DNA from: Halorubrum lipolyticum DSM 21995
GTDB lineage: Archaea > Halobacteriota > Halobacteria > Halobacteriales > Haloferacaceae
Assembly (NCBI RefSeq): GCF_000337375.1
Contig: NZ_AOJG01000039.1
Span: 1-63,749 of the forward strand
Reading direction: 5' to 3'
Length of the DNA stretch: 63,749 bases
This document shows positions 1 to 63,749 of this stretch, piece after piece. The notes beneath the pieces were generated by a model. The model did not search any database. It saw only the letters and a list, made by a program, of their open reading frames with translations, and was not told the origin of the DNA. Within the stretch, counting starts at the first letter, position 1. Every line of letters begins with the position of its first letter. The position numbers were made by a program, and so were the translations under genes.

Positions 1-30
1 ACTCCCTCGCGCCGGCGTCGCCGGCGGCTC

Positions 31-123
31 CGCCGCCGGCTGCCAGAGGGACCGAAGGTCCCTCGCGGCTCGCGGCCCTGCGGGCCGCTCGCCGGGACGC
101 GCCACCGCACGGATCATTTATAA
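31..123. repeat. Hairpin-bearing intergenic repeat, copy 1
   Basis: The 19 bases at 31-49 recur exactly at 6524-6542. They are followed here by an 8-bp stem closed by a GAA loop (46-64), then CGCGGCT, further GC-rich inverted sequence and a TTTATAAGC motif near 115-123. The second copy has the same plan but different stem bases that still pair. Positions 1-117 otherwise show no gene. The TTTATAAGC motif overlaps the 3' end of the minus-strand permease gene, so it is unlikely to be that gene's promoter. The function is unknown; a dispersed non-autonomous repeat is the simplest reading. Confidence 0.6.
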
Positions 124-1242
124 GCTATCGTCTTCCCTAGCGTCCTCTCCCACTCGCGCCCACGCCAGATGCGCGACGATCCCGAGCAGGAACGCGACGC
201 CGAGGTTCGTCGCCAGCGCGAGGAGGCCGATCGCGACCGAGAGCGCGACGTTCTCAGAGTCGAGCGCGTTGCGCGCGAGCGAGACGGCGACGATCGCGAG
301 CAGCGCGCCGAGCATCGCCACCGGGAACGCATCGAGCAGCGCGGGGGTCGCGAAGGGGACCGCGACGAGGTAGCCGACGCCGAGCACGACGTTCGCGCCG
401 CCGGTCCGCGCGCCGAACGCGTGCTTGCCCGCGACGCCGTCGCAGCCGTGGCACATCGGGATCGCGCCGAGCGGCACCGCGATCAGGTTCGTCGCGCCCA
501 TGCTCGCCGACAGCTCGTCCGGCGTGACCTCGGCGTCGAACAGGTCGGCGAACAGGAGCGAGGTCGCCAGCGCGGCGTTCCCGATCGTCATCGCGAGCTG
601 CGCGGCGATCCCGTCGGCGGCGCTCCGGGTGACCGCTCCGGAGAGCACCTGGGGGGAGAGACCCGGCGGCGCTCCGGGCCACCGCGGCGCCGGGACCCCG
701 GCGGTGACGAGCGCGAGCGCGATTCCGACGACCGCCACCGCGAGCGCGCTCGCCTTCCCGTGTCCGGCGAACGCGGCCGCCGCGGCGATCGCCACCCCCG
801 CGGCCGCGAGGACGGGGTCGCCGAGCGCGAGGTCGACCCCGGTCTCCAGGAGGACCAGCCCGACCGCGAACTGCACCCCGCGGATCACCGGCTCGCCGAT
901 CCAGCGCTCGACCCGCGCGAGCGTCCCCGTGAGCCCGATCGCGAGGAGGAGGACGCCGAGGACGAGCCCGGCGAGCGCGAGCTCGGCGTACGTCAGCGCG
1001 CCGGCGATCGCCAGCGCCGCCAGCGCCTTCATCGGCTCGACCGACACCGGGAGCCCGTACCGGACCCCCCAGACGATCTGGAAGACCCCGAACCCGACGA
1101 GCGCGTGCGGGAGCGACACGTCGGTCAGCAGCGCGAGCGCGACGACCAGCGGGATCACCGTAATCGAATCCCCTATCGCGCCGGTGAGCGCTCCCGGACC
1201 GAACGCGACGTTCCCGCCGCCCGACCGTCGAACGTTTGTCAC
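118..1242 (-). CDS. MOT1-type molybdate/sulfate permease
   Basis: A 374-residue integral membrane protein made almost entirely of hydrophobic helices, about ten to twelve membrane segments. Residues about 263-282 contain MCHGCDG followed by a FGARTGG segment, the hallmark of the MOT1 branch related to SulP sulfate permeases, which import molybdate or sulfate. A proline-rich segment near residue 65 (PVSVEPMKA) is a second family signature. There is no STAS domain, as is usual for MOT1. The length fits the family. Substrate choice between molybdate and sulfate cannot be read from the sequence. It appears to be transcribed alone. Confidence 0.8.
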   Translation of the reverse strand: MTNVRRSGGGNVAFGPGALTGAIGDSITVIPLVVALALLTDVSLPHALVGFGVFQIVWGVRYGLPVSVEPMKALAALAIAGALTYAELALAGLVLGVLLLAIGLTGTLARVERWIGEPVIRGVQFAVGLVLLETGVDLALGDPVLAAAGVAIAAAAAFAGHGKASALAVAVVGIALALVTAGVPAPRWPGAPPGLSPQVLSGAVTRSAADGIAAQLAMTIGNAALATSLLFADLFDAEVTPDELSASMGATNLIAVPLGAIPMCHGCDGVAGKHAFGARTGGANVVLGVGYLVAVPFATPALLDAFPVAMLGALLAIVAVSLARNALDSENVALSVAIGLLALATNLGVAFLLGIVAHLAWARVGEDAREDDSL

Positions 1243-1362
1243 GGACAGAACGCTCTCGGACCCCGACGCTCTTGAGCGTGTTCAGAAACCGTCGGCGATC
1301 GCGCCAACGCGAGACATAACCAGTATCGGTTACAACAGCCTGCCGCAGCTACCTGCTATTTA

Positions 1363-2010
1363 TCAATCGTCCCGCAGCCGCGGCCCGAGAAACTCCGCCG
1401 CCGCCGCTCCGGCGTCGCCCGCTCGCCCGACGAAAAAGTGGTCGGACTCGAAAGCGACCGTCTCGAGCCCCAGCCGGTCCGCCCGCTCCACCACGGGCTC
1501 CCAGTCGGCCGTCGAGTCGCGGGTCGCGTACAGGATCCGGGCTTCCACGCCGAGATCGACGAGGGCGTCGAGAGCCGCGACCGCGTCCACGTCGGGGTTC
1601 AGCCGCGCGGTCGGCGCGAGCGCGCAGACCCCGGCGAGTTCGGGACGGGACGCGGCAGTGACGAGCGCGACGGTCCCGCCGAACGAGAAGCCGAACAGCC
1701 CGACCCGCTCGTAGCGCTCGGCCGCCCAGCCGACCGCGTTGTCGGCGTCGGTGCTCTCGCCGTACCCCTCGTCCCAGTCGCCGTAGTCGAACCGGAGGCA
1801 GTCGATCCCCCGTTCGGTCAGGGCGTCGCTGACGGCGGTCAGGCGCTCGTCGCCGCGGTGTCCCCCGTGTCGCGGGTGCGGCGGGCAGGCGACGACGACC
1901 GCGTCGGAGCGAGAGCCGTCGTCGGTGGTGTCGCCGTTGCCGTCGCTCGCGGCGCCGTCGAGGGTGGCGCGCACGTCGCGGCCGCCGGGGATGAGGACGG
2001 TGTCGCTCAC
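1363..2010 (-). CDS. Alpha/beta hydrolase, dienelactone-hydrolase-like
   Basis: A 215-residue single-domain hydrolase. The nucleophile elbow is GFSFGG (residues 107-112, Ser109). A plausible acid is Asp165 after the strand RILYAT, and the histidine is His191 in ESDHFF, which completes a Ser-Asp-His triad in the usual order. The N-terminal part contains CPPHPRHGG, an oxyanion-type HPxxGG segment. The compact size fits the KANL3/Tex30 or dienelactone hydrolase branch. The substrate is unknown. It ends 21 nt before the next minus-strand gene upstream and may be co-transcribed with it. Confidence 0.75.
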   Translation of the reverse strand: MSDTVLIPGGRDVRATLDGAASDGNGDTTDDGSRSDAVVVACPPHPRHGGHRGDERLTAVSDALTERGIDCLRFDYGDWDEGYGESTDADNAVGWAAERYERVGLFGFSFGGTVALVTAASRPELAGVCALAPTARLNPDVDAVAALDALVDLGVEARILYATRDSTADWEPVVERADRLGLETVAFESDHFFVGRAGDAGAAAAEFLGPRLRDD

Positions 2011-2031
2011 GGGTTCGAGGGAGTCGCCGCG

Positions 2032-2430
2032 TCAGGGCACCTGCGTCACGCGGTCGACGTCGTCGAGCGCGGCGAGGTCGTCCGCGAGCGCCTCCTGGTC
2101 CACGTTCGCCTCGTAGTAGAAGACCAGATCGAAGGTGCCGTCGCGGAGGAGCTGCTGGCACTCCCAGACGAACTCCTCGTCGTCAAGCGTGAGTCCCTGA
2201 AACTGGTTCGACGAGAAGTTCGTGTCGTCGTTGCCGGCCTCGATGTACGCCTCGCCCTTGCCGGCGCGGTCGGCGATGACGTCGTTGATCGCGACCGTGA
2301 GCTCGTGCATCTCCAGGTCCTCCTGTCCGCCGAGCGTCGTGTGGACGATACAGCCGACGAGGTCGATGTCGCCCGGCTCGAGTAAGGCCTTCGTCCGCGT
2401 GTAGAGGTCGGAATCGACGGTTTCGCTCAT
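2032..2430 (-). CDS. Conserved haloarchaeal protein, DUF5778-like
   Basis: A 132-residue acidic soluble protein with no signal peptide or membrane segment. It resembles a small family restricted to haloarchaea that I recall as DUF5778; that name is from memory. Alternating hydrophobic strands and acidic helices suggest a compact alpha/beta fold, with DLVFYYEANVD near residue 105 as a likely core strand. No catalytic motif is visible. It lies between the hydrolase gene downstream and mutY upstream, all on the minus strand. Confidence 0.65.
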   Translation of the reverse strand: MSETVDSDLYTRTKALLEPGDIDLVGCIVHTTLGGQEDLEMHELTVAINDVIADRAGKGEAYIEAGNDDTNFSSNQFQGLTLDDEEFVWECQQLLRDGTFDLVFYYEANVDQEALADDLAALDDVDRVTQVP

Positions 2431-2497
2431 AGCCGACCGTTCCGGCTCCCGCGATAAACGGGTGACGGTTCCTGACCGACTTCCCGCTCTCCGGGAT

Positions 2498-3502
2498 TCA
2501 TCGGCGCAGGGAGACGACGAGTTCGCTCGCTCCGTCCGCCGCGCTCCCGTCGCCCGTCGCGCTCTCCTCGACCGCCGAGCGCTCCTCGACCGCCACGAGC
2601 CCGTCGTCCGCGAGGTCCTCGATCAGCCCGCGCAGCCACTCTCGGCCGTGCTCGCCGCCGGGTGCGTAGTCCACGCGGACGCGGGGCCCGAGCTCGTCGA
2701 GCGCCAGCTCGTCGTACTCGCCGAGGATCCGGACCACGCGCCCCCGGAACTGCCGCCGACTCCCCTCGAAGCTCGGCTGCTCGGGCACGTCGGGCGCGGT
2801 GAAGTCGCCGGTCTCGTAGGCGTGACACCACCCGCGCCACGGGCAGCCGGCCTCGTCGCAGCGGGGGGTCGTCCCGCAGGCGACGCCGCCGAGTTCCATA
2901 ATCGCGTTGTTCCAGACGCGGGACTCGCCGTCGGGCATCACGCGCGAGGCGACCCGCGCGAACGCCGAGTCGTCGTCCGGCACCGCGAACGCGCGGTGGA
3001 GCACCCGCTTCACGTTGGTGTCGACGACGGCGTCGCCGTTATTGAACGCGAACGACGCCACCGCGTTCGCGGTGTAGGGACCGACGCCCATCAGCTCCCG
3101 CAGCTCCGCGGGCGACTCGGGAAACGCGCCGTCGTAGTCGTCTTCGATCTGCCCCGCGGCCTCGTGGAGGTACTTCGCGCGGTTGTTGTAGCCGAGCGAG
3201 TGGTCCGACCAGAACGCGACCACGTCGCCGCGGTCGGCGTCGGCCAGCGCCGCGGTCGTCGACCACTCCTCAAGGAAGGCCTCCCACGCGGGGACGACCC
3301 GGTCGAGCTGGGTCTGCTGGCTCATCACCTCGCTGACGAGGATCTCGTATGGGTCCTCGGTGCGCCGCCACGGGAACTCGCGGTGGTCCGCCTCGTACCA
3401 GTCGACGAGCGCCTCGCGGACGGCGTCGAGGTCGGCCGGCAGCGCGGGGGCGTCGCCGTCGGCGAGACCCCCAGCGGCGGCGGTCGCGTCCGGATCGGTC
3501 AT
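2498..3502 (-). CDS. mutY: A/G-specific adenine glycosylase MutY
   Basis: A 334-residue DNA repair glycosylase that removes adenine mispaired with 8-oxoguanine. The HhH-GPD fold is clear: catalytic Glu58 lies in SEVMSQQTQ, the helix-hairpin-helix is LMGVGPYTANAV (137-148), and the catalytic Asp161 is in VVDTNVKRVL. Four cysteines for the 4Fe-4S cluster follow at 209, 215, 220 and 226, a spacing (x5-x4-x5) slightly different from the classical x6-x2-x5. The C-terminal region is shorter and less conserved than the bacterial NUDIX-like domain. It stands in a run of minus-strand housekeeping genes. Confidence 0.9.
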   Translation of the reverse strand: MTDPDATAAAGGLADGDAPALPADLDAVREALVDWYEADHREFPWRRTEDPYEILVSEVMSQQTQLDRVVPAWEAFLEEWSTTAALADADRGDVVAFWSDHSLGYNNRAKYLHEAAGQIEDDYDGAFPESPAELRELMGVGPYTANAVASFAFNNGDAVVDTNVKRVLHRAFAVPDDDSAFARVASRVMPDGESRVWNNAIMELGGVACGTTPRCDEAGCPWRGWCHAYETGDFTAPDVPEQPSFEGSRRQFRGRVVRILGEYDELALDELGPRVRVDYAPGGEHGREWLRGLIEDLADDGLVAVEERSAVEESATGDGSAADGASELVVSLRR

Positions 3503-3530
3503 TACCGTCGGTCGGGCCGGCGGTCGTTTA

Positions 3531-4229
3531 TCAGTGCTGGTCCGCGTCGGGGTGTCCGTCCCGGTCGCGGTGCCGTTCCGCGTCGGGGTCGATCGGCTCC
3601 ATCGAGCGCGGGTCGCGGTCGGGACCGGGGTAGTCGCCGCCGACGGCCTCCGGGTACAGCCGCGCCGGCGAGAACACGGTCGCGAACGCTCGCGGTTCGC
3701 GGACGCTCACCGCCATCCGGTTCCGCAGCCCGGCTGCGGCCCGCGCCCCCGTGAGCGACGGGTCGAGGCTCACGACCTGCATCGCGCCGCCGCGGTACGC
3801 CGACGCCAGCGCCGGGTGGTCGCCCGCGGGCTGGGCCGCCGGCTCGCGCCACGTCTCGACCGCCGCGCGCCAGTCGGCCGCCAGCTCGTCGTCCGCGAGC
3901 GCGGCGATCACCGCCTCGGCGTCGTCAAGGAGCGGGTCGCTGGCGACGAGGGTCGTCCACGCGTGCGAGCGCAGCGCGTCGAGCGCCTCGCGGGCCGACC
4001 CGCCGACGAGGAGGTCGGCCGCGAGCGCGTCGGCGTCGGCGACGACGCGGGCCGGGCTCGGATCGCGGTCGACGGGCGGGAGGTCGGCGGTGGCGTCGCT
4101 CTCGGCGCTGCCAGTGGAATCGTTGCCCTCGGACTCGGACCGACGCTCGGCCAGCGCCGCGCTCACCGCCTCGGCGCTCGCGTCGTACTCGGCGGCCCGG
4201 TCGAAGAGATCGGCGAAGGTCGCGGTCAT
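3531..4229 (-). CDS. Conserved haloarchaeal protein with PIN-like segment
   Basis: A 232-residue protein of a haloarchaea-typical family. Residues about 60-115 read like the start of a PIN-type fold: a strand VVADADALAADLL, then a helix with SAREALD, then a strand TTLVASDPLLDD. This suggests a RNase-H-like alpha/beta domain. The complete PIN acidic set is not convincing, so nuclease activity should not be assumed. The last 30 residues are rich in Asp, Arg and His and look disordered. It starts 29 nt upstream of the mutY start on the same strand and could share its transcript. Confidence 0.55.
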   Translation of the reverse strand: MTATFADLFDRAAEYDASAEAVSAALAERRSESEGNDSTGSAESDATADLPPVDRDPSPARVVADADALAADLLVGGSAREALDALRSHAWTTLVASDPLLDDAEAVIAALADDELAADWRAAVETWREPAAQPAGDHPALASAYRGGAMQVVSLDPSLTGARAAAGLRNRMAVSVREPRAFATVFSPARLYPEAVGGDYPGPDRDPRSMEPIDPDAERHRDRDGHPDADQH

Positions 4230-4324
4230 ACGTGCGATGTTGGCGGCGACGGGTATCGAGTTTGCGGCCGGCGGTCGGAAGGAATCTCGGAGCCGGGACT
4301 AGCCGATCGAGGAAGTACGAGAAG

Positions 4325-4396
4325 AGCCTAGGCCGAGATTTGAACTCGGGGTCTCGTCCTTACCAAGGACGCGCTTTACCGCTAAGCTACCCAGGC
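4325..4396 (-). tRNA. tRNA-Thr (anticodon GGU)
   Basis: The reverse strand folds as a complete 72-nt cloverleaf. The acceptor stem GCCTGGG pairs with CCTAGGC (one G-U), the anticodon stem CGTCC/GGACG encloses the loop TTGGTAA with anticodon GGT, and the T arm is CCGAG-TTCAAAT-CTCGG. The D arm is GCTTAGCGGTAAAGC. There is no variable-arm expansion, no intron and no encoded CCA. It decodes ACC and ACU threonine codons. Confidence 0.95.
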
Positions 4397-4490
4397 GCAA
4401 TCAGTCGTTGTCGGGAGTCGACTTTAGGGGTTTCGATTCGGGGGCGTGCCGTCACGGGGACACACACCGTCCCGGCGTCGTCGGGCGAGT

Positions 4491-5156
4491 TCACCGATCG
4501 GTCGCGCTCACGGCGCGGTCGGAGATGTCGGCGATCCGGTCGGCGGTCGTCTCCGGGAGCGCGCGGCCCGGCGGCGGGAACTCGCCGTCGTAGTCCGCCG
4601 CCAGATCGCGGGCGTACGTCAGCAGTTCCTCGGGCGGGTCGCCGCCGACGGCGGTGGTGCCGGCGACGACCGCGAGTTCGAGGGCGTCGATCTCCAGGTT
4701 CCGGTCGAGCGCGGTCGCCGCGGCTGGATCGGTCCCCTCGCGCTCGCGGACCGTCTGGTCGCGGCCGAACGCGCGCACGACCTCGACCGCGGCGGCGGCG
4801 GCGTCGGTGCACGCGAGCAGAGAGAAGCCGCGCGAGACGAGCACGTCGGCGGTCAACACGTCCATGTCGGCGTCGATGTCCGACTCCTGCGTGGCCGCGG
4901 TCACCCACGGTTCCTCGTGGGCCACCGACCGAGTGAGTCGGAGCCCTTCGTAGATGAGCTGGACCCCGGCCGCGCGGTCGACCACCGCGTCGGGGTCGAC
5001 CTCTGGGTCGACCGCGCGGGCGGTCACCAGCGCCAGCACCCCGGGCGTCACGGCGGCGTTCGCGATCCGGTCTTCGAGGGCCTCACGCAGCTGATCGGGC
5101 TCGACGTCCGCGAGCGCCTCACACGCGGCGTCACGCGCTCGCGCGGCATCGTCCAT
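4491..5156 (-). CDS. Polyprenyl-synthetase-like protein (DUF7114-like)
   Basis: A 221-residue, mostly helical acidic protein. The segment from about residue 60, AAGVQLIYEGLRLTRSVAHEEPW, and the following DVLTADVLVSRGFSLLA resemble helices of trans-prenyltransferases or heptaprenyl diphosphate synthase component I. The canonical DDxxD metal motifs are absent, so it is probably a non-catalytic relative. I associate it from memory with haloarchaeal DUF7114. It is divergent from the enoyl-CoA hydratase-like gene that starts 60 nt away, so the two probably share the short promoter region 5157-5215. Confidence 0.55.
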   Translation of the reverse strand: MDDAARARDAACEALADVEPDQLREALEDRIANAAVTPGVLALVTARAVDPEVDPDAVVDRAAGVQLIYEGLRLTRSVAHEEPWVTAATQESDIDADMDVLTADVLVSRGFSLLACTDAAAAAVEVVRAFGRDQTVREREGTDPAAATALDRNLEIDALELAVVAGTTAVGGDPPEELLTYARDLAADYDGEFPPPGRALPETTADRIADISDRAVSATDR

Positions 5157-5215
5157 TACGTAACGGTAGTCGATCGAGGGGCAAAGACCTTTGGAAACGA
5201 ACGGGATACGCGGAC

Positions 5216-5911
5216 GTGATCCGCACCCGAGACGACGACGCGGTCCGCGTCGTGACGATCGACCGACCGGCGCGCCGGAACGCCCTCCGAACCGAGGAGC
5301 TGACCGCGCTCCGAACCGCCGTCGCCGACGCCGACGCGCCGGTAACCTACCTCCGCGGCGCCGGCGAGGCGTTCTGCGCCGGCGCCGACCTCGACGCGGT
5401 CGCCGCCCTCGACGATCCGGAATCGTTCGCCCGCGCGGGACAGCGCACGGCCGCGACCATCGCGGACGCTGAGACCGTCGTCGTCTGCGGGATCGACGGC
5501 GCGGCCCGCGGCGGTGGCGTCGAGCTCGCGCTCGCGGCCGACCTCCGGGTCGCCACGCCCGCGGCGACGTTCGCGGAGCCCGGCGTCGCGTTCGGGCTGT
5601 TCGGCGCGTGGGGAGGGACCGTCCGCCTGCCGCGGGTGATGGGCGAGGGCGACGCGCTCGACTTCGCGCTCTCGGGGCGCGTGCTCGACGCCGACGAGGC
5701 GCTCCGCACCGGGCTCGTCTCCCGCGTCGTCGACGACCCGCGATCGGTCGCCGACGCGATCGCGACCGGGAAGCCGGACGCGCTCAGCGCGATCAAACGC
5801 CGGATGCGCGACCGCCGCGACGACGAGACGCAGGAGCGCGCGGAGGCGGCCGCGTTCGCCGACCTCGTGCGCGCTCACGCCGACGATATCGCGGCGACGC
5901 GCGGGGAGTGA
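5216..5911 (+). CDS. Enoyl-CoA hydratase/isomerase family protein
   Basis: A 231-residue crotonase-fold protein starting with GTG. Oxyanion-hole segments are visible as GAGEAFCAGADLDAV (residues about 44-58) and IDGAARGGGVELALAADLRVA (about 92-112). The acid-base region is EPGVAFGLFGAWGG. The length is a little below the usual 255-260 because the C-terminal helices are short. Crotonase members hydrate or isomerise acyl-CoA thioesters; the specific substrate cannot be told. No other beta-oxidation genes are adjacent. Confidence 0.8.
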   Translation: MIRTRDDDAVRVVTIDRPARRNALRTEELTALRTAVADADAPVTYLRGAGEAFCAGADLDAVAALDDPESFARAGQRTAATIADAETVVVCGIDGAARGGGVELALAADLRVATPAATFAEPGVAFGLFGAWGGTVRLPRVMGEGDALDFALSGRVLDADEALRTGLVSRVVDDPRSVADAIATGKPDALSAIKRRMRDRRDDETQERAEAAAFADLVRAHADDIAATRGE

Positions 5912-6023
5912 CCCTTGACGGGCGCCGCCGCCCTCCCCGTGATTCGTCGCCTCTGCCCGCCCGCCGTCGGTCGGATGTGACAAGTTTAAGTGATCCTCCG
6001 ACCAATCGTCAAGTGCGAAGCAC

Positions 6024-6094
6024 GCACCGGTAGTGTAGTGGTATCACGCAACCTTGCCATGGTTGCAACCCGAGTTCAAATCTCGGCCGGTGCA
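6024..6094 (+). tRNA. tRNA-Gly (anticodon GCC)
   Basis: A complete 71-nt cloverleaf. The acceptor stem GCACCGG pairs with CCGGTGC, discriminator A is at 6094, the anticodon stem CAACC/GGTTG encloses TTGCCAT with anticodon GCC, and the T arm is CCGAG-TTCAAAT-CTCGG. No intron and no encoded CCA. Its 3' end is repeated twice just downstream, which marks this gene as a likely integration target. Confidence 0.95.
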
Positions 6095-6286
6095 TTTCTC
6101 GAACGTAGTGAGTGAAATCACCGAGTGATTTGAACTCAGAAAGATGCAGCCCGCGCAGCGAACGAAGTGAGCGAGCAGGACCGTCTTTCCATAGTTCAAA
6201 TCTCGGCCGGTGCATCTTCTCGCTACGCTCGAAGATACACCGGCCTGCCTCCCGTTCGCTCCGCTCACGGGAGTCTCGGCCGGTGC
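6073..6286 (+). repeat. Repeated tRNA-Gly 3' ends, probable integration scar
   Basis: The last part of tRNA-Gly (6073-6095) recurs as an exact 23-base copy at 6193-6215, and a shorter 13-base copy (TCTCGGCCGGTGC) lies at 6274-6286. The first two copies are 120 bp apart, and short palindromic sequence lies between all three. Direct repeats of a tRNA 3' end are typical of attL/attR pairs left by tyrosine-integrase elements. No integrase gene or cargo remains between the copies, so this would be a relic. Repeated small tRNA-derived duplication is an alternative. Confidence 0.6.
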
Positions 6287-6511
6287 TTTTTCTGACTGAT
6301 CTAGTCGGTAGCCTCTATTTTTGCCGACGTTTATTTGGGTACCGCTGGACTCTACTTCACTTAGAAATAGGTCTGCGGCTGGCGCGTGCCTCCGAGCGCC
6401 CACCGGGAGCGAGGAGCCCGCGCGAGGGAGTCGCGAACGGAGTGAGCGACGAGGCTGGGGAGGTGTGAGGCTGCGGTGCGGTTGCGGTTGGGCGGGACTC
6501 AAAGGGGCAGT

Positions 6512-6666
6512 CGCCGGCGGCAACGCCGCCGGCTGCCAGAGGCGCGAAGCGCCTCGCGGCTGGGGCTTTGGCGGTGTTCACCGTCGATCCGCAGACAGCT
6601 ATTTATAAGCGAGCGGCTGGGGCTTTGGTGTTCACCGCCAATCAGCTATCCGTCATTTATAAGCGA
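6512..6666 (+). repeat. Hairpin-bearing intergenic repeat, copy 2, with internal tandem units
   Basis: This copy starts with the inverted repeat CGCCGGCGG...CCGCCGGC (6512-6533) and contains the 19 bases shared with the window start (6524-6542). A 7-bp stem with a GAA loop follows (6539-6555). Then come two units about 55 bp apart: GCGGCTGGGGCTTTGG at 6556-6571 and 6613-6628, GTGTTCACCG at 6574-6583 and 6628-6637, and ATTTATAAGCGA at 6601-6612 and 6655-6666. The rest of the gene-free stretch 6287-6819 shows no convincing reading frame. The thyA promoter should lie in its last 100 bases. Confidence 0.6.
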
Positions 6667-6819
6667 TCGACCCGACCAGCGACCCCGCTCCGATCGAACC
6701 ACGGACGAACTCTTCCCCACACCGATCCGAACCCCAGACCGTCACGGTTAGGTTCGCCCGTTCGTTTGGACAGGTAAACCCGTCTCGCCGGCGAGTCTGC
6801 CGACGAGTCCGACCCCACC

Positions 6820-7848
6820 ATGCAACAGTACCTCGATCTCGTCGACGACACCCTGTCGACGGGCACGTACAAGCCGAACCGGACCGGCGTCGACACGATC
6901 GCGACGTTCAGCGGGCAGTACACCGTCGACCTCGCGGAGGGGTTTCCCCTCCTCACGACCAAGAAGATGGACGGCTACCGCTGGAACTCGCTGATCCACG
7001 AGGTGCTCTGGTACCTCTCCGGCGAGGAGCACGTCCGGAACCTCCGCGAGGAGACGAAGATCTGGGACGCGTGGGCCGACGACGAGGGACGCCTCGACAC
7101 CGCCTACGGCCGGTTCTGGCGTCGGTTTCCGGTCCCGGACGAGGACGCCGCGCTCCCGGGCGAGACGTGGCCCGAGGACGCCCACCGCTGGGTGACCGTC
7201 GAGGAGGGACCCGACGGCACCGAGCGCCGGACGTTCGACCAGATCGGGTACGTGCTCGACACCCTCGACGAGAACCCGCAGTCGCGCCGGATGGTCGTGA
7301 ACGCGTGGCACCCCGCCAACGCCGCCGTCTCGACGCTCCCGCCGTGTCACTACACCTTCGTCGTGAACGTGCAGGACGGCCGGCTCAACCTCCACCTCAC
7401 GCAGCGCTCGGGCGACATCGCCCTCGGGGTCCCGTTCAACATCGCCGCGTACGCCCTGCTCGCGAAGGCGCTCGCGCAGCGGACGGGGTTCGATGTGGGC
7501 GAGTTCGGCCACACCGTCGTCGACGCGCACGTCTACTGCGGGCGCGGCGAGCGCGGGAAGTGGTACGCGAACAACCTCCCGTACGTGCAAGACCGGCTCG
7601 CGACCGTCGAGAGCAAGGCCGACTACCTCGACGTGAAGAGCTGGGTCGAGCGGACCGCCCCCGACGAGGCGGACGGCGAGGCGGGGTACGACCACGTCCC
7701 CGGCCTGCTCGAACAGCTGTCGCGGGAGCCGCGCGAGCGCCCCCGCATCGAGATCGCCGACGTGCCGCTCGACGAGCTGACCCACGAGGACGTCGAGGTC
7801 GTCGACTACGACTCCGCGGACGGCATCTCGTTCGCGGTCGCGGAGTGA
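6820..7848 (+). CDS. thyA: Thymidylate synthase
   Basis: A 342-residue folate-dependent thymidylate synthase that methylates dUMP to dTMP using methylene-tetrahydrofolate. The active-site cysteine is Cys176 in LPPCHYTF, followed by the dUMP/folate-binding segment QRSGDIALGVPFNIAAYALL. The N-terminal GTYKPNRTGVDT carries the phosphate-binding arginine. It is longer than the E. coli enzyme (264) because of an insert around residues 95-135 and a charged C-terminal extension, features also seen in other haloarchaeal ThyA. The dihydrofolate reductase gene starts 8 nt after its stop, so the pair forms a classical dTMP-cycle operon. Confidence 0.95.
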   Translation: MQQYLDLVDDTLSTGTYKPNRTGVDTIATFSGQYTVDLAEGFPLLTTKKMDGYRWNSLIHEVLWYLSGEEHVRNLREETKIWDAWADDEGRLDTAYGRFWRRFPVPDEDAALPGETWPEDAHRWVTVEEGPDGTERRTFDQIGYVLDTLDENPQSRRMVVNAWHPANAAVSTLPPCHYTFVVNVQDGRLNLHLTQRSGDIALGVPFNIAAYALLAKALAQRTGFDVGEFGHTVVDAHVYCGRGERGKWYANNLPYVQDRLATVESKADYLDVKSWVERTAPDEADGEAGYDHVPGLLEQLSREPRERPRIEIADVPLDELTHEDVEVVDYDSADGISFAVAE

Positions 7849-7856
7849 CCGGAGCG

Positions 7857-8423
7857 ATGGCACCGGAGCGAGCGGTGGACCTGGTCCTCGTCGCCGCGGT
7901 CGCCGAGAACGGCGTCATCGGCGACAGCGGCGGCATGCCGTGGCACTACCCGGCCGATCTGGCGCACTTCAAGCGCCTCACGACCGGTCACCCCGTGATC
8001 GTCGGCCGCGCGACCTACGAGAGCATCGCCGCCCGGCTCGGCGGTCCGCTCCCCGACCGCACCAGCGTCGTGTTGACGACGCGCGACCTCGATCTCCCCG
8101 AGGGCGCCGTCGTCGCGAACGGCGTCGAGGAGGCGGTCGACCTCGCGGCCGCCGACGCCGCCGACCGCGGCGTCGACGAGGCGTACGTCATCGGCGGCGC
8201 GACCGTCTACGAGCAGTTCCTCGACCGCACCGACCGAATGGTGTTGACGGAGGTCCCCGAGCGCCCCGACGGCGACACGCGCTTCCCGGACTGGGACGCC
8301 GCGGAGTGGTCGGAAACGGAGCGCGAGGTCGTTGCGGCCGAGGACGGGGACTCCGAGAGCGACGACGAGGCCGGCGACGACGGCGACCTCGCGTTCGTCA
8401 CCTACGAACGAACCGGCGACTGA
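7857..8423 (+). CDS. Dihydrofolate reductase
   Basis: A 188-residue NADPH-dependent dihydrofolate reductase that regenerates tetrahydrofolate consumed by the upstream thymidylate synthase. Visible signatures are NGVIGDSGGMPWHYPADLAHF (active-site loop and acidic helix, residues about 18-38), IVGRATYESI, and the NADPH-binding YVIGGATVYEQFL. I chose the ATG at 7857 because the protein before it in this frame is a shadow of thyA. An acidic insert near residues 160-175 is a halophilic adaptation. This is the haloarchaeal hdrA/hdrB type; which paralogue it is cannot be decided here. Confidence 0.93.
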   Translation: MAPERAVDLVLVAAVAENGVIGDSGGMPWHYPADLAHFKRLTTGHPVIVGRATYESIAARLGGPLPDRTSVVLTTRDLDLPEGAVVANGVEEAVDLAAADAADRGVDEAYVIGGATVYEQFLDRTDRMVLTEVPERPDGDTRFPDWDAAEWSETEREVVAAEDGDSESDDEAGDDGDLAFVTYERTGD

Positions 8424-8570
8424 AGTCGGGGGTCCGAGCCCGCTACCGGGTTGCCGATCGCAGCGCGGTATGTCGAAACGAGCGCAGATTTTCTGCCTAA
8501 TCACTCAGTGATATAGCGATTAACAACACTGATCACGAACCGTTATCGAGAAATATCGATCGGAACAACA

Positions 8571-8580
8571 CTTTTTATCC
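8571..8580 (+). promoter_or_regulatory. Probable TATA box for the DUF7501-like gene
   Basis: The sequence CTTTTTATCC lies about 27 nt before the ATG at 8602, the usual distance for a haloarchaeal leaderless transcript. The AT-rich stretch 8490-8580 just upstream contrasts with the GC-rich surroundings. Confidence 0.5.
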
Positions 8581-8601
8581 TTGGGTGTGTTACAAGATAA
8601 C

Positions 8602-8778
8602 ATGGCATTAGCGGAAACAGCGATCGAGCCCAGACAGTGCCCGTTCTGCGGGACGGACATCGCGTCCCCCGGCGCGGGGTTTATTCGTCACGTCGAGGAC
8701 GAGCCCGAGTGTCGCGACGCGTTCGAGACGTGGCGCGACCGCGTCAGCGACGACATGCGGGGCGGCTGGGCGGGGTGA
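8602..8778 (+). CDS. Small zinc-finger protein (DUF7501-like)
   Basis: A 58-residue protein with a probable mononuclear zinc site: QCPFCG near residue 12 and a distal His and Cys in FIRHVEDEPEC. I chose ATG 8602 over the upstream in-frame TTG because the likely TATA box sits 27 nt before this ATG and the peptide then begins at the conserved MALAETAIEP. Similar micro-proteins are common in haloarchaea (I recall DUF7501 from memory), and several haloarchaeal small zinc fingers act in regulation. Its target is unknown. Confidence 0.75.
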   Translation: MALAETAIEPRQCPFCGTDIASPGAGFIRHVEDEPECRDAFETWRDRVSDDMRGGWAG

Positions 8779-8818
8779 CGACGACACGACGCGGTCGCCG
8801 GGCCCCGAGGCAGACCGG

Positions 8819-10039
8819 TCAGCTCCGAAGCGCCTCCACGGGGCGCTCGTTCGCCGCTTTCCACGCCGGGTACGCCCCGCTGACGAGCCCGACGCCGACG
8901 CCGAACCCGAGCGCCAACAGGAGGTAGTAGCCGTTCGTCGGGTCGAGCACGAGCGCGGCGTCGACCGCGGGCGTCGCGGCCACGAGCCCGGCGACGAGCA
9001 GCACGGTCAGCACGGTCCCCGCCGCCGCGCCCGCCGCGCCGATGAGGCCGGCCTCCGCGAGCAGCACGCGCAACACGTCCCGGCGGGTCACGCCGACAGC
9101 GCGCATCACGCCGATCTCCTGTCTCCGCTCGACGGTGCTCATCAGCATGACGTTGAGGATCGAGACGCCGGCGACCACGAGCGAGATGGCGCCGAGCCCG
9201 AGCAGGAACGTGCTCAGCAGGTCGAAGAAGCCGTTGATCTCGTCGACGATCGCCGCCAGCTCGAACAGGTCGACGCGCTCCTCGCGGGCGTTCACCTCCT
9301 CGCGGATCGCGTCGGCGGCGGCCCGCGCCGTCTCCCCCGACTCCGCGACGACCAGCGCCTGCGCGTAGCCGTCGGCGGCGAACGCCGATTCCGGCAGGAA
9401 GACCGCGTCGTCGGGCGCGACCGGGCTGAACGTCTGGCTCTCGGCGAGCACGGCGACGACCCGGACCTGCGTCCCCGCGATCCCGACGGTGTCGCCCGCG
9501 CCGACGCCGAGGTCCTCGGCGACGCCCGCGCCGACGATCGCCCCCTGCCGGTGGCGGTCCGGGAGCCTCCCCTCCGCGGCCTCGAACGCGAGTCCCGGCT
9601 CCTCGACGCCGTATACCGTCGCGAACGTCTGCGAACTCGCCCCCTCGACGACCGCGTTGTCGGAGTATAACGGGACGACTGCCGGGTCTCCGACCGCCGG
9701 GTCGCCGACGGCGCGTCGGATCGCCGCCACGTCGGCCGTCGAGAGCGACTCCACGCCGGCGTCCGCGTTCGGCGACACCACCACCTGCGTGCCGATGTCG
9801 CCGATGGCGTCGTCGGCGCCGAGCGCGAGCACGTTCCCGAAGATCCCCAGCGCCGCCACCGCGAGCACGCCGATGCAGACGCCGAGCACCGCCAGCACCG
9901 TTCGCACGCGGTTCCGCCGGAGGTTCCGCGCCGCCATCGAGACGGCGGGGCGCCAGCCCCGGAGCCAGCCGGTGGCCCCATGGTCGCTCGCCGTCCCGCC
10001 GCTGCCGTCGCTCGTCTTCCCGCCGCTGCCGTCGCTCAT
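8819..10039 (-). CDS. ABC transporter permease, MacB/FtsX type
   Basis: A 406-residue permease. One membrane segment near residues 40-65 follows a Gly/Ser-rich N-terminus, then a large extracytoplasmic MacB-PCD-like domain, then three C-terminal membrane segments. RNRVRTVLAVLGV before the first helix and VERRQEIGVMRAVGVTRRDVL between later helices are typical of FtsX-domain permeases. MacB-type transporters act as mechanotransmission machines on surface substrates. Its start overlaps the end of the ATPase gene by 4 nt, and the exported adaptor gene precedes that, so the three form one minus-strand operon. Confidence 0.88.
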   Translation of the reverse strand: MSDGSGGKTSDGSGGTASDHGATGWLRGWRPAVSMAARNLRRNRVRTVLAVLGVCIGVLAVAALGIFGNVLALGADDAIGDIGTQVVVSPNADAGVESLSTADVAAIRRAVGDPAVGDPAVVPLYSDNAVVEGASSQTFATVYGVEEPGLAFEAAEGRLPDRHRQGAIVGAGVAEDLGVGAGDTVGIAGTQVRVVAVLAESQTFSPVAPDDAVFLPESAFAADGYAQALVVAESGETARAAADAIREEVNAREERVDLFELAAIVDEINGFFDLLSTFLLGLGAISLVVAGVSILNVMLMSTVERRQEIGVMRAVGVTRRDVLRVLLAEAGLIGAAGAAAGTVLTVLLVAGLVAATPAVDAALVLDPTNGYYLLLALGFGVGVGLVSGAYPAWKAANERPVEALRS

Positions 10040-10779
10040 CGTTCCTCCGGCGCGAGCGCCGAATCGGGGGCGCGGTCCGTCGAAGACCCCCCAACGGAGT
10101 CAGTTTCGCCCGCGATTCCGCCCTCCAACACCCCGTCCGTGAGCTCGACGACGCGGTCCGCGAACTCCTCGACGAGCGGGTCGTGCGTGACGGCGATGAC
10201 CGCGACCCCTTCCTCCTTCACGCGCTCGAACTCGGCGAGGATCGACTCGCCGGTCTCCGTGTCGAGGTTCCCCGTCGGCTCGTCGGCGAGCAGCACCGCC
10301 GGCTCGTTGATGAGCGCCCGGGCGATCGCGACCCGCTGTTTCTGCCCGCCGGACAGCTCCGACGGCTCGTGGTCGAGCCGGTCGCCGAGCCCGAACCGCT
10401 CGAGCAGGGCGGCGGCGCGGTCGCGCTCGTCGCCGGGGTCGAACGCGGTCGGGAGCGCGACGTTCTCGACCGCGGTCAGCGTCGGCAACAGGTGGAAGTC
10501 CTGGAAGACGAACCCGATCGACTCCTTGCGGGCCGCGGTGCGCTCGGCGACCGAGAGGCTCGTCACGTCCGTCCCGTCGAGGAGCCGCTGCCCCTCGGTG
10601 GGGTCGTCGAGCAGGCCGAGCACGTTGAGCAGCGTCGACTTCCCGGAGCCGCTGGGACCGACGACCGCGACGAACTCCCCCGGCTCGACCGCGAAGTCCA
10701 CGTCGTCGAGCGCCACGACCGGCTCGGCGCCCCCGCCCGGGTACCGCTTGGTCACGCCGCGCAGCTCGACGCTATACAT
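10036..10779 (-). CDS. ABC transporter ATP-binding protein, MacB/LolD type
   Basis: A 247-residue nucleotide-binding subunit. Walker A is GPSGSGKST, the Q-loop region is FVFQDFHLLPTLTAVENV, the signature is LSGGQKQRVAIARAL, and Walker B is VLLADEPTGNLD. FVFQDFHLLPTLT and DEPTGNLD are characteristic of the MacB/LolD/FtsE class that pairs with FtsX permeases. The Asp/Glu-rich C-terminal tail is disordered. It overlaps the adaptor gene upstream by 8 nt and the permease downstream by 4 nt, which indicates translational coupling. Confidence 0.93.
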   Translation of the reverse strand: MYSVELRGVTKRYPGGGAEPVVALDDVDFAVEPGEFVAVVGPSGSGKSTLLNVLGLLDDPTEGQRLLDGTDVTSLSVAERTAARKESIGFVFQDFHLLPTLTAVENVALPTAFDPGDERDRAAALLERFGLGDRLDHEPSELSGGQKQRVAIARALINEPAVLLADEPTGNLDTETGESILAEFERVKEEGVAVIAVTHDPLVEEFADRVVELTDGVLEGGIAGETDSVGGSSTDRAPDSALAPEER

Positions 10780-12238
10780 CGCGGCGACGGATCACGCTCC
10801 CGGCGACCGCGACGCCCGCGCCGCCGACGAGCCCGATGAGTCCGAGGGTCCCGAGCGTTCCGACGGCGCCGGAGCCGGAGCCGGAACCGCCTCCCGCGCC
10901 GTCGCTCGTATCGGGGAGCGCGACCGTCGCGGTCTCGGTGTACCGGACGCCGCGCTCGGTGTACGCGATCCGGATCGGGACCTCCTCCGCCGCGGAGACG
11001 TTCGCCGCGGTCCGCAGGTCGAAGGCGACGAAGTCGCCGGCGCCCACGCTCCCGACGAAGTACTCCCGCCCGGCCGGCGTCGGCTCGACCCCGTCGGCGC
11101 CGGCGACCGAGACGACGACTCCCTCCAGCTCCCCGGTGCCCTCGTTGCCGAGGTTGGCGTCGACGACCACCTCGCCGTCGTCGGTCGTCCGGACGGTCGC
11201 GTCGGTGACCGTCGGGCTCCCCTCCCGCGGCGGGTACCGCACCGTCGACGTCGCCGTGCGGTTCGCGCCGGCGCCCACTCGCGCGTCGGGGCGGGACCGG
11301 AACGCCGCCGTGACCGTCACGTCCGAGCGCTCGTCGAGGGGACCGAGGTCGACGACCACCTGCCGCTCCTCGCCGGGCGCCACGTCCTCGACGACGAACG
11401 GGCCGACCTCGACGGTCGGGTCGGTCTCTCCATCACCGTCGGTCCCGTCGTCCTCACCGTCGGTCCCATCGTCGTCGCCGTCGGTCCCGTCACCGTCGCC
11501 CTCACCCTCGCCCGCCCCGACCGGCGCGCCGACGGCGGTCAGGCTCACGCGGTCGGCGGTCGAGGTCCCCGTGTTGACGACGGTCACCGCGACCGGGGAG
11601 TCGGCGGACTGAACCGCTTCGCCCTCGCCGTCCTCGTTGGCTCGGAGGCCGCCGCCACCGCCGCCGAAGACGCCCTCGAGGCCGCCGACGCTGATCCCGC
11701 CGGCGCTCTGGTCCTCGTCGTCGCTCCGGAGGTCCTCCGGCGAGAGCGCGCGGGTCCGCACGTCGAGCGCGACCTCGGCCGGCTGGACGTCGACGACCAC
11801 GTCGCGCGTCACCGTGACGGTGCCGCCGTCCTCCTCGCCGCCCGTCGCCTCCTGCTCGGCGACGACCTCGACCGTGAGCCGGTGTTCTCCCGGCTCGTCG
11901 AAGCGGGTCCATAAGACCACGTCGGTCGCGTCGCCCGCCGAGAGCGCCCCCACGGCGGTCGCCTCGTCGCGGGCGTCGTCGCCGTCGGTCCCGTCGTCGC
12001 CGTCGCCCGCGTCGAGGAGCCGGACGCTCGTCACGTCGGCCGCCGCCGGGCTGCCGCCGGAGTTCGAGAGGGTCACGTTCAGCGCCGTCCGCTCGCCGAC
12101 CGCGGGCTCGCTCGAACTCGCGTCGACCGCGTCGATCGCGATCCGGGCGTCGGGCACCGCCGCGGCCGCGCCGACGGCCCCCAACAGCGCCAGCAGGGCC
12201 ACCAGCACGGCTGTAGTTCTCGTGGATGTCAATGTCAC
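10772..12238 (-). CDS. Exported CARDB-like adaptor protein of the ABC operon
   Basis: A 488-residue secreted, membrane-anchored protein. It has a signal peptide (residues 1-27), then immunoglobulin-like beta domains of the CARDB/COG1361 kind, for example GERTALNVTLSNSGGSPAAADV, an acidic Gly/Asp/Thr linker, and a C-terminal membrane helix within a Gly/Ser-rich tail ending RRRDV. COG1361-type proteins often accompany MacB-like exporters in archaea and may supply the extracytoplasmic adaptor. A TATA-like GGATATATCC on the minus strand at about 12,256-12,266 lies about 25 nt upstream, suggesting a leaderless operon transcript. Confidence 0.75.
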   Translation of the reverse strand: MTLTSTRTTAVLVALLALLGAVGAAAAVPDARIAIDAVDASSSEPAVGERTALNVTLSNSGGSPAAADVTSVRLLDAGDGDDGTDGDDARDEATAVGALSAGDATDVVLWTRFDEPGEHRLTVEVVAEQEATGGEEDGGTVTVTRDVVVDVQPAEVALDVRTRALSPEDLRSDDEDQSAGGISVGGLEGVFGGGGGGLRANEDGEGEAVQSADSPVAVTVVNTGTSTADRVSLTAVGAPVGAGEGEGDGDGTDGDDDGTDGEDDGTDGDGETDPTVEVGPFVVEDVAPGEERQVVVDLGPLDERSDVTVTAAFRSRPDARVGAGANRTATSTVRYPPREGSPTVTDATVRTTDDGEVVVDANLGNEGTGELEGVVVSVAGADGVEPTPAGREYFVGSVGAGDFVAFDLRTAANVSAAEEVPIRIAYTERGVRYTETATVALPDTSDGAGGGSGSGSGAVGTLGTLGLIGLVGGAGVAVAGSVIRRRDV

Positions 12239-12457
12239 CCCTGTTACGGGACCGGTCGGGATATATCCGTCGTAGGTGGGGATGTCGCGGCGACGACGGC
12301 CGAGCGTCGTCCCATGGCGTCCCGGGCCGCGGACCGACGCGAACGTATATGATGCGGGGTCCCGGACCGCCGGTACCGGTTACGGATGCTTTTTCAACCG
12401 TCCGGCGTAAAGAGGGGTAATGAGCCGACGCGACACCGCGAGAGCGGGTGATCGACG

Positions 12458-13267
12458 ATGATGGGCGGTAACGACCAGCAGGCGTACGACCGCGGCACGT
12501 CGCTGTTCTCGCCGGACGGCCGGATCTATCAGGTCGAGTACGCCCGCGAGGCGGTCTCGCGCGGTGCGCCGAGCGTCGGCGTCCGGACGGCCGACGGGGT
12601 CGTCTTCGTCGCGATGTCCCGCGCGTCCTCGACGCTGATGGAGGCCGAGAGCATCGAGAAGCTCCACAAGCTCGACGACCATCTCGGCACCGCGAGCGCC
12701 GGCCACGTCGCCGACGCCCGCCAGCTGATCGACCTCGCGCGCCGCCAGTCGCAGGGGAACCGCCTGCGCTACGGCGAGGCCGTCGGCGTCGAGACGCTGA
12801 CGAAGTTCGTCACCGACCACATCCAGGAGAACACCCAGCGCGGCGGCACTCGGCCGTACGGCGCCGCGCTCCTCATCGGCGGCATCGAGAACGGCGAGCC
12901 GCGTCTGTTCGCCGCCGACCCCTCCGGGACCCCCAACGAGTGGAAGGCGACCGTCATCGGCGGCGGCCGCTCCGACATCCAGGGCCACCTCGAGGAGGAG
13001 TGGACCGAGGGGCTCTCGCTCGACGCGGGCGTCGAACTCGGTATCGCCGCGCTCGCCGCCCACGACGACGAGTTCGAGCCGGCCGACCTGGCCGTCGCCA
13101 CGGTCACCGAGGCCGACGGCTACCGGACCGTCCCCGTCGAGGAGGTCGCCGAGGCGTTCGCGGCTGCCGGGCTGACGACCGAGGACGAGGACGAGGACGA
13201 AGACGAAGACGACGAGGGCGCAGACGCCGACGGGGAAGCGGGCGCGGACGACGACGACGAGGAGTAA
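12458..13267 (+). CDS. Proteasome alpha-type subunit
   Basis: A 269-residue alpha subunit of the 20S proteasome. The N-terminal signature AYDRGTSLFSPDGRIYQVEYAREAV (residues about 8-32) is the alpha-ring gate region, and RPYGAALLIGG is conserved later. Compared with typical alpha subunits the VVLAADKR-type strand reads VVFVAMSRASST, so this may be a secondary isoform; haloarchaea often have two or three. Acidic repeats form the last 45 residues. A 13-codon reading frame (12,420-12,461) overlaps the start. A TATA-like CTTTTTCAA lies near 12,390. Confidence 0.88.
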   Translation: MMGGNDQQAYDRGTSLFSPDGRIYQVEYAREAVSRGAPSVGVRTADGVVFVAMSRASSTLMEAESIEKLHKLDDHLGTASAGHVADARQLIDLARRQSQGNRLRYGEAVGVETLTKFVTDHIQENTQRGGTRPYGAALLIGGIENGEPRLFAADPSGTPNEWKATVIGGGRSDIQGHLEEEWTEGLSLDAGVELGIAALAAHDDEFEPADLAVATVTEADGYRTVPVEEVAEAFAAAGLTTEDEDEDEDEDDEGADADGEAGADDDDEE

Positions 13268-13331
13268 ACCCCTCCGCTCTCCGCCCTCCCCCCTCCCGGA
13301 TCCTTTTGTCGCCGCCCGGCGAATCGCAGGT

Positions 13332-14213
13332 ATGGCACGCATCGCGGAGCTCGTCGCGTACCCGCTGAAGTCGAACGACGGCGCGCCGGTCGACCGCGCC
13401 GAACTCGGACCGAACGGCGCCCTCCGCGGCGACCGCACCTACGCGCTCGTCGAGGCCGGCGTCGACCCGCACGCGGCGTCGGTCGGCGGCGACGGCGGCT
13501 ACGTCAACGGGAAGCGCGAGCCGGCGGTCCACGGGCTCTCGGCGAGCTACGAGCGTTCCGGGGCGACCGACGCGACGCCGACCGGGGTGACCCTCTCGCG
13601 GCCGGCGCGTTCCGAGACGGGGGTCGAGGCCGACGCGCGCACCTTCGCGCTCCCCGAGGACGGCGAGGCGCTGGCGGCGTGGGTCGGCGACTACCTCGGC
13701 TACGCGGTCGACCTCGTCCGCGAGCCGGACGGGGGGCTCCCCGACGACCGGGCGGCGCCGGGCCCGACGGTCGTCTCGCGGGCGTCGCTGGAGACCGTCG
13801 CCTCGTGGTTCGACGGGGTCGTGGACGCGACGGAGATGCGGCGGCGCCTCCGGCCGAACCTCGTGATCGACGACTGCCCGGCGTTCTGGGAGGACCGGCT
13901 GTTCGCCGACCGCGGCGAGGCCGTGCGCGTCTCGATCGGCGAGACCGAGCTGCTCGGCGTCAACCCGTGTCAGCGCTGCGTCGTCCCCTCGCGGGACCCG
14001 GACACGGGCGAGCCGATCGACGGGTTCCGACAGACGTTCCTCCGGAAGCGCCGCGAGACGCTCCCCGCGTGGACCGAGAGCGACCGGTTCGACCACGACT
14101 TCCGGCTGATGGTCAACACCGTCGTCCCGGAAGGCGAGTGGGGCTCGACGCTCACGGTCGGCGACGCCGTCGCTATCGAGGGCGTCGAGCCGGAACCGAA
14201 CGGCGGGAACTAA
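13332..14213 (+). CDS. MOSC domain protein
   Basis: A 293-residue protein with a MOSC N-terminal beta-barrel (starting IAELVAYPLKS and the GDRTYALVE segment) and a MOSC C-terminal domain. The conserved cysteine region is GVNPCQRCVVPSRDPDTGEP, about residues 213-232. MOSC proteins of this length are related to the amidoxime-reducing component mARC and bind molybdenum cofactor; a small-molecule N-reductase or sulfur carrier role is likely, but the substrate is unknown. It starts 64 nt after the proteasome subunit gene and is co-directional. Confidence 0.85.
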   Translation: MARIAELVAYPLKSNDGAPVDRAELGPNGALRGDRTYALVEAGVDPHAASVGGDGGYVNGKREPAVHGLSASYERSGATDATPTGVTLSRPARSETGVEADARTFALPEDGEALAAWVGDYLGYAVDLVREPDGGLPDDRAAPGPTVVSRASLETVASWFDGVVDATEMRRRLRPNLVIDDCPAFWEDRLFADRGEAVRVSIGETELLGVNPCQRCVVPSRDPDTGEPIDGFRQTFLRKRRETLPAWTESDRFDHDFRLMVNTVVPEGEWGSTLTVGDAVAIEGVEPEPNGGN

Positions 14214-14232
14214 AAAAGCGAAAAACGGTCGG

Positions 14233-15159
14233 TTAGCGACCGCCGTCGGTCATCGCGACCGGGTCGTCTGTCGCCGCGTCGGTCGGGGCGTCGCTCCCGT
14301 CGGCGGGCCGCTCCGCGACGCCCGCGGAATCGGGCGCCGTCTCGCCGACGCCGAAGTGGGTCCAGAGGGTGGCGCCGACGACCGCGTAGGCGACGAGGTC
14401 GTAGTGGACGACCCCGTCGAAGCCGGTGAACGCGGCGGCGGTGCTGTACGCGAACAGCGCGGTGACGCTCCCCACGAACAGCGCGTCGGTCGTGAGCCGC
14501 CCGTCGGCGAGTCCGCGGACCGCTCGGCGGATGAACGGGCCGCAGGCGACGAGGAACGCGATCCCGGAGAGCGCGCCGAGGTTGACGAAGAAGTGCGTCG
14601 CCATCCGCGAGTCGAGGAGCGACTGGAGGTACGCGACCGTCACGGGGTCGTAGAACAGCCACTCGATCCGAGTCGGGTACAGGACGGCGATGTACGGCGT
14701 CGCGACCATCAGCCCGAACAGCACCGCGACGGCGACGCGGGCCGACGCGAACTGCGAGGCCCGTCGGACCTCGAACGCCCGGTCCGCCGTGTCGACGACG
14801 AGCCCGCACGACTCCAGCGTCTCCCGGAGGTCGTCGCGGGAGACGGACGGGTCGTGGTGGACGCCGACGGTGCCGTTTCGCTCGGTCGCCGACGCGGCGC
14901 TCACGCCGTCGCGGTCGCGGAGGACGGCCTCCAACAGCCCCTCGCGGCGCTTCGTGTCGATCCCCTCCACGGAGAAGGTGTCGTGGACGTGCGGTTCGGG
15001 CACCCGCGCGACCTGCGGCCCGGCGCCGGAACCCGACGCGCCGGCCGAGGAGGTCCCGGCCGGCGCGTCGATCCCCCGATCGCGGACCACGGCGTCGAGC
15101 CGCGTCGACCGCCCGTGGTGGTCGTCTGGCATGTGAGTCACATGCACCCGTATCGCCAT
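14233..15159 (-). CDS. HMA-like membrane protein, resembles the N-terminal half of a P-type ATPase
   Basis: A 308-residue protein. Residues about 58-125 look like a heavy-metal-associated (HMA) ferredoxin-like domain (DTFSVEGIDTKRREGLLEAVL...VGVHHDPSVSRDDLRETLESCG), but the CxxC metal motif is absent. Four to five membrane helices follow in an order like the first helices of CopA-type ATPases. The actuator, phosphorylation (DKTGT) and nucleotide-binding domains are missing, and the C-terminus ends in an acidic tail. An alternative start lies at 15,132 (MPDDHH). It could be a metal sensor, a regulatory membrane protein or an evolutionary remnant. Confidence 0.6.
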   Translation of the reverse strand: MAIRVHVTHMPDDHHGRSTRLDAVVRDRGIDAPAGTSSAGASGSGAGPQVARVPEPHVHDTFSVEGIDTKRREGLLEAVLRDRDGVSAASATERNGTVGVHHDPSVSRDDLRETLESCGLVVDTADRAFEVRRASQFASARVAVAVLFGLMVATPYIAVLYPTRIEWLFYDPVTVAYLQSLLDSRMATHFFVNLGALSGIAFLVACGPFIRRAVRGLADGRLTTDALFVGSVTALFAYSTAAAFTGFDGVVHYDLVAYAVVGATLWTHFGVGETAPDSAGVAERPADGSDAPTDAATDDPVAMTDGGR

Positions 15160-15251
15160 GAAACTTCCCCCCGGTTCTCGGCGATCTGAGTCCCGGCAGT
15201 CGATCGGGGCGCGATCTGAGTCCCGGCCGTCGCCCGGGGTGCGGGGAGCGA

Positions 15252-16121
15252 TCAGGAGTTGACCGACTCCAGGTACGAGGTGACGATCATCTGTCCCTTC
15301 CGCGTGAGCGCGGCGCCCGCGTCGCCGTCGACGACGAGGTCCTCGTCGCGGAGCGTGTCGAGGACCATCTCCGTCTGGGTGACGTCGCCGGTGACCACGT
15401 CGGCGATGGTCGCCTCGCCGCCGGCGGAGTAGATCGATACGAGGATCTCTAGCTGTTCCTCGGTCGGATCGAACGCCTCGACGTCCTCCATCACCTCGTC
15501 GTACTCCTGCTTGATGTACCGACCGAGCACGTTCAGGACCCGCTCGTCGGGGACGGTCGCGATCGACGTCACGGTCTGCGCGTCCGGGACGTGGCGGAAC
15601 ACGAGCGCTGGACGCTTCGAGCCGGCGATCGTGCGGTCCGTCCGCTCGTAGTCGATGACCGTGGAGAGGTCGACCGTGAACGGGTCGGGGCAGTCGGCGA
15701 AGCCGATCGCGCCGGACGAGAGGCCGATCGAGGCGGTGTGGTCCGACGCGTCCGTGACGCGCCCGCCGACTTTCGCCGGGTGGCGGACCGTGACCGTCAC
15801 GCCGCGCAGCAGGGCCTTGAACAGCAGGCGGGTGAACCGCTCCATGTCCTCCGGCTCGCCCTCCACGAGGGCGGTGCGCCTGTTACCGCGGTGTTTGTAG
15901 GCGACGGTGACGCTGTCGCTGAAAAACGACCGGAGGTCGCCGGGGACGGTGCCGACGACGACGTCGAACACCTTCGAGAGGGGAACGGTCGTCTTCGCGC
16001 CGTCGGTAGCGAGCACGAGCCGGCGCTGGCTCAGGAGGACGCGGCCCGTCACGGGTTCGTCGCTTCCCAGGTCGGAGGTGTGGACGCGGCCGACGAAGTC
16101 GGCGACGACGGACTCTTCCAT
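15252..16121 (-). CDS. CheF family chemotaxis protein
   Basis: A 289-residue archaeal CheF-type protein, known to bind CheY and link the chemosensory system to the archaellum switch complex ArlCDE. The start [12 protein letters not shown], the strand pair [14 protein letters not shown] and the central [18 protein letters not shown] fit the family. The last 70 residues form a winged-helix-like module ([23 protein letters not shown]). No che or arl genes are visible in this window, so it may be a second CheF encoded away from the main cluster, or a related CheF-like protein. Confidence 0.8.
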
Positions 16122-16291
16122 CGAATCCCGATTGCGGCCCTTCGGTATTTACTGTTACTCACGGCGTATCAGTCGTGATAACACACCGACAGCTCGGATG
16201 CGAACCGGTTCGGCCGCCGGGGGTGGTCCGATCGCGTGACAAAAGCGAGGAACAGCAAAGCCTAATGAGGTGGGCATCAAACCGCCGGGTG

Positions 16292-16681
16292 ATGCCCACA
16301 GTAGAATACCTCAACTACGAAGTGCTCGACGACCACGGCTGGTCGATGGACGACGACGACCTGTTCGAGGAGGCGGCCGACGCCGACCTCGACGCCGAGG
16401 ACTACGGTACCCTCGACGTGAACCAGGGCGAATACATCCTCGAGTCGGCCGAGGCCCAGGGCTACGACTGGCCCTTCTCGTGCCGCGCCGGCGCCTGCGC
16501 GAACTGCGCCTCCATCGTCAAGGAGGGCGACATCGAGATGGACATGCAGCAGATCCTCTCCGACGAGGAGGTCGAAGAGAAGAACGTCCGCCTGACCTGC
16601 ATCGGCAGCCCGGCGACCGACGAGGTCAAGATCGTCTACAACGCGAAACACCTCGACTACCTGCAGAACCGCGTCATCTAA
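16292..16681 (+). CDS. Halophilic 2Fe-2S ferredoxin
   Basis: A 129-residue plant-type ferredoxin. The cluster ligands are in [11 protein letters not shown] (C-x4-C-x2-C) with the fourth cysteine in LTCIGSP. An N-terminal insert of about 35 very acidic residues ([19 protein letters not shown]) is the known halophilic ferredoxin extension. It carries electrons for 2-oxoacid:ferredoxin oxidoreductases and other reductases. I chose the ATG giving [10 protein letters not shown], the conserved family start. It is the last clearly core gene before composition drops. Confidence 0.95.
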
Positions 16682-16713
16682 AACGCGGTTCCATGGTCTG
16701 ACCATGGTCCGAT

Positions 16714-16733
16714 AACGCGATTCACATCGCGTT
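16714..16733 (+). terminator. Hairpin downstream of ferredoxin
   Basis: AACGCGAT and ATCGCGTT form an 8-bp stem with a 4-base loop, 32 nt after the ferredoxin stop. A second palindrome, CCATGGT...ACCATGG, precedes it at 16,691-16,707. A pyrimidine-rich tract follows about 20 bases later. It may act as a terminator or mRNA 3'-end structure. Confidence 0.4.
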
Positions 16734-16977
16734 ACGGACGCATACAGCACTCTCTCTCCCTTTAACCCTTGGTTCAGGGATTTCAAGAACCACTCCATCT
16801 CGCAGATTATTCTAGCTCGGCCAGCTGGTGCGGATGTTCATGAAGTTCGAGAACTTTGACTGGGCTAAATGTTCGAGCAGGTCACGTCGCAGTTCGATAT
16901 CACCTGTATCAGGTTCATACCGACTGTATATCGAGGCGAGAAGAAATACCTACGCGCCAAATCTCAAGTGGTTTCAT

Positions 16978-17337
16978 CTACTTCTGAAGTTGAGCGAGTG
17001 TTGATACCACCTCGTTGAATCTACGCCCACGCGCGACGTAGTCGCGATTCTTCTTTCGGTCAATTACAGAATCCGCCTCCAATTTGGGGAGATGAGACTG
17101 GTAGAGGGCAATGAAGATTCTCCGCCGCTGCTCCGACCCAAACCCCGCTCCATGGTCTCTCTCCGCGAGTCGATCAGCCAGCTCACTCACCGATACCCCC
17201 TCCTCACCCGCAGAAGCCAGTTCCAATAACACCTGTATTCGCCGTCGATTACGCAATATGTCCGCGGCCCACGTCGTCTGCTCTATATCGATGTTCTCTG
17301 TACTGTCTTTCGAACTGCTTGGTATGTCTGAATTCAT
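16978..17337 (-). CDS. DUF7344-type winged-helix regulator
   Basis: A 119-residue protein with one winged helix-turn-helix. ILRNRRRIQVLLELASAGE is the first helix, VSVSELADRLAERD the recognition-type helix, and FIALYQSHLPKLEADSVID the typical late helix of this haloarchaeal family. I prefer ATG 17,337 (MNSDIPSS) over an upstream in-frame start, because the extra residues are basic and unlike the family. Such proteins are frequent at the edges of haloarchaeal proviruses and islands. A similar gene lies at 18,500-18,850. Confidence 0.75.
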   Translation of the reverse strand: MNSDIPSSSKDSTENIDIEQTTWAADILRNRRRIQVLLELASAGEEGVSVSELADRLAERDHGAGFGSEQRRRIFIALYQSHLPKLEADSVIDRKKNRDYVARGRRFNEVVSTLAQLQK

Positions 17338-18254
17338 GTGACTTGCTGCATCTCGAAGACGGCGAGTCACAACCACGGAAGGTATCGATCCGCGACGTGG
17401 GCGACGCTGACAGATTGTGAAACTGAGAGAAGGATTCTGAGAACTATTCGAATACGTTGCTTGCGGGACTACTATTATTCTTATTTCGAGCGAGTGTTAG
17501 AGCAAAATGTTGTGCCGGAGAAGCGCCAAGAGACCTCGTATTATGTAATGGTCGAACCGCTCTGGCACTTACCATACGAGAGAGTGCGAATTCATTACTG
17601 AAGCTATTTTTCTGTTCTCAGCATCTCGATAAATATATAAGAAAAAGAATATATCTGCAGGGAGTTACCCTAATACACGTATTTGTCCTAGTGGCCGTGA
17701 ACGACCCCAACTTCGATGCATCATCCCCTCTCTATTGGTCCGAGATCGAGGATTTGGGCTTGTTTTTGAGCGCCTATATGATGGTTTCTGCGTTGGATAC
17801 TCGCAGATAGAGGGTTGGATAGGGTATTTGATGCCAGTTCATACGGCACCGTTCGGGGCAGATGGTGTATTTGCGCGTATTTGATCTGGATACTCGCATA
17901 TATCTTTTCTACAGATTCATTCTGTGTCTGTGAGTAATACATTTCATACGATTCCGTTATTTGATGTCCTGAAAAAACGATTTGAGGTGCTATATGCGAG
18001 TATTTGGGGTAAAAACCACCCATCGGTTTCGTAAACGCCGTTGGTAGGGGAGACCTCTCGCTTTGTGAGTAAACCACACCGAGACTTTATGTCATTCTAA
18101 GAATATATGTGGTATGTAAGCGATAAACTAGCCGGCTCGCCACTGCACCACCGCTTCGCCGAATATTCGGCCGAGAGTCAAGCCTGAGAAGATTTTGCTG
18201 AATATAATCCGCGACGAGACGCTACTTCGCGAAAAACCGCTAATCTCAGTAAGA
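17338..18254. other. AT-rich gene-free stretch
   Basis: About 900 bases of low-GC sequence between the regulator and the broken ribbon-helix-helix gene. The open frames here have composition unlike haloarchaeal proteins (many Tyr, Ser, Ile, few acidic residues) and no recognisable motif. The region contains repeated GATACTCGCA-type motifs, listed separately. It could be a regulatory or replication-related segment or decayed mobile DNA. Confidence 0.5.
17795..18003. repeat. GATACTCGCA repeats with a 13-base inverted pair
   Basis: GGATACTCGCA occurs at 17,795-17,805 and 17,888-17,898. The 13 bases ATACTCGCATATA (17,890-17,902) recur exactly in inverted orientation at 17,991-18,003. Related GTATTTG words lie between them. 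Spaced direct and inverted copies in AT-rich DNA suggest a protein-binding array, such as an iteron-like origin or operator, but no replication gene is next to it. Confidence 0.45.
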
Positions 18255-18432
18255 ATGAGTCGTATTTCGTGATCCCCAGGAATTGCTTGATGATCTTGAC
18301 AAGCACGTTGGTGATGGTGGAAATTTTGTCAATCGGAGCGATGCGGTTAGGACGTTAATACGGAAAACGCTAGACTGCCTTGATGAGATCAATAGGCGAC
18401 AAGGACGTGTCGCAGCCGAGGAGTCTACTTAA
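18255..18432 (+). pseudogene. Frameshifted ribbon-helix-helix (CopG-like) gene copy
   Basis: Reading from CAG at 18,277 gives QELLDDLDKHVGDGGNF and continues to a TAA at 18,430-18,432. It closely matches the intact ribbon-helix-helix protein encoded at 20,353-20,565 (QELLDDLDEHVGDDGKF, NRSDA, RKTLD). The ATG at 18,255 opens a different frame (MSRIS then stop), so a few bases have been lost near 18,270 and the beta-strand that contacts DNA is broken. The C-terminal tail differs from the intact copy. Confidence 0.7.
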
Positions 18433-18499
18433 TTCTATTAACTTAACCACCGATTCAAAAGTGGCTTCGTGGTCCTAGATTAGCGTATCCAATTCGCTT

Positions 18500-18850
18500 C
18501 TATCTATTAGCGTTCAGAAAGGTTTGGATATAACCGTGGACTGTGATTGTGACTACACCACGCTCAGTGATTGAAATCAACCCTCGGTCAGAATTGTAAT
18601 TCACCATTCCACGTTCAGCAAGAGTTGGTAGGTGTACTTGATATAGCGACACATTCGCACTATCACGCGAAATACCCTGTTCTACGAGATGGTCAACCAG
18701 TGTTCGACGAGTAATTGGCTCCGAGCTATCATGGTCCAAGAGATATCTCAGAGTCATTCGCCTCCGACGATTGCTGAGTACATAGTAGAGGTCATCGGTA
18801 TCAATCGGTCCAGCGTATCGTGTTGTGAGTGTTTTCAGCACGCTCATCAA
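18500..18850 (-). CDS. DUF7344-type winged-helix regulator
   Basis: A 116-residue protein with one winged helix-turn-helix domain: DDLYYVLSNRRRRMTLRYLL, then ITRRTLVDHLVEQ, then VSLYQVHLPTLAERGMVNYN. It has the same plan as the protein at 16,978-17,337 but low overall identity, so it is an old paralogue and not a recent duplicate. An internal methionine at residue 2 is an equally good start. It probably regulates neighbouring accessory genes; the target is unknown. Confidence 0.75.
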   Translation of the reverse strand: MMSVLKTLTTRYAGPIDTDDLYYVLSNRRRRMTLRYLLDHDSSEPITRRTLVDHLVEQGISRDSANVSLYQVHLPTLAERGMVNYNSDRGLISITERGVVTITVHGYIQTFLNANR

Positions 18851-18941
18851 CGCCCCCTACCGAGCGTGCTGAAACACCTGTGTCAATCAACTATATTCTG
18901 AATTAAAGCACCTATTTGATATGTAGCTCAATTTCTGTTGT

Positions 18942-19679
18942 ATGGATGTGCAACAAGTTGATCCAACTACCGAGTATAAACTTCCCGAACCGGACCCCTC
19001 TATCCGACAACAAGGAGGCGAAGGTAGAACACATTGGTCGCGAAAAGCCTCAGTTATCGCTTGGCTCAAGAATATCGATGGAATACAAGGAGAAATTGAA
19101 GCTGAAACCAAGGTTGAAGATCTTATTGCCGATGTCAAGTGTACTCTTGACAAGTCGGTCAAGGGAATTCCTGACAGATGTGTGTTTGAAATCCAAACAC
19201 GAGAGTCGAATACCAGCATCTTACAGCGAATTGAGCGTTTCAACCGGCATGGATACACTGTTTTCTATATCTATCCAGAGAAGGCCAGTGATTACCGCCG
19301 ACGGCTCGCTGAGCAACTGGAAGCGAACATGTCTGAGCCGCCAATTCTTGGTAGGATCACAGAAGGCGGTGAACTAATTCTTGGTAACGGCGTTACACCG
19401 GGAACGCTCGACCGAAACCCCGGTGTCCCTCCTTGGAAGGAATTCTATGTCCCGACGTACGAACGCTCGTCCACGTGCTATGACTTCGGCGACTTCATGA
19501 TAAATTCGGTTCGCACAGCGCTGGTAGCAATTAATGGCTATTTATATGCTATGGCTGAAGTGGACAGCAATGGGCAGCGGACGCTCCCTCTTTCACCAGG
19601 ACTCAGCGAGAGTGAACTATACAATCAACTGATGGACGGCGAGATAACCCGCGAGTCCCCTGTCCGCGGAACACCGTAA
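18942..19679 (+). CDS. CoiA-like nuclease-domain protein
   Basis: A 245-residue protein. Residues about 30-120 resemble the CoiA competence nuclease core: THWSRKASVIAWL, then EAETKVEDLIADVKC, then CVFEIQTRESNTSILQRIERF and GYTVFYIY. In CoiA-like proteins the Asp and the ExQ motif belong to a PD-(D/E)XK endonuclease fold. The C-terminal half (from about residue 140) is not recognised. It is an isolated gene in the AT-rich accessory region and may be cargo of a mobile element or a defence nuclease. Confidence 0.55.
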   Translation: MDVQQVDPTTEYKLPEPDPSIRQQGGEGRTHWSRKASVIAWLKNIDGIQGEIEAETKVEDLIADVKCTLDKSVKGIPDRCVFEIQTRESNTSILQRIERFNRHGYTVFYIYPEKASDYRRRLAEQLEANMSEPPILGRITEGGELILGNGVTPGTLDRNPGVPPWKEFYVPTYERSSTCYDFGDFMINSVRTALVAINGYLYAMAEVDSNGQRTLPLSPGLSESELYNQLMDGEITRESPVRGTP

Positions 19680-19894
19680 AGACAGAGCTGTAATTCGTTG
19701 TACGACAGCGTTTGAGTACTGGTGAGACCGCAGAGTATCGGTCTAATATATCAAGCGCTCACAGATTAATGACTTCGCTAAATAATGTTTTATGTGTGAG
19801 CGCCCGGGTCGAACATCTCTTCCTCAGACAGTGGTAACCGCATCAACCATCACCTACAGAGGAACAATATATCATGGTTCTTCATTCACGGGCC

Positions 19895-19903
19895 CTTATA
19901 TAT
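19895..19903 (+). promoter_or_regulatory. Probable TATA box for the 19,928 gene
   Basis: CTTATATAT lies about 29 nt before the ATG at 19,928, the usual distance for a leaderless haloarchaeal transcript. The rest of the gap 19,680-19,927 shows no gene. Confidence 0.5.
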
Positions 19904-19927
19904 CACTGATGTGTTTTAAAATGTAGA

Positions 19928-20326
19928 ATGGTAGATGTAGACTCCAGAGACGGCTCTTACGTCACTATTGGACAAGGCTGTGAAACTGATTCTGCATGGA
20001 CTTGGAAACTAAATGATTATATAATCCGCCGATACATGGATGGAGACTTGGTCATCTACAACCATCAAAATGAATCTTCGGTCTTGCTAGATGTTGACGC
20101 CGTGGAAGTCCTCGTTGAGCACATCGAAAACAACCATCCTGAATTAACGGGATCAAAGAATGTTCTATTAACTGAGACAAAATTCAGTGAGGAACGGCTT
20201 CGATATCAGAATGGTAACATCCTCCTCACAAACAACTCTTCTGAGGTATCACTCACCCACGAAGAGGCTGACGAGATCGTTGAAACGATGCAGAGAGCAG
20301 GTGATTTTGAGATAGAGTGGGAATAG
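19928..20326 (+). CDS. Hypothetical acidic protein
   Basis: A 132-residue acidic protein that I do not recognise. Its composition (high Asp/Glu, few Lys) and a TATA box at the right distance support it as a real gene despite low GC. It has alternating beta strands (YVTIGQG, DLVIYNHQNESSVLLDV) and two helices (AVEVLVEHIENN, HEEADEIVETMQRA). There is no signal peptide, membrane segment or metal motif. It is convergent with the ribbon-helix-helix gene 27 nt downstream. Confidence 0.6.
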   Translation: MVDVDSRDGSYVTIGQGCETDSAWTWKLNDYIIRRYMDGDLVIYNHQNESSVLLDVDAVEVLVEHIENNHPELTGSKNVLLTETKFSEERLRYQNGNILLTNNSSEVSLTHEEADEIVETMQRAGDFEIEWE

Positions 20327-20352
20327 TCAGACTGACCACTTCTAAGACTTGG

Positions 20353-20565
20353 TCACACATATTTTGTTAATTCTCTCGTGTTTTCATTCAGTTTTTCTGG
20401 ATCGATTCGGCCGCGGCGAGAGTCGATCTCATCGAGCATATCTAGCGTCTTCCGTATTGAGGCGCGTATGGCGTCACTCCGATTCACGAACTTTCCGTCA
20501 TCACCAACATGCTCGTCGAGGTCATCAAGCAGTTCCTGTGGTATCTCAACACTTACTTTCGGCAT
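20353..20565 (-). CDS. Ribbon-helix-helix (CopG-like) protein
   Basis: A 70-residue transcription-factor-like protein. The N-terminal strand PKVSVEIPQELL is the DNA-contacting ribbon, followed by helix LDDLDEHV, the turn FVNRSDAI, and helix RASIRKTLDML, the standard MetJ/Arc/CopG plan. A charged tail follows. A frameshifted second copy is at 18,255-18,432. Proteins like this act as homodimeric repressors or as antitoxins; no toxin partner is adjacent. It lies just downstream of queC on the same strand. Confidence 0.8.
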   Translation of the reverse strand: MPKVSVEIPQELLDDLDEHVGDDGKFVNRSDAIRASIRKTLDMLDEIDSRRGRIDPEKLNENTRELTKYV

Positions 20566-20674
20566 ACGTCTATATTCTCAGAGGAATATCTTCATTTTGT
20601 CGCCGAGACGACTCTCTGGAAGGCCTTCCAAAAATTTGCTCTCAGAACATATTATAGGTGGAGTTGATACCTAC

Positions 20675-21364
20675 CTACGAGTACTCTGGCCGCGCTGCGT
20701 ATGTGATCGGATCGCGTGACCCAGCATTCCGGAACGCTTCGAGCCGGAACGCACACGCATCACACGTTCCACACGCCGGCTCCTCGTCGCGGTAACACGA
20801 CCACGTCATCTCGTACGGCACACCCAGTTCTAACCCCCGCTCGGCGATGTCCGTCTTCGACCACTCGACGAAGGGGGCTTTCAACTCAATCTCCGTCTCC
20901 GGTTTTGTGCCAACGTCGATTACGTTCTGAAAAGCGTCGAAGAACGCCGGACGACAGTCGGGATACCCAGAGAAATCCTCCGAGTGTGCGCCGATAAAGA
21001 GCGCCTCCGACTCGGTCGCTTCCGCGTACGAGGTCGCCATCGACAACAGATTCGCGTTCCGGAAGGGAACGTACGATGTCGGAATTTCGTCACTCTCAAG
21101 ATCCGCGTCAGCCACGTCCATCTCTTCGTCCGTCAGGCTCGACGCGCCGATCTGGGAGAGATGCCCCGTTTCGATGTGCAGGAAGTCAGCCGCATCGACT
21201 TCCTTGGCAAGCGCATTCGCACACTCGTACTCCTTGTCTTCTGTGCGCTGTCCGTACGACGTATGGAGAAAGTACGGCTCGTACCCCTGCTCGATCGCCT
21301 CGTACACAGCCGTCGCACTATCCATCCCGCCCGACACCAGAATGACCGCGCTTTTGTTGCTCAT
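20675..21364 (-). CDS. queC: 7-cyano-7-deazaguanine synthase QueC
   Basis: A 229-residue ATP-dependent enzyme that converts 7-carboxy-7-deazaguanine to preQ0, the precursor of archaeosine and of 7-deazaguanine DNA modifications. The N-type ATP pyrophosphatase motif is VSGGMDSATA (residues 10-19). YVPFRNANLL is a conserved active-site segment. The zinc site near residues 190-206 is C-x8-C-x2-C-x2-C in SCYRDEEPACGTCDAC. It is the last gene of the minus-strand queD-queE-queC run, separated from queE by 94 nt. Confidence 0.93.
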   Translation of the reverse strand: MSNKSAVILVSGGMDSATAVYEAIEQGYEPYFLHTSYGQRTEDKEYECANALAKEVDAADFLHIETGHLSQIGASSLTDEEMDVADADLESDEIPTSYVPFRNANLLSMATSYAEATESEALFIGAHSEDFSGYPDCRPAFFDAFQNVIDVGTKPETEIELKAPFVEWSKTDIAERGLELGVPYEMTWSCYRDEEPACGTCDACAFRLEAFRNAGSRDPITYAARPEYS

Positions 21365-21458
21365 GGTTGCTCAGTTACGTCGAATTTGTTGTCGCTCTGT
21401 TCACTACACCGCACTCGCGGCACCGCGCTCTTCCGACCGGCCTCTGAGAATGACGTAC

Positions 21459-22235
21459 TCATGTTCCCGGGGCGTCGTTCCACAGGTCCACGTGCAGTCG
21501 CGGCGTGTACCGGTAGCCATACTCCATCGCCAGCTCGGCGACCTCGCTTCGCGTCCCGTCGAGTTGCTCGCGCGTCATGCCCTCGGGCATCAACAACACG
21601 TCATCATCAGCGACGGTCGTCGCCGTCGCCTTCCGAACTCGATCAACCAGATTCGTGATCTCTGGGAGATCCGACTCGTCGGTCACGACGAACTTGAGTT
21701 GCGTCTCGTAGTCGTCGACCATCTGGGACAACGCATCCATATCGATCCGATTCTGTTCGTGTTTCTCCTCCCACTCGCCCTCCCCCTTGGGGTCACGCTC
21801 CGGTGTCGGCGTGCTGCTCGCCAGCTTTGGGCTGATGCTCGCCAGATCAATCGGCGCGTCCCGGTAGATTGTCCCGTTCGTCTCCACTGTCGTGTGATAC
21901 CCCTCTGCGGCCAGTCGCTCTAACAGTTCTACTGACTCCTCGTGGATGAGCGGCTCCCCGCCCGTGAGTACGACGTGGCCAGCCTGCTCGTGGGACTGCA
22001 CCTGCTCGATGATCGAGTCGACGTCACGCCACGCCCCGGTCGGCTCCCACGACGTATGGTACGAATCACAGAACCAACACCGGAGGTTACACCCAGAAGT
22101 CCGCACAAAGACAGAGGGGACCCCTGCGAGCGTTCCCTCACCCTGTAACGAGTAGAACACCTCGTTTATCGGGAGCCCCTCACCAGCCGCGTCAGCGTCC
22201 GTTGTGGGCTCCTCGATATCGCTAGCGACCGGCAT
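21459..22235 (-). CDS. queE: 7-carboxy-7-deazaguanine synthase QueE
   Basis: A 258-residue radical SAM enzyme that contracts the ring of 6-carboxytetrahydropterin to 7-carboxy-7-deazaguanine. The N-terminal FYSLQGEGTLAGVPSVFVR is the QueE signature, followed by the cluster motif CNLRCWFC (C-x3-C-x2-C) and TGGEPL for SAM binding. A charged insert (TPERDPKGEGEWEEKHEQ) is typical of haloarchaea. Its start overlaps the stop of queD (TAATG at 22,233-22,237), so the two are translationally coupled. Confidence 0.93.
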   Translation of the reverse strand: MPVASDIEEPTTDADAAGEGLPINEVFYSLQGEGTLAGVPSVFVRTSGCNLRCWFCDSYHTSWEPTGAWRDVDSIIEQVQSHEQAGHVVLTGGEPLIHEESVELLERLAAEGYHTTVETNGTIYRDAPIDLASISPKLASSTPTPERDPKGEGEWEEKHEQNRIDMDALSQMVDDYETQLKFVVTDESDLPEITNLVDRVRKATATTVADDDVLLMPEGMTREQLDGTRSEVAELAMEYGYRYTPRLHVDLWNDAPGT

Positions 22236-22696
22236 TAGTACGACGCACAGAGCTCGCCAGTTTCACTCACCGACACCGACACGTCCGAGACGGTGTCCGG
22301 GAACGCCTCGAGCATCCGTTGTTCGAGGAGGACGCTCATCACCTCCGCCGTCGGTGGGTGGTCCAACACGACGAGTGCGTCACCGTCGTCGGACGCCTCG
22401 AACGCATCGACGAGCGGATCGCCCTCTTCGACGAGGAAACGATGGTCCCACGCATCGATGACGTCCGTCACGTCGCCCTTGTCGACGACCCAGCCTTCTT
22501 CGGTGAGTTCCCCGGTCACTTGGACAGTGATCTCGTAATTGTGGCCGTGTGGCCGCGAGCACTTCCCATCGTGATGGAGAATTCGATGGCCCGAGCTAAT
22601 CCGGATGGGGTTGTCCGCTCCGATGTGGAGGGTTCGTTGGCCTGCTTCCTGAAGCACATCTGCTTCGGATTCGTCTCTTGATATACTCCGAGCCAT
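22235..22696 (-). CDS. queD: 6-carboxy-5,6,7,8-tetrahydropterin synthase QueD
   Basis: A 153-residue member of the PTPS/QueD family that makes 6-carboxytetrahydropterin from dihydroneopterin triphosphate. Zinc-binding histidines are visible in SSGHRILHHDG and in the motif CSRPHGHNY, and DHRFL and a late catalytic Glu (SETGEL) are present. I chose ATG 22,696 because a TATA box lies 26 nt upstream and the longer in-frame extension does not look like protein. It is the first gene of the queDEC run. A GTP cyclohydrolase gene is not in the window. Confidence 0.92.
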   Translation of the reverse strand: MARSISRDESEADVLQEAGQRTLHIGADNPIRISSGHRILHHDGKCSRPHGHNYEITVQVTGELTEEGWVVDKGDVTDVIDAWDHRFLVEEGDPLVDAFEASDDGDALVVLDHPPTAEVMSVLLEQRMLEAFPDTVSDVSVSVSETGELCASY

Positions 22697-22717
22697 ACTC
22701 GAAGAATATTCGGGGAA

Positions 22718-22725
22718 TATATAAA
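22718..22725 (-). promoter_or_regulatory. TATA box for the queDEC transcript
   Basis: On the minus strand this reads TTTATATA, centred about 26 nt upstream of the queD ATG at 22,696. The spacing implies a leaderless transcript for queD. An AT-rich palindromic GAATATTC lies between box and start. Confidence 0.6.
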
Positions 22726-22876
22726 TATTGAGTTTCGTTACTCTATCGATGGCACAGCAGCACCACTCACGATCGTCTCTCCGCCGACTCTCTCGTTGCC
22801 CCCCAGTATCCACTCTGGCCGAGCCGCTTCATAGCATCACACGCAACTGCCCGGTCACAGACGGTGGTGACAGCTG

Positions 22877-23536
22877 ATGGAGACTGAGGATACTCGTGCG
22901 ATCTTTACAGCCGTATTCGCCGGCTCAATCGTCCTCGCAAACGTCCTCGCAGCGAAACTGACGTGGATCGAGCTGCCGGGGCTTGGCGGTGTCGCCGTCC
23001 CCGCTGGGTTCGTTGCGTTCGGCGTCGCGTACCTCGCCTCGGACTTGCTCGTCGAGTACCACGGGAAGGAGTACGCTGCGACTGTGGTCAACGGCACCGT
23101 CGTCACGCTCGTCTTCGCGTATGCGCTCGTATTCCTCGCCATTTGGATGCCATCCGCCCCCTTCTACGGTGGGCAAGATGCGTTCGTCTCGACGCTTGGC
23201 GGCTCGGCATCGATCATCCTCGCCTCCGTCGTCGCGCTCGCGTTCGCCCAGCACCTCGACGTTCGGTTATTCGCTAATTTGAAGGACCGGACCGCTGGTC
23301 GCCATCGCTGGCTCCGAAACTGCGGTTCCACTGCAATTAGTCAGGGTGTGGACACAATCGTGTTCATTACGCTCGGATTCGCTATCTTTCCGGCACTCGG
23401 CCTTGGTGGGGACCCGACGTGGGGTTGGGCGCTCGTCTCGATCGTTGCTGGGCAGTACATCGTGAAGCTGCTTGTCGCGTTGATTGATACGCTCCCGTTC
23501 TACGCCGTCACAGAATTTGTGGAACGACCGGGTTAG
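22877..23536 (+). CDS. YhhQ/QPTR-type queuosine precursor transporter
   Basis: A 219-residue membrane protein with about six helices. FAGSIVLANVLAAKL near the N-terminus, FGVAYLASDLLVEYHGKEYA, and the late GQYIVKLLVALIDTLPFY match the VUT/YhhQ family, which imports 7-deazaguanine precursors such as preQ0 and preQ1 in bacteria. Here it is divergent from queDEC across about 180 bp, so synthesis and uptake of the precursor are encoded together. The substrate in archaea is inferred from bacterial homologues. Confidence 0.85.
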   Translation: METEDTRAIFTAVFAGSIVLANVLAAKLTWIELPGLGGVAVPAGFVAFGVAYLASDLLVEYHGKEYAATVVNGTVVTLVFAYALVFLAIWMPSAPFYGGQDAFVSTLGGSASIILASVVALAFAQHLDVRLFANLKDRTAGRHRWLRNCGSTAISQGVDTIVFITLGFAIFPALGLGGDPTWGWALVSIVAGQYIVKLLVALIDTLPFYAVTEFVERPG

Positions 23537-23703
23537 CCACAACGTGTATTGAATTTGGGTTTGTCAGATTCCTCGATTGCTTACAACCCTTAACAGGTTC
23601 GTTAAATATGACGCGAATAGTCGTACTATGCTAACAAAAGATGTCTATTAATCATCAAACGGACTGAGACAACTTTATAACATGTACTTCACCATATATG
23701 TGT

Positions 23704-24159
23704 ATGGGCGAACATGATGTTGAGGATAGTAAGGAAGGTGTCCAAACAGAAATCCGAACCGATGTTGAATATGAAGGTGAGGGAACTGTTTACGCGGTCA
23801 AAACTGCTCAACAGGGAAAACGTCGGGTAGATTTCAAAATAGGTCATATAGATGGCACCTATGCTGAGGGGCTTGAATACTACTATGATGGCGAGAGCTT
23901 CAATAGCACAGGAATGTACAAAGTTCCAGAGAATGCACCGTCTGGACGGTACAAAGATGATAAATTCTATGAATTAATAGATGGTGATATCTCACTCACT
24001 GAAGATTCTATTATCGAATCAAAGGAACACGACCGACAGGGAGTGGATACTACTGAATGGGCTAAAGAGCGCTTGGAGTGGAAACCCACTGCTAGTGAGG
24101 TGCTTAATGACGATTGGGTGAATTCTGCACAGGATCATTTTGAAGACGAGTTTGAGTGA
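23704..24159 (+). CDS. Hypothetical acidic protein
   Basis: A 151-residue acidic protein that I do not recognise. A TATA-like CTTTATAA at 23,673-23,680 lies about 27 nt before ATG 23,704, which supports that start over the in-frame ATG six bases earlier. Predicted beta-rich N-terminal half (EGTVYAVKTAQQGKRRVDFKIGH) and a C-terminal helix with WAKERLEW. The first gene after the que locus and the start of the defence-rich segment. The following 258 bases (24,160-24,417) hold no clear gene. Confidence 0.55.
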   Translation: MGEHDVEDSKEGVQTEIRTDVEYEGEGTVYAVKTAQQGKRRVDFKIGHIDGTYAEGLEYYYDGESFNSTGMYKVPENAPSGRYKDDKFYELIDGDISLTEDSIIESKEHDRQGVDTTEWAKERLEWKPTASEVLNDDWVNSAQDHFEDEFE

Positions 24160-24417
24160 TCTTATAGATACAGTCTCTCGAATCTCAAAAGGGCCTTTCA
24201 CGAACGTCTAAGCAACGTTGGTCCTCCGTCTCCAGCAAGTCTTTCGTATCAGTCCTCTACGTTCTCAATAGCCTGTCTGCGACCCAACTCATGTGGCACT
24301 TACAGCACAACAATTGTCAGCAACTGGTGAGTTAGCTAGGAGGCAATCCCGAACGTCTTGTTCGTCAAGGTGTCAAACGGATCGATCGGAGACGGAACGG
24401 TACAAAATTGATCTCGA

Positions 24418-27400
24418 TCAGTCTTGGAATCCGGTGTACACCTGTACGGAGACGGTCCGCCCATCGAGTTCGGGAACCTCTGTGCGAGAGAGTTGCACCG
24501 TCTCAACGGGGTCTTGATCAGCGATGAGCGCTTGGTAGAGCTGTTTCCACGCTTTCTGTTGCTCGTATTTTTCGGGGTCACTGCTGACAGCCCGAAACAG
24601 AGATTTCGAGACGACGATGAAGAGCTTCCGCTTCATTCGACTGGCACCGACGTTGAACCGATTCGCATCAAGCAGGAACTCAGAGATCTGATTCACGTAT
24701 CCTTGGTTGCCGGCAGTCATCGCCAGCGCCATCACGTCACGTTCGCCGCCCTGGAACCGTTCAACCGTATCGACAGTTAGGTCAATATGGTTTTGCATTC
24801 GCCGACGCATCAAGCGGAAGGGAACCACGACACCCGCGCTCAGTTCGTCGGATTCGGGCTCTTGGGCGACAACTGGAAGCGGATCAAGCACCCTGCCAGC
24901 CAAATACGCCTCTACGGGACTGTCTTTGGTGTAGACGTTATCATCGTGCAGTAAGACGGTTACACGTGTATCCGGATCAAGTGCGGCGTTCACCCAGGGA
25001 GGGAGATCGTCACTGCGGACGTCCGGAATCGTTTGTGCCGATCCGGCCGACTCAAGCGTGATGTTGTCCCGGTGGTAGAACAGCTCGGTTTCGAAACGAG
25101 CCATTGCGGGAGGTAGCCGATAGGTTAGTTTCAGTTGGTCCATCGGGAGTACCGCATCCTTTTCACTCCAAGTCGGCGGTTCACGATCGAACTGTTCGAA
25201 GTTACTGTCCTGATCACCGCGGAGGAACCGAACGAAATCAAGTGCGGAGACTGCAGGAGTGTTCTCTTCGATCGTTTGGCGATCCTCGCTCTCCCAATCG
25301 TGTGCTTGGATGGGCTGCATCTGACGGTGGTCTCCCACGAGCATCAGCTGCTTGTCCCGGCCAAGGAACGCACCGACGAGAAACAGCAGGGGGAGATCCA
25401 TCATACTCGCCTCATCAACGAGGGCGAAATCGAAGAGTCGAGAACGGCCATCGGCCATGAACTCCTCGACCGAATCGGCATCGTCATCGATACTCCAGCG
25501 CACACCGTTCACGAAGTTCCGAAGGGTTACCGGCGTCGTGAACACGATGAGGGGACCTGGCGCCTCGTTTCCGAGGACGTATTCTTCGAAGATATCTTGT
25601 AGTTCGTCACGGTCATCGTGGGCCCTGTACTCCCGGACGTTTCCGGGGAGGTCGCCCGAAAGAGATCCGGATTGCACCCGGATGAGACGCGCGTTGTCAA
25701 GTACCCCATCCTCGGCGAGCCGTTGTTGCGCGTCCGCAACTGACCTAGCGAGTTCGTCGACGGCGTTGTGTGAGTGGGCCGTTGCGATCCCCGAAAACGA
25801 TCCGGTCGCAGCGTTAGCGCGCGCGAGTATCGCCGGGGCAGACGCATACCTCGTTTTCCCGGTTCCGGGCGGTCCCTGGAGCGCGGCAACCGTGTGGTCC
25901 GTTTGTGAGACGAACGCCGTTTGGTCGTAGTTCGTCGATTCAGGCATTACTTGGTCGAACTTCTCGAGGAAGGATCGGACAGCTGCAGGGTCGAACTGCG
26001 GGGAGTCCCGTCGGAGCGCGTCGGAGATCTCGTCGTCGTACAGATTGACCAGCCGATTATGCACGTCGTTTTGGCCGGCATTTTGCAGCGCGGCGTGAGC
26101 GCGGTGGGCGACGAAGTCATCGAGTGCCGGGTCCAACACGAACTGCATCCCTTCCTCGATGAGTTGACGATCCCACTCGTCGTCCTCGTCGGTCGTCCAG
26201 CCAGAATGGTTCGGTTTGAATTTCTCCCTGGACCTATTTTGAGCTCCAAGGAACGAAACCCGGACCGTACCCGTCTCGGTATCGACACGAGTGAGTCGTC
26301 CCAGTACCTGATTTGCGATCCGCTGTGGTGATCTCACGTCCTCAGTTAGGTTCCCGTCGCCGTTACGTTTCAACGGCGTCATTACGACGAAACTCCCTTT
26401 CTCAAGCGAGAGGGGAGTGTCGGCCTGAATCCCGTCCTTTGAATCGTCCCCGAGCGACCGGAGTATCGACCCACCGAGCCACATCCGTGGCTCTGAGTCA
26501 TCATCGCCCTCTTCAGGCGGTTCAGTAACCTCGAACGGGATTGCGCGGCCAGTTGTCGTGCGTTGACTGAGCGGTGTCCGGTAGTGGGAGACGAGTTCGC
26601 GCCGATTCGCACCGAATTCGAGTTCCTGATACTCCAGACAGGTCGACTGAAGCTCGGATACGCCGAGCGTATTTTCGCGGAGGTCTCCAAGCTCAATAGG
26701 CTCTTTCGTCATCGTCGCGTCCTTGTCCCGAATCGAGCGCTCGATATGCTCATAGGCCTCACAAATGGAGTGAACGATGTCCTCAATGTCATCCAGTGTA
26801 ACTCGTGGTGAACCCGCATCGGTATGGTGACGGTATCGCTCGATCTGTGACTGCATCTCCGGATCTTCAGCCAGATCTGGTTTGAGGAGATCGAATTCCT
26901 CGGTAGCGTAGAGGTACTCCAGCGGAAGCGTGTCCTGATTCCGACCGAGAATCGGGAATTCACCTCTCAAGTGGTCCGAGGCAATTTGGAGACCATCGTT
27001 GAAATCGAGGATGATACGAGAGCCCATCTGATCGTACGAAACGGTCGTCTCGAAGAAGCCAAGGTCGAATACCTGCTTGAGTGGCACCTCTTCAGCGTCC
27101 CGTGGACGCTCCCAGTCGAGTTCCGTATCTCTCGAGTAGAACTGAGCTGCCGTTTGAACAACGCCCAGTCCCGGGTATCGGAACGCGTGTCTGTCGCGGA
27201 ACTCGTCCCGAAGGACACTCACACTCGTCTGGTCGATTTCTTCACGGTACCCGAGAAGCGTCCGAATCGCCTGTGCGGCATCCGATTCGGGATGGCGCTT
27301 GACAGCGTCAATAAGTGTCCGCCGCTGGGACTCCCCGTACGGATAGATATGGACGAAGCCTTCCGTATCGCTATACCCCTCCTCACTGAGGTCAGGGCGA

Positions 27401-28848
27401 ACCTCGTTGACCGCAGAGGAGAGCCTCTCGAAGAACCGCTCGATCAACCGGCGCTCTTCTTGATCTTTGCGTTCCTTGTTTAGGTTCGGAAGCTCATCCG
27501 GGTGGCTGACAATAAACTTCCCAGTATCGTGCTCATCCTCGTATCGGCTGGACGTTACCTTCGCCGCGAGAAGCACGACCCGGTTGCGTACGAAATCGTA
27601 CTGGACGTAGGGATAGACTCGCACGAGCGACTTCCGAGGATAATCGAGATTGAAGCTATCCGGCGGATTATCATCGGGAAGGTTTCGACCGGAGCCGATG
27701 AGGTAGTCTCCCCACGGACCGGCCTTGTCAGATCGTTGTTGCCACTGATCTTCGTAATCAGGGTCGATCTGCCGCAGGAAGCGGTGGGCGATCTGTGCGG
27801 TATCGCGGAGGTTCGAGATCTCCGTTTCCCGTAGGATGCGCGTGACTAATTCCGGCTCCTTGGGGCGCGGGTGGACATGAGAAGTCGCTCTCCGATTACG
27901 TTCCTCAGTCGGCCAGTCAAAGAGCGTTGCGAGGTCATGGAGGTCTTCGATGCCGAGACTATTGAGGGACTCCTGTACACCCTCACTGAGCCCAAGCAGA
28001 GCGAGGTTGTGGTTCGTCACCGAGTGTGCGATACACTTCGACTGCTTAGCACAGTCGTCACAACGGGCGTCGATTCGGTAGGTGGGCGGGTCGCCGGATT
28101 CTCGCATCTCGTCGCCGTCGAGGAGCTCAGCGTCAAGCGCACCGTCGGGTTCGAGCAGGAGTTGGATATCGTTCTGGCGCGTGCTCAGATCGAATGTTCC
28201 GACTCGTCGCAAATCGAGATCGCCGGTGGATGTCACGAGAGCCGCGAGGTCGTTCCGTTCCGGTTCCTGTGACACGATGCTCGCTGAGACGCTCGTATTG
28301 ATGTCCGCAAACAGAGACTCAAGCAGAAGCGAGTAGATGGCAGCTTGTAGCTGGTGGTGAGTTTTCACCGAACTCGAGGACTTGAGTTCGACAACGCGTA
28401 CCTCCACGCTTCGGGGACCGGGAGCGGTCGTGTCCGGGCTAGCGATGACGACGTCCGCATCACCACGAATGGGCCACGCACCGACAGTCCCCTCGATCCG
28501 TGGTTGGAAGAAGACGATTGGGTTCGACCTATCGCCTGTCGCAAGGTCTTCGACGACTGTTCGAAGCCGTTCGATGTCTGTCTCCGGCTCACCGCTCCAG
28601 CGTTCGTCGAAGGGGTGGTCCTCATCGGCCGGACCGATGCTGTAGATGTCTGCCTCGAGAAGGTGGCGGAGCTGCCCAGCTTCGAACGCTTGGCCTGTCG
28701 CGGCGAGGAGAGGACTCAGCGAGATATCCGAGATGGAACCGAGGTTCTCGTCGACGTAACGGTGGTACAGGTACATCGGGCACTGCTGAAGCTTGTAGAA
28801 CTGTGCGATCGCACTCGGACTGACGGTCGTTCGCTGAGAGTTAGTCAT
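24418..28848 (-). CDS. Dna2-like nuclease-helicase (Cas4-type nuclease plus Upf1-like SF1 helicase)
   Basis: A 1,476-residue multidomain protein. The N-terminal part has a RecB/Cas4-type nuclease: GDADVV, VVELKSSS (about residue 153) and HHQLQAAIYS, with cysteines QCPMYLY near the start and CDDCAKQSKC near residue 260 that could hold a 4Fe-4S cluster. A large middle region follows. The C-terminal third is a superfamily 1B helicase with Walker A GPPGTGKT (about 993), Walker B VDEASMMDL, GDHRQMQP, and late motifs VERFQGGERDV and FNVGASRMKRKL. The architecture resembles Dna2 and RecB-like helicases used in DNA end processing or defence. It precedes the unknown 28,903 gene's downstream side on the same strand. 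Confidence 0.8.
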   Translation of the reverse strand: MTNSQRTTVSPSAIAQFYKLQQCPMYLYHRYVDENLGSISDISLSPLLAATGQAFEAGQLRHLLEADIYSIGPADEDHPFDERWSGEPETDIERLRTVVEDLATGDRSNPIVFFQPRIEGTVGAWPIRGDADVVIASPDTTAPGPRSVEVRVVELKSSSSVKTHHQLQAAIYSLLLESLFADINTSVSASIVSQEPERNDLAALVTSTGDLDLRRVGTFDLSTRQNDIQLLLEPDGALDAELLDGDEMRESGDPPTYRIDARCDDCAKQSKCIAHSVTNHNLALLGLSEGVQESLNSLGIEDLHDLATLFDWPTEERNRRATSHVHPRPKEPELVTRILRETEISNLRDTAQIAHRFLRQIDPDYEDQWQQRSDKAGPWGDYLIGSGRNLPDDNPPDSFNLDYPRKSLVRVYPYVQYDFVRNRVVLLAAKVTSSRYEDEHDTGKFIVSHPDELPNLNKERKDQEERRLIERFFERLSSAVNEVRPDLSEEGYSDTEGFVHIYPYGESQRRTLIDAVKRHPESDAAQAIRTLLGYREEIDQTSVSVLRDEFRDRHAFRYPGLGVVQTAAQFYSRDTELDWERPRDAEEVPLKQVFDLGFFETTVSYDQMGSRIILDFNDGLQIASDHLRGEFPILGRNQDTLPLEYLYATEEFDLLKPDLAEDPEMQSQIERYRHHTDAGSPRVTLDDIEDIVHSICEAYEHIERSIRDKDATMTKEPIELGDLRENTLGVSELQSTCLEYQELEFGANRRELVSHYRTPLSQRTTTGRAIPFEVTEPPEEGDDDSEPRMWLGGSILRSLGDDSKDGIQADTPLSLEKGSFVVMTPLKRNGDGNLTEDVRSPQRIANQVLGRLTRVDTETGTVRVSFLGAQNRSREKFKPNHSGWTTDEDDEWDRQLIEEGMQFVLDPALDDFVAHRAHAALQNAGQNDVHNRLVNLYDDEISDALRRDSPQFDPAAVRSFLEKFDQVMPESTNYDQTAFVSQTDHTVAALQGPPGTGKTRYASAPAILARANAATGSFSGIATAHSHNAVDELARSVADAQQRLAEDGVLDNARLIRVQSGSLSGDLPGNVREYRAHDDRDELQDIFEEYVLGNEAPGPLIVFTTPVTLRNFVNGVRWSIDDDADSVEEFMADGRSRLFDFALVDEASMMDLPLLFLVGAFLGRDKQLMLVGDHRQMQPIQAHDWESEDRQTIEENTPAVSALDFVRFLRGDQDSNFEQFDREPPTWSEKDAVLPMDQLKLTYRLPPAMARFETELFYHRDNITLESAGSAQTIPDVRSDDLPPWVNAALDPDTRVTVLLHDDNVYTKDSPVEAYLAGRVLDPLPVVAQEPESDELSAGVVVPFRLMRRRMQNHIDLTVDTVERFQGGERDVMALAMTAGNQGYVNQISEFLLDANRFNVGASRMKRKLFIVVSKSLFRAVSSDPEKYEQQKAWKQLYQALIADQDPVETVQLSRTEVPELDGRTVSVQVYTGFQD

Positions 28849-28902
28849 GGATCGAAATGTGTCGGGTGAGAGTCTGCTGGCTCTTGCTCGGGGCTATCGC
28901 TG

Positions 28903-29415
28903 TCACTGGAGGTTCTCTACGTAGCGACCGACGGCGTCACGTTCCTCCGGCCACGTATCGCTGCGAACGTTCCATTTGAATCCGGTACCTTTCGCTTCGT
29001 TATCTTCGAGTTGCCACATGTAGAGACGCGTCTTGTGCGTCGATGAGTAGTCGTCCTCGTACTGGACGACGGCAGTCCACCAGTCGTCTGTCTTTTTAAT
29101 CGTCTCTCCGCCGACCACGTTGTAGTGTTGGACGGGAAAGTAGGGTGTATCGGCATCAACGGCCGAACCGGCGTAGTCTTCGACGACGCGTCGTTCCGCT
29201 TCCCAGTGGTCTGGGTCGATGTTCCACTTATGCTTCGTAACCCATCCCTTGGTGTCGTTGTCTCGCCAGAGGTACAGTCGGATCTTCTCGTTTCCGTATT
29301 CGTCCTCGGAATGGACGATTGCGCGCCACCAGCCCCCGGATTTGCTGAACGTGAGTGCACCAACTGGTGTGAGGTGCCCCTCGATTGGATAGCGAGATAG
29401 ATCTTTCGTCATCAA
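28903..29415 (-). CDS. Unknown protein with two internal tryptophan-rich repeats
   Basis: A 170-residue protein that I do not recognise. It consists of two similar halves. The first has GGWWRAIVHSEDEYGNEKIRLYLW and HKWNIDPDHWEAERRVVEDY; the second has DDWWTAVVQYEDDYSSTHKTRLYMW and FKWNVRSDTWPEERDAVGRY. Each half looks like a small beta-sheet with one helix. It lies 54 nt upstream of the nuclease-helicase gene on the same strand, so the two probably share a transcript and may work together. The 5' AT-rich sequence (ATATATTAG) may hold the promoter. Confidence 0.65.
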   Translation of the reverse strand: MMTKDLSRYPIEGHLTPVGALTFSKSGGWWRAIVHSEDEYGNEKIRLYLWRDNDTKGWVTKHKWNIDPDHWEAERRVVEDYAGSAVDADTPYFPVQHYNVVGGETIKKTDDWWTAVVQYEDDYSSTHKTRLYMWQLEDNEAKGTGFKWNVRSDTWPEERDAVGRYVENLQ

Positions 29416-29503
29416 TATATTAGTGGAACAGCACCTTACTTAAATAGATAACCGGGACGCGAACGAGATCAGCCAGCATCGAATATCTACAGGTGCTATC
29501 GAG

Positions 29504-30442
29504 CTAGAGGCTGGACTCGGGCGGAGAGAGTTCCCGAATATCTTGGTAGTGACGTGAAATAGTGACCGCCGAGACGTCGGCGGCCTCTGCTACTGCCTGC
29601 TGGTTAACCGGCAGACTCAGGTCGACCGCGGCAGCGTACACCGCTGTCGCAGCGATTCCAGCAGGATGTTTCCCGATATGCAATTCCTCGTTAGCGGCCC
29701 GGGTGAGATACCCGCTTGCTCTGTGTTCGACATTCGGGTCGAACTCAAGCTCAGAGACGACACGCGGGAGGAAATCCTGTGGCCGGGCGGGAGGAATCGA
29801 CGGCTCGAACTCAACACGAAGGATACTCACGTGATTGCGGATTTTCGACTCCGAGAGAGGAGAGTACGGAGAGAGCCGGCTGAGCGTCATCGGATGTCGA
29901 CGCTCTCTTGCCGAGATAAACACGCACGCGGCGGCGAACCCCTCAATTGATCGGCCCTTTAATAATTCCTTCTGGACGGTTTTTCGGTACCAGTACGCTG
30001 CCCGCTCACGTATCGGCTGAGATAGCTCGACTGCTGCCGCGACATCGCGGAGCTCGCGGAGGCCGCTTACGAGTGAGCGTTCATCACTCCGCAGCCGCTC
30101 GTTGTATCGGCTGAGCCGATCCGTGTCACCGTGAACAGATCGAGTAATCGTGGTGCCGGTATTCACCCACTGTTGACTCTGCCCTGGCCCGAGTCGACGG
30201 TCTTTATACTCGCGCCACTGGGGCTCGCTGTGCTCAATCGGGGAGTCTTCGACTACGACGCCGCAGCCGTTACAATAGGTAACTCCATCCTCGGTGAGGA
30301 GTTCGCCGTCGACGCAATCTGGACACTCTGTCCCCGAAGTCGTTTCACTGCGACTTTTGACGTGGGGCCCGGCTGTTGTGGCCGAAGCTACACTACTGGC
30401 AAGACGTTGGGGCTGACGGGAATTCGTTGTCGGTGCCAACAA
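29504..30442 (-). CDS. Transcription initiation factor TFB (TFIIB) paralogue
   Basis: A 312-residue TFB. The N-terminal zinc ribbon is ECPDC...YCNGC (residues about 40-60), followed by the B-reader/linker EWREYKDRR-like segment (SEPQWREYKDRRLG) and two cyclin repeats (IRERAAYWYRKTVQKELLKGRS and later ASGYLTRAANEELHIGKHPAGIAATAVYAAA). The first 35 residues are a low-complexity extension. Haloarchaea carry many TFBs, some encoded in islands and plasmids. Its place among defence genes suggests it may direct their transcription, which is inference. Confidence 0.88.
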   Translation of the reverse strand: MLAPTTNSRQPQRLASSVASATTAGPHVKSRSETTSGTECPDCVDGELLTEDGVTYCNGCGVVVEDSPIEHSEPQWREYKDRRLGPGQSQQWVNTGTTITRSVHGDTDRLSRYNERLRSDERSLVSGLRELRDVAAAVELSQPIRERAAYWYRKTVQKELLKGRSIEGFAAACVFISARERRHPMTLSRLSPYSPLSESKIRNHVSILRVEFEPSIPPARPQDFLPRVVSELEFDPNVEHRASGYLTRAANEELHIGKHPAGIAATAVYAAAVDLSLPVNQQAVAEAADVSAVTISRHYQDIRELSPPESSL

Positions 30443-30616
30443 GCCGGTGCTGCTGATGCAGCAGTTCGGTGCTTATCCTGTAATTTGTCCGGCGTTCTCT
30501 TGAGCTTTACCCTCGTTCGACGCTTGAAAGGGTGGGCGATTGTCAGAGGCACGTTCTGTGCCGGGTTCGCCCAGTACGACAGAGCAACAGTATCTGACTT
30601 AAATTGATAACCGAGA

Positions 30617-31333
30617 TCAGTATTCGAACCCTTGAGCGGAATCAGATGTGAGTGCGAAGCCGGAAGACTCGTACACGCTCGAGATCGCATTCTCCAGCTC
30701 GTTCAGATGGGCCTGTATGTCGCTGATTGTGTCAGATGGAAGCGCAGAAATATACGCTCCGAACCGAAACAACGCCTGTTCGTACCGTCGCCCGTCAATA
30801 TGCTCCGGAATCGTTTGTTGGAAGAACTCACTGAACTCGCCAAAGCGTGACGGCGATTGGGTCGCACTCCTTGGAAGTGGTCGTTCTCCACCACGCCGTC
30901 TCGTTAGGTAGACATACGCGACCCAGCATCGAACATCAAAAATCGGGAAGCGAACGGAGTATTGGCCGGGACCGCTGTCAGCGAGATGGAGGAGAAACGC
31001 GGGAGTGACGACGGTCCGGTTTGTAAGTGCGCCGCGCTCCACGAGTAAGTCGGCTAACTGGCCGACCGCATCACCGGGACTGTCTTCGAGGAGGTCGATC
31101 AGCTCATCAGTTGTGAGGACATCGGTAACATCATCGACATCAACTCCGCGACTGAGGTCTTTCCAATCCCAGAGGGCTCGCGCGCGCTCAAGCGCGTCCG
31201 AACGATCTCGGATTGCGTTTGTGTATTCCGAATTGTCATCTTGTTGGGCCGAGTACTGGAGTGCCCAGTATTCGATATTAAGCGGTGATGTGGAAGTCAT
31301 ACTCTCGTTACACGTGTCAGGGTCATAATCCAC
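30617..31333 (-). CDS. Hypothetical protein
   Basis: A 238-residue acidic, mainly helical protein that I do not recognise. A second start at 31,300 (MTSTSPLNIEYW) is equally likely. Segments include LTTDELIDLLEDSPGDAVGQLADLLVERG and a tryptophan-containing core FDVRCWVAYVYLTRR. No catalytic motif is visible. It is upstream of the TFB gene on the same strand with a 174-base gap (30,443-30,616) that shows no gene, and divergent from the 31,526 gene. Confidence 0.55.
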   Translation of the reverse strand: MDYDPDTCNESMTSTSPLNIEYWALQYSAQQDDNSEYTNAIRDRSDALERARALWDWKDLSRGVDVDDVTDVLTTDELIDLLEDSPGDAVGQLADLLVERGALTNRTVVTPAFLLHLADSGPGQYSVRFPIFDVRCWVAYVYLTRRRGGERPLPRSATQSPSRFGEFSEFFQQTIPEHIDGRRYEQALFRFGAYISALPSDTISDIQAHLNELENAISSVYESSGFALTSDSAQGFEY

Positions 31334-31525
31334 CCGCCGGAAGACTGAACGTCAACAACTAGCGGGTTTCGTCAGGTGTCAATTTAAGTGGGATATGCCC
31401 TCTAAACTGACTGAACGGTACCTGCCCGAAAACCTCCGACTAGGATGACTAAACGACCGAAGAGATTTACTGCTGCATACTCTCACTGCGATCATCGGCA
31501 CAACCGCCACTACCGTCGAGAATTG

Positions 31526-32584
31526 ATGATTGACCTCACTGAAACTGAATTCGAACTCGTTGATCAGCTTCTCGACGTCCTCGGAGAGGCGATAGATTCA
31601 CTCCCGGAAATCGATAAGAGCTACGCGAACAAGACGAAAATACAGAAGCTCCTGTTTTTCGCAATCGACGAGTTCGAGATCCCGGTCACTCATAGCTGGT
31701 ATCTCGCCGGTGCTGTCGTCCCTGATCGGTCGATCGGTCCGAATGCACTCCAAACGGCTGACGGACCGACAGGACCAAGCAGTCCGTCAGTTCCGGAAAC
31801 AGATTCTGAGGACGTGATTGAAAGCGTTAGCACGGTCGATCCGATTCTATTCACCGACTCGTCAGGGGAGGAATTCGATTCGGAGCCATCGTCCGCCCTC
31901 GAAGCGTACGTCTCCCGAAGCGATCTGCTGACGTTCTACCGCCAAGAGATCCCCGACCTCTGGCACCAACAGACGATGCGATTCCTCCAGAACTTCTACC
32001 AAGAGACGGCTCCCGACGAGTACCGTCTTCTGTACATCGAGAGCACACATCTCCGGACGCATCTCGCCGACCTTGTCTGCGCGATTGACACCATCATCGA
32101 TGGCGGCACCCCGGAACGGTCGATCACTTCGATTCGGGAGTCTATCGGACTCTCGATTTCTGACCTTCATTACCATATAGGTCGCCGCGAAGACCTCAGT
32201 CAGACTCTCAGTGTCGTCGTTGAGGGTACCGACCTCATTGAGGACGCCGTAATGCGACTCGATCAGCATTCGACAGCAGATCTCACTCCTGAACACCGGT
32301 CGGCCATCGAACGCCTTCAGGACTTCTTCTACTACTACGTCTGGAAGTATCCCTGTCTCCTCATCTCAGCGAACACCGCGAGTGGCTCTCAGGCTGACCG
32401 CTTGCGGGCAGAGCAGCTAGCCGCCTTCGAAGAGTTTGACGATCGCGTCCTCGACGAACGAAGCACAATCGCGGCCGATCTCGCTTCGGTCGACCTCCTC
32501 CCAGCACCAGGCGACTACGAACCGATCGACGATAATGTCCTGTCCGAAAGACTATGCGATTTATCAACACAGTATCTCGAATGA
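31526..32584 (+). CDS. Unknown protein with Panacea/SocA-like N-terminal segment, partner of a PIN protein
   Basis: A 352-residue protein when started at ATG 31,526; an in-frame start at 31,445 would add 27 His/Arg-rich residues unlike the rest. Residues about 28-60, NKTKIQKLLFFAIDEFEIPVTHSWYLAGAVVP, resemble the KLQKLLYFA helix of Panacea/SocA-type antitoxin domains and related haloarchaeal DUFs. The remaining part is helical with no recognised motif. The PIN-domain gene starts 6 nt after its stop, which suggests a two-gene module. Confidence 0.55.
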   Translation: MIDLTETEFELVDQLLDVLGEAIDSLPEIDKSYANKTKIQKLLFFAIDEFEIPVTHSWYLAGAVVPDRSIGPNALQTADGPTGPSSPSVPETDSEDVIESVSTVDPILFTDSSGEEFDSEPSSALEAYVSRSDLLTFYRQEIPDLWHQQTMRFLQNFYQETAPDEYRLLYIESTHLRTHLADLVCAIDTIIDGGTPERSITSIRESIGLSISDLHYHIGRREDLSQTLSVVVEGTDLIEDAVMRLDQHSTADLTPEHRSAIERLQDFFYYYVWKYPCLLISANTASGSQADRLRAEQLAAFEEFDDRVLDERSTIAADLASVDLLPAPGDYEPIDDNVLSERLCDLSTQYLE

Positions 32585-32590
32585 GAGAAC

Positions 32591-33319
32591 ATGCCCGGTA
32601 TCGGAGATGACGATGCAGGGGTGGGGACACTGAGTCCCGACAACGTCTTCGTTGACACGAGTATCCTCCTCAACTACGCCCAGCGGGTTATTGAACGCGA
32701 CCACACGTCTCCGTTAATCGATAGTGACGACGTCGAGGTTGTCGTCGGAGTGACCGTCGCTGACGAACTTGAAGAGGTCCGAGAACGCCGTGAACACATC
32801 TACGAGGATTTCCTCGCGTACCTCATCGACGACGCGGAAGACATCGGTGAGTATGACCCGGCGTCACGGCGTCCATATTTTCAGACGAACGATGAGCGGC
32901 ACGTACGAAACATTCAGATGAAGCTTGCTCAGTTGGACGACCGGCGTAAGATCCAACGAGATCTCCGCCATGCACTTCGTTCGATCGAGCGTCGACTTAG
33001 CTATCTTGCCGATGAAGTCGTTCCGGACGGCTTGTTCGACCAACAGCCAGGATTGACAGTACTATTCGCGCTGCAGGACGTTATTCCGAACGACAAGGAT
33101 CGAAGCGTCGTTGGCGATGCTGCGCTCTGGTCAGCAGAGGCTGAGGAGAGTTCGGGCGTGTTCACCACGACTGACCGAGATGACCTACTCGATCTCGCGG
33201 ACGAAATAAACGAGGTTCTCAAAGACGCGAAGGGGGAGGAGTGGACAATTGCGATTGTCCATCCAAGAAATCTCTCAATCGTCGATGAGTTCCGATCACT
33301 CGATTCACCTACTTCCTGA
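32591..33319 (+). CDS. PIN-domain ribonuclease-like protein
   Basis: A 242-residue protein with a PIN fold. Key acidic residues are visible in order: VFVDTSILLNY near residue 18, VTVADELEEV near 58, then late GDAALWSAEAEES and FTTTDRDDLLDLA. A helical insert of about 90 residues separates the early and late motifs, so it is longer than VapC toxins (about 130). It follows the 31,526 gene with a 6-nt gap. A toxin-like RNase or a defence effector is plausible; its RNA target is unknown. Confidence 0.72.
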   Translation: MPGIGDDDAGVGTLSPDNVFVDTSILLNYAQRVIERDHTSPLIDSDDVEVVVGVTVADELEEVRERREHIYEDFLAYLIDDAEDIGEYDPASRRPYFQTNDERHVRNIQMKLAQLDDRRKIQRDLRHALRSIERRLSYLADEVVPDGLFDQQPGLTVLFALQDVIPNDKDRSVVGDAALWSAEAEESSGVFTTTDRDDLLDLADEINEVLKDAKGEEWTIAIVHPRNLSIVDEFRSLDSPTS

Positions 33320-33450
33320 ATCATATCAACTCATTAATCCCAGTCCTCAAGACTCGTATCCTGGAGTGTTATACTGTTAGAAACCCTAAAACATCTATTA
33401 GGATAAGTTACAACAACAGAACTTATAATCATTCAGACAATCAACGTCCT

Positions 33451-34077
33451 ATGGACAAAAATGAAAAATCAAAAAGCGACATTACTGACACAACAGATCA
33501 AGAATTTGATCGTGGCGATTATATGAAACACCAGGGAGAGCAATTTAATCAGCTCGTTGAAAATGATTGCTTTCTCCGCCCCCACATCCGATTCCCCTTT
33601 GATGAGGATAAATTCAATCAAGCATTAGTATCTGCAATTGATGGAGATTCAACACATCTTGAATCAGATGACCGCGATATTGTACTGGGTGGACACCTCC
33701 TCGACTGGGGGCGTATTGGTCTTAGCATTAATATTCGACAAATGATTTTTGCCGAACATCAGGTAGGTGAAGACAGCCACGACGCTGTTGACCTATCACT
33801 GTACGTCGGGAGTGAGGAAGCTGAAGCAGCTTACGAACACTATCCGACCGAGCCACCTGAATTAGCAGAGCGGGCGGAAATTGAAAAAAGAGTCACCCAA
33901 CAACACGTGACGTTATTACGTGATATTAGTCCAGAATGTCGAGAGGGAGTCCTCAAAATGAGGGAACTCGTAGAAGGTCACTCCGAGCTCGTTTGGGGAG
34001 GAGAGCCGGAATTAACGACAACTGATGGCTCATATGGATTTTCTGGAACGATTTATTATCGGCCTTGTGAGTTTTAA
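33451..34077 (+). CDS. Hypothetical acidic protein
   Basis: A 208-residue acidic protein that I do not recognise. A TATA-like ACTTATAATC at 33,421-33,430 lies about 26 nt before the ATG and fits a leaderless transcript. The N-terminal 30 residues are charged and probably disordered. The middle contains LGGHLLDWGRIGLSINIRQMIF. AT-rich codon use differs from the flanking genes and suggests separate acquisition. The 220-base gap to the next gene (34,078-34,297) holds nothing recognisable. Confidence 0.55.
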   Translation: MDKNEKSKSDITDTTDQEFDRGDYMKHQGEQFNQLVENDCFLRPHIRFPFDEDKFNQALVSAIDGDSTHLESDDRDIVLGGHLLDWGRIGLSINIRQMIFAEHQVGEDSHDAVDLSLYVGSEEAEAAYEHYPTEPPELAERAEIEKRVTQQHVTLLRDISPECREGVLKMRELVEGHSELVWGGEPELTTTDGSYGFSGTIYYRPCEF

Positions 34078-34297
34078 GAGGTAGTACCGCTAACGTGGTT
34101 ATCCGTGTCTTTCCTGCTGTTCGGCCGCTATGTTAGTTGTGTAACAGCACAAGATGACGAGAAGGTAGCTCAAATATCAAATGTATAACGAAATTTGTCT
34201 CTACCATGTTGGTCGTACTCTACATAATTCCATACAGATTTTGACATTTCATGGGGTGGCATCACAAGACACTCTCCGGAAAAACTGAGCGCTTCCG

Positions 34298-34741
34298 TCA
34301 CACAGTAAGATCGAGTGTCAGTTTGACGTACTCAGTCGCCGAACCGTACTCGTTCTCGATTACCTCACAGAGTTCCCGGTTTAGGGTGAGACCACCACGT
34401 GTGATATTTGCCGAGCCGAGGTAGACGAACGAGTCCGAGACGACAGCCTTCGCGTGAAGTCCGTCGATCTCCTGAACATGGACGTGCTCGGGGAGTCTCC
34501 GTTTGATGTAATCGTTGTGCGATTCCCCGGAGCGAAGCAAAAGATGGATTTCCTTCTCCGAGAGCGTTTCCAGCGCTTCAATAAGGGACACCTCTCGAGA
34601 CTCGAACCGGTCGTTGATCGGGAGACTGAGGGAGACGTCGCTCAGCCAGGGCGAGACCACGACGACAGGGTCGCAGTGCAGTAGCGTGAACCCGATGAAA
34701 TACGAGAGGCTCTCAGAAGGTAAGGAAAACGCTCTTGTCAT
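34298..34741 (-). CDS. dpdK: DpdK-like phospholipase-D-fold nuclease
   Basis: A 147-residue protein with a single HKD motif: HAKAVVSDSFVYLGSANITRGG fits H-x-K-x4-D-x6-G-S-x-N. One HKD motif implies action as a dimer, as in Nuc-type nucleases. An early strand VVVVSPWLSD is typical of the fold. I chose ATG 34,741 (MTRAFSLPSES) because the longer in-frame extension is the shadow of the helicase gene, which it then overlaps by 29 nt. A small PLD protein directly behind a giant helicase is the dpdJ-dpdK arrangement of Dpd systems; DISARM drmC is the closest alternative. Confidence 0.72.
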   Translation of the reverse strand: MTRAFSLPSESLSYFIGFTLLHCDPVVVVSPWLSDVSLSLPINDRFESREVSLIEALETLSEKEIHLLLRSGESHNDYIKRRLPEHVHVQEIDGLHAKAVVSDSFVYLGSANITRGGLTLNRELCEVIENEYGSATEYVKLTLDLTV

Positions 34742-37700
34742 CGAATTCACCTGCTGGAGGTAGTTCTCGGTCAAACATCTCAGTGCTAGTCTGGTCAGCG
34801 GGAACTGTTTCAGTAATATCCTCTCGAAGGGCTTCGAGCAGGACGTAACTGAGTGAGTCACTCTGATCCGTCGCGGCGATACACTCCCCGAGATGGAGGT
34901 TCTCCACGCAGCCGTCGATATCGGGGGAGTAGAACACCGTTTTTGCCCGGTCGACATCGGATAGATCGACGCTTAGCGCATCGACGGCAGTATCGGGGAA
35001 CTCGTCTACCCCGTCTACCTGCTTCTGAGCGATTGTCTGCTTGACCCGAAACGCGTCGGTGGCGTCGATTTCCTCGTCGATTGCGAACTGTTCGGCTTTG
35101 TCAACGCTGGACAGGACTTCTTGAACGACCCGATCCACCACTGACTCGAACGGGGTATCGAGTGCTTCTCTGACCGCCGCCTCGACATCGGGTTCAGCGG
35201 TCGATGTACAGAGCTGGTCGACGAAGGGTTCACTCGCCCACAGGCGTTCGTTGATAACTTGTGAGTTGTATCCGACCCGGTTGATCGCTTCCAACACTGT
35301 CCCGGGGTCGTTCGATAGGTCCTCGAAGACCAAGTCGACGACTCCCTGGCCACCCTCTGTTCGTTCGAAGATGTACACCTCGCCTGCATCGCGGTCGAAG
35401 CCGTAGAACAGCATCGAGGTGTTAACGGCGCTGATATCCGAGACGATCTGGAGGTAGAAGTGTGCTGCCGTATGATACGCGACGTACTCGTAGTCGATTT
35501 CCTCGAACTCGTGGTAGCGTTCGACGAGCGAACGAACGTCCTCGTCTGCGACTCTCTCGAGGAACGACTCGAGATCGAACACGAGTCCTCGTGTGTCGAT
35601 TTGGAAGCCGAGTTTCTCTTCCGGGCTGTCGAGTTCCACCTCGAACGGGTCCCGCTGATCGAAACTCACCTGCGTCCCCCATGACTGAGCAGGACGGATA
35701 CTCAGCGTAACTCCGTCGAGAGTTACCTCCGAGGAGACGTCCGCAAGCGTTACCGAACCTGTCCGCTCCGTTTCTGAGCGGAGTTCGACGTTCGTACTCA
35801 CCTGGGGGTTCGAATGGATTTTCCCCAGTTCACTTTTGTCGTGGCGTAGGCAGCTATCGATATCGGTGATTACCTGGTAGCACACGGGACAGTACCGGAC
35901 GATATTCATTGCATCCTCACTCAAATCGGCCATCGCGGACAGCTCGATTGAATCAGGGATGAGGATACCGTCCTGAATCTCTCCACTGACGTGCTGAGAG
36001 TAGTCCAATTCGACGCCGTCTTCCGTAACTCGAGTACGCGGTAGGAACGCGTACATCTGGTTGGTCTCCGATTGGTACTCCGATCGATACGGCGTGTAGG
36101 TACTCACGAGCTTGTCGATCGACTCATCAGTACTGTCGCCGTTATCGGGATTGAAGACGCTAAAGAAGCGCCCAGCACCGCCGAAGTAGTTTTGAGGGAT
36201 GTACCAAACCTCTCCGAGGCTACGGTCGTTCACGCCGAGATACTGCTCGAAGTAATACGCGCCGCGGAGGAGCCGCTTGACGGCGTAGAGACTGAGGTGT
36301 GGGTTGCTAAACGCGACGTATTCCTCTAATTCGTCGAGTGCCTCGATGAGGTAGTGGATACGTTTCTGTGTGCGGTAGTAATCCTTGATCCGTTCATCGT
36401 CGCTCAGATTGTAGAGCTGCATAGCAGCGTCGTGGACGTCATTGAGTCTGTCTGTCCGAACTTGTGGAATCTCTCGGTCCGTTGCACGGTCCACACGGCT
36501 CCGGAATTTCATCAACGGGCCGGTAAGGCTGAACAGATCCGCGAGCAGGTCATCGAAATGTCGTATCTTACCGTGTGTATCCCCGTCGGGGATTTCTGAT
36601 GCAGTCTCTCGGAGGTCTGCTAGGTTAGATTCAAGCGAGTCTACTTCTTCTTCATATCCCGTTTCCCCGAGCGCCTCGAGCTCATCCTCATAGCCCGACA
36701 CCTGTCCGGAGAAAGCGTTGATCAGTTCGAGTACCTGATCTTGGACCTTGTGAACATAGGTGTTGACCGTTTCTTCTCCTCGTACTACGTTTCCGTCATC
36801 GAGCTCGAAGAATGACTCAATCTCCTCGAACGTCTCGCGTTGGTCTTCGAGGTGTGACCTGAGCCTCGCACGCGCCTCGCCGACGAGTTCCTCTGAGAGT
36901 AGAGGCTGTGAAGCGACGTCGATTCCAAACTCCTCGTCGAAGAATTCCCCCGGCGAAAGCAGTAGATTACGGTAGGCGTCGAACTCGAGTCGATCTCCGA
37001 GATATTCGTCGAGGAACTGTTCACCGGGGTCACGAAGGCTGAGATTGGGCTGGTCTGCGATTCCGAGCGACACCTCGTAGTACTCACGGAACCGTGAGTG
37101 GACCCATTCAATGACATCGTTGTCTGTCTTGAGTGGTGTGCGGATGTCAGAGTCGAGGAACCGGTCCGCCCGGTAGAACATGTTCGAGTCCCCCGTCAGA
37201 CTGGAGAGCATCACCGCAACGTGTGCGTCCATCCCTTCCTTCCGCGCGGCGCGACCAGCACGCTGCTTGAACGAGGAAAGGTCCCAAGGTGTCCTATACT
37301 GCGTAATCGTCTTGATTTCCCCGACGTCGATTCCTACTTCTAAGAACGACGTGGACAGAAGGACGTCGCTGGAACCGACGTCACCCGAGTCGAAACCGTG
37401 TTCGGCAGAGACCGGCATGAACGAGAGGTGTTCATCGAGGAACCTGTGATCCATCGCCTCAGCAACGGCCGCCCAGTCTTCGACATCATCGTCGCCGTCA
37501 CCGAGGTGGTAGCGCCAGAGCTCTCGGTTGTGGTCCGCGTCGAGAAGCTGCGTGTATTTTTGATTGATTTGCGAGATACTATCGATGAAGGCGAGCATCT
37601 TCCCACGCTGCCCGGAGGACTGCTCAAGGAGGCTGTGTCCGAGGAGAAGATGCTGTTGGATCGACATCGACGACGCCCCTGGCCCATCAGGCGCGGCGAG

Positions 37701-38789
37701 CATGAAGTAGTAGTGTTCGTAATCGTCGTGGTCGTCATCGAAATCCGATGCGCCGGGTTCGACGGTGTGGATGTCGTCGTTCGACACACCGAAGAGGCGC
37801 TTTCCGAATCGAGCCGCATTGTCGATGGTAGCGCTCGACCCCAACCAGAGGATTGGCTGCTCGGTAATCGCGTTGACGTTCTCGATGATCTTCGACGCAT
37901 GAGCCCCTCGAATCTGGGTGTTCATGTGGACCTCGTCTAGGACGATTGTTTCGAAGTCATCGACCAGCGAATAGTGGGGCTTGAGAGCGAACCCTTCCAG
38001 TGACTCAAGTGTCGTGAGAACGATGTCGGGACGATTGTTGAACACCATATCGTGGCGCGACAAGATCAGCTCACGATCGGTGAACGAGTGGTCCGGGTTG
38101 GCCTCACAACGGAGCGTGTAACTCTGGGAAGTTCCGTGGTACTCGAACGCGTTCGGGCTGCCTTCCTCGCCACACCAGCAGTTGGCGAGTTTGAACCGAG
38201 GGCGGCCGCTATCACCAGTGAAGAAGGTCTGATCGCCCTCGACCTCGTTCATTTTGTACGGCATGCCACCGACGTAGACACCGACGGAGAGCTGATCATC
38301 GGTGTTTGAATTGATCTGGTGGATGTGTTCGAGGACACGACCCAGTTGATCCTGTAGCAACGCCCGACTCGGGTAGACGATGGCCGTCGACTCCTGTCGT
38401 CCATCACGAAGCAGCTGGTAGAGTGGACCCAGGAACGCCTCCGTCTTGCCGAATCCGGTGGGTGCAGAAAACACGGCAGCCTTGTTCTGATTCGACTCTC
38501 GCCGTTCCCGGTCGAGTTCATCGACCGTCTGCCAGCTCTCGACTTGGAAGTCTAGTGGATCGAATCCGAACAGGTCGATGATTTCTTGAACAAACTCATC
38601 AGACCCGGTGTACGGGCTCGTCTGTCGTCGCTTCTGACGCTCACGTCTGTACTTGAGTGCCTCGGTAACGAAGGGAGGATCCGCCTGCTCCGTCTTGAAT
38701 ATCCGGCGGTTATGAAGCATCGCCTCGATCAGCGGCTGAATATCGTCGTTTAGCCGAGATGGCTTCGTGTTCCGGTCTACAAATTGCAT
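34713..38789 (-). CDS. dpdJ: DpdJ-like SF2 helicase with DUF1998-like C-terminus
   Basis: A 1,358-residue DEAD/DEAH-type helicase. Motif I is APTGFGKTEAF (about residue 111), Ia YPSRALLQDQL, II LDEVHMN (about 283), III SSATIDNA, and V-VI LLSTSFLEVGIDV then QRAGRAARKEG. A coiled-coil region follows, then a zinc-like site with CPVCYQV and a C-terminal domain with FERTEGGQGVVDLVF like DUF1998. This plan is shared by DpdJ and DISARM DrmA. It is followed by the overlapping PLD gene and preceded by the coiled-coil gene with an 81-nt gap. It would translocate on DNA during restriction. Confidence 0.75.
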   Translation of the reverse strand: MQFVDRNTKPSRLNDDIQPLIEAMLHNRRIFKTEQADPPFVTEALKYRRERQKRRQTSPYTGSDEFVQEIIDLFGFDPLDFQVESWQTVDELDRERRESNQNKAAVFSAPTGFGKTEAFLGPLYQLLRDGRQESTAIVYPSRALLQDQLGRVLEHIHQINSNTDDQLSVGVYVGGMPYKMNEVEGDQTFFTGDSGRPRFKLANCWCGEEGSPNAFEYHGTSQSYTLRCEANPDHSFTDRELILSRHDMVFNNRPDIVLTTLESLEGFALKPHYSLVDDFETIVLDEVHMNTQIRGAHASKIIENVNAITEQPILWLGSSATIDNAARFGKRLFGVSNDDIHTVEPGASDFDDDHDDYEHYYFMLAAPDGPGASSMSIQQHLLLGHSLLEQSSGQRGKMLAFIDSISQINQKYTQLLDADHNRELWRYHLGDGDDDVEDWAAVAEAMDHRFLDEHLSFMPVSAEHGFDSGDVGSSDVLLSTSFLEVGIDVGEIKTITQYRTPWDLSSFKQRAGRAARKEGMDAHVAVMLSSLTGDSNMFYRADRFLDSDIRTPLKTDNDVIEWVHSRFREYYEVSLGIADQPNLSLRDPGEQFLDEYLGDRLEFDAYRNLLLSPGEFFDEEFGIDVASQPLLSEELVGEARARLRSHLEDQRETFEEIESFFELDDGNVVRGEETVNTYVHKVQDQVLELINAFSGQVSGYEDELEALGETGYEEEVDSLESNLADLRETASEIPDGDTHGKIRHFDDLLADLFSLTGPLMKFRSRVDRATDREIPQVRTDRLNDVHDAAMQLYNLSDDERIKDYYRTQKRIHYLIEALDELEEYVAFSNPHLSLYAVKRLLRGAYYFEQYLGVNDRSLGEVWYIPQNYFGGAGRFFSVFNPDNGDSTDESIDKLVSTYTPYRSEYQSETNQMYAFLPRTRVTEDGVELDYSQHVSGEIQDGILIPDSIELSAMADLSEDAMNIVRYCPVCYQVITDIDSCLRHDKSELGKIHSNPQVSTNVELRSETERTGSVTLADVSSEVTLDGVTLSIRPAQSWGTQVSFDQRDPFEVELDSPEEKLGFQIDTRGLVFDLESFLERVADEDVRSLVERYHEFEEIDYEYVAYHTAAHFYLQIVSDISAVNTSMLFYGFDRDAGEVYIFERTEGGQGVVDLVFEDLSNDPGTVLEAINRVGYNSQVINERLWASEPFVDQLCTSTAEPDVEAAVREALDTPFESVVDRVVQEVLSSVDKAEQFAIDEEIDATDAFRVKQTIAQKQVDGVDEFPDTAVDALSVDLSDVDRAKTVFYSPDIDGCVENLHLGECIAATDQSDSLSYVLLEALREDITETVPADQTSTEMFDRELPPAGEFDDKSVFLTF

Positions 38790-38870
38790 GAGAAGAAAGG
38801 GATACTATTGTCGTTTACCCGCCCGTTCTTCAAGCTTACTAACACCTCGTAACGACGGGAGGAAAGGAGA

Positions 38871-39551
38871 CTACGAGAGTGTCAGCTCAATATATTCGCC
38901 GATATCAGACTCAGCGAGCAGCGTCCGCTGTTCGGGTTTGAGGTCGGCGTATGAGAGGCGTTCATCGTCGATCATCCGCTCGATCAGCGACCTGATATCC
39001 GGAGGATAGTGGCCAAACAGTGTCTCTTGAAGTTCATCAAACGCCTCACGCATCTCCTGACCGTATTCGCGGGCATTCTGAGCTAACTCCTCAAACTTCA
39101 CGTCTTCCTCCGAATAGACGTGCTCCTTCCACCGCCAGTCGTCGAGGAGGCCGCCGAGAGCTCGGAGTCGCAACTCGTCCACGCGTTCGACGCGATCGTT
39201 CAGCCGCTGCATCGCGGTAACCGTGGAATTGTGCTTCAGGCGAAGTTCCTGGATCCGGTTCTGTACCGTCGTCTCCGCACTCTCTACTTCTGATTCGAGC
39301 GCCGAGAGACGTTCCTCAATGGTTTCGTATTCCCCGCGTTCGAGCAAATCCATGACCTCGTCGACAGACTGGCGTGCCGAGGTGTCGATTTCGACACGTT
39401 CGTCGAAGAACGCACTTGCGAGTTCACGCTGGAGGAGTGTTTCCTCCATCGTCTCCGCTAGTTCGTCCAGTTCGTCAGCGAGATGCTGACGTCGATACTG
39501 CTTCTGTACGCTTTGCAGCTTGGCTTCGAGCGACTCACTGTCAGTCGACAT
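38871..39551 (-). CDS. Coiled-coil protein in the DpdI position
   Basis: A 226-residue, almost fully helical protein with heptad-like segments (LEAKLQSVQKQYRRQHLADELDEL; ERLSALESEVESAETTVQNRIQEL). I chose ATG 39,551 (MSTDSESLEAKL), which overlaps the end of the ATPase gene by 11 nt; the upstream in-frame extension lies inside that gene. There is no catalytic motif. Its place between a DpdH-like ATPase and a DpdJ-like helicase fits DpdI. A structural or bridging role in the complex is likely. Confidence 0.6.
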   Translation of the reverse strand: MSTDSESLEAKLQSVQKQYRRQHLADELDELAETMEETLLQRELASAFFDERVEIDTSARQSVDEVMDLLERGEYETIEERLSALESEVESAETTVQNRIQELRLKHNSTVTAMQRLNDRVERVDELRLRALGGLLDDWRWKEHVYSEEDVKFEELAQNAREYGQEMREAFDELQETLFGHYPPDIRSLIERMIDDERLSYADLKPEQRTLLAESDIGEYIELTLS

Positions 39552-42426
39552 AGTAGCCTCCGATCTCGAGGAAGTTCTTTGCAAAGTCGGATTCGGTGCC
39601 ACCGCCGACAATCGAAATATCGTCGTAACGCTCGTAGACGTTGGTTTTCGTGAGTTTCATGCTGATCAGTATCGCTTGTAGCCGTTCGTCAGCCGACCTG
39701 TTCTCAAGGTCACCAGCGAGACGAGCGGCGTCCGCCGCCTCGTCGATAGCTTGCTGATCTAACGCCACGAACTTACCGAGTGACTCGACCATGTCGGTGT
39801 CCACGTGGTCATACGTCCGGAGCGTTTCGAGAATGCCATCGATATTCGAGATAGAGACTGAGGCGAGTTCATCGGAGACTGTGGTGACCGTCTCCTCTCT
39901 ATACTCGCCTTCCAGCTCTTCGAACAATTGGTTGAGGTCGTACGAGATATCCGCAATATCCCGAATCTTGCTGTCCGTATCGAAGCGCACACGAGACGAG
40001 ACACGCTGGATTCGACCTCGACCAAGCCCTTCGAAGACGGCAGTAGGAGGATGCTCTTCGAGCCGCTCACGGACACGAGCCACATCGAGCGTGTTCGCGT
40101 TAGCGCCATAAAAGGCACTGACCATCTCCTCGAACCGGTCGGCTTGGTTCATGAACTTGACGAGGTCATTGAACCCATCTTTCGAGACCTCTTGTCTCAG
40201 TGCTTCTCGAAGTTCCGAATCAAGCGTGTAGGAGCCAGATTCGCTGAATCGCTCGCTCAGTCGCTCGGCGGTGACTTCCTCGAACGGAGAACTTAGAAGA
40301 ACCACGTACGCGTAGCCCGCGAGAGCGAAATCCTCGAATGTGTGGTTTGCGTTCTTTTTGAAGAATTTCAGGTCCGAACGAAGATGATGTTCGACGATCT
40401 CCTGCTGCCACTGTCGTGCATACCCTGTCAACTGCGTTCCAAGGCCTCTGAGCAACTCGTCGAAGTCCGCCTGTGATTTCTCTTCCTCCCGGTAGATACC
40501 GAACTTGAGGAGCTTTTTCAGATCGGATAGGCGGAACTCTTGTGGATCGATCACGATCTGATCGTCATCAGGCGACCGCTGTTGACTCGCAAAGACGAAC
40601 GGATCCTTCTGGCTGCTCAAATTATACCGCAGTCCCATCCCATCGAACAGTTCCAAGTCGTTGGTGAGATGTTTGATCGAATCGGTCAGCCCGATACGGA
40701 GGTATCGGGTGATCTCAGAGAACTCCCCGGGATTGCTCTGCCACGGCTGGACGTTCGGTCGGAGATCTTGGATTAACCGTTCGGCTTTGCTGAGCTGTGG
40801 CGGTTCAGGAGGTTCCGGTCCCGTGGGTCCCGGTCCCGTGGGTCCCGGTCCAGTTGGGCCCGGGGACTCGATATCAGTCGGGACTGTGACGAAACCATCC
40901 GAACGAGTGACCCCGTCAGTTCCCTCCACTGCTTCAGATTCTCCGAAGGCGTCGACGAACCTAGCGTCGACCTTGATCCCGTCAGTTGTCGGAACTCCGT
41001 ACCACCGCGCAAGGTTCGCGAGAGATTCTGCGCTCTCATAGATTGGGGTGGCTGGATCAACATTGTTAGTTAACACGTTTAGACGGTCAGCACTCGACGG
41101 GGCGTCGACGTACCCTTCGTAGTAATCACGGAGCACATCGAATACGGCCATAACGTACTCTCGCGGGGACTGTTCGTCGTCTTGGAGCCCAGCGTAGACG
41201 CGCTCGAGGAAGGGCTCGTTGAACGGGAAGAGGTCTCGGAATGACTCATCACAGAACCCGCAGTCAGCACAGATTGACTCAGAAGGAGCGGGATTCAACG
41301 AGAGGTCGAGCCCATCCCCACTACGGTCGTACTCCACGCTCCCGTCGAAGGACTTGAAGTAGCCGAGGTACGGCCGGATGAAGTCGACAGCGGAGTCCTC
41401 GTCGAGGAAAAGGACGCTGTTCGAGTTCTGGCGGTTCGTTCGATAAAATTCGAAACGGTCCTCAGCAGTCTGCGTGTGGAGAACGTCCGTTGAGTCTCGA
41501 GTGCCAGCGACCACGAAGTCCCAATTGTCGCTTGGTTTATCACGTTCCATGTAGTTTCGGAGCCGCTTCCCCTCCATTGCCGTGATAGCGAAGTCCTCGA
41601 AGATGATCACCGGGCGCGTATCCGTGAACCGGTCTCCCACGCGCTCAAGAACATCGCCGAGGGATGCCGTCTGGTAGCGCTCCCTGATCTCCCGCCAGAG
41701 TTCCTCATTGAACGCTTCCACGGCGTCTTCGACATCAATAGAATCCTCAATGACCTGTAGGAAATCGTTCCGGCGGTACGCTTGCTCGGTAACAAACTTG
41801 ATCTCTTTCGCGTATTCACCCTTTTCGACGAGAAGTGAGAGTTGGTCCTGAACAAATTCTCGGATCTTTTCTTCTTTCCCCTGTGCGTCAACTTCGTTGC
41901 CGCGCGCACTGAGGTTGAGGATCGCGCCGGATGTTGCGTTGTTGGCGACAACACTCGCGTTTTTCTTGAGGTCCTCCCGGAGCTGCTGAAAATTCGATGC
42001 GCCGGGCAGTTCTTCGTCGAAGTGCTTCTCGTAGAACTCCGGGATTCGTTCCGAGAGGAGCGTCATCAGGTCGTCGTCCTTGTCGACGTGCAGGATTGGT
42101 CGACCGTCTTCCTCAAGTTGGTGTGATAAGAAAGCACACAACTCTGACTTCCCGGTCCCTACCTCTCCCTCGATAACGACCGAGAAATTCCCGACTCGCT
42201 GGTCGGTGAACTCGCGGTACACTTCCTTCTCTCCGACGACTTCCTCTTCTGATCGAGTCCCCTGCGGCGACCGGAATACCTCGATCGGCCGGTGTGTGAA
42301 CTCGAACAGGTCTTTGTTGTCTGAGCGTACCGCTGCGACTTTCGAGAACAATTGTCGGAGCGTCTTCTCGTCGACTGCCTCGAAGTGCGGGCACTGAAGC
42401 TCCGAGTCTTGCTGAATCGTACTCAT
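39541..42426 (-). CDS. dpdH: DpdH-like P-loop ATPase
   Basis: A 961-residue STAND/AAA-like ATPase. Walker A is GEVGTGKSELC (about residues 88-98) and Walker B is PVIIFEDFAI (about 275). A possible zinc site CADCGFCDESF lies near residue 385. A collagen-like linker of repeated GPTGP units followed by PEPPEPP occurs near residues 520-542 (about 40,803-40,865), separating the ATPase half from a helical C-terminal half. Size and order match DpdH of bacterial Dpd systems. It starts just 1 nt before the end of the DpdG-like gene region on the same strand, and is translationally coupled to the next gene. Confidence 0.65.
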   Translation of the reverse strand: MSTIQQDSELQCPHFEAVDEKTLRQLFSKVAAVRSDNKDLFEFTHRPIEVFRSPQGTRSEEEVVGEKEVYREFTDQRVGNFSVVIEGEVGTGKSELCAFLSHQLEEDGRPILHVDKDDDLMTLLSERIPEFYEKHFDEELPGASNFQQLREDLKKNASVVANNATSGAILNLSARGNEVDAQGKEEKIREFVQDQLSLLVEKGEYAKEIKFVTEQAYRRNDFLQVIEDSIDVEDAVEAFNEELWREIRERYQTASLGDVLERVGDRFTDTRPVIIFEDFAITAMEGKRLRNYMERDKPSDNWDFVVAGTRDSTDVLHTQTAEDRFEFYRTNRQNSNSVLFLDEDSAVDFIRPYLGYFKSFDGSVEYDRSGDGLDLSLNPAPSESICADCGFCDESFRDLFPFNEPFLERVYAGLQDDEQSPREYVMAVFDVLRDYYEGYVDAPSSADRLNVLTNNVDPATPIYESAESLANLARWYGVPTTDGIKVDARFVDAFGESEAVEGTDGVTRSDGFVTVPTDIESPGPTGPGPTGPGPTGPEPPEPPQLSKAERLIQDLRPNVQPWQSNPGEFSEITRYLRIGLTDSIKHLTNDLELFDGMGLRYNLSSQKDPFVFASQQRSPDDDQIVIDPQEFRLSDLKKLLKFGIYREEEKSQADFDELLRGLGTQLTGYARQWQQEIVEHHLRSDLKFFKKNANHTFEDFALAGYAYVVLLSSPFEEVTAERLSERFSESGSYTLDSELREALRQEVSKDGFNDLVKFMNQADRFEEMVSAFYGANANTLDVARVRERLEEHPPTAVFEGLGRGRIQRVSSRVRFDTDSKIRDIADISYDLNQLFEELEGEYREETVTTVSDELASVSISNIDGILETLRTYDHVDTDMVESLGKFVALDQQAIDEAADAARLAGDLENRSADERLQAILISMKLTKTNVYERYDDISIVGGGTESDFAKNFLEIGGYYVD

Positions 42427-42427
42427 C

Positions 42428-43267
42428 TTAGATCAATTTAATCGCGTTTGCTTGGCTATCAATTCCATCATACGGAGGGATACCGCCAAGGGTAACGGCG
42501 CCGGCATCACCGTACTCAACGATCCGTATTTCATCATCTCGGATGAGTTCGAACAGGACACGAGCAATCCCTTCTGGGATCGCACCGTCAGACGTCGTTT
42601 CGACATAGAGCAGATTCTCACGGAGCCAGCGGAGATACTGCTCAATCACGATGCCGGGTGTCCCATCGATATTTATCGCACTGTCTTCAGCAGCGAGATC
42701 AAGTGAGTATCGAATTAATGCTGGATCAGGGTAGACGGTATGCTCCCGGCCACTCACTTTGTGTACCAGTCCGAGGAAATGGACGAGCCGCGTCCAGTTT
42801 GCGAACTTGTTATCATTATGCATTATTAATCCCTGCTGGGACTGTGGCCGATAATTGATTTCGGCGTACCAGTCGTCGATATCGGTGTAGATCGGTTCCT
42901 CGTTATTTTCGAAATGCTGGATGTCCTTGTCGAGTAAGAACTTGTAATTGAGCAAGACAGCGGCTTGCTTGCCCCAGTCATTCGACTGGCACTCCTGTGC
43001 AAGGTTGTGGAGTACGGTTAGTCGGAAGTTCCAGCGCTCGTCTCCGACATCCCACTCATACTCACGAGCGTAGTACGCTTCCTCCTCTTTGCCGATCATG
43101 CGGAGGAGCCGAAGCCCGTCTAGGATGGAATCAAGCCCAGAATCGATTTGCGTGTCACTCTTGATGTGAGACTTCGTCTCGCTCCCCTGACTGATCGATC
43201 GATATACCGGGAGGAGTGGCCCTGGCGTCTGAATCGCGTTGAGGAGATATCCTTCGCTACTACTCAT
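42428..43267 (-). CDS. dpdG: DpdG-like protein
   Basis: A 279-residue protein without a recognised catalytic motif. The N-terminal 60 residues look like a winged-helix (SHIKSDTQIDSGLDSILDGLRLLRMIGK), and the rest is mixed alpha/beta. In length and in its place directly before the ATPase gene it corresponds to DpdG. Sequence identity to bacterial DpdG cannot be judged here, so the name rests on order and size. Start and stop are tightly packed: ATGA overlap with the upstream gene and 1 nt before the ATPase gene. Confidence 0.5.
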   Translation of the reverse strand: MSSSEGYLLNAIQTPGPLLPVYRSISQGSETKSHIKSDTQIDSGLDSILDGLRLLRMIGKEEEAYYAREYEWDVGDERWNFRLTVLHNLAQECQSNDWGKQAAVLLNYKFLLDKDIQHFENNEEPIYTDIDDWYAEINYRPQSQQGLIMHNDNKFANWTRLVHFLGLVHKVSGREHTVYPDPALIRYSLDLAAEDSAINIDGTPGIVIEQYLRWLRENLLYVETTSDGAIPEGIARVLFELIRDDEIRIVEYGDAGAVTLGGIPPYDGIDSQANAIKLI

Positions 43268-44196
43268 CTGTTAGGCTGTTGTAACCAGGCATGGTATCGT
43301 TTATGAATTGATGATTCGTCGGGGTCAATCTCGGCCGCTCTGTCTGCGGCGTCCTTCACTACCGGCGTCCGTGCCGCGTAAGACGGGTCGAACGTCTGTC
43401 CATCGTCGCTCACCGCACGGTTGAGGCTTCGAGCGACATCGGACGCGGTTTCCCGGTCCCACTCAATGCGCCTGCGTAGCCACCGTTCGAGACCCGTCAC
43501 GTCGTCCTCGTCGAGTGGAACGGAGCCGTACTCGTCTGGTCGCGCAAATATCTGCCCGAATACTGCGTAGAGCGGCAGGAACGGTGCATCGGGAAGAACT
43601 TTGAACAGGTCTTCGGTATCCTCGAGTTCCTCCCCGGTGATGAACTCATAGAGGTTCGCGTTGTCGTGGATGAAGAGATTCTTTGTGTCCAGTAGCGGGA
43701 GGTCCCACCCGGCGTTCTTATACACCTGCTCGAATCCGGTGTACAGACGCTGATAGGAGCCAACGTTTTCGACGAACTGTTCCTGGTAGAGCGGACGCTG
43801 TCCACCACGTGGCGTGAACCGACGTGAGTCCGTGACCACGATGAGCGTCTCAGGACGGGCTGCGTAGCGGCTGATTAGATGATCGATTGAATACTCGGTT
43901 TCGCCCTCATAATACTCACTCGTCGTGACGACCAAATCGTTGCGAAACGCGTCCTCCTCGAGTTGGCCGAGGACTTTGTAGTCGTAGTCGAGGTAGTCGT
44001 ACTGATGCGTGTACGACGGGAACTCCCCACCGGTGTTGAGTGAGCGCCACGACGTAGGGTAGGTGAACGTCTGGAACCCGAGATAATTGATGGCCGGAAG
44101 CGATCGTAGCATCCACCAGTACGTCTGTCCGGTGTCGTCGTGGATGGCCGCGATATCGGCGTTGCTGAGCCGCTTGAACGTCGATGGCTCTGTCAT
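43264..44196 (-). CDS. Unknown operon protein
   Basis: A 310-residue acidic protein that I do not recognise. It is aromatic-rich in the N-terminal third (QTYWWMLRSLPAINYLGFQTFTYPTSW; HQYDYLDYDYKVLG) and has a central strand ETLIVVTDSRRFTPRGG. No nuclease or ATPase motif is clear. Overlaps of 4 nt (ATGA) on both sides tie it to the giant helicase upstream and the DpdG-like gene downstream, so it should be part of the same complex. It has no obvious counterpart among the Dpd proteins I know. Confidence 0.6.
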   Translation of the reverse strand: MTEPSTFKRLSNADIAAIHDDTGQTYWWMLRSLPAINYLGFQTFTYPTSWRSLNTGGEFPSYTHQYDYLDYDYKVLGQLEEDAFRNDLVVTTSEYYEGETEYSIDHLISRYAARPETLIVVTDSRRFTPRGGQRPLYQEQFVENVGSYQRLYTGFEQVYKNAGWDLPLLDTKNLFIHDNANLYEFITGEELEDTEDLFKVLPDAPFLPLYAVFGQIFARPDEYGSVPLDEDDVTGLERWLRRRIEWDRETASDVARSLNRAVSDDGQTFDPSYAARTPVVKDAADRAAEIDPDESSIHKRYHAWLQQPNR

Positions 44197-47100
44197 GTGT
44201 TGGAGGGAACGGTGATTAGGGCACTGAGAACCTGATTATCGAGCAAGTCGTTCTCGAGGTAGTAGGCGGGCGTGCGCGAAAGGAGTAAGCACTCGTCACA
44301 GTAGTCCTCGCATCGATCGCAGTCGGCGACCTCTTCGACCCGGGCCTGGATGTCATCGAGCGCGTTCCAGACCTGCCAAGCGATCCCGTTCCCACCCTGG
44401 CGGCTATCCACGATGTTAACGCTGATTGTCGATTCAGTCTTGTCTGTATCGACTCGGAAATCCGACCGTTCGCATTGTGCAACGACGGCAATCGCTTTCT
44501 CGAGGGCCTGCTTCAGGCTAACAAGCGCCTGTGGCCATATCTCCTCATCGTCACCGACATCGAGTCGATTGGCAACGTCATTCTGGTCGAACTCGAGAGT
44601 CAGACCCTGCGTATGATACTGTTGGCCGACGGGTGCGTACTCTTCGGTCTCGCTTTCCTCGAGGCGGTCCTCCCACGATTTCCCGCTTTCAGGCGCCGGC
44701 GAAGACGGATCGCGCTCGATGAGGGCTTGCGACCGAAGGACCGACTTATCGGGGCTCGACGAGTGGCGGCGCTCGAACGCGTACACGAAGTCCGTGACAT
44801 CGAGTTCCCCGTAACTTGCCTCACAGTCCAGTCCGAACACAGTCATCGAGGCGGTCTTTTGCGGGGGAACGTCGCTATCGGAGACGGCAGTCGTCATCAA
44901 TCCACGAGTGTTGTATCGCTTCTGTCCGCCTCGTGCTGGTTTACACTCGACCGAACTCACCCCATGAACGTTCGTTTCTTCGAGGAGGGTATCACAGTAC
45001 GGACACTGCTCCGTGTCGAGTTCGTAGCTTTCGAACGGACGCTCACAGTCCTCGTTCGTACACACCATAACCGTCGTGAGCGGTGTCGAACTTCCGCGGA
45101 CGTCATCCACGATGTAGTCCGTACCGTGGAGGGTGACGAGCGATCCCAAGTCGTTCTCCGGGCCGGGGAACATGTCGTAGAGTCGACCGGACCCCTCGAA
45201 CTCGATCCCCTCGGAACGTCCCGAGAACTTCACGGGGAACTGCTGGCCGAAGCTGCGGTAGTTCGCTAGATAACCGAGGCGGCCCAGCCATTGATCGAGG
45301 CGGTTGTTCGATTCGGTGAACGCTTTGTTGGTCTCCGCCGACCCCGACATCGATATGATCTGTGAGAACGTTTTCTCGATACGGTGAGGCATCGAAAGAG
45401 GTCCACTGTCGACGAACACGGACTCGAACGCGTCGATGCCCTGTTGACCGAAGATCGACCGCAGATGTCGCTCGAGTGCTTCTCTGCGTTCCGCAAGCAG
45501 GAACTCCTGGAGAATATCGAGGCTCTCCTCGACACTGTGGACGAACGCGTCCAAGTTCTGGTTGGTCTCGTTCAGGAGGTACTTCCTCTCGAAAACGTTG
45601 GAGGGGTGCGGGTTGCGGGCCAGATACGCGAACGTCTCAGTCACGACATGGCCAGCGAGGAGCTCTTCGAACTCGTAAGGGTCAGGGACACGGACGGGTT
45701 CGAAGTCATCGAGGAACGTTTCGAGATTCCCGTAGTAGTGCCCGTCAACCGGGTGTTCGCCCCGAATGGCGGTGGCGACGAGTGAGGAACTCCCGCGGGT
45801 CCGGCCGGTTCGACCGCTTCGCTGGACGTAGTTCGTAAGCGTTGGTGGAATACCCACTTGGGCGACGGTATCGAGGCTGCCGATGTCGACCCCCAGTTCC
45901 ATCGTCGGCGTCGCGCTGACGATATTGACATCTGGGTCGTCTTTCCGGAATCCCTCCTCGATCGCTCCGCGAAGCGTGTGTGGAACGTTTCCCTTGTGAA
46001 TTCCGACACTGATGAACTCGGGGTCGGCTCCATTCCTTATCGGCGTCGTGATGTCGTGAGCCCAGTGGTCGACGGCATACGACCAGCCGGAGTCGACGTC
46101 CGCATATCCAGGGTCGGCGACGAGCGTTCCGTCCTCGTCACGAGTGAACCGTTGGTACGATTCAATCGGGGTCCCACAGTCGGGACATTCCGTAAGTGAG
46201 GCGTCTCCGACGGGGTACGAGCGGTAGCAGTCTGTACAGAATGACGCCCGCTCTAAGAGCGTAAGCGTCGAGTTGTCGCGGCGCACAACGCGGGTGAGAA
46301 TTCCTGTTTCTGACTCCTCGTCATGAATTCCGGCCTCGTTGAACTCGTCGCGGACTCGCTCAACGTATTCAACGGTTTCCTCTTTCCGGTCCTCACTGAC
46401 GTTCGCGTTCGCTATCGTCTGCCTGACCTCTTCCCACGATTGCTCGACGACGATTGAGTCGTCGAGCAACGCATCAAGGACCTCAGGGAGGACGTTGTAG
46501 ACGGTTTCGGTATCGTAGCCAGAGCGCGACGAAATTCGTTCGGCAATCTTGGGGAGCGAGAGCCCCTCGATGTCGATGGTGTTCTTCGAGAATCCCACCC
46601 GAGGATCCTTCACGAACAGCTTGTAGGCCTCGTGCGCAACGACCCGTTCGGTCGGGTCGTCGAACTGGATGACAGGCTCCGCGGTGACAAGTGCGCTATC
46701 GAGGAGGTTTTCCGCGTTGTGAAGCATCGCGTGAGCTTCGATATCGTCGAGAAGCGTACGGAGGAAGTTGTACGCCGTCCCATCCTCGTCGATCTCGTTC
46801 TGGATGAGCGGCTCCCAGTATGCTTCCCGGAGCTCGTCGGCGACTGCACGGAACGCCTCGTAGTTGCCGGCGCTGCCCCCGTTCTCGATCAGATGTTGTA
46901 CGTAGAGCGTTTCGGCCATCAAGCCGTACTCCGTCCCGATGATGCTGTCACCGACAGACTCGGCGGCGCTGTGGGAGTCCGAGAAGACGAGCGTCTTCTT
47001 CGACGGGCTTGTTCGGCAGACCTCCGTCAACATGTATGACAGAAGGCTCGTCGTCGGCACGCCGATATCTGTGAGCCGGGGCCACTGACCACAGCCCGGG

Positions 47101-48923
47101 CAGTCGTCGACGGGGGCAGCATGGTCGAACGGTCGGAAGCTCTCCTCGTCGTCGGCCGTATCGTGTTCGACAAACGGATAGTGACACCGCTTACAGAACT
47201 GGATCTCCGCGTTTCGTGTATCGCACACCGTGCAGTGTTTATCCCGCGTAACGTCGCTGCAAGACTCACAGAGGTAAGCCTGGGTCGGCGGCTTCAGGAA
47301 GACGTGGTACTTCTCCGTCACCATCCCCGCAAGGCGACCGAACGCCATCACCGCGTCCAGCACTCCGGCGGTCTCGTCGACACCTTCGTCGGCGAGCTCT
47401 GCGAGGAGTCCGTCATAGTGTCTGAACCCGACGTCGCCGGTCGTCCCTTCGTCGAACCAGCTAGCGAACGCCGCAGCCTCGGGGACCTGCGAGGTGACGA
47501 AATCGAACCACTCGCTATCGAGGCCGCCGGCCTCAAGCAACGTGTCGGCAAGATGGTTCTGTCCCGATTCAGTGGATGCAACCTCCGACACCGAGTCGAA
47601 CGTGTTGTCCGCAAGGAGAGCATCGACTTCGTCAGTGAGAGGGTTCCGAACCCAATCGAGGCTTGATGGGAGGGTTACGACATCCGCAGCACTGACAGAC
47701 ACGAGACCGACTTCGCTGACCGTTTCGTAGGCATCCTTGAGGCCGGCTTCGGCGAGGTCATCGGGGGTTGATTCGCCGAGGTCGGCAAGGGCGAGTACAG
47801 CGGCGATCTCACCGAGGTCACACGGCGCAAACCGATCGAACGAGGGCGATGATTGTATCGGGAACTTCCGTGGCGTGAAATCGATTGAGTTGATTTCGGC
47901 TTCTGGCGTTCCAGTGAGTTTGTGTGCGAGTTCCCTGGGGTTGTCCACGGTGGCAGAGACCATCGTGATCTGGGGATCTCTCTCGGCGTAGAACGATTTG
48001 AGCCGCTCCGAGAGGAGCCGAACTGAGGCTCCGGAGATGCCGCTCCAAACGTGGGCTTCGTCGAAAACGACGTGCTCGACGGGGTGTTGGCCCGGGTCTT
48101 CTCCGAGTATCTGGCGTGTTTCGGAGTTGTTGCTCACGAACATATGGTCGAGCGCCTCGGGGTTCGTGAGAAGGATATCTGCGCCGTTTCTGATAGCGTC
48201 CCGTGTCACCCGGATCCACGAATATTTGTTATCTTCCGTTCCCACCGTCATGTCGCCGAGCATCCGGAGCTTCTCGCCCTCCTCTCGCGGACATTCGAGT
48301 CCTCGAACGTACGAACCCTCCTCGATTTCGTGTTCACGGGTCCCTATCCGAGTCGGTGTGTCGGAATCCCAAATCCCGATCGTAATCCTGTCTTCGGGGT
48401 CACGGTGGCGGTTAATCCGATCGAGGTACGAAATAAACCGATTGAGCTGGTCAACACCGAGAGTCTTCATCGGGTAGACTATTAGCGACTTCAACCCCGG
48501 TTCGTCTGTGGAGATACAGTGATCAAGGATCGGGAAAAAGAACGACTCCGTCTTCCCCGTCGCAGTTGGCACCGCTAAGACGTTGTCGTTCGAATCAGCC
48601 GAAATCGATTCAATCGTCTCAGCCTGATGTTCGTAAAGCGACCCGCCCGGGTCGCCATCAAATAGGTCACCGATGATCGCGTCGATGAGTTCGTCACTGT
48701 AGTCGAGATCGCCGAGGAACTCTGCCGCTGATCGCTCATGGAATTTCGGAGCATCGACGAACTCGACGTATGGACCCTTTTGTTCGACGATTTCGTTCCG
48801 GATGAACGATGTCGCTTCCTCATCGCCGACTACTTCATCGAGTCGAGTCATTTGGCGGTTCCACCAAGTGATCTCTGCCGCACGGTCAATCGCGGAGTCG
48901 AGTGTTCGCTGTGGTGAATGCAT
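44193..48923 (-). CDS. Giant SF2 helicase with zinc sites and DUF1998 C-terminus (MrfA/Dpd-type)
   Basis: A 1,576-residue helicase. Motif I is VPTATGKTESF (about residue 117), Ia YPMKTLGVDQL, II FDEAHVW (about 288), III VSATVDN, V SATPTMELGVDIGSLD (about 1,000), and VI QRSGRTGRTRG. Zinc-type clusters occur at CESCSDV...CTVCD...CKRCH and CTDCYR...CPDCG. The C-terminus has RQGGNGIAWQVWNAL and CDRC...CDECL, the DUF1998 signature seen in MrfA-like repair helicases and DrmB. It probably fills the DpdE or DpdF helicase role. It is coupled by ATGA to the next gene. Confidence 0.8.
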   Translation of the reverse strand: MHSPQRTLDSAIDRAAEITWWNRQMTRLDEVVGDEEATSFIRNEIVEQKGPYVEFVDAPKFHERSAAEFLGDLDYSDELIDAIIGDLFDGDPGGSLYEHQAETIESISADSNDNVLAVPTATGKTESFFFPILDHCISTDEPGLKSLIVYPMKTLGVDQLNRFISYLDRINRHRDPEDRITIGIWDSDTPTRIGTREHEIEEGSYVRGLECPREEGEKLRMLGDMTVGTEDNKYSWIRVTRDAIRNGADILLTNPEALDHMFVSNNSETRQILGEDPGQHPVEHVVFDEAHVWSGISGASVRLLSERLKSFYAERDPQITMVSATVDNPRELAHKLTGTPEAEINSIDFTPRKFPIQSSPSFDRFAPCDLGEIAAVLALADLGESTPDDLAEAGLKDAYETVSEVGLVSVSAADVVTLPSSLDWVRNPLTDEVDALLADNTFDSVSEVASTESGQNHLADTLLEAGGLDSEWFDFVTSQVPEAAAFASWFDEGTTGDVGFRHYDGLLAELADEGVDETAGVLDAVMAFGRLAGMVTEKYHVFLKPPTQAYLCESCSDVTRDKHCTVCDTRNAEIQFCKRCHYPFVEHDTADDEESFRPFDHAAPVDDCPGCGQWPRLTDIGVPTTSLLSYMLTEVCRTSPSKKTLVFSDSHSAAESVGDSIIGTEYGLMAETLYVQHLIENGGSAGNYEAFRAVADELREAYWEPLIQNEIDEDGTAYNFLRTLLDDIEAHAMLHNAENLLDSALVTAEPVIQFDDPTERVVAHEAYKLFVKDPRVGFSKNTIDIEGLSLPKIAERISSRSGYDTETVYNVLPEVLDALLDDSIVVEQSWEEVRQTIANANVSEDRKEETVEYVERVRDEFNEAGIHDEESETGILTRVVRRDNSTLTLLERASFCTDCYRSYPVGDASLTECPDCGTPIESYQRFTRDEDGTLVADPGYADVDSGWSYAVDHWAHDITTPIRNGADPEFISVGIHKGNVPHTLRGAIEEGFRKDDPDVNIVSATPTMELGVDIGSLDTVAQVGIPPTLTNYVQRSGRTGRTRGSSSLVATAIRGEHPVDGHYYGNLETFLDDFEPVRVPDPYEFEELLAGHVVTETFAYLARNPHPSNVFERKYLLNETNQNLDAFVHSVEESLDILQEFLLAERREALERHLRSIFGQQGIDAFESVFVDSGPLSMPHRIEKTFSQIISMSGSAETNKAFTESNNRLDQWLGRLGYLANYRSFGQQFPVKFSGRSEGIEFEGSGRLYDMFPGPENDLGSLVTLHGTDYIVDDVRGSSTPLTTVMVCTNEDCERPFESYELDTEQCPYCDTLLEETNVHGVSSVECKPARGGQKRYNTRGLMTTAVSDSDVPPQKTASMTVFGLDCEASYGELDVTDFVYAFERRHSSSPDKSVLRSQALIERDPSSPAPESGKSWEDRLEESETEEYAPVGQQYHTQGLTLEFDQNDVANRLDVGDDEEIWPQALVSLKQALEKAIAVVAQCERSDFRVDTDKTESTISVNIVDSRQGGNGIAWQVWNALDDIQARVEEVADCDRCEDYCDECLLLSRTPAYYLENDLLDNQVLSALITVPSNT

Positions 48924-48983
48924 TAGAAAGTTAGAGTAGTTATTACGAGATGTTTCTGTGGTTGTATTTCTTCCGTCTCCTGA

Positions 48984-51900
48984 TTATCCGCCGACATCAA
49001 GTTTGATTCGCATCGCCACCTGTTTGCTGACTCCGTCAACCTCGGCGAGATCGTCTACTGATGCCTTCTTCAGTTTGCTTCGCGTATCGAACCCTGATTG
49101 ACGAAGCGATTGTTCAATTCTGTCTGTGACACCATTTACGTCTCTTAGCTCTCCTGAGCCGGTGTCCGTGTCTGTAGAGACGTTCTCTCCGTTGGAAGTC
49201 TCTGAGTTGTCGTCCTTAGCGGGGTCGGACGGTGGCTGGAAGGATTTCGTTTTATCAAAGGCTTGCTCGGTGGCTGCCGTGTACGTGTCAAAGTAGTTGG
49301 CGATGGTACTAGCAGTCACATGACCATGTTCGTTCATTTCAGCAGTAGAGGGTTTGTGACCGAGTTCATTGGCCACTCGGTGTAGGTCTTCAATAAGTCG
49401 GGCTTCGTTGTCGATTCCGGCCGCATCAAGGCAATTCTGCCAGGATCCGAACACACGAGTGATATCGTTAACTGAGTACTGTGTGGTGTCGCTTACGTCC
49501 GTTGCCTTGAGCGGTCGTTCAAATGTTCCGGCAACGTGTTGAACTGCGTCAAGGAGGTCACGGCGGCTTGGAGTACCGCTGCTTCCTGTGGTGGTTTCCC
49601 CACTACTCGATGTTTCGTCTTCGCTTGGCGATGACGATGAAACGGAGTCAGACGTATTGTTCCGTGAGCTGGTATCGATTCGTTTGGCTTGGAAATCTTT
49701 CGTGCTACTGAGCTCCTGACCAGTCCCCGCGTCTGTCTCCCATCTTTTGTGTCGAGCTTGCTCAATTGTGTATGTGGCCCCGATGGTCCACTCCAGCGAG
49801 AGGTTGTGTGTTGTCCAGATGTCAAGCGGCAGTTCGCTACCGTCTTGGAGTTCTACTTGGAGGCAGGCGTCGCGTTTGCTACCGGGATTCGAGTCAATTT
49901 CGAGGACGGTGATTGTTACTTTGTCGACGCGGCCGTCGGGCAGCGAAACCGTCGAGGATGCGGAGGATGTCGTTTTATCAGACACCGGCTGGTCTGTCTC
50001 GCGGTGCCCGGTAGTCCCTGTGACCGGACCGGTATGGTCATCCGGTGGTTGTGATCGCTTTGGGTTTCTCGTGTTTACTTTGTCTACTGTTTCAGTGTCA
50101 ACAAGTTCTGCTTCGATGAGTGCATCCTCTATACTTCCAAAGGCATCTTCGTATTCATCTGGGTGGTGACTGCCGACGGAATACAGAAGTTTTCGATCGA
50201 TTTTGTCCCAGTCGCTCGCAAGGTTTTGGAGCTCGGTGATGAGCTCCTCTTGTTCCTCTGTTAGTGATGATTGATTTATTTTGAACGTTTCCACTGTGTC
50301 TTCGTCGGCCACACCTGCTTTGACGAGTGCGGCGTCTAAACTCCCGAAAGCGTCTTTGTACTCGTCCGGATGGTGATCACCAACCGAGTAAAGGAGCTTT
50401 CGGTCGATCTCGTCCCAGTCGCTGGCTAACTCCCGTAGTTCGCTGATAAGGTCATCGGGCGTTGAGGTCTCGCTGCTTGTTCTCGTGGTGGTCGTGTCGG
50501 GATTCGAGGTACTGGACGATGTACTAGTTGTGTCCGCTGTCTCGTCTACATCTTGTGTGGCAGTGGTAGGGTTGCTCTCTGTGGGTTCGGGGCCAGTGTT
50601 AGTCGACGGTGTTGGAGACTGTCCCGAGTCATGGACACCGGCGGCAGCGATCGCGGCGTCGAAACTTCCGAAATGTTCGCCGAGTGTGGCTGGTGTGAAG
50701 TGGCTGTGCGTGGCGATATCTCCCATCGTTGGGACGCCGTCGACTTGGTCAGCAACGCGTTGTACGTCACTGATTACACGTTGGTCTGGGTCGATGTCGG
50801 CGGCGTGTAGCGCATCGGTCCACGATTCGAACGCGTCCGTGTAGCGTGCGGACGCGTATCTGCTGTGTGTGTCCATCTCACTGAGGGTTGGATATCCGGC
50901 AAGGACACCGTCAACACGCTGAATTTCGGTACGGAGTTCGTCTCTGCTCGGAGTTCTCGGCTCGTCGGACGACTCAGCGGGCTCTGTGGTGGTGTCGGAT
51001 GCCGTTTTTTCGGCCGTGTGCGCGCTCAGAGCAGTGTGGCTTGCATTCGGTAGCGTGATCGTGACCGTGTCCTCTTCGCCTGGAATATCGTGTGTTTGGT
51101 TCTGGTATCCGGCCCGGGAAACGAACAGGCATGGGTCGCTTCCGGAGGTGGGGGGCGTGATGGTAACGGTGCCGTCCGCGTCGGTAATCTGCTCGGCTGA
51201 GTCCGTGGTGGTTTCGGCGATGACTGCGGCGTTCTTAATCGCCTCACCGTCGGTGTCAGTTACAGTGACGGTGAGACGTGTCGGAGCAGAGTCGGCTGTG
51301 GCTTCGGAGGGCTCCGGAGTAACGGTATGACTGACAGAGTCTTGGACGGGCATTATGCCAGGAGTGAGCGATTCGGGCTGCCAGTACGTTGTAAGTACAG
51401 GTTGCTCCCGAGCTTCGTCCAGTGTCGATTCAATCTCGTCGATCAGTTCATCTAACAAAGCGCGGGCGACGTCGTCGTCAACCATGTCGCTTGTATCGCG
51501 GTTGTCGGCGATGGTGGCGCGTGCTCCGGCAGTCTCCAGTTCCCGGAGTATTTGACTGGTGGTGTCGCTGACGGCGACGAATCCGGGGTGTTCGCGGAAT
51601 CGGGAACCGAGTGCGCGGAATTCGCTGGCACGGCGGAGGAGTCGTCTGCCGTCCTCGCCGGGGATTCGCGCGTCGGTCTCGCCCGGGATGGTGACGACGT
51701 GGTAGAAGTGCGCGTGCTTGTTACCGGTCGGGTTCCGGAGTATCCGGCCGATGCGTTGAATGAGTGACGCGTTCACCCCGCCTTTAGCGAGGTTCACGGC
51801 GATCCCGGCGTCGGGCAGGTCAACGCCGACGCCGAGCACGTCTCCTGGTCCGACGAGCACGCCGGCATCTGCTTGTTTGAACTCCGTGATCGTGTCGTAC

Positions 51901-53645
51901 GGCGCGGCTTCGTCTTTCGCCGGCGTGTACACGGTGTTCGCGTCGAAGTAATCGACAAGATATTCGGAGACTGCGTCGGCTTGTGCGTAACTCTGAACCA
52001 GCACGACGGCCTTCCGGTCCGGGACGTGTTCGGTGAGGAGTTGCCCGATTATGTTGTGCGGCGGGTTCAGTTGCCAGCGTTTCGGTCGGCGGGAGAACGC
52101 GGCGGTGGCGAACGTGTCGAACGCTTCCGACTGATCCCGCGCGTCTTTCCCGTCTTTGCTCTGTGCGAACGACCGGAGGTCCCGGAGCGTTTCGAACGTG
52201 TCCGGGACGGTGGCTGGGACGTCACCGGAGAGTTCCTGCGGCGTGAATTTGTGCGTGTTGGTGTCGTATGTCGGTGTGAGCGTGGTGGTCGAGTCTGCGA
52301 CACCGGCAAGCGTGTCGTCGGAGTTACTCGCGGCGTAACACACGTCCCACCGAAAATCCGCGATGACGTTCTGCTCGCGGGCTTCGGTGATACCGAACTC
52401 GATACATTGAGCCAGGTTCGCTTCGAGCGCGTCTTTGACGCCGGAGTCGCCGAGCCACTCGTCATCGATCGACCCGGACATCGCCAAGACGCTGTCGGCG
52501 TTCGTCGTGAGGTCATCGAATAAGTCACGCCACCCGCGACTGCCACGCCGCCCGCTGCTGTATCGGTGGGCTTCGTCTAAAATGACGAGGTCGTAGTGCA
52601 GCCCGGGGTCGGCTGCGAGGAGTTCCTGTGCGGTGCGGAATTCGATGTCGCCCCACGCCAGTTCGATGTGCCGGTCACCGTCACTGCCTGTTTCGGTACG
52701 GCTCCGTGGGATGTTCAGATGCTCGTCGAACTCGCTTTGCCACTGTTCAAGGAGTAAATCCTGTCCGGCGACGATAAGCACGGTTGCACGGCCCGTCGGT
52801 GATCGTGTTGCTGCCGGGATGCCAGCCGTGTCTGCAGGGTGTAAATCGCCGAACAGGTGCGCAATGGCGGCGAGGCCGAGCACGGTTTTCCCGGTGGCGG
52901 TCGCCATGTTCACGTACCCGGTCGTCCCGTTGGCGACCCAGTTCGCGATCGCGCGTTGCTGATGGTCCCACAGTGGCGTGACCATTTGCGGTCTATCGAG
53001 GTGTGTTAATAGGCTATCCCCGCCGATACTGTTTCCAGAGTCCGCGGTGATTGAGTCGATGAGAATATCTGCGTAGTTCGTTACGGCCGGGTCGGAGAAC
53101 AGTTGATACAGCAGGTCAGCGACGGCTTCCGGTTGTTGCAGTGGCTGCCGAGACAACTCTTCGTCGCCGTGTTGCGTGATGAGTTTCTCGATGAGCGCTT
53201 CGGTTGCGCGGTTGAGATCTCCAATTTCGCTGTCGTCTAACCCGAGTTTCGTGAGTTCAACGCGGAGTTCATTGAGTCGGAAGACCAAGTCGCCGATGTC
53301 GCTTGCGTCGTATTCAGTGATGAGTTGTGGCAGGTCTGACTGTGACCCAGCAAGGGCTTGCAACCCGTCAACATAGTGTGATCCGCACGCCGTACCAAAA
53401 TCCATACGGCCGATCGTCGCTCCGTGATCGAAGGAAGCGTCAGTCGTTCCGAGCGCGACGCCGTACGTAACATCTATCGCGGCGCGGTCAATCTGTGATG
53501 GCCAATCGCCCTGTGTCAACGAGTTTTTGGAGAGCCGCGCGTCATAGAACTGCTCGTCAAGATCCGTGTACGAAGTACGATCATCGACTTGATTTTTGAA
53601 CGGATCCATTATTGAGGTGATAACTGCTTGCCATCCTGTCATCAA
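48984..53645 (-). CDS. SF2 helicase with PEGA-like, homing-endonuclease-repeat, OB-like and HhH modules
   Basis: A 1,553-residue mosaic protein. The N-terminal half is a type-III/SNF2-like helicase: motif I ATATGKTV (about residue 248), II ILDEAHRY (about 357), VI QRIGRILRNPTG. Then come a carboxypeptidase-regulatory-like beta domain (about 51,040-51,310), several SxxxALxAAGI repeats like the homing-endonuclease-associated repeat, two nearly identical repeats (about 50,130-50,250 and 50,335-50,457), an OB-like domain (about 49,677-49,937), and C-terminal helix-hairpin-helix. Thr/Ser/Asp linkers separate modules. Start may be 53,645 or 53,609. It precedes the giant DUF1998 helicase by 60 nt. 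Confidence 0.75.
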   Translation of the reverse strand: MMTGWQAVITSIMDPFKNQVDDRTSYTDLDEQFYDARLSKNSLTQGDWPSQIDRAAIDVTYGVALGTTDASFDHGATIGRMDFGTACGSHYVDGLQALAGSQSDLPQLITEYDASDIGDLVFRLNELRVELTKLGLDDSEIGDLNRATEALIEKLITQHGDEELSRQPLQQPEAVADLLYQLFSDPAVTNYADILIDSITADSGNSIGGDSLLTHLDRPQMVTPLWDHQQRAIANWVANGTTGYVNMATATGKTVLGLAAIAHLFGDLHPADTAGIPAATRSPTGRATVLIVAGQDLLLEQWQSEFDEHLNIPRSRTETGSDGDRHIELAWGDIEFRTAQELLAADPGLHYDLVILDEAHRYSSGRRGSRGWRDLFDDLTTNADSVLAMSGSIDDEWLGDSGVKDALEANLAQCIEFGITEAREQNVIADFRWDVCYAASNSDDTLAGVADSTTTLTPTYDTNTHKFTPQELSGDVPATVPDTFETLRDLRSFAQSKDGKDARDQSEAFDTFATAAFSRRPKRWQLNPPHNIIGQLLTEHVPDRKAVVLVQSYAQADAVSEYLVDYFDANTVYTPAKDEAAPYDTITEFKQADAGVLVGPGDVLGVGVDLPDAGIAVNLAKGGVNASLIQRIGRILRNPTGNKHAHFYHVVTIPGETDARIPGEDGRRLLRRASEFRALGSRFREHPGFVAVSDTTSQILRELETAGARATIADNRDTSDMVDDDVARALLDELIDEIESTLDEAREQPVLTTYWQPESLTPGIMPVQDSVSHTVTPEPSEATADSAPTRLTVTVTDTDGEAIKNAAVIAETTTDSAEQITDADGTVTITPPTSGSDPCLFVSRAGYQNQTHDIPGEEDTVTITLPNASHTALSAHTAEKTASDTTTEPAESSDEPRTPSRDELRTEIQRVDGVLAGYPTLSEMDTHSRYASARYTDAFESWTDALHAADIDPDQRVISDVQRVADQVDGVPTMGDIATHSHFTPATLGEHFGSFDAAIAAAGVHDSGQSPTPSTNTGPEPTESNPTTATQDVDETADTTSTSSSTSNPDTTTTRTSSETSTPDDLISELRELASDWDEIDRKLLYSVGDHHPDEYKDAFGSLDAALVKAGVADEDTVETFKINQSSLTEEQEELITELQNLASDWDKIDRKLLYSVGSHHPDEYEDAFGSIEDALIEAELVDTETVDKVNTRNPKRSQPPDDHTGPVTGTTGHRETDQPVSDKTTSSASSTVSLPDGRVDKVTITVLEIDSNPGSKRDACLQVELQDGSELPLDIWTTHNLSLEWTIGATYTIEQARHKRWETDAGTGQELSSTKDFQAKRIDTSSRNNTSDSVSSSSPSEDETSSSGETTTGSSGTPSRRDLLDAVQHVAGTFERPLKATDVSDTTQYSVNDITRVFGSWQNCLDAAGIDNEARLIEDLHRVANELGHKPSTAEMNEHGHVTASTIANYFDTYTAATEQAFDKTKSFQPPSDPAKDDNSETSNGENVSTDTDTGSGELRDVNGVTDRIEQSLRQSGFDTRSKLKKASVDDLAEVDGVSKQVAMRIKLDVGG

Positions 53646-53675
53646 CCACCAAATAAAATAGTATCGCCGGTTCCG

Positions 53676-55523
53676 CTACCCCGTCGTCGCTTCGGCGTTC
53701 GGTATCGACTCGCGCTGCGTGACGATCGTGTTCGGTGTCGTGCTTACCGTCACACCCGTCTCACCGTTCACCGTCCAGTGCTGGCCACGCACCGACTCGA
53801 ATACGTACCACGCACCTGACTCCCAGTTAAATTCGCATATATGTCGGTTCCACACGTCAAGCTGCACCGACTCCCCGTCAACGGTGACTGCGCGGAACAC
53901 GTGCCGTCGACCGTCTTCAGTCAGGTGCTCACGAATCTGTAACACCACGGGTGTGGAATGCTGTGCCGTTTCGTCGATCTTGTCTACGGTCCGTACGAAC
54001 GAACGCGACTCCGCCGCATCATGTTCTGGTTCACTCGGTTGTTCCGACGCAGCTGACTCCACGTTCTGGGGTTCCTCAGTCGCTGTCGCCGCTGAGTCCG
54101 GCTTATCACCGGGCTCTTCCCTGCTCAGAGACCTCGCTTCAGTGTCCGACGTGGGTGGAGTGGACGAGGACTGTGCTGCGAGTTGGTCGGCCACTGATTC
54201 GAATTCTGCTACTTGCTCGCGCAGGTGTGCCACGCGGTGTTCCAGCTCTGACGCAGTAATGTTATCAGGTAGACGCTCAAGCGCGTCTTTTCCGTCTTCG
54301 ACAACCGATTGCATGACGTCTTCCGCTTCCCCTAGTTGGGACGTTTCTTTGAGTGATGAACCCCGCTGCGTCAGCGTGTTAATCGTTTCTTCTGCCTGCT
54401 GCACCTGTTTCTCGTGTTCAAGCCGGTCAGTAAGCGACTCGACGGTCTCAATCCGATTGTACACTGTAGCTTCTTCCTCCGCAAACCACTCTGCATCCGC
54501 TGATTGTCCCACATCCTGTGCCGCCCGATACGCGGCATGCGCATTCTTACAGGCTTCTAGCCCCGTATCGACATCACCAGTTTCGACTGCATCCTGCGCT
54601 GTTGTGACGTGTGCGTCTCCATCACTTACGACTTTGTCGTACTGGGCTTCAGCTTCGGATGGAATCGCGTCTAACCGATCTTCGACGTCATTCACACGCA
54701 GCCGCAAATCACGATCTCCTGACAGTGTGGTTAATGCTTCTCGTGTCTCACTCGCCGCGGCACGCATCGCTGGTATCCGGTCGTTCGCCTCAGCCACCTC
54801 ACCGGTTGCAACCAGTGTTTCGATCCGGTCGCACGTCGCCTCAAGTCCAGCCACTAATCGGAGTTTCTCACGGTCAGTGTACATTTCCAGTGTGGCTGTG
54901 TCATCGGACGCCTGGTCAGGTGACTCGGTACCGGATGAAAGTCCAGCCCCATTAGTCGAACCGTCTGACTCCACAGCTGTCAAGCCATCTGCATTGCTCT
55001 CTTCATACCGATCTTCAACTGATACGATGAGGCGCGCGGCGAGCGCCGTCCCGATTCCATCAACAGTTGTCAACTCCGCTTTCGACGCTGCGAGAATATC
55101 GTTGGCGTCTTCATACCCAGCGTCACGCAGCGCCGCTGCTTTCTGCTCTCCAATCCCTGGGAGTTCCTCAACGTTTGGGACTACAGCACTATCTGAAGCA
55201 GGTGAGGCGCTATCTGTCGTGCTACTGGACGTTGATGACTCCGTGTCAGCAGTAGCGATAGCAACAAAAAACAGGATTGTACCAATCACAAGCGACTGCC
55301 ACACTGGAAGGCCAAGTGGCCCAGTCACGAGCGATAATAAGACACCACCCCATCCAGATACGACTGGCAGAACCGTCGATAAGGCGTTGAAACCCCAACC
55401 GACAACCGCAACCCCTACGCCAAGGAAATAAACCAGCATACCGAATCCATCCCACGCTTCGCTTTGCGTGAACAGCGCAATCAGAAGCAACACAATCGCC
55501 GCAGTCAGTAACATACCCACCAC
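53676..55523 (-). CDS. Membrane protein with HhH, coiled coil and OB-like domain
   Basis: A 615-residue protein, apparently the first gene of the large minus-strand operon. Three membrane helices occupy residues 1-95. A helix-hairpin-helix pair follows (VEELPGIGEQKAAALRDAG; LTTVDGIGTALAARLI), then a long coiled coil (residues about 210-440), an acidic linker, and a C-terminal OB-like domain with SVQLDVWNRHICEFNWESGAWY. The same LDxW-H-W-G-Y pattern occurs in the neighbouring helicase. A membrane-anchored DNA-binding protein is likely, perhaps placing the complex where DNA enters the cell. Confidence 0.7.
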   Translation of the reverse strand: MVGMLLTAAIVLLLIALFTQSEAWDGFGMLVYFLGVGVAVVGWGFNALSTVLPVVSGWGGVLLSLVTGPLGLPVWQSLVIGTILFFVAIATADTESSTSSSTTDSASPASDSAVVPNVEELPGIGEQKAAALRDAGYEDANDILAASKAELTTVDGIGTALAARLIVSVEDRYEESNADGLTAVESDGSTNGAGLSSGTESPDQASDDTATLEMYTDREKLRLVAGLEATCDRIETLVATGEVAEANDRIPAMRAAASETREALTTLSGDRDLRLRVNDVEDRLDAIPSEAEAQYDKVVSDGDAHVTTAQDAVETGDVDTGLEACKNAHAAYRAAQDVGQSADAEWFAEEEATVYNRIETVESLTDRLEHEKQVQQAEETINTLTQRGSSLKETSQLGEAEDVMQSVVEDGKDALERLPDNITASELEHRVAHLREQVAEFESVADQLAAQSSSTPPTSDTEARSLSREEPGDKPDSAATATEEPQNVESAASEQPSEPEHDAAESRSFVRTVDKIDETAQHSTPVVLQIREHLTEDGRRHVFRAVTVDGESVQLDVWNRHICEFNWESGAWYVFESVRGQHWTVNGETGVTVSTTPNTIVTQRESIPNAEATTG

Positions 55524-55888
55524 TCACCTATCGGCATCGTGGTACCTCTACCGGAGTAGCAACAATAAATTATGTGGACAGTATGACAGTCGGCCAACAA
55601 GGTTAATATTCTAAAGACAAGCTCCGACAGTGTTTGATCTTTAGTAGAAATACTATTTGGTTTATCAATTAAGAATGCGGAGTCAATCCAAGAATCATAA
55701 TAATTACTATGTGACAAGAATTCTATAACACCCTGGAACGCATAGATTACAGTCCGAAGGTTTTCTGGGTAGACAGCGGTACCCCGTACCTCCGCCCGCG
55801 GACTCGGCTAGGAAATTTATTGCGGAGACTGAGTGGGTATAGACGAATATCTCTTTATTAGGAATAGTGCACCTCCGTTGAGTGCATC
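55524..55888. other. Divergent promoter region, no gene
   Basis: This AT-rich gap separates the minus-strand operon starting at 55,523 from the plus-strand VWA gene at 55,889. It should contain both promoters. CTTTATTAGG near 55,852-55,861 could be the TATA box for the VWA gene. No convincing reading frame, tRNA or repeat array is present. Confidence 0.5.
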
Positions 55889-56521
55889 ATGAATGCACAT
55901 GTTACCTTTGTCCTCGATTCGTCGGGGTCTATGTCGGCCATTCGAGAGGATACCATCGGCGGGTTCAATACATTTCTCGCTGATCAACGCAACGAGGAAG
56001 GGACTGCAACTGTATCTCTCGTTGACTTCAATTCGACAGTCAATATAACGTATCGCGGAACGGCGATTGAAGGCGCTCCCGCGTTGTCGAAAGATTCGTA
56101 CACGCCAGGTGGTCAGACCGCACTCTACGACGCGATCGCGACTGCAATAGAAGATACTACAAGCTTCATCGACGGTATCGATCCTGCGAACCGACCCGAG
56201 ACGGTCGTCGTCGTGATTCTGACTGACGGTAAGGAGAACGCCTCCGAAACGCCGCAGGATGTTATTCGGGAGCAGATCGAAACGCGGCAGCAGGAGTGTG
56301 AATGGGAATTCCTCTTCATCGGCGCGAATCAGGATGCTGCACTAGCTGCTGATAGCATGGGTATCGATGCGGACAGATCTCTCAATATGGCTCATTCGGG
56401 GAAGGGGGCCAGAGCCGCATACGACTCGACATCTCAGCGTATCAGTGACGCACGCTCAACTGGAACGATGTCAGATTTCACCGACGAAGATCGGTTGCGA
56501 CAGGATGAAGCAGATCGTTAA
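55889..56521 (+). CDS. VWA-domain protein
   Basis: A 210-residue single von Willebrand factor A domain protein. The MIDAS metal site is FVLDSSGSMS (residues 7-16, DxSxS), with the distal Thr in TPGGQTALYDAI and the Asp in ILTDGKENAS. It has no signal peptide, so it is cytosolic. VWA proteins often act as scaffolds with AAA or MoxR-type ATPases or in stress systems. It is divergent from the helicase operon and upstream of the transglycosylase cluster; a functional link is possible but not shown. Confidence 0.82.
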   Translation: MNAHVTFVLDSSGSMSAIREDTIGGFNTFLADQRNEEGTATVSLVDFNSTVNITYRGTAIEGAPALSKDSYTPGGQTALYDAIATAIEDTTSFIDGIDPANRPETVVVVILTDGKENASETPQDVIREQIETRQQECEWEFLFIGANQDAALAADSMGIDADRSLNMAHSGKGARAAYDSTSQRISDARSTGTMSDFTDEDRLRQDEADR

Positions 56522-56618
56522 ATCGGACTGGATTCAATCACATCTCTGAGCCGCGGTTCGGGTGCCGGAGCATGCGAGAGTTAGTTGAAGCCAACTAGGC
56601 CACCCATCAGTATGGCAG

Positions 56619-56846
56619 TTATTGATCCTCGTCTACGGTATCTGAGTCAACGCTTTGTGAAACGCGTTGGTAGACACGAGGTAGGAACTGGAGAGCGTGA
56701 CAGGGAAGGCGATCAGTTTTCCCACTGAGGTAGTCCTCAACGCCTTCGAGGTGATCGGACCAGCTTGAGCGACAGACAGCCGAGTTACATCGACTGTGAC
56801 ATGGTGACTGCCTATCTAAAGTTCCATTTTTAGCGGAAGTGGCATC
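56619..56846 (-). pseudogene. Possible small zinc-finger gene remnant
   Basis: The minus strand is open for 75 codons and encodes plausible protein: QSPCHSRCNSAVCRSSW, then DHLEGVEDYLSGKTDRLPCH, and a tail ending DTVDEDQ. The cysteines and histidines suggest a zinc-binding motif. There is no ATG, GTG or TTG start in frame, so it is either a decayed gene or a chance frame. The remainder of the gap 56,522-56,979 shows only a TATA-like ATTTTAGG near 56,948 for the next plus-strand gene. Confidence 0.35.
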
Positions 56847-56979
56847 TTATTGACTAATATGACGACGAAGGGCGAAATACACTCTCGGAGGAGGCAGTAT
56901 AATAGAGCGTGCTTCTCGAATTAGCCGCCGGACCGCTACGTGGGAAGATTTTAGGTCCCCCGCGTTGGATAAGCTCTCA

Positions 56980-57438
56980 ATGCCTTCGCTGCTAGTACAG
57001 TCCTGCTCGGCCACAAAGAATCAGGTGACAGGGCCGACACGGGCACTAGACGTCTACGACGGATACTTTTTCAGAATAATCAAAAAGGCGAAACGAGAGG
57101 ATGCCTTCAATTCCGACATCGACATTTGTATTCTCTCTGCAGAATACGGACTTATCGACGCTGAAGACACGATTACTACGTATGACCGGCGAATGACCCC
57201 TTCTCGTGCTGAGGAGCTCCGTGAGGAGGTGACCGGTGCCATTAGTAAACGTATCGAAAAATCGAGATATGACGAGATAGTCCTAAACTTGGGGAAGGAG
57301 TACCTAGAAGCGGTTGGCGACTTATCTGACCGATACGATGTCGACATATCGACAGTCCAAGGTGGAGGGATCGGGGAGAAGGGAAAACAGCTGAAGCGTT
57401 TCGTCCGGTCGGATACTGTTCCCTCGGTGATTCTCTGA
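56980..57438 (+). CDS. DUF6884-like protein coupled to a DpdA-like transglycosylase
   Basis: A 152-residue protein. It begins MPSLLVQSCSATKNQ, a strand followed by a C-S-x2-K motif, then ALDVYDGYFFRIIKKAK and ICILSAEYGLIDAEDTITTYD, all typical of the DUF6884 family. The C-S-x-T-K motif recalls the PCSxTKPY motif in the fused protein at 60,304-62,325. I chose ATG 56,980 because a TATA-like ATTTTA lies about 28 nt upstream; an in-frame TTG exists at 56,965. Its stop overlaps the next start (TGATG), so it is coupled with the transglycosylase and may modify its base. Confidence 0.75.
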   Translation: MPSLLVQSCSATKNQVTGPTRALDVYDGYFFRIIKKAKREDAFNSDIDICILSAEYGLIDAEDTITTYDRRMTPSRAEELREEVTGAISKRIEKSRYDEIVLNLGKEYLEAVGDLSDRYDVDISTVQGGGIGEKGKQLKRFVRSDTVPSVIL

Positions 57439-58679
57439 TGGCCTCTTCCGGCTCACAGCGCCTTGATGATGGAATATTTGAGATTGTTGACGAGGCTGGA
57501 GACGCTCGAAGTGGGGTGATCAGTATAAACGATACCGAACTGGAGACGCCCAATTTGCTACCGGTGGTGAACTTCTATGCCGGTGGCACTGATTCCAGCC
57601 TATACGGCGGTGGTATCCATCGGACAATCAAGGAGTTCATGAATGGAGACGAGGTCATAAACGGCGGGGATTACAGTCGATATTTCGATGGTGTGATGAC
57701 CTCCGTTGCGTCACTCACTGACTACGGCATCTCGAGAGAACGGTACGAAGACTACATCGCTGCACCGATCAGGGAACGCGATGTATTCGATTTTAACGGT
57801 ACCCTCTTTCTTGACTCAGGTGGATTCAAATTCCTCGGCGATGGTACCTTAGATGGCAGCAATTTTGAGGTGGACGTCGATCAGGAGGCGATCGTTGAGA
57901 TACAGCGGAAACTGGGGGGAGACGTCCTCGTAAATCTTGACCGACCAATTGAGCCGGACGACGACTACTCTACTCGTGTCGAAAAAGCTCGACTGACGGC
58001 CGAAAACGTCAACGAGTTCCTTAACCTAACTACCCAGGACGACACGCGATATCTGACACTCCATGGGTACAACTATTCGATGCTCGATACGTTTCTCACG
58101 GAAATTGAGAAAGCCATCGGCAGGGACCGTGTTCATCGTGAATTCGATGGCGTCGCCCTCGGGAGTCTCGTTCCACTCAAAGACAATAAGGGGAAACTGA
58201 TCACTGCTGTGAGTGATTGCCGTGAAGTGCTTAGTGACTGGGGGTTCGAGGAACTCCCCCTCCACGTACTCGGAATCTCTTCTAGTGCGATCCCTCTCTT
58301 GGCTGCAGTCGGTGCAGACACGTTTGATTCGTCATCGTACATTCACTCCGCCATCAACGGGAAATACGATACGTCATTATACAACTCAGAACCCGTAGAC
58401 GAAGTCGATTTTACGGAATGCGACTGTCAGGTCTGTAGTGATGACGTTTTAGTCAATCGGATGGAAGGGGACGTAGAGTACCAGAAAGACAAACTCGGTG
58501 CCGTTGCGATGCATAACCTGATTATTCAAAAAGAAGAAATAAAACGGATCCAATCCGCGATCCAAACACCGGGAGAGGAAGCGTTGAGATCATATATCGA
58601 ACAGTCATTGGGTCGAGAAAAGTCGATGCAACAGCACGCGCATCGCGTTGTGAACGAATCACTTGGAGGGTACTTCTGA
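57438..58679 (+). CDS. dpdA: DpdA-like DNA guanine transglycosylase (TGT family)
   Basis: A 413-residue tRNA-guanine-transglycosylase paralogue. Asp126 in FLDSGGFKF corresponds to the general acid/base, and Asp297 in GADTFDSSSY to the nucleophile. The zinc site is complete with canonical TGT spacing, C328-x-C330-x2-C333-x25-H359. There is no PUA or other tRNA-binding domain, unlike archaeal TgtA, which supports a DNA substrate. DpdA enzymes exchange guanine for preQ0 in DNA. It is coupled to the DUF6884-like gene upstream and abuts the GHKL ATPase gene downstream. Confidence 0.82.
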   Translation: MASSGSQRLDDGIFEIVDEAGDARSGVISINDTELETPNLLPVVNFYAGGTDSSLYGGGIHRTIKEFMNGDEVINGGDYSRYFDGVMTSVASLTDYGISRERYEDYIAAPIRERDVFDFNGTLFLDSGGFKFLGDGTLDGSNFEVDVDQEAIVEIQRKLGGDVLVNLDRPIEPDDDYSTRVEKARLTAENVNEFLNLTTQDDTRYLTLHGYNYSMLDTFLTEIEKAIGRDRVHREFDGVALGSLVPLKDNKGKLITAVSDCREVLSDWGFEELPLHVLGISSSAIPLLAAVGADTFDSSSYIHSAINGKYDTSLYNSEPVDEVDFTECDCQVCSDDVLVNRMEGDVEYQKDKLGAVAMHNLIIQKEEIKRIQSAIQTPGEEALRSYIEQSLGREKSMQQHAHRVVNESLGGYF

Positions 58680-60230
58680 ATGTCGACAACTAAAACGCCA
58701 CAAGTCAACGAAGTAAACGAATTTTTAGAGATCGCTAGCGACTTCGAGGATCCGCTTGAAGTGATCCGTGAGTCGCTGTCGAACAGTTATGATGCGGGTG
58801 CGACAGAAGTCGAAATCACCATCCGAGACCGACCGATCGGATCGGAGATTGTCATCGAAGACGACGGAGAGGGGATGGATCACGCCGATCTCGAGTCGTT
58901 CTTCGATCTGGGAAATTCCACGAAGCGCGGCCGTCAAAACGGCTCTATCGGGTACAAGGGCCACGGAACGAAGATTTTCTACAAAAGCGAGGAGGTACTC
59001 GTCAATACCACGAAGAACGGGACCAATTTACGCGCACAGATGGAGCAGCCGTGGGAAAAGCTCAATAACCGGACCATGCCCGAGTACGTACTGAACGAGG
59101 AAGCAGTCAAAGAAGGGAACTCCGGGACGCACATTCGCATTACCGGGTTCAAATCCGGCCACGGTTTCTCGCCAGCATCGCTCACTTACAACAAAATCGA
59201 GCACTACCTGAAATGGAAGACGCTCGCCGGGTCAACAGGTCACTTCTTCACCGACGACTTCCGAGAGATGGAGATAACGGTCACTCTCGGCGACGAAATC
59301 GATGATACACGGGATCAACTGGTGATGAACAACAAGCTTGAGTTCCCGACCGAGCAGCTTGAGCCTGGTGAGGGACAGTTCTCTGAATCTCGGATGTGTA
59401 AACACTACCCGCCACGGGAACTCACGGTCGAGACCGAAAATGGGATTGAAACCACTGTAGAGGTGGTTGGAATGGTGGGAGGCAAAGACGCTCGTAACGA
59501 ACTCCCCACTTATGGAAAGCACTCGGCACAGTTCGGTGTCTGGCTGGCAAAAGACCATATCAAAGTTGAGCGGGTCAACGACACCATCTCACACGACAAC
59601 GAGTTCCTCCATTTCTTCTTCATCGCAAACTGCCAAGACCTCGAATTGTCGGCAAACCGTGAAAAGATTCGGAATAAGTCTAGCCCGGTATATCAGGCAA
59701 TCGTAGAGGAGCTCAGCCACTACCTTTCGAAGATTGCATCAGATCCGTGGTTTAAAGACTACTTGTCTCACCGTCGTAAGGCGAAACTCACCCGTCGCGC
59801 AGAGTCCCAACAATCATCTATCGAAAAGCGTGAGCAACGGATTCAAGACCGAAACCGATTCACGCCATCCAACGACGCCGAAGTCGTGCTCGGGTTGGAA
59901 CGCTCGAACCGCTTTGGGGCTGAACCGGAGATCACAGTTGAAGATTACGACCCAAGTGCGGAGGTCAACGCGCTGGTTCGTCAGGATTCGAACCTCTATG
60001 CGAGTTCGATTCACCGTCGGCTTACGGATCACTTTGAGGCGGATAAACCGCTTGAGAGCGTCGATAAAATAGTTTGTTGGTCGTACGGCGACCGCGACGA
60101 GCTGAGCGAACTGGAGCGCTCAGGGTATCATAGTGGAGAGGTCACGATTGACCTTGAGAACGACCGACTGATCTATAACAATGGTCGTCGGCATAATATC
60201 CATATCGTCACGGTTCAAGACAGACTGTAG
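58680..60230 (+). CDS. GHKL (Hsp90/MORC-like) ATPase
   Basis: A 516-residue protein with an N-terminal GHKL ATP-binding domain: N-box ESLSNSYDAGA (about 29-40), G1 EDDGEGMD (about 58-65), and lid IGYKGHGTKI (about 86-95). A second domain like the S5 fold follows (LELSANREKIRN near 320). The C-terminal 120 residues are unrecognised. Similar proteins clamp DNA in MORC, MutL and GyrB families. It starts directly at the stop of the first DpdA-like gene and precedes the second by 73 nt, so it probably assists base exchange in DNA. Confidence 0.85.
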   Translation: MSTTKTPQVNEVNEFLEIASDFEDPLEVIRESLSNSYDAGATEVEITIRDRPIGSEIVIEDDGEGMDHADLESFFDLGNSTKRGRQNGSIGYKGHGTKIFYKSEEVLVNTTKNGTNLRAQMEQPWEKLNNRTMPEYVLNEEAVKEGNSGTHIRITGFKSGHGFSPASLTYNKIEHYLKWKTLAGSTGHFFTDDFREMEITVTLGDEIDDTRDQLVMNNKLEFPTEQLEPGEGQFSESRMCKHYPPRELTVETENGIETTVEVVGMVGGKDARNELPTYGKHSAQFGVWLAKDHIKVERVNDTISHDNEFLHFFFIANCQDLELSANREKIRNKSSPVYQAIVEELSHYLSKIASDPWFKDYLSHRRKAKLTRRAESQQSSIEKREQRIQDRNRFTPSNDAEVVLGLERSNRFGAEPEITVEDYDPSAEVNALVRQDSNLYASSIHRRLTDHFEADKPLESVDKIVCWSYGDRDELSELERSGYHSGEVTIDLENDRLIYNNGRRHNIHIVTVQDRL

Positions 60231-60303
60231 CAGATCTTATTGAGGTCGTCTCATCGCGGAACGACCGAACTTATCACATCCCATCGTTAATGACGCGTAG
60301 AGA

Positions 60304-62325
60304 ATGGCATCGTTTGAGACCGACGCGACTGACGATGCTGGCAACGCACGTCGCGGTACAATCCACACACCGCACGGCGACGTTCAGACACCGGCATTCT
60401 TCCCTGTAGTCAATTTTATCGGTGGGCCTAACGAGAAATCCGGCGGAATTTGGAGTCGATTGCGGAATCATCTCTTCGGAGAACCCGAGTTTCAAGGCGC
60501 GATGTTCCAAGCGATGAGTTTCTTAGATTTCAATATCACACCTGAATCGCTTGAGAACTGGCGCTCGAAACCGATCCACGACCACTTCACTGATCACGAT
60601 CCGGTCAAGCCGTATCACTCACAGCCAGAGAGTTTTACTAAGCCGTTATTCGTAGACTCAGGCGGATTCAAGCTTCTAAACTCCGATACCTTCGGCGACC
60701 CGCCAACGGAGGGTGGCGATGATAATGACTGGGCAATTTACACGAATCCAGAGAGTATTCTAGATCTACAGCTCGATTATGGCGCTGACATCATCGCTAC
60801 CCTTGACTATCCGATTCCGCCGAACCTGAACGATGAGGAGACGACCCAACGAATGGAGGACAGTATCGACAGCGCCATTCGCTGTCTCGAACTCTTAGAA
60901 GACCAACCAGACCCGCCTGCGGTATATATCGCTATTCACGGTCACGACTACGAAACTATCAATTGGTACGTCGGGACGTTCCTTGACCGTGCGACGCATA
61001 TTGACAAGTCATTTGAAGGATTTGCAATCGGGTCACTCGTCCCGCTTAGAACGAACGTCGAAATGCTGGTTGACATCGTGCAAGGTGCGAAAGATGCGAT
61101 TCCTGACGACCGAGAAGATGATCTCGGGCTTCACCTATTCGGGATTAGTGGAAAATTCACAGCACTCCTAGCCCTTCTTGGCGCGGATTCATTTGACTCG
61201 TCAAGCTACATGCAAGCAGCACAGTTCAAGAAGTTCATTAATCGAGAGATCGGGGTTTCAGATGAGGAGCTCGTCCGGAATCCAAACGCTTCGACACACG
61301 ACTTGGGTGATTTTGGTGTTGACGTTGACCGGACAGCCGACGCACGATGGGCAGCGGACTGGTCGAAATTCACTGCGGATCAGATTCCCGACGATTGGGG
61401 GTGTCAATGTCCCGCATGCGATCATCTACGGCGGATAGGTTTCGATCAGCTACAGGGCACGATGTACGACAGCGAGTCGTATGATCGAGACGGCGAGTAT
61501 ATGAAGAGCGATTTTTACGCACTGATGAGCTATCATAACTTCTGTGTCTACCAAGACGAAATGAATCACGTGCGGGAGCTGATCAGCAACGGTGGCGGGG
61601 AGTTGCTTGAATACGTTGCCAAGATGGCTCGCAACGATGTCGGGAATATCAAGCGAGCGCTGAAACGGGCAACCGTACGAGATCGAGAGTTGGCACAGCA
61701 ACTCCGAGAACGTGGCTACAACCGGTTAGTCGCCGATCAGAGCGACGCGGAGCAGGAACGGCTTGATTTGGATATTCCGGTCGATGACCAAGAGATTTCA
61801 CTTGAGCACACACCGGAGGATTTCAACATTCTTCAGCGGAAGGACTACCGTGTCGGCGATGAGCGCGTACTGCTCGTTATCCCGTGTAGCCAAACCAAGC
61901 CGTATTCTAATTCTCGAACGCACCGCGTCGTGGCAGACGTAACCGCTGAGTGGAACGATCAGATCCACAAAGTGACTGTCTCTGGCATGTACGGCCCTGT
62001 ACCCGAACAGTACGAAAGCCTCTCGCAGATCAAATCATACGAGTACGTGCTGACAAACGCTGAGAAACAGCGCCAACAACTCGTCGTGAACCGTTTGGTC
62101 TCCTACCTCGAAGAATACGGCTCACAGTTCGATGCCATCGTTGGCTACGCCACCAGCAAAACCTACCGTACCGTAATAGAGCAAGCGTTCTCCGAGTACG
62201 GAGATGGCGTTGTCCTCCCAAAAGACCCGAAAATGCGCGCACTCACTGAACACTTCAGAACAACTAATCTCGAAGAGCTATCTGAGCACCTAGATGATGT
62301 GCTCTCATCCACACCATCCCAGTAG
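60304..62325 (+). CDS. dpdA: DpdA-like transglycosylase fused to an ArcS-type core domain
   Basis: A 673-residue fusion. The N-terminal 450 residues are a TGT fold with Asp118 in FVDSGGFKL, Asp298 in GADSFDSSSY, and zinc ligands C367, C369, C372 and H411; the last loop is longer than in the first DpdA-like protein. Residues about 520-673 match the archaeosine synthase core with the full motif P527-C528-x3-K532-P533-Y534-x2-S537-x2-H540. ArcS adds lysine to preQ0 in tRNA. Unlike ArcS, the catalytic aspartates of the TGT part are kept and no PUA domain follows. A DNA base-exchange enzyme that also elaborates preQ0 is the best inference. Confidence 0.85.
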   Translation: MASFETDATDDAGNARRGTIHTPHGDVQTPAFFPVVNFIGGPNEKSGGIWSRLRNHLFGEPEFQGAMFQAMSFLDFNITPESLENWRSKPIHDHFTDHDPVKPYHSQPESFTKPLFVDSGGFKLLNSDTFGDPPTEGGDDNDWAIYTNPESILDLQLDYGADIIATLDYPIPPNLNDEETTQRMEDSIDSAIRCLELLEDQPDPPAVYIAIHGHDYETINWYVGTFLDRATHIDKSFEGFAIGSLVPLRTNVEMLVDIVQGAKDAIPDDREDDLGLHLFGISGKFTALLALLGADSFDSSSYMQAAQFKKFINREIGVSDEELVRNPNASTHDLGDFGVDVDRTADARWAADWSKFTADQIPDDWGCQCPACDHLRRIGFDQLQGTMYDSESYDRDGEYMKSDFYALMSYHNFCVYQDEMNHVRELISNGGGELLEYVAKMARNDVGNIKRALKRATVRDRELAQQLRERGYNRLVADQSDAEQERLDLDIPVDDQEISLEHTPEDFNILQRKDYRVGDERVLLVIPCSQTKPYSNSRTHRVVADVTAEWNDQIHKVTVSGMYGPVPEQYESLSQIKSYEYVLTNAEKQRQQLVVNRLVSYLEEYGSQFDAIVGYATSKTYRTVIEQAFSEYGDGVVLPKDPKMRALTEHFRTTNLEELSEHLDDVLSSTPSQ

Positions 62326-62363
62326 TTGCTGGCCGCTATTGATACCTTCGAGAACCTCAGACC

Positions 62364-63608
62364 TCAGATCGGTTGTTCCAATCGCCAGTCGCTCTCCTGT
62401 GGTTCAAGATTACTCGAATCAGATCCGGACTCCGCAAGGATGCCAGAATGGTACAGCATCTGTTTAAATTGATACGCGACCACCGAACGATATACCGGGG
62501 ATTCTAACAGTGAGGCTGTAATCAAGTCGCCATCGCCGGTCAGTACTGCAGACCGTGCCTCTTCTGTATCTCGAATGAAGAATTCGACAGCGAACGTAGG
62601 CGAAGTATCAAACAGATACTCCACTACGGTAGGCAGAGTCGGCGGCTGATCGTTGTTCTGAAGCTCTTGAATATGTTTTACGAGCATCTGTGTTGCGGGA
62701 AAAGCGAACACCACCCGTCGGGCAATTAACGCCCAGTCCGGTGCTAGCTGAGTGAGTCTCGTCTGCTCACCTTTCCATGATTTGAACTCTTCTAAGACAG
62801 ATCTCAATGATTGCTCGTGTTTTTGTAACCCGAATCGAAGCACTTCCTCACCCAAAGGAGATAGAACATCAGACCCGTCCGGTTGCTTCTCTATAAGCCC
62901 GAGGAATGCAGCCCCGTCTCTGGCACTCTTGAAATCTCTCACCACGTATTCTTCAAGAACAGTCTCAGTCGGTTCCGGATGGTAGACACAGAATGGGTAC
63001 CCTAGGTAGTTTTTCGGACGGTTGAGATGAAACGATTGGTCAGCAACGCGCTGTGGACCGGCCTGGAAGCGTATCGTCGATGCTTCTCGACCGGCCTGTG
63101 TGCCAACCACTCGCGGTTTCTCAAGTACATCTACTGATTGATCTTCTGTCACTCCGAGAACACCGATATTTAGCTCTCGACCAAGAGCTCGGGTTTCCGC
63201 CGAGATTGAACTGCGGGGAGCAGCTAGAAATCCGAGATTCGCTTCCTGTAGCCGGTCATGAGCTTGAACAATCCCCGTCTCTGTGTCAACGTGTCCAGTC
63301 GATCCATATCCCTTCGCTTCAACGACTACAAGCGGAGGTGAATCTATATCTCCGGAGTGGCCAAAAAAGGCATCATTTGTAATCGACCCAGCACCAACGA
63401 GGTCAGGATATCCTGATCCTACACGCACGTGGTTGAATGGCGCTAACGCTTCTGTTACTTCTCGTGAAACTGGGACGTCATCCAACCACTGGTCAGTTGA
63501 GAACTGGGTGTCGACGACCGTGTATCCTGAGTTCGGTCCTATCTCTGAAAATAACTGGTTTTTTGTCGCTGCTAGCACCTCTGGCTCGGTCATCAACAGT
63601 GCTCCCAT
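62364..63608 (-). CDS. PD-(D/E)XK-like nuclease-domain protein
   Basis: A 414-residue protein; an alternative start is 63,593 (MTEPEVL). Residues about 60-130 show a restriction-enzyme-like core: GSGYPDLVG (Pro68-Asp69) and LVVVEAKGYG (Glu97-x-Lys99), followed by helix AHDRLQEANLGFLAAP. The rest is helical with a winged-helix-like segment (FLGLIEKQPDGSDVLSPLGEEVLRFG). It is convergent with the fusion gene, 38 nt apart. It may be an additional effector nuclease of the island. Nothing recognisable follows in 63,609-63,749. Confidence 0.65.
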   Translation of the reverse strand: MGALLMTEPEVLAATKNQLFSEIGPNSGYTVVDTQFSTDQWLDDVPVSREVTEALAPFNHVRVGSGYPDLVGAGSITNDAFFGHSGDIDSPPLVVVEAKGYGSTGHVDTETGIVQAHDRLQEANLGFLAAPRSSISAETRALGRELNIGVLGVTEDQSVDVLEKPRVVGTQAGREASTIRFQAGPQRVADQSFHLNRPKNYLGYPFCVYHPEPTETVLEEYVVRDFKSARDGAAFLGLIEKQPDGSDVLSPLGEEVLRFGLQKHEQSLRSVLEEFKSWKGEQTRLTQLAPDWALIARRVVFAFPATQMLVKHIQELQNNDQPPTLPTVVEYLFDTSPTFAVEFFIRDTEEARSAVLTGDGDLITASLLESPVYRSVVAYQFKQMLYHSGILAESGSDSSNLEPQESDWRLEQPI

Positions 63609-63749
63609 ATGTAAAGAGAATGTCTCCAGTATGAAATAGCTCCACTATATCAGTACACGTGGCTCTGTTGAAATCCTCAGGGAGTTACATGTTCGCCGTG
63701 TAATTCGACGAGATGAAGGCCCTCCCGAAGTCGCAGATTCACCGGTTTA

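Follow-up and report, generated by a model that had tools for sequence, protein, structure and literature searches.

Does a haloarchaeon mark its own DNA with a 7-deazaguanine and destroy DNA that lacks the mark? The question is raised by a block of genes in a Halorubrum genome that a preliminary description, working from the sequence, had read as a Dpd-type modification-restriction island, with restriction-like genes on one strand facing two DpdA-like enzymes on the other. Bacteria, phages and a halovirus are known to carry deazaguanine bases in their DNA; for the chromosome of an archaeal cell, we found in the literature no test of such self-marking. The window considered here, that is, the whole stretch of DNA that was analyzed, takes up the first 63.7 kb of its contig, which is 71 kb long.

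The ORFs lie where that description had placed them, and profile homology, shared gene order, co-occurrence and linkage to a preQ0 pathway give good support to its core reading, an archaeal island of the Dpd-like modification-restriction kind. The block is one real, coherent island, with a mechanism that we infer; it probably marks the DNA of its host with an unusual guanine-like base and destroys invading DNA that is unmarked. As to the further claim of a distinct archaeal architecture, the arrangement is already outlined, in the main text of a preprint, as Type I of BRIGADE (Bell et al., bioRxiv, September 2025; PMC12458937). In that text, BRIGADE systems are predicted from sequence, in halophilic archaea only, and are defined by a gene cluster predicted to be for 7-deazaguanine, together with a nuclease of the PLD or PD-(D/E)xK type and, as a rule, a pair of YprA helicases; Type I combines one ARMADA-like with one Dpd-branch helicase, and Type II has two ARMADA-like helicases. 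Our literature search found no experimental work on any BRIGADE system.

The G+C content of the window drops from ~72% to ~55% from 16 kb onward, so the block sits within a long low-G+C island. The limits originally drawn were too narrow: the minus-strand operon includes two further genes, F and E (43264–48923), which are translationally coupled to gene D, and the preQ0 genes at 20675–23536 form a left extension of the same island. Two genes within 48984–55523, G (a PbeA-like helicase bearing six HNH-associated repeats) and H (a helix-hairpin-helix protein), look like an insertion between the two halves of the system. We rejected both as members because they are absent from the island of Halopenitus malekzadehii, which is otherwise collinear.

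Several neighbors can be recorded alongside. A transposase-like ORF (locus L006, 3804–4625) lies directly to the right of the island, with G+C-rich chromosomal genes beyond it. Positions 24418–28848 of the window encode an SF1 helicase, weakly Cas4-like in its N-terminal region, which recurs near about 12 such islands, and positions 29504–33319 hold a TFB transcription factor paralogue with two uncharacterized genes (products of 379 and 242 aa), a combination that is recurrent beside the helicase and nuclease genes B and A in several genera.

The left extension encodes a supply of preQ0. On the minus strand are QueC, responsible for the last step of preQ0 synthesis (20675–21364; PF06508, 5.8e-73), a QueD-like 6-pyruvoyl tetrahydropterin synthase family protein (22235–22813; PF01242, 4.9e-20) and, between them, a QueE-like radical SAM protein (21459–22235; PF04055, 1.4e-17); a YhhQ/VUT-type queuosine precursor transporter follows on the plus strand (22877–23536; PF02592, 4.4e-39). 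A search of the host's own genome shows this QueC to be the only full-length copy, and several other genomes with J, the first transglycosylase of the island, have a second QueC beside the island plus one elsewhere. Within Halorubrum, full-length QueC is found in 9 of 9 J-positive genomes (window included) versus 4 of 11 J-negative ones (p = 0.004). QueC is wholly absent from 6 of the 11 sampled J-negative Halorubrum genomes, and those without it raise the question of where the archaeosine of their tRNA comes from.

The restriction operon reads F-E-D-C-Bi-B-A on the minus strand. Genes F to Bi overlap or abut (ATGA overlaps at F/E and E/D, and a C/Bi overlap); B and then A follow, with A overlapping B. 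Homology was tested by profile–profile comparison, in a 396-pair matrix, of alignments of 17–22 archaeal homologues with bacterial Dpd proteins, a background in which unrelated non-helicase pairs score ~1e-3 or worse and mostly >1e-2. The bacterial reference islands came from Enterobacter, Nostoc, Agrobacterium, Paenibacillus and Deinococcus, whose annotated restriction operons run dpdE-F-G-H-I-J-K-(D).

A five-gene series resembling DpdG to DpdK had been proposed, and its order and gene sizes stand, as does homology for G, H, J and K. D (42428–43267; 279 aa) is DpdG-like (hhalign 5e-10 over 235 columns), and the bacterial DpdG profile picks up D homologues in 7 islands. C (39541–42426; 961 aa) is a DpdH-like P-loop ATPase (hhalign 1.7e-15 over 524 columns; NCBIfam DpdH, 8e-8). 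B (34713–38789; 1358 aa) is a DpdJ-like YprA-family helicase of the Dpd branch (hhalign 1.7e-42 over 468 columns; NCBIfam DpdJ, 5e-46; PADLOC bits of 159.5 for DpdJ versus 96 for BrxH and 38 for DruE), and its homologues keep Walker A and DEVH invariant. A (34298–34741; ~147 aa) is the one-HKD PLD nuclease of the preliminary description and is DpdK-like (hhalign 5e-18 over 110 columns; NCBIfam DpdK, 6e-13), with HxK and GSxN motifs conserved among homologues; its start was placed at the ATG overlapping the end of B, the ORF being open to 34957.

The member for which homology fails is DpdI. Bi (38871–39551; 226 aa) is a coiled-coil protein that agrees with DpdI in position and size and is kept in 18 islands, but hhalign detects no homology between the two (E = 0.08). 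For the others, profiles built from bacterial proteins only independently recover the homologues of D, C, B and A from archaeal islands, and the NCBIfam matches of C, B and A to DpdH, DpdJ and DpdK all fall below the equivalog cut-offs, which is homology at the family level.

The two genes added at the head of the operon are of a different kind. F (44193–48923), a YprA helicase of the ARMADA/Druantia-like kind, carries an MZB zinc module (PADLOC DruE, 3e-42; MZB, 1.3e-8); it scores 142.6 bits for DruE versus 90 for DpdJ and 56 for DrmA and aligns with Type II helicases at hhalign 1e-50. The branches given here for F and B were assigned by profile scores rather than from a YprA tree. A DUF1998-like domain had been ascribed to the DpdJ-like helicase; the DUF1998/MZB domain is actually carried by F, and the domain scan detected none on B. 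E (43264–44196) is a 310-aa protein of unknown fold, whose AlphaFold model (pLDDT 44) was left out of the fold searches; it matches a 288-aa Type II protein (hhalign 8.7e-10) and is conserved in BRIGADE Types I and II.

On the plus strand, the writer genes J2, J and K abut (TGATG and TGAATG), and L lies 73 nt behind. The domain scan bore out both transglycosylases, as well as the GHKL ATPase and the ArcS-type DUF5591 domain. DpdB (DGQHR/DndB family) is missing, as had been said, with no match in the islands and no Pfam DndB in the genome. DpdC had also been called missing, and here J2 (56977–57438) was overlooked: it is a DUF6884 (DpdC-family) protein (PF21818, 8e-13; PADLOC DpdC, 1.7e-7) in whose homologues C10, S11 and K14 are invariant.

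J (57438–58679) is a DpdA-like transglycosylase (PF01702, 7e-23) in which, on alignment with archaeosine TGT, the catalytic residues D126 and D297 and the zinc ligands C328, C330, C333 and H359 are invariant. L (60304–62325) is a second transglycosylase fused to the DUF5591 domain (PF01702, 4e-29; PF17884, 2e-15); it keeps its aspartates D118 and D298, which are invariant together with C528, K532, P533 and Y534. K (58680–60230) is a GHKL ATPase with a MORC/Hsp90-like fold (PF13589, 4.7e-17; GHKL motifs invariant), and its predicted model (pLDDT 75, moderate confidence) resembles MORC2, SMCHD1 and Hsp90 (Foldseek MORC2, 5.5e-12). The predicted fold class, GHKL/MORC-like, is clear, and K is a plausible candidate for a DNA clamp replacing DpdB.

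J2, J and K occur together at 42 of 42 J loci, a conserved DUF6884–transglycosylase–GHKL triad. At the loci of genomes G143, G295, G028, G370 and G290, there is no L near the triad and a second DUF6884-like gene lies beside J2, as if it stood in for the DUF5591 domain. Adjoining the writer on the minus strand is M (62364–63608), a PD-(D/E)XK-type nuclease candidate whose PD...ExK residues are invariant in 8 homologues and which is 88–90% identical in Halorubrum relatives; it is an accessory gene, present in some islands and not in all.

In a maximum-likelihood tree, J and L form sister clades (97/90), and the small Type II transglycosylase branches beside them (95/92); bacterial DpdA and the large Type II enzyme make up another group, some branches being long. 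Since neither J nor L falls within the bacterial DpdA clade, they are not DpdA orthologues, and a DNA substrate is not deducible from orthology; the NCBIfam DpdA score in the DpdA-clade test was 25.6 bits against a cut-off of 200. In a phylum-wide sample the J family occurs only in Halobacteria, and the L clade takes in proteins from cyanobacteria, Poribacteria and Chloroflexi. No phage relative was found for J, and the three weak matches of L in phage records look like ordinary bacterial tgt.

Two observations on bacterial relatives belong here. In Spirulina (L169, 9989–15892) and Coleofasciculus (L174, 449–4600), an L-clade transglycosylase is followed directly by a DpdJ-like helicase, possibly a minimal relative of the system outside the archaea. 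Bacterial plasmid islands of Paenibacillus, Nostoc and Picosynechococcus carry a short second TGT-family gene near dpdA (L241, 8161–12135; L236, 15190–21371; L237, 1074–7082).

If the two halves form one system, one would expect them to travel together, and the preliminary description had named as evidence against itself an operon occurring mostly without a DpdA-like gene. Among 391 Halobacteria genomes, with J counted as strict relatives, 42 are positive for J, 29 for C and 29 for B. J accompanies C in 26 of the 29 genomes with C (3.1 expected; p = 2e-26) and B in 28 of the 29 with B (p = 3e-31), these being Fisher tests that ignore phylogeny on positives spanning at least 20 genera. The contrary case thus fails, and the exceptions carry another extra transglycosylase: the three C-positive, J-negative genomes have a third, Type II enzyme, and the single B-positive, J-negative genome has L. 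On the other side stand 13 J loci at which neither B nor C is present, comparable to the bacterial Dpd islands without a restriction operon (PMC11888242).

The island is also movable. Set against the island of Halopenitus malekzadehii, the genes of the writer, those for restriction and most of their neighbors are 80–97% identical and collinear, apart from G and H, at 80% identity for the housekeeping TgtA, which argues for horizontal transfer of the block. The halves need not move as one. In Halorubrum coriense, J, K and L are 92–96% identical to those of the window and the que genes 86–97%, as against 59% for J2 and 43–58% for the restriction genes; in Haloplanus ruber the bias is reversed, with 66–74% for the restriction genes, 60% for J and 46% for L. 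A plasmid of Natronosalvus rutilus (NZ_CP100356; genome G277) combines a Type II writer with a Type I F-E-D-C-Bi module, and the same combination is probably present in genomes G387 and G104, where contigs or distances are less clear. Modification and restriction modules are swapped between systems. The simplest inference from a Type II writer beside a Type I restriction module is that different writers produce the same or an interchangeable mark.

Taken as a whole, we consider it probable that this is a BRIGADE Type I island that writes a deazaguanine into DNA and restricts DNA without it. What was observed, and carries this reading, is the set of genes with their homologies and conserved catalytic residues, their co-occurrence and the exchange of modules; that DNA is the substrate, which base finally results and that the unmarked state triggers cleavage are carried over from bacterial Dpd. 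QueD, QueE and QueC would make preQ0, and the YhhQ-type carrier may import precursors. J, probably with L, would exchange guanine in DNA for preQ0, after which J2 and the DUF5591 domain of L could turn the nitrile into an amide or amidine, with K acting as an ATP-driven clamp on DNA in the place of DpdB. F, B, the ATPase C and their partners D, E and Bi would detect unmarked DNA for the PLD nuclease A to cut, M being a possible accessory. More tentatively, the writer could be a new deazaguanine machine, built from two non-DpdA transglycosylases, one of them fused to an ArcS-type converter, and loaded by a MORC-like clamp in DpdB's stead, that puts a converted deazaguanine, possibly deoxyarchaeosine, into a cellular chromosome; the mark might also be a shared language, with unrelated writers of BRIGADE Types I and II able to work with one restriction module.

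Most members of the TGT family act on tRNA, and J matches archaeal TgtA better than the DpdA model; one could accordingly suppose that J and L modify tRNA, adding extra archaeosine or acting at another position, and that the restriction operon is an unrelated defense neighbor. We hold this to be improbable, because canonical TgtA and ArcS genes are separate and lie elsewhere in the genome, the domain scan found a PUA domain in neither J nor L, and both fall far below the TgtA and ArcS cut-offs. Moreover, J almost always co-occurs with restriction genes, and a second transglycosylase type takes part in the module exchange. Nor do we give much credence to an island of the Type IV style, cutting DNA that carries foreign (viral) deazaguanines or other modifications, even if some halovirus DNA contains deazaguanines (HVTV-1, PMC6884629) and a reader of such marks could be useful to the host. 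With a complete preQ0 supply of its own and writers whose active sites are intact, a mark-attacking system would target its own genome, and bacterial Dpd restricts unmodified DNA (PMC11888242, PMC12707154).

Least credible of all is a DISARM/Druantia type system with transglycosylases beside it by coincidence. F does score best to DruE, A has a weak DrmC match, and a YprA-family helicase with a PLD nuclease is what DISARM shares with the island. The preliminary description had counted a DISARM match with a nearby methyltransferase against itself and proposed HMM comparison with the Dpd and DISARM families: the domain scans of island proteins turned up no DNA methyltransferase, and DISARM scores are weaker than Dpd scores (DrmA and DrmC included, with B and A scoring higher to Dpd families). 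A DISARM identity was rejected on these grounds; the Dpd matches of B, C, D and A weigh against this reading too, as does a co-occurrence with J far above chance.

The reading as a deazaguanine-based modification-restriction island gives the locus a wider interest. Halorubrum coriense, H. kocurii, H. cibi and Halopenitus malekzadehii are named hosts of such islands. In exchanging writers and restriction modules, nature has itself run an experiment on what the latter recognize, and a writer without DpdB bears on whether an ATPase with a different fold can take over the role of DpdB.

Among known systems, bacterial Dpd places dPreQ0 or dADG in DNA, and unmodified DNA transforms less well (PMC12707154, PMC11888242 and PMC12839542). 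The island resembles it in having DpdG, DpdH, DpdJ and DpdK homologues that keep the bacterial order; it also has a protein of the DpdC family and a transglycosylase, and is linked to preQ0 genes and a YhhQ transporter. Unlike bacterial Dpd, it has no DpdB, DpdD or DpdE (bacterial profiles of the latter two gave no match in the window), and its transglycosylases fall outside the DpdA clade. It adds the GHKL ATPase K, the transglycosylase–DUF5591 fusion L, helicase F and protein E and has at the DpdI position a protein without detectable homology; the hhalign matrix against bacterial Dpd proteins gave no counterpart for Bi, E or K.

BRIGADE Type II, represented by Natronorubrum aibiense, Haloferax alexandrinus and Halobaculum plasmids, shares with the island E-, D- and C-like proteins, two YprA helicases, two transglycosylases and preQ0 supply or transporter genes. 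It differs in that both helicases are ARMADA-like, at ~1830 aa each, and in its writer, which consists of a large transglycosylase of the DpdA clade, a small one related to J and L, a 300-aa protein and a BREX-type ATP-binding protein in place of the GHKL ATPase.

With Type I, as defined in the main text of the preprint, the island agrees in every feature tested, and we assign it to that class. F is the ARMADA/Druantia-like and B the Dpd-branch helicase; QueC, QueE, QueD, YhhQ, the DUF6884 protein and two transglycosylases make up the deazaguanine cluster; the PLD nuclease A and M, with its PD...ExK residues, lie nearby; and the host is a halophilic archaeon, the J family being confined to Halobacteria in our sample. 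That main text names neither GHKL, DUF6884, transglycosylase, DpdA, DpdG nor DpdH and mentions neither a transglycosylase–DUF5591 fusion nor module exchange, part of which its supplement may hold. The island is a member of a class predicted in silico, and what it adds to the main text, namely the composition of the writer (its triad and its transglycosylases outside the DpdA clade) and the exchangeability of the modules, seems worth following up.

Follow-up and report, generated by a model that had tools for sequence, protein, structure and literature searches.

A candidate two-transglycosylase writer of DNA 7-deazaguanines in a haloarchaeal Dpd-like island

Introduction

Why would an archaeal cell encode two transglycosylases (TGTs) in one locus, each with an accessory domain of its own? 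DNA 7-deazaguanines have been reported in bacteria, bacterial viruses and archaeal viruses. In a 63,749-nucleotide stretch of Halorubrum lipolyticum DSM 21995 (contig NZ_AOJG01000039.1, positions 1–63,749; hereafter the window), an earlier note made from the sequence alone had proposed that two TGTs come with a similar kind of accessory module, once split onto a coupled gene and once fused. Our analysis of gene families, predicted folds and genomic context suggests that positions 56,980–62,325 probably encode the writer enzymes of a Dpd-like island that, in haloarchaea, would combine DNA 7-deazaguanine modification with restriction.

Results

Accessory domains of a common predicted fold

The first gene of a DUF6884–TGT1–ATPase trio (56,980–57,438, forward strand) encodes a 152-residue protein of the YaaA/DUF328 superfamily, a candidate base-finishing partner of the TGT that begins at 57,438. 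Its reading frame runs from an ATG at 56,980 to a TGA at 57,436–57,438, and this stop codon and the ATG of TGT1 have the A at 57,438 in common, forming the TGATG overlap described previously. A longer frame from a TTG at 56,965 is unsupported because the ATG methionine is aligned in 39/39 homologues. The C-S-x-T-K motif that had been read in this protein is found as C9-S10-A11-T12-K13, of which C9, S10 and K13 are invariant in the alignment of all 39 homologues. In Pfam the protein passes the threshold for DUF6884 (E=8e-13; 49.1 bits, cut-off 30), falls below that for YaaA/DUF328 (E=2.1e-5; 24.6 bits, cut-off 29.6), and matches DUF5591 at E=8.6e-5. PADLOC returned PDC-M57A (3.8e-10) and DpdC (1.8e-7), so that the DpdC-type (DUF328/DUF6884) partner of Dpd is represented here at superfamily level only. 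Judged by these profiles, the DUF6884 protein is distant kin of DpdC. The DUF6884 row set (A1) comprised 30 trio rows, from the window and 29 of the 38 loci in other genomes, and two second-copy rows.

The structural model of this protein (pLDDT 88.5) matched 2q07 (E=2.6e-5) and the YaaA structure 5caj (6.7e-3) in Foldseek. In VIA it aligned to 5caj with Z 10.9 over 150 residues at 3.5 Å, which places it in the YaaA/DUF328 'cantaloupe' fold, and to 2q07 with Z 9.4. The C-terminal domain of the fusion, modeled with middling confidence (pLDDT 78.9), matched 2q07 in Foldseek (2.9e-4) and in VIA (Z 12.4, 131 residues, 3.1 Å), and its sequence profile matches the same structure (E=4.1e-11). For each accessory-domain model, 2q07 is the sole Foldseek match at E<=0.001. 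It is also the link between the fusion domain and the DUF6884 model, 5caj being absent from the 50 VIA matches listed for the former, a list in which absence of a family does not exclude it. VIA additionally placed other folds, among them a plant resistance-protein N-terminal domain and cutinases, at Z 8.1–9.1 against the fusion domain, under the 12.4 of 2q07. The direct profile match between DUF6884 and the fusion domain is weak (E=2.7e-4, probability 41.6%). As modeled, both accessory domains have a common fold; the fold comparison suggested by the earlier note thus came out in favor of its split-and-fused proposal, and unrelated folds were not what it returned. Profile, fold and conservation evidence together rule out C-S-x-T-K as a chance motif.

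A different role for the DUF6884 protein, as a DNA-repair or base-flipping/binding factor and not a nitrile-converting enzyme, would be compatible with the other readings discussed below. The Pfam paper places the Bacillus DUF6884 protein YfjM among DNA-lesion interactors and gives an AlphaFold3 base-flipping model (PMC11701544), and uracil-DNA-glycosylase structures occur among the weak Foldseek and VIA matches of our model. We nevertheless regard this role as unlikely: DUF6884 is coupled to a TGT in 39/39 trio genomes, it is kin to DpdC, a dPreQ0 hydrolase (PMC12839542), and SMUG1 matches (best E=0.013) rank under 2q07 and YaaA in Foldseek.

Two transglycosylases and a GHKL ATPase

TGT1 (57,438–58,679, forward strand) is a 413-residue transglycosylase (Pfam TGT, E=7.3e-23) in which the DSGG motif, the FDSSS nucleophile and the zinc motif are all intact. 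Its nearest solved relative is the archaeosine TGT 1iq8 (E=2.1e-28), and it matches TIGR00432 at E=1.7e-36, although its 125.6 bits lie under the TgtA cut-off of 350. It had been termed DpdA-like; membership of the TGT family stands, but the DpdA name is loose, as TGT1 scores 25.6 bits against the 200 at which the DpdA model NF041059 is cut off. By these scores TGT1 forms a subfamily of its own, neither curated-model DpdA nor canonical TgtA.

The third trio gene (58,680–60,230, forward strand) begins with an ATG directly after the end of TGT1 at 58,679 and encodes a 516-residue GHKL (Hsp90/MutL-type) ATPase (Pfam HATPase_c_3, E=4.7e-17). Its ATP-binding residues N35, D38, D61, G63, G65 and G91 are invariant in 39/39 sequences, as is K93-G94-H95-G96-T97. 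In Dpd the writer ATPase is DpdB, a DndB/ParB-like protein, for which PADLOC gave no match among the subset of window ORFs scanned. A general role of this ATPase as a TGT partner is unsupported outside haloarchaea: 33 other relatives (27–47% identity, best segment) and one viral contig with a relative (26% identity) showed no TGT1, fusion or DUF6884 profile match nearby, in a non-exhaustive scan with two short peptide patterns in which seven contigs spanned only 4–9 kb.

The second TGT (60,304–62,325, forward strand) is a 673-residue fusion of a TGT (approximately residues 1–450; Pfam E=4.2e-29) with an ArcS-type DUF5591 domain (approximately 514–640; 2.2e-15, 57.3 bits, cut-off 26). It matches NCBIfam ArcS at E=3.8e-18, and stays below the cut-offs of the ArcS equivalog NF040592 (65.4 bits, cut-off 440), TIGR00432 for TgtA (86.8, cut-off 350) and DpdA NF041059 (16.3, cut-off 200). 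The C-S-x-T-K-PY motif noted previously in its C-terminal domain lies within PCSQTKPY at residues 527–534, part of PCSQTKPYx2Sx2H. The ArcS/DUF5591 signature PCx3KPYx2Sx2H is present in 25/28 fusions and 15/15 ArcS, and its core, PCx3KPY, in 0/19 TgtA. The fusion carries DUF5591 with the ArcS signature, and lacks the other marks of ArcS, a degenerate TGT half and a PUA domain; its TGT motifs are intact, and Pfam finds neither PUA nor TGT_C2, both of which occur in the genome's own ArcS. It is best read as uniting two archaeosine steps that tRNA modification spreads over two proteins.

The catalytic motifs separate these proteins from ArcS. DSG[GS] is present in 39/39 TGT1, 28/28 fusions, 18/19 TgtA and 0/15 ArcS. 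The nucleophile is found with a loose pattern in 39/39, 28/28, 18/19 and 3/15, and with a strict pattern in 38/39, 25/28, 18/19 and 0/15, respectively. In the alignment, the DSGG base, the Asp nucleophile and the zinc ligands are present in both TGT halves, and by these motifs TGT1 and the TGT half of the fusion are catalytically complete. Some aligned fusions have variant zinc-ligand spacing. In one unrooted tree with long branches, TGT1 and the fusions are sister clades (support 98), apart from TgtA, a relation that the earlier note had not foreseen. The tree was built from alternate TGT1 and fusion rows, from the TgtA of the first 18 loci and the ArcS of the first 14, and from the genome's own TgtA and ArcS; TgtA_L245 duplicates the own TgtA, both here and among the 19 TgtA of the motif counts. 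For the TGT half of the fusion, a simple derivation from ArcS is rejected, since in this tree it groups as sister with TGT1 and not with ArcS.

Could these enzymes instead serve tRNA or other RNA, as duplicated archaeosine machinery for special tRNAs such as those of mobile elements? The nearest solved relative is a tRNA enzyme and the fusion C-domain is ArcS-like. Two further points speak against a DNA writer: the substrate of ArcS is tRNA, and both TGTs score below the cut-off of the bacterial DpdA model. TGT1 has no Pfam match to PUA; the genome's own TgtA has none either, so this absence alone says little. However, canonical TgtA and ArcS are encoded separately elsewhere in the host genome, and tRNA archaeosine is therefore already provided for. 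The fusion is without the PUA and C2 domains of the own ArcS, and the locus occurs patchily (39/392 genomes) and is linked to Dpd-like helicases and to genes of GmrSD type. We consider modification of RNA very unlikely.

Distribution and gene order

The trio was found in 39 of 392 genomes of the host's order, the fusion in 35 and both in 34 (table 34, 5, 1, 352; Fisher p=1.7e-42, which overstates the evidence because the 392 genomes have common ancestry); weak copies may be hidden from these profile searches. The trio is contiguous, with its gene order kept, in 38/38 intact loci from other genomes, a count that excludes L107 (genome G088), which has broken ATPase pieces only; it is present in 20/20 named haloarchaeal loci. 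Carriers include Halorubrum cibi, Halopenitus malekzadehii and Haloprofundus marisrubri. Gaps of -8 to +6 bases are found at the first join in 31/38 loci and at the second in 34/38. The fusion lies inside the 20 kb taken around the trio in only 27/38 loci, and 179 kb away in genome G003. A single genome encodes the fusion but lacks the trio.

In the five trio genomes that have no fusion, a virus-type DpdA relative and a second DUF6884 protein take its place, so that every trio genome (39/39) encodes two writers of TGT or TGT-like type. The replacement has 310 residues and is 26% identical to gp33 of Halorubrum tailed virus 29 (HRTV-29); its DUF6884 partner is 41% identical to gp32. Profile comparison, with about one effective sequence, did not recover the replacement as a TGT, and it had no Pfam, PADLOC, NCBIfam or PDB match, and weak PHROG matches only. 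We term it TGT-like only because of its identity to gp33, which its authors named DpdA and which itself has no Pfam match. The idea that TGT1 or the fusion came from viruses was set aside: viral contigs contained no confirmed relative, and the phage records contained none of TGT1 and one weak match of the fusion, to a bacterial-looking TGT.

The constant presence of two writers raises the possibility of a composite enzyme, in which TGT1 and the fusion form a heterodimer or each read one strand of an asymmetric site, with accessory domains that serve one base. Eukaryotic QTRT1/QTRT2 is such a TGT heterodimer, with a non-catalytic partner subunit. The sister relation of the clades, the presence of both TGTs in 34/392 genomes, the two writers of 39/39 trio genomes if the virus-type replacement is counted, and correlated distance matrices (TGT1–fusion r=0.82) would all agree with this. 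Yet TGT1 tracks the ATPase (r=0.95) better than the fusion, and fusions were exchanged between some loci, e.g. L071/L076 and L095/L096. Catalytic motifs are kept in both TGTs, unlike in the eukaryotic partner subunit, and the virus-type replacement would probably present a different interface. An obligate heteromer is disfavored by the five trio genomes that lack a fusion and by the one fusion genome that lacks a trio, and a composite writer appears improbable overall. DUF6884 distances correlate similarly with TGT1 (r=0.81) and with the fusion C-domain (0.82), and fit TGT1 no better, which weighs against our main reading.

Candidate restriction and preQ0 genes

A run of reverse-strand genes in the window may correspond to the restriction side of Dpd. 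A PLD-family ORF (34,298–34,957; Pfam PLDc_2, 1.2e-7), possibly a DpdK-like nuclease, has an uncertain start and as listed overlaps the adjacent helicase by 245 bases; on a Haladaptatus plasmid (L138) a PLD protein likewise follows the helicase. That helicase (34,713–38,789) is a 1358-residue DpdJ-like SF2 protein (NCBIfam DpdJ 4.7e-46, 157 bits, far under the cut-off of 800; PADLOC DpdJ 2.2e-47). At higher coordinates lie a 246-residue protein of no confident family (38,871–39,611), with weak coiled-coil-type Pfam matches only, and a 961-residue P-loop ATPase (39,541–42,426) with remote DpdH similarity (NCBIfam 8e-8; 31 bits, far under the cut-off of 450) and weak AAA matches. Proteins of 279 (42,428–43,267) and 310 residues (43,264–44,196), both without a Pfam match, lead to a 1576-residue SF2 helicase (44,193–48,923) of DruE/BrxH/DpdJ type (PADLOC: DruE1 3.3e-42, BrxHI 6.1e-37, DpdJ 1.9e-26). 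A Natrinema plasmid (L140) has counterparts of the 246-, 279- and 310-residue proteins, matched by size and order and not by alignment. This 310-residue protein is distinct from the equally long fusion replacement of other genomes.

The DpdJ-like helicase was detected in 26/392 genomes, of which 25 have the trio and the remaining one has the fusion alone, in a search that scored two candidates per genome (trio/helicase table 25, 14, 1, 352; Fisher p=1.9e-28, likewise overstated by common ancestry). The 24 same-contig distances in this co-occurrence analysis were 2.1–31.1 kb. The TGTs might, alternatively, make a protective/anti-restriction or regulatory mark without restriction, with the helicases as independent defense genes in a common hotspot. 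This would account for the 14/39 trio genomes in which the profile search found no DpdJ-like helicase and for the other defense-like genes around the loci. However, all 26 helicase carriers, among the two candidates scored per genome, have the trio or the fusion, which is the pattern expected if a nuclease side is toxic without modification. We judge a mark without restriction to be distinctly unlikely.

Candidate genes for preQ0 supply also lie in the window. QueC (20,675–21,364, reverse strand; Pfam 5.8e-73) is the genome's only strong copy (245 bits, with two others at approximately 24). Beside it on the same strand, at higher coordinates, lie a radical SAM protein (21,459–22,235; Pfam Radical_SAM 1.4e-17), a probable QueE by its QueC neighbor, and a probable QueD of 6-pyruvoyl-tetrahydropterin-synthase (PTPS) type (22,235–22,813), assigned from its translation, its position and a PTPS gene beside QueC in locus L073. 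A Vut_1 transporter (22,877–23,536, forward strand; Pfam 4.4e-39), of the family of YhhQ, is a candidate for preQ0 uptake; a second copy is present elsewhere in the genome. Near 14/38 loci there is a member of one or more of three families, QueC, PTPS and radical SAM, and all three types are in the window. As this QueC is the only strong copy, the nearby que genes could mark an insertion site, not a dedicated pathway.

Discussion

Proposed mechanism

We infer a DNA substrate, the base identities, the role of the ATPase and restriction from homology, fold, catalytic motifs, gene coupling and co-occurrence. In the proposed Dpd-like island, preQ0 would be supplied by the QueD/E/C encoded in the window or by import, and TGT1 and the fusion would exchange guanine in DNA for preQ0. 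The inserted nitrile would then be converted by the YaaA/DUF5591-fold domain paired with each TGT, trapping an otherwise reversible base exchange. The DUF6884 protein would most likely hydrolyze the inserted preQ0 towards dADG, while the ArcS-type domain would most likely add lysine (dPreQ0-Lys) or ammonia; dPreQ0-Lys could perhaps be taken to dG+ by a host radical-SAM enzyme. The GHKL ATPase probably acts in the place of DpdB, serving TGT1 as a DNA clamp driven by ATP, and the helicase, PLD and ATPase genes at 34.3–48.9 kb would form the matching restriction half.

More tentatively, the locus may write two DNA bases, one dADG-like (TGT1, DUF6884 and ATPase) and one preQ0-lysine or dG+ (the bifunctional fusion), both read by the helicase/PLD module. 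Two bases would fit the differing accessory families, and a lysine-bearing deazaguanine would to our knowledge be new as a DNA base.

Comparison with known systems

No experimentally characterized close homolog was found among the solved relatives or in the published work consulted, which likewise yielded no description of a cellular archaeal two-transglycosylase writer or of a TGT–ArcS fusion acting on DNA. If correct, our reading would tie the pathway that makes archaeosine in archaeal tRNA to restriction-modification of DNA, and suggests a common logic for these archaeal loci: each DNA transglycosylase would bring along a YaaA-type partner that converts the nitrile, either as a separate protein or as a fused domain. 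It would also give a likely role to uncharacterized DUF6884, and to DUF5591 outside tRNA.

Bacterial Dpd (dpdABC writer, dpdD-K restriction) resembles this locus in combining a TGT, a DUF328/YaaA-superfamily partner and an ATPase as its writer, with preQ0 genes close and, as possible restriction genes nearby, a DpdJ-like helicase, a PLD protein and a remote DpdH-like ATPase. It differs in that the locus described here has two non-DpdA TGTs, the second with a fused ArcS-type domain, a GHKL ATPase in place of a ParB/DndB-like DpdB, and an archaeal host. Archaeosine synthesis (TgtA, ArcS and RaSEA) shares the predicted order, in which preQ0 is exchanged first and an ArcS-type step comes second, and PCx3KPYx2Sx2H; here, however, both activities apparently reside in one chain, and the fusion keeps TGT motifs that ArcS has lost.

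TGTs are also predicted in some archaeal and bacterial loci of BREX-Related Capture (BRC), a parallel recruitment of a TGT into defense. BRC has PglZ, DUF6079, HerA/FtsK and DUF4007, and its authors found no DpdB or DpdC homolog (PMC12839542). None of these four families is among the matches listed for the scanned subset of window proteins, and here, unlike in BRC, each TGT has a partner with a predicted YaaA-type fold. In HRTV-29, gp33 (DpdA) and gp32 (YaaA/DUF6884) are likewise a transglycosylase relative and a DUF6884 protein encoded as overlapping neighbors, whereas homologs of TGT1 and the fusion, bar the one weak match, were not found in phage records or viral contigs; our reading, if right, may account for the 'peroxide stress' YaaA protein that stands beside DpdA in that virus. 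Finally, WP_004966131.1 on Haloarcula sinaiiensis pHsi139 is a TGT with a C-terminal DUF6884-like domain (28.8 bits, cut-off 30), adjoined by QueE, QueD and a second TGT; unlike the fusion described here, it passes the NCBIfam DpdA model as a genuine member (263.7 bits against a cut-off of 200) and keeps other gene company.

Organization of the Cassette and Motifs of its Transglycosylases

The earlier note had described a small gene joined through TGATG to a transglycosylase gene, and a fusion at 60,304; all are present as described. The small protein (56,980-57,438, plus strand, as are all the cassette genes) has a Pfam match to DUF6884 (8e-13) and weaker ones to YaaA (2.1e-5) and DUF5591 (8.6e-5). 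Its ATG start at 56,980 is an aligned Met in 39/39 homologues, all of which retain C9, S10, and K13. The transglycosylase, TGT1 (57,438-58,679), is followed directly 3' by a GHKL ATPase gene (58,680-60,230) with invariant ATP motifs, completing a trio. The 673-residue fusion (60,304-62,325) matches TGT (4.2e-29) and DUF5591 (2.2e-15), the archaeosine synthase domain, for which the genome's own ArcS, encoded elsewhere, scores 4.9e-60. A vWA-domain protein (55889-56521) lies between an HhH gene and the cassette, with a counterpart of 80% identity upstream in another locus (L071).

The DSGG base, aspartate nucleophile, and zinc ligands are conserved in both TGT1 and the fusion, with a variant ligand spacing in some fusions. 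The DSG[GS] pattern occurs in 39/39 TGT1 proteins, 28/28 fusions, 18/19 TgtA, and 0/15 ArcS; the corresponding counts for the nucleophile are 39/39, 28/28, 18/19, and 3/15 with a loose pattern, and 38/39, 25/28, 18/19, and 0/15 with a strict one. PCx3KPYx2Sx2H, the ArcS motif of the archaeosine literature, is found in 25/28 fusions and 15/15 ArcS, while its core is found in 0/19 TgtA; the remaining three fusions keep PCx3KPYx2S. Retention of both the TGT and ArcS signatures suggests that the TgtA and ArcS activities, which are split in tRNA archaeosine synthesis, are combined in the fusion's single chain. The fusion has no Pfam match to PUA or TGT_C2, both of which are matched by the genome's own ArcS; its own TgtA likewise lacks a PUA match. 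Discussing Halovirus HVTV-1, Hutinet et al. reason that host ArcS is very unlikely to act on DNA on account of the PUA domain (PMC6884629); this objection does not extend to the present fusion. In an unrooted TGT-domain tree, TGT1 and the fusion form sister clades (support 98), and together they group with haloarchaeal and cyanobacterial plasmid TGTs, apart from TgtA and ArcS.

Predicted Fold of the Accessory Domains

The two accessory modules had been proposed to be of a similar kind. Comparison of their predicted structures points to likeness in fold, and unrelated folds were not seen. Models were predicted from alignments, with a mean pLDDT of 88.5 for DUF6884 and 78.9 for fusion residues 486-673. 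A Foldseek search of 350,542 PDB chains returned a single match at E<=0.001 for each model, in both cases 2q07 (AF0587; 2.6e-5 for DUF6884, 2.9e-4 for the fusion domain). With VIA-align 2, the DUF6884 model aligned to YaaA 5caj (Z 10.9, 150 residues, 3.5 A) and 2q07 (Z 9.4, 121 residues, 3.4 A), the following match scoring 6.6. The fusion domain aligned to 2q07 (Z 12.4, 131 residues, 3.1 A) and then to unrelated-looking proteins at Z <=9.1; YaaA was absent from the best 50 matches listed. The fusion-domain profile matched 2q07 (4.1e-11) in an alignment that covers the motif stretch, and the best two matches of the DUF6884 profile were 5caj (0.014) and 2q07 (0.045), both weak. Compared directly, the two profiles align their CSxxK motifs at a merely suggestive E=2.7e-4 (probability 41.6%).

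Distribution Among Haloarchaea

The ATPase was found in 40 of 392 genomes of the order Halobacteriales, one of which (G088) holds broken pieces only. At that locus (L107) the gene is split over several frames and the other cassette genes are absent from the surrounding 20 kb; it is a decayed island copy. Strong DUF6884 matches (E<=4e-31) occur in exactly the 39 genomes with an intact ATPase, and five further genomes have weak matches only. The order DUF6884-TGT1-ATPase holds in all 38 intact loci fetched, with gaps of -8 to +6 bases at the first join in 31/38 and at the second in 34/38; larger overlaps may stem from uncertain starts. When genomes of 84,980 species were scanned by sequence pattern, all 20 haloarchaeal loci obtained likewise had the trio, and in 18 of these the fusion lay within 10 kb. 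At E<=4e-48 the fusion is present in 35/392 genomes, 34 of them with the trio; five genomes have the trio without the fusion, one has the reverse, and 352 have neither (Fisher p=1.7e-42, which overstates independence, the genomes being related). The fusion falls inside the fetched 20 kb in 27/38 loci and is otherwise more distant, by 179 kb in one genome (G003). Within the 39.8 kb fetched from the sole fusion-only genome (G141), trio genes were not found.

Two related families were also observed. GHKL ATPase relatives of 27-47% identity occur in 33 bacterial and non-halophilic archaeal loci (L163-L195; Paenibacillus, Kurthia, Methanophagales, and others), with no TGT found beside them within the locus sequence examined; they are an uncharacterised stand-alone family. 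In 17/41 genomes, canonical ArcS is accompanied by an additional DUF5591 match that stands alone (bits 52-77, open frames of 226-335 aa); here the ArcS-type domain is put to a further use with no TGT half attached.

Replacement of the Fusion, and Viral and Plasmid Relatives

In the five fusion-less trio genomes (L079-L082, L086), a 310-aa gene and, next to it, a second DUF6884 gene lie directly upstream of the trio. The 310-aa protein is conserved with no Pfam or PDB match, and shares 26% identity (3e-16) with gp33 of Halorubrum tailed virus 29 (HRTV-29), annotated as DpdA; the second DUF6884 protein shares 41% identity with gp32, annotated as YaaA, whose gene overlaps that of gp33 (L201:3610-4735). 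With the 310-aa protein counted as TGT-like through this one annotated relative, gp33, 39/39 trio genomes have a second TGT or TGT-like protein with its own YaaA-type partner. Where PMC8651126 lists the HRTV-29 YaaA it stands under metabolic genes, with no tie to DpdA drawn there; gp32/gp33 is probably a DNA-modification pair rather than one for peroxide stress. Relatives of the 310-aa protein also occur on three haloarchaeal plasmids, in one case near several DNA methyltransferases (L202).

The earlier note had left it open whether the two transglycosylases form a heteromer or write two different bases. Distance matrices (28 rows) correlate for every pair (r 0.78-0.95), most highly for TGT1-ATPase and for the two fusion halves (both 0.95), with 0.82 for TGT1-fusion. 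For DUF6884 the values are alike, 0.81 with TGT1 and 0.82 with the fusion C-domain, and the comparison therefore does not single out its partner. Fusions have clearly been exchanged in four pairs of loci. Taken with the r values, the five replacements, and the one fusion-only genome, these exchanges speak for two writer modules that can be swapped independently, a fixed heteromer being the less likely reading.

Other replicons carry comparable arrangements. Haloarcula sinaiiensis pHsi139 encodes a 969-aa true DpdA (L139:3945-6854), which scores 263.7 bits against a cut-off of 200. The C-terminus of this protein resembles DUF6884 (Pfam 28.8 bits, slightly under the 30-bit cut-off), giving a further independent case of a TGT with such a partner. 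Its neighbors are QueE, QueD, a separate 344-aa TGT, and then a BREX-type ATP-binding protein, making this a second haloarchaeal two-TGT locus. On Picosynechococcus (L198:1-7068) and Nostoc (L199:1-7119) plasmids, DpdA is followed by two helicases with a second small TGT between them; cyanobacteria, too, have a second TGT within a Dpd-like cluster. The TGT of the unverified record OR844993.1 (L200, labelled Staphylococcus phage SA 1306 Kay) reads as ordinary bacterial and may be host contamination.

preQ0 Genes and Probable Restriction-Side Neighbors

With locus families named from one representative each, at least one of QueC, PTPS (QueD-type), and radical-SAM (QueE-type) genes occurs in 14/38 loci, and all three in 11. 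In the window, QueC and a radical SAM protein lie at 20.7-23.5 kb together with a probable QueD and a Vut_1 transporter. No other strong QueC occurs in the genome, so this copy also serves tRNA. Among the genes at 34.3-48.9 kb are two helicases, one DpdJ-like and one DruE/BrxH/DpdJ-like, along with a PLD ORF, a remote DpdH-like ATPase, and three proteins that could not be placed confidently in a family. A Natrinema plasmid has a similar order together with the trio and fusion; on a Haladaptatus plasmid, helicase-PLD-DUF6884-TGT-ATPase run consecutively, and two fusions are present. The DpdJ-like helicase is found in 26/392 genomes, 25 with the trio and the 26th with the fusion, at 2.1-31.1 kb from the trio in the 24 genomes with both on the same contig; it was not found by the search used in 14/39 trio genomes. 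A nuclease side not found apart from the writer is the pattern that restriction-modification would predict.

Further neighbors were noted. Two adjoining proteins of no known family (42428-44196), flanked by defence-type ATPase/helicase genes, apparently recur in the same order on the Natrinema plasmid. A 1553-aa helicase (48984-53645) has PbeA similarity, six HNH_repeat stretches, and an HhH domain; 8/38 loci contain a member of a family whose representative is of HNH_repeat/HhH type. A GmrSD-type (DUF262/DUF1524) gene lies near the cassette in 11/38 loci, for example directly after the ATPase in L079-L082 (family named from one representative). Sensing of modified DNA has been suggested for DUF262 (PMC12137116), so the gene may encode a modification-guided effector.

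Proposed Mechanism and Comparison with Known Systems

A description of this cassette was not found in the literature searched, and the key Dpd papers (PMC10164549, PMC10966956) may hold an earlier mention; Hutinet et al. mention a haloarchaeal host DpdA, EMA11768 (PMC6884629). In the Dpd system, DpdA puts preQ0 into DNA; the ATPase associated with it, DpdB, can be dispensed with in some clusters, and dPreQ0 is hydrolysed to dADG by DpdC (DUF328, PF03883) (PMC12839542). In archaeosine synthesis, ArcS transfers lysine to preQ0, free nucleoside included, only when complexed with RaSEA, which completes G+; preQ0-Lys is not swapped back by TGT, and in the Methanocaldococcus enzyme ammonia, Asn, or Gln takes the place of lysine (PMC11298593). 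If the present system works in the same way, each partner domain would convert the base once inserted and lock it in. Action on DNA, the bases produced, the part played by the ATPase, and restriction are all proposed elements of this scheme. The trio's DUF6884 protein resembles DpdC and the fusion C-domain resembles ArcS, while the GHKL ATPase would take DpdB's place.

Follow-up and report, generated by a model that had tools for sequence, protein, structure and literature searches.

A TGT-ArcS-core fusion in Halorubrum lipolyticum, a probable two-headed 7-deazaguanine enzyme of a Dpd/BRIGADE-type island

The stretch of Halorubrum lipolyticum DSM 21995 DNA analysed here (63,749 nucleotides, hereafter the window) encodes one protein that joins a TGT domain to the core of an archaeosine synthase (ArcS). 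Does such a protein act on DNA or on RNA, what base would it leave there, and how is it related to the genes that surround it? The initial annotation called it DpdA-like and proposed that it inserts preQ0 into DNA and then adds lysine or a related amine.

Domain architecture and phylogeny of the fusion

The open reading frame of the fusion (60304-62325, plus strand, 673 aa) is real and intact, and its coordinates and length match those of the initial annotation. The TGT domain spans about residues 1-445 and the DUF5591 core about residues 514-640; in Pfam, both exceed their curated cut-offs (PF01702, E 4e-29, residues 111-444; PF17884, E 2e-15, residues 514-639). The TGT head carries D118 and D298, which we take to be the general acid/base and the nucleophile, respectively, as in the TGT family, and the zinc ligands C367, C369, C372 and H411. 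The core shows the complete archaeosine-synthase motif at 527-540 (PC-SQT-KPY-SN-S-RT-H), just as first described, with C528, K532, P533, Y534, S537 and H540. No exchange is seen at D118, D298, H411, C528, K532, P533, Y534 or S537 in 40 haloarchaeal homologs of the fusion, and C367, C369, C372 and H540 are almost unchanged among them. The intact aspartates and zinc site noted initially are thus conserved in haloarchaeal homologs as well as in the bacterial ones discussed below. Neither PUA nor TGT_C2 was found in the fusion by Pfam, although the identical library detects both in ArcS of the same host, along with DUF5591 and only a partial TGT; the missing PUA domain had been recognized from the start.

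Judged from its sequence, the fusion is built in the domain order of ArcS, except that its TGT head is live and the PUA part is absent. ArcS proteins of the NF040592 type (TGT-like, DUF5591, TGT_C2, PUA) share with it the succession of TGT and DUF5591 and the motif PC-x3-KPY-x2-S-x2-H. In contrast to the fusion, ArcS has a degenerate TGT head and possesses TGT_C2 and PUA; the fusion also occurs in bacteria, and its heads fall outside the ArcS clade in the best tree. By the NCBIfam DpdA model NF041059, the fusion is not DpdA, at 16.3 bits against a cut-off of 200. The equivalog models for ArcS (NF040592, 65 bits, cut-off 440) and TgtA (TIGR00432, 87 bits, cut-off 350) also score low. Structure prediction, which the initial annotation had proposed together with this HMM comparison, yielded an AlphaFold2 model (pLDDT 78.5, alignment of 33 sequences) that matches the archaeosine TGT 1j2b with a VIA Z of 35.1 over 348 residues, a match that pairs model residues 1-476 with chain residues 7-377 only, that is, with the catalytic part. 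By sequence, the ArcS core matches AF0587, a protein of solved structure (2q07, E 1.5e-4). The best structural matches of the fusion are tRNA enzymes, and no DpdA structure is among the matches listed.

In a tree of 65 TGT domains, the haloarchaeal and bacterial fusion heads form one clade (92/88) outside the group of TgtA, ArcS, bacterial Tgt and a family of 350-aa TGTs, with a separating branch of 97/97. Because of this separate clade, the fusion heads are neither ordinary TgtA nor bacterial Tgt; a position within ordinary ArcS or TgtA was the outcome that the initial annotation had named as contrary to its proposal. An ordinary ArcS or TgtA paralog is ruled out by the missing C2 and PUA parts, the low equivalog scores and the tree. 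When the ArcS head was constrained to group with the fusions, the topology was weakly rejected (AU p 0.045) in a tree with one long ArcS branch, and the fusion and ArcS may share a distant common origin.

The TGTs of about 350 aa, found in haloarchaea and on plasmids, form a clade of their own (L092:11992-15076, L093:11992-15061, L087-L091). Their genes are followed by one for a 'BREX system ATP-binding domain' protein, with QueD/E and often QueC and FolE nearby, and they may be the TGTs of the HerA/BREX-related systems of PMC12839542. Two of the same loci (L092:3951-6857, L093:7945-10854) encode a 968-aa protein that does exceed the NCBIfam DpdA cut-off (265 bits) and contains DUF6884 at 777-875, apparently a second, independent fusion of a TGT with a DpdC/YaaA-type domain.

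Operon neighbours and the surrounding island

The fusion is not alone. Beyond what was first described, its surroundings hold another intact TGT and an entire island of restriction-like character, about 42 kb long (about 20.7-62.3 kb of the window). Some 3 kb upstream of the fusion, the neighbouring plus-strand operon opens with a gene for a DUF6884 protein of the DpdC/YaaA/ArcS-core superfamily (56965-57438 as the longest frame, from a TTG; 56980-57438 from the conserved ATG). Pfam assigns it to PF21818 (E 9e-13), with weaker YaaA and DUF5591 matches, and PADLOC DpdC models match it at E 2e-7; its C14-S15-x2-K18 (numbered from the TTG at 56965) is invariant in 36 homologs. As the dpdC domain is given as DUF6884 in PMC11888242, and in view of the PADLOC matches, the island does have a DpdC-type protein, and the initial statement that DpdC is not seen was wrong. 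The next gene (57438-58679, plus strand) encodes the second TGT paralog, 413 aa long, without an ArcS core or PUA (PF01702, E 7e-23). Its D126, D297 and C328/C330/C333/H359 are invariant in 37 homologs, NF041059 gives it 25.6 bits against the cut-off of 200, and it belongs to a third clade of the 65-domain tree. The third gene (58680-60230, plus strand) encodes a GHKL/HATPase protein of 516 aa (PF13589, E 5e-17) that is found in 37 of 42 neighbourhoods. DpdB was not found by Pfam or PADLOC among the cassette proteins scanned, and the GHKL ATPase could possibly be a stand-in for the DpdB ATPase.

On the other side of the fusion, a minus-strand gene (62364-63608) encodes a 414-aa protein that is conserved in six loci without a family match; its N-terminus resembles a restriction-endonuclease-type protein (VVEAKG motif).

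At the opposite end of the island lie genes for preQ0 supply. On the minus strand these are the genes for the preQ0 synthase QueC (20675-21364; TIGR00364, 185 bits, cut-off 150), QueE (21459-22235; TIGR04349, E 1e-30, and TIGR03365, E 7e-26, neither of which reaches its cut-off) and QueD (22235-22813 as the longest ORF, its true start probably internal; TIGR03367, E 3e-20, below cut-off). A plus-strand gene for a Vut_1/YhhQ-type transporter follows (22877-23536; PF02592, E 4e-39), whose cargo, judging by its family, is presumably preQ0. The island QueC is the sole one above cut-off in the H. lipolyticum genome. We had considered whether such an island copy always comes in addition to another QueC, and abandoned this, since it is the only copy here and in most Halorubrum carriers. 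QueC is present in all 38 haloarchaeal genomes with the fusion versus 246 of the 353 others (p 4e-6, uncorrected for relatedness). Within Halorubrum, it occurs in 15/15 genomes that have the fusion or a separate 350-aa TGT versus 9/29 listed others (p 1e-5, likewise without correction for relatedness). In H. kocurii, one continuous stretch holds the fusion, both YprA helicases, the PLD nuclease, the transporter and QueD/E/C.

At least 20 Halorubrum genomes lack QueC; where the genus has QueC (20744-21349 in the window), the gene often borders an island of DNA-modification genes that has a Vut_1 transporter. Many Halorubrum may rely on imported preQ0 for their tRNA archaeosine.

The middle of the island, all on the minus strand, contains restriction-type genes. 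A DpdK-like PLD nuclease (34298-34741, conserved part from the internal ATG at 34741; PF13091, PLDc_2, E 1e-7; DpdK, E 2e-11) is followed by a DpdJ-like YprA-family helicase of 1358 aa (34713-38789; PADLOC DpdJ, E 2e-47). A second YprA-family helicase, Druantia/ARMADA-like and 1576 aa long (44193-48923; PADLOC DruE, E 3e-42), has an MZB zinc domain at 44286-44516. Between the two are four conserved genes: c5, for a coiled-coil-like protein (38871-39611, 246 aa, 13 neighbourhoods); c8, for a P-loop/STAND-like ATPase (39541-42426, 961 aa, 11 neighbourhoods; weak AAA/nSTAND matches in a homolog); c9, possibly for a winged-helix protein (42428-43267, 279 aa, 9 neighbourhoods; weak HTH match in a homolog only); and c7, for a 310-aa protein (43264-44196, 12 neighbourhoods). 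Variable island genes encode a 1553-aa ResIII-type helicase with HNH-associated repeats and HHH in Pfam (48984-53645), related ORFs of which lie near the cassette elsewhere, and a large AAA/helicase protein of 1476 aa (24418-28848; PF13087, PF13086). A TFIIB-family factor (29504-30442; PF00382, E 8e-29) is frequently encoded close to the cassette elsewhere.

The initial remark that no cellular system of this kind had been described is outdated. Under the name BRIGADE, Bell et al. (bioRxiv 2025, PMC12458937) described haloarchaeal systems that resemble Dpd and have a predicted 7-deazaguanine cluster, and the window fits BRIGADE Type I in every feature testable: a halophilic archaeal host; a pair of YprA helicases, one of the Dpd branch and the other ARMADA-like, as assigned by HMM rather than by placement in a YprA tree; a 7-deazaguanine cluster at 20.6-23.5 kb, in which QueC is above and QueE and QueD below cut-off, with Vut_1; and a nuclease of the PLD or PD-(D/E)xK type, here the DpdK-like PLD protein. 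The main text of PMC12458937, however, names no TGT, ArcS, TGT-ArcS fusion, DUF6884 or GHKL, and it reports BRIGADE from halophiles alone; the fusion, for its part, is found in bacteria too. With Dpd of Salmonella Montevideo and others (dpdA-K), the island shares a TGT-family inserter, a DUF6884/DpdC-type protein, a DpdJ-like helicase, a DpdK-like PLD protein, and linked preQ0 genes with a YhhQ-type transporter. It differs from Dpd in having a GHKL ATPase with no DpdB found near it, and two TGTs, both below the DpdA model cut-off and one of them fused to an ArcS core.

Recurrence in haloarchaea and bacteria

According to counts compiled by hand from 391 haloarchaeal genomes, the fusion is present in 38, of which 37 also have the second TGT, and the second TGT occurs without the fusion in five (Fisher p 3e-45, uncorrected for relatedness); the whole DUF6884-TGT-GHKL operon accompanies the fusion in 37 of the 38. 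With this spread and the bacterial homologs described below, the fusion recurs far more often than chance would allow. The nearest relatives of the fusion, 96-97% identical, are in Halorubrum, among them H. coriense DSM 10284, H. kocurii JCM 14978 and H. cibi DSM 19504. Across 42 neighbourhoods, DUF6884-TGT-GHKL is a stable gene order, which the fusion adjoins on either strand. The flanking modules differ: YprA plus PLD; c5-c8-c9-c7 plus YprA; AAA; or DUF262-type genes, with QueD/E/C, with or without FolE, also among the variable ones.

All five operons without the fusion are preceded by genes for a 310-aa DpdA-like protein and a second DUF6884 protein. The sole phage match of this 310-aa protein is the annotated DpdA of Halorubrum virus HRTV-29 (26% identity, E 2e-15), and conserved columns support the identification. 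In HRTV-29, a YaaA gene adjoins dpdA, and its DpdA has been discussed as a DNA enzyme (PMC8651126). As the five genomes are close relatives, the exchange of the fusion for DpdA plus DUF6884 probably represents one replacement event. HRTV-29 with DpdA plus YaaA, and phages of the Vibrio nt-1 type with DpdA plus ArcS, likewise set a DpdA-type insertion enzyme beside a YaaA/ArcS-superfamily protein; unlike the fusion, these are separate genes, viral, with a divergent DpdA. A viral origin of the fusion itself was considered and rejected: tblastn found no matches in 50,697 phage records, and none was confirmed in two scans of IMG/VR, so the fusion looks cellular.

Two further arrangements were seen on plasmids. 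In Haladaptatus, two copies of the fusion face each other (L076:14989-16953 and 17667-19688), and in Salinibaculum the 310-aa DpdA-like family also adjoins DNA adenine/cytosine methylase genes (L097:5908-11077).

Outside haloarchaea, a scan of genome contigs revealed full-length relatives, 28-35% identical over about 600-670 residues, in Poribacteria, Cyanobacteria, Chloroflexota, Deinococcales, Thermodesulfovibrio, Kuenenia and one Thermococcaceae MAG. All 14 bacterial homologs checked retain both aspartates, the zinc ligands, C528, K-P-Y and S537, and 11 retain H540, which is Phe in the other three. Four bacterial fusions adjoin genes for DpdJ-like helicases (PADLOC E 1e-56 to 1e-66). A PLD nuclease is encoded in two of the four loci, and QueD/E/C as well in one, that of Deinococcales. 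The cyanobacterial fusions are followed by genes for a GmrSD_N-type protein and a HEPN protein, and one bacterial fusion is preceded by a gene for a HerA protein. Most Poribacterial copies lie among ordinary genes, with no restriction partners in the stretches read. Ordinary Tgt is present in the bacterial carriers searched, and no RaSEA above cut-off was found in those tested, whereas haloarchaea have it. Archaeosine is not known from bacterial tRNA, and the bacterial fusions therefore speak against a role in tRNA.

Substrate, product and role

We best explain the fusion, with a probability of about 0.7, as a 7-deazaguanine enzyme with two heads, belonging to a DNA modification and restriction island of the Dpd/BRIGADE type. 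The TGT head would probably swap guanines in DNA for preQ0 derived from the linked queC/D/E genes, and the ArcS-type core (C528, K532, KPY-S-H motif) would then probably attack the 7-cyano group, with dG+ (deoxyarchaeosine), a dPreQ0-amine adduct or dADG as possible products. The other half of the modification module would consist of the DpdC-type DUF6884 protein, the second TGT and the GHKL ATPase. Restriction, the cleavage of unmarked DNA, is probably the part of the PLD nuclease and both YprA helicases. The order of the steps, the identity of the final base and the defence function are predictions. That the substrate is DNA is strongly suggested, because the host genome has TgtA, ArcS and RaSEA of its own, the fusion recurs in bacteria, in several of them beside DpdJ/DpdK-like genes, and a viral-type DpdA plus a second DUF6884 takes its place in all five operons without it. 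The missing PUA, the linked preQ0 and Dpd-type restriction genes and the position of the head outside the TgtA/ArcS clade also indicate that it probably acts on DNA. An insertion head and an ArcS core within one enzyme, probably working on DNA, as originally proposed, is therefore supported by gene linkage, occurrence in bacteria, the exchange for a DpdA pair and the tree.

The closest solved structures and HMMs, those of tRNA TGTs and ArcS, would suit an RNA enzyme that introduces a second archaeosine or a related modification into some tRNA or other RNA, perhaps conferring resistance to viral nucleases. We consider this improbable in a protein that lacks the PUA and TGT_C2 parts, whose host is already equipped for tRNA archaeosine with TgtA, ArcS and RaSEA, whose bacterial carriers have ordinary Tgt, and whose gene is found in DNA restriction islands with DpdJ/DpdK and gives way to a viral-type DpdA. 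The Poribacterial copies among ordinary genes, for their part, would agree with a non-defensive modification of cellular DNA, serving its stability or regulation, the fusion having reached restriction islands by hitch-hiking. Such a role is made quite unlikely by the restriction-type modules of different kinds (YprA plus PLD, GmrSD-type plus HEPN, HerA) to which the fusion is linked, time and again, in lineages that are not related.

As to the product, ArcS of T. kodakarensis adds lysine and RaSEA finishes G+ (PMC11298593), and the DNA of phage nt-1, which has ArcS, holds dPreQ0, dG+ and dADG (PMC6884629). For the fusion core, lysine transfer or amidine formation is predicted from the similarity of the motif. 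Lysine addition followed by RaSEA cannot be general, because the bacterial carriers tested lack RaSEA while the haloarchaeal hosts possess it; together with the mixed bases of nt-1 DNA, this leaves lysine addition, the outcome initially foreseen, as one option and not the sole one. Provided that the fusion acts on DNA, we would put an amine or amidine product (dG+ or an adduct) at roughly even odds, and dADG well below even. Rather than adding an amine, the core might, after insertion of preQ0 in DNA, hydrolyse the nitrile as DpdC does, giving dADG, or merely bind the base. This somewhat doubtful but substantial alternative draws on the DUF6884, YaaA, DpdC and DUF5591 models, which all match the neighbouring DUF6884 protein, such that one superfamily may do several reactions; on the replacement of the fusion by DpdA plus DUF6884; and on the RaSEA-less bacteria and the dADG of nt-1. 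Against it, the core keeps the full ArcS motif and not that of DUF6884, and a separate DUF6884 protein is already there for the DpdC part.

Several points are new here: which proteins make up the modification module and how they are conserved; a fusion that has kept its two active sites; the swap of that fusion for a DpdA of viral type together with DUF6884; and a bacterial branch with a compact DpdJ/DpdK set. On the two-headed reading in its fullest form, which we put forward tentatively, a lone enzyme common to haloarchaea and several bacterial phyla would place preQ0 in DNA and convert it there by archaeosine-synthase chemistry, and cells, beyond phages, would mark their own DNA as self with deoxyarchaeosine or a new dPreQ0-amine base. 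If so, archaeosine-type chemistry, in cells known from tRNA only, would also mark archaeal and bacterial DNA, and one protein would couple insertion and tailoring. The poorly described BRIGADE islands would gain a concrete modification enzyme, and the compact bacterial versions (fusion, DpdJ, PLD, QueD/E/C) would suit biochemistry. ArcS, DpdC, YaaA and DUF6884 would then be linked as one toolkit for the preQ0 nitrile.
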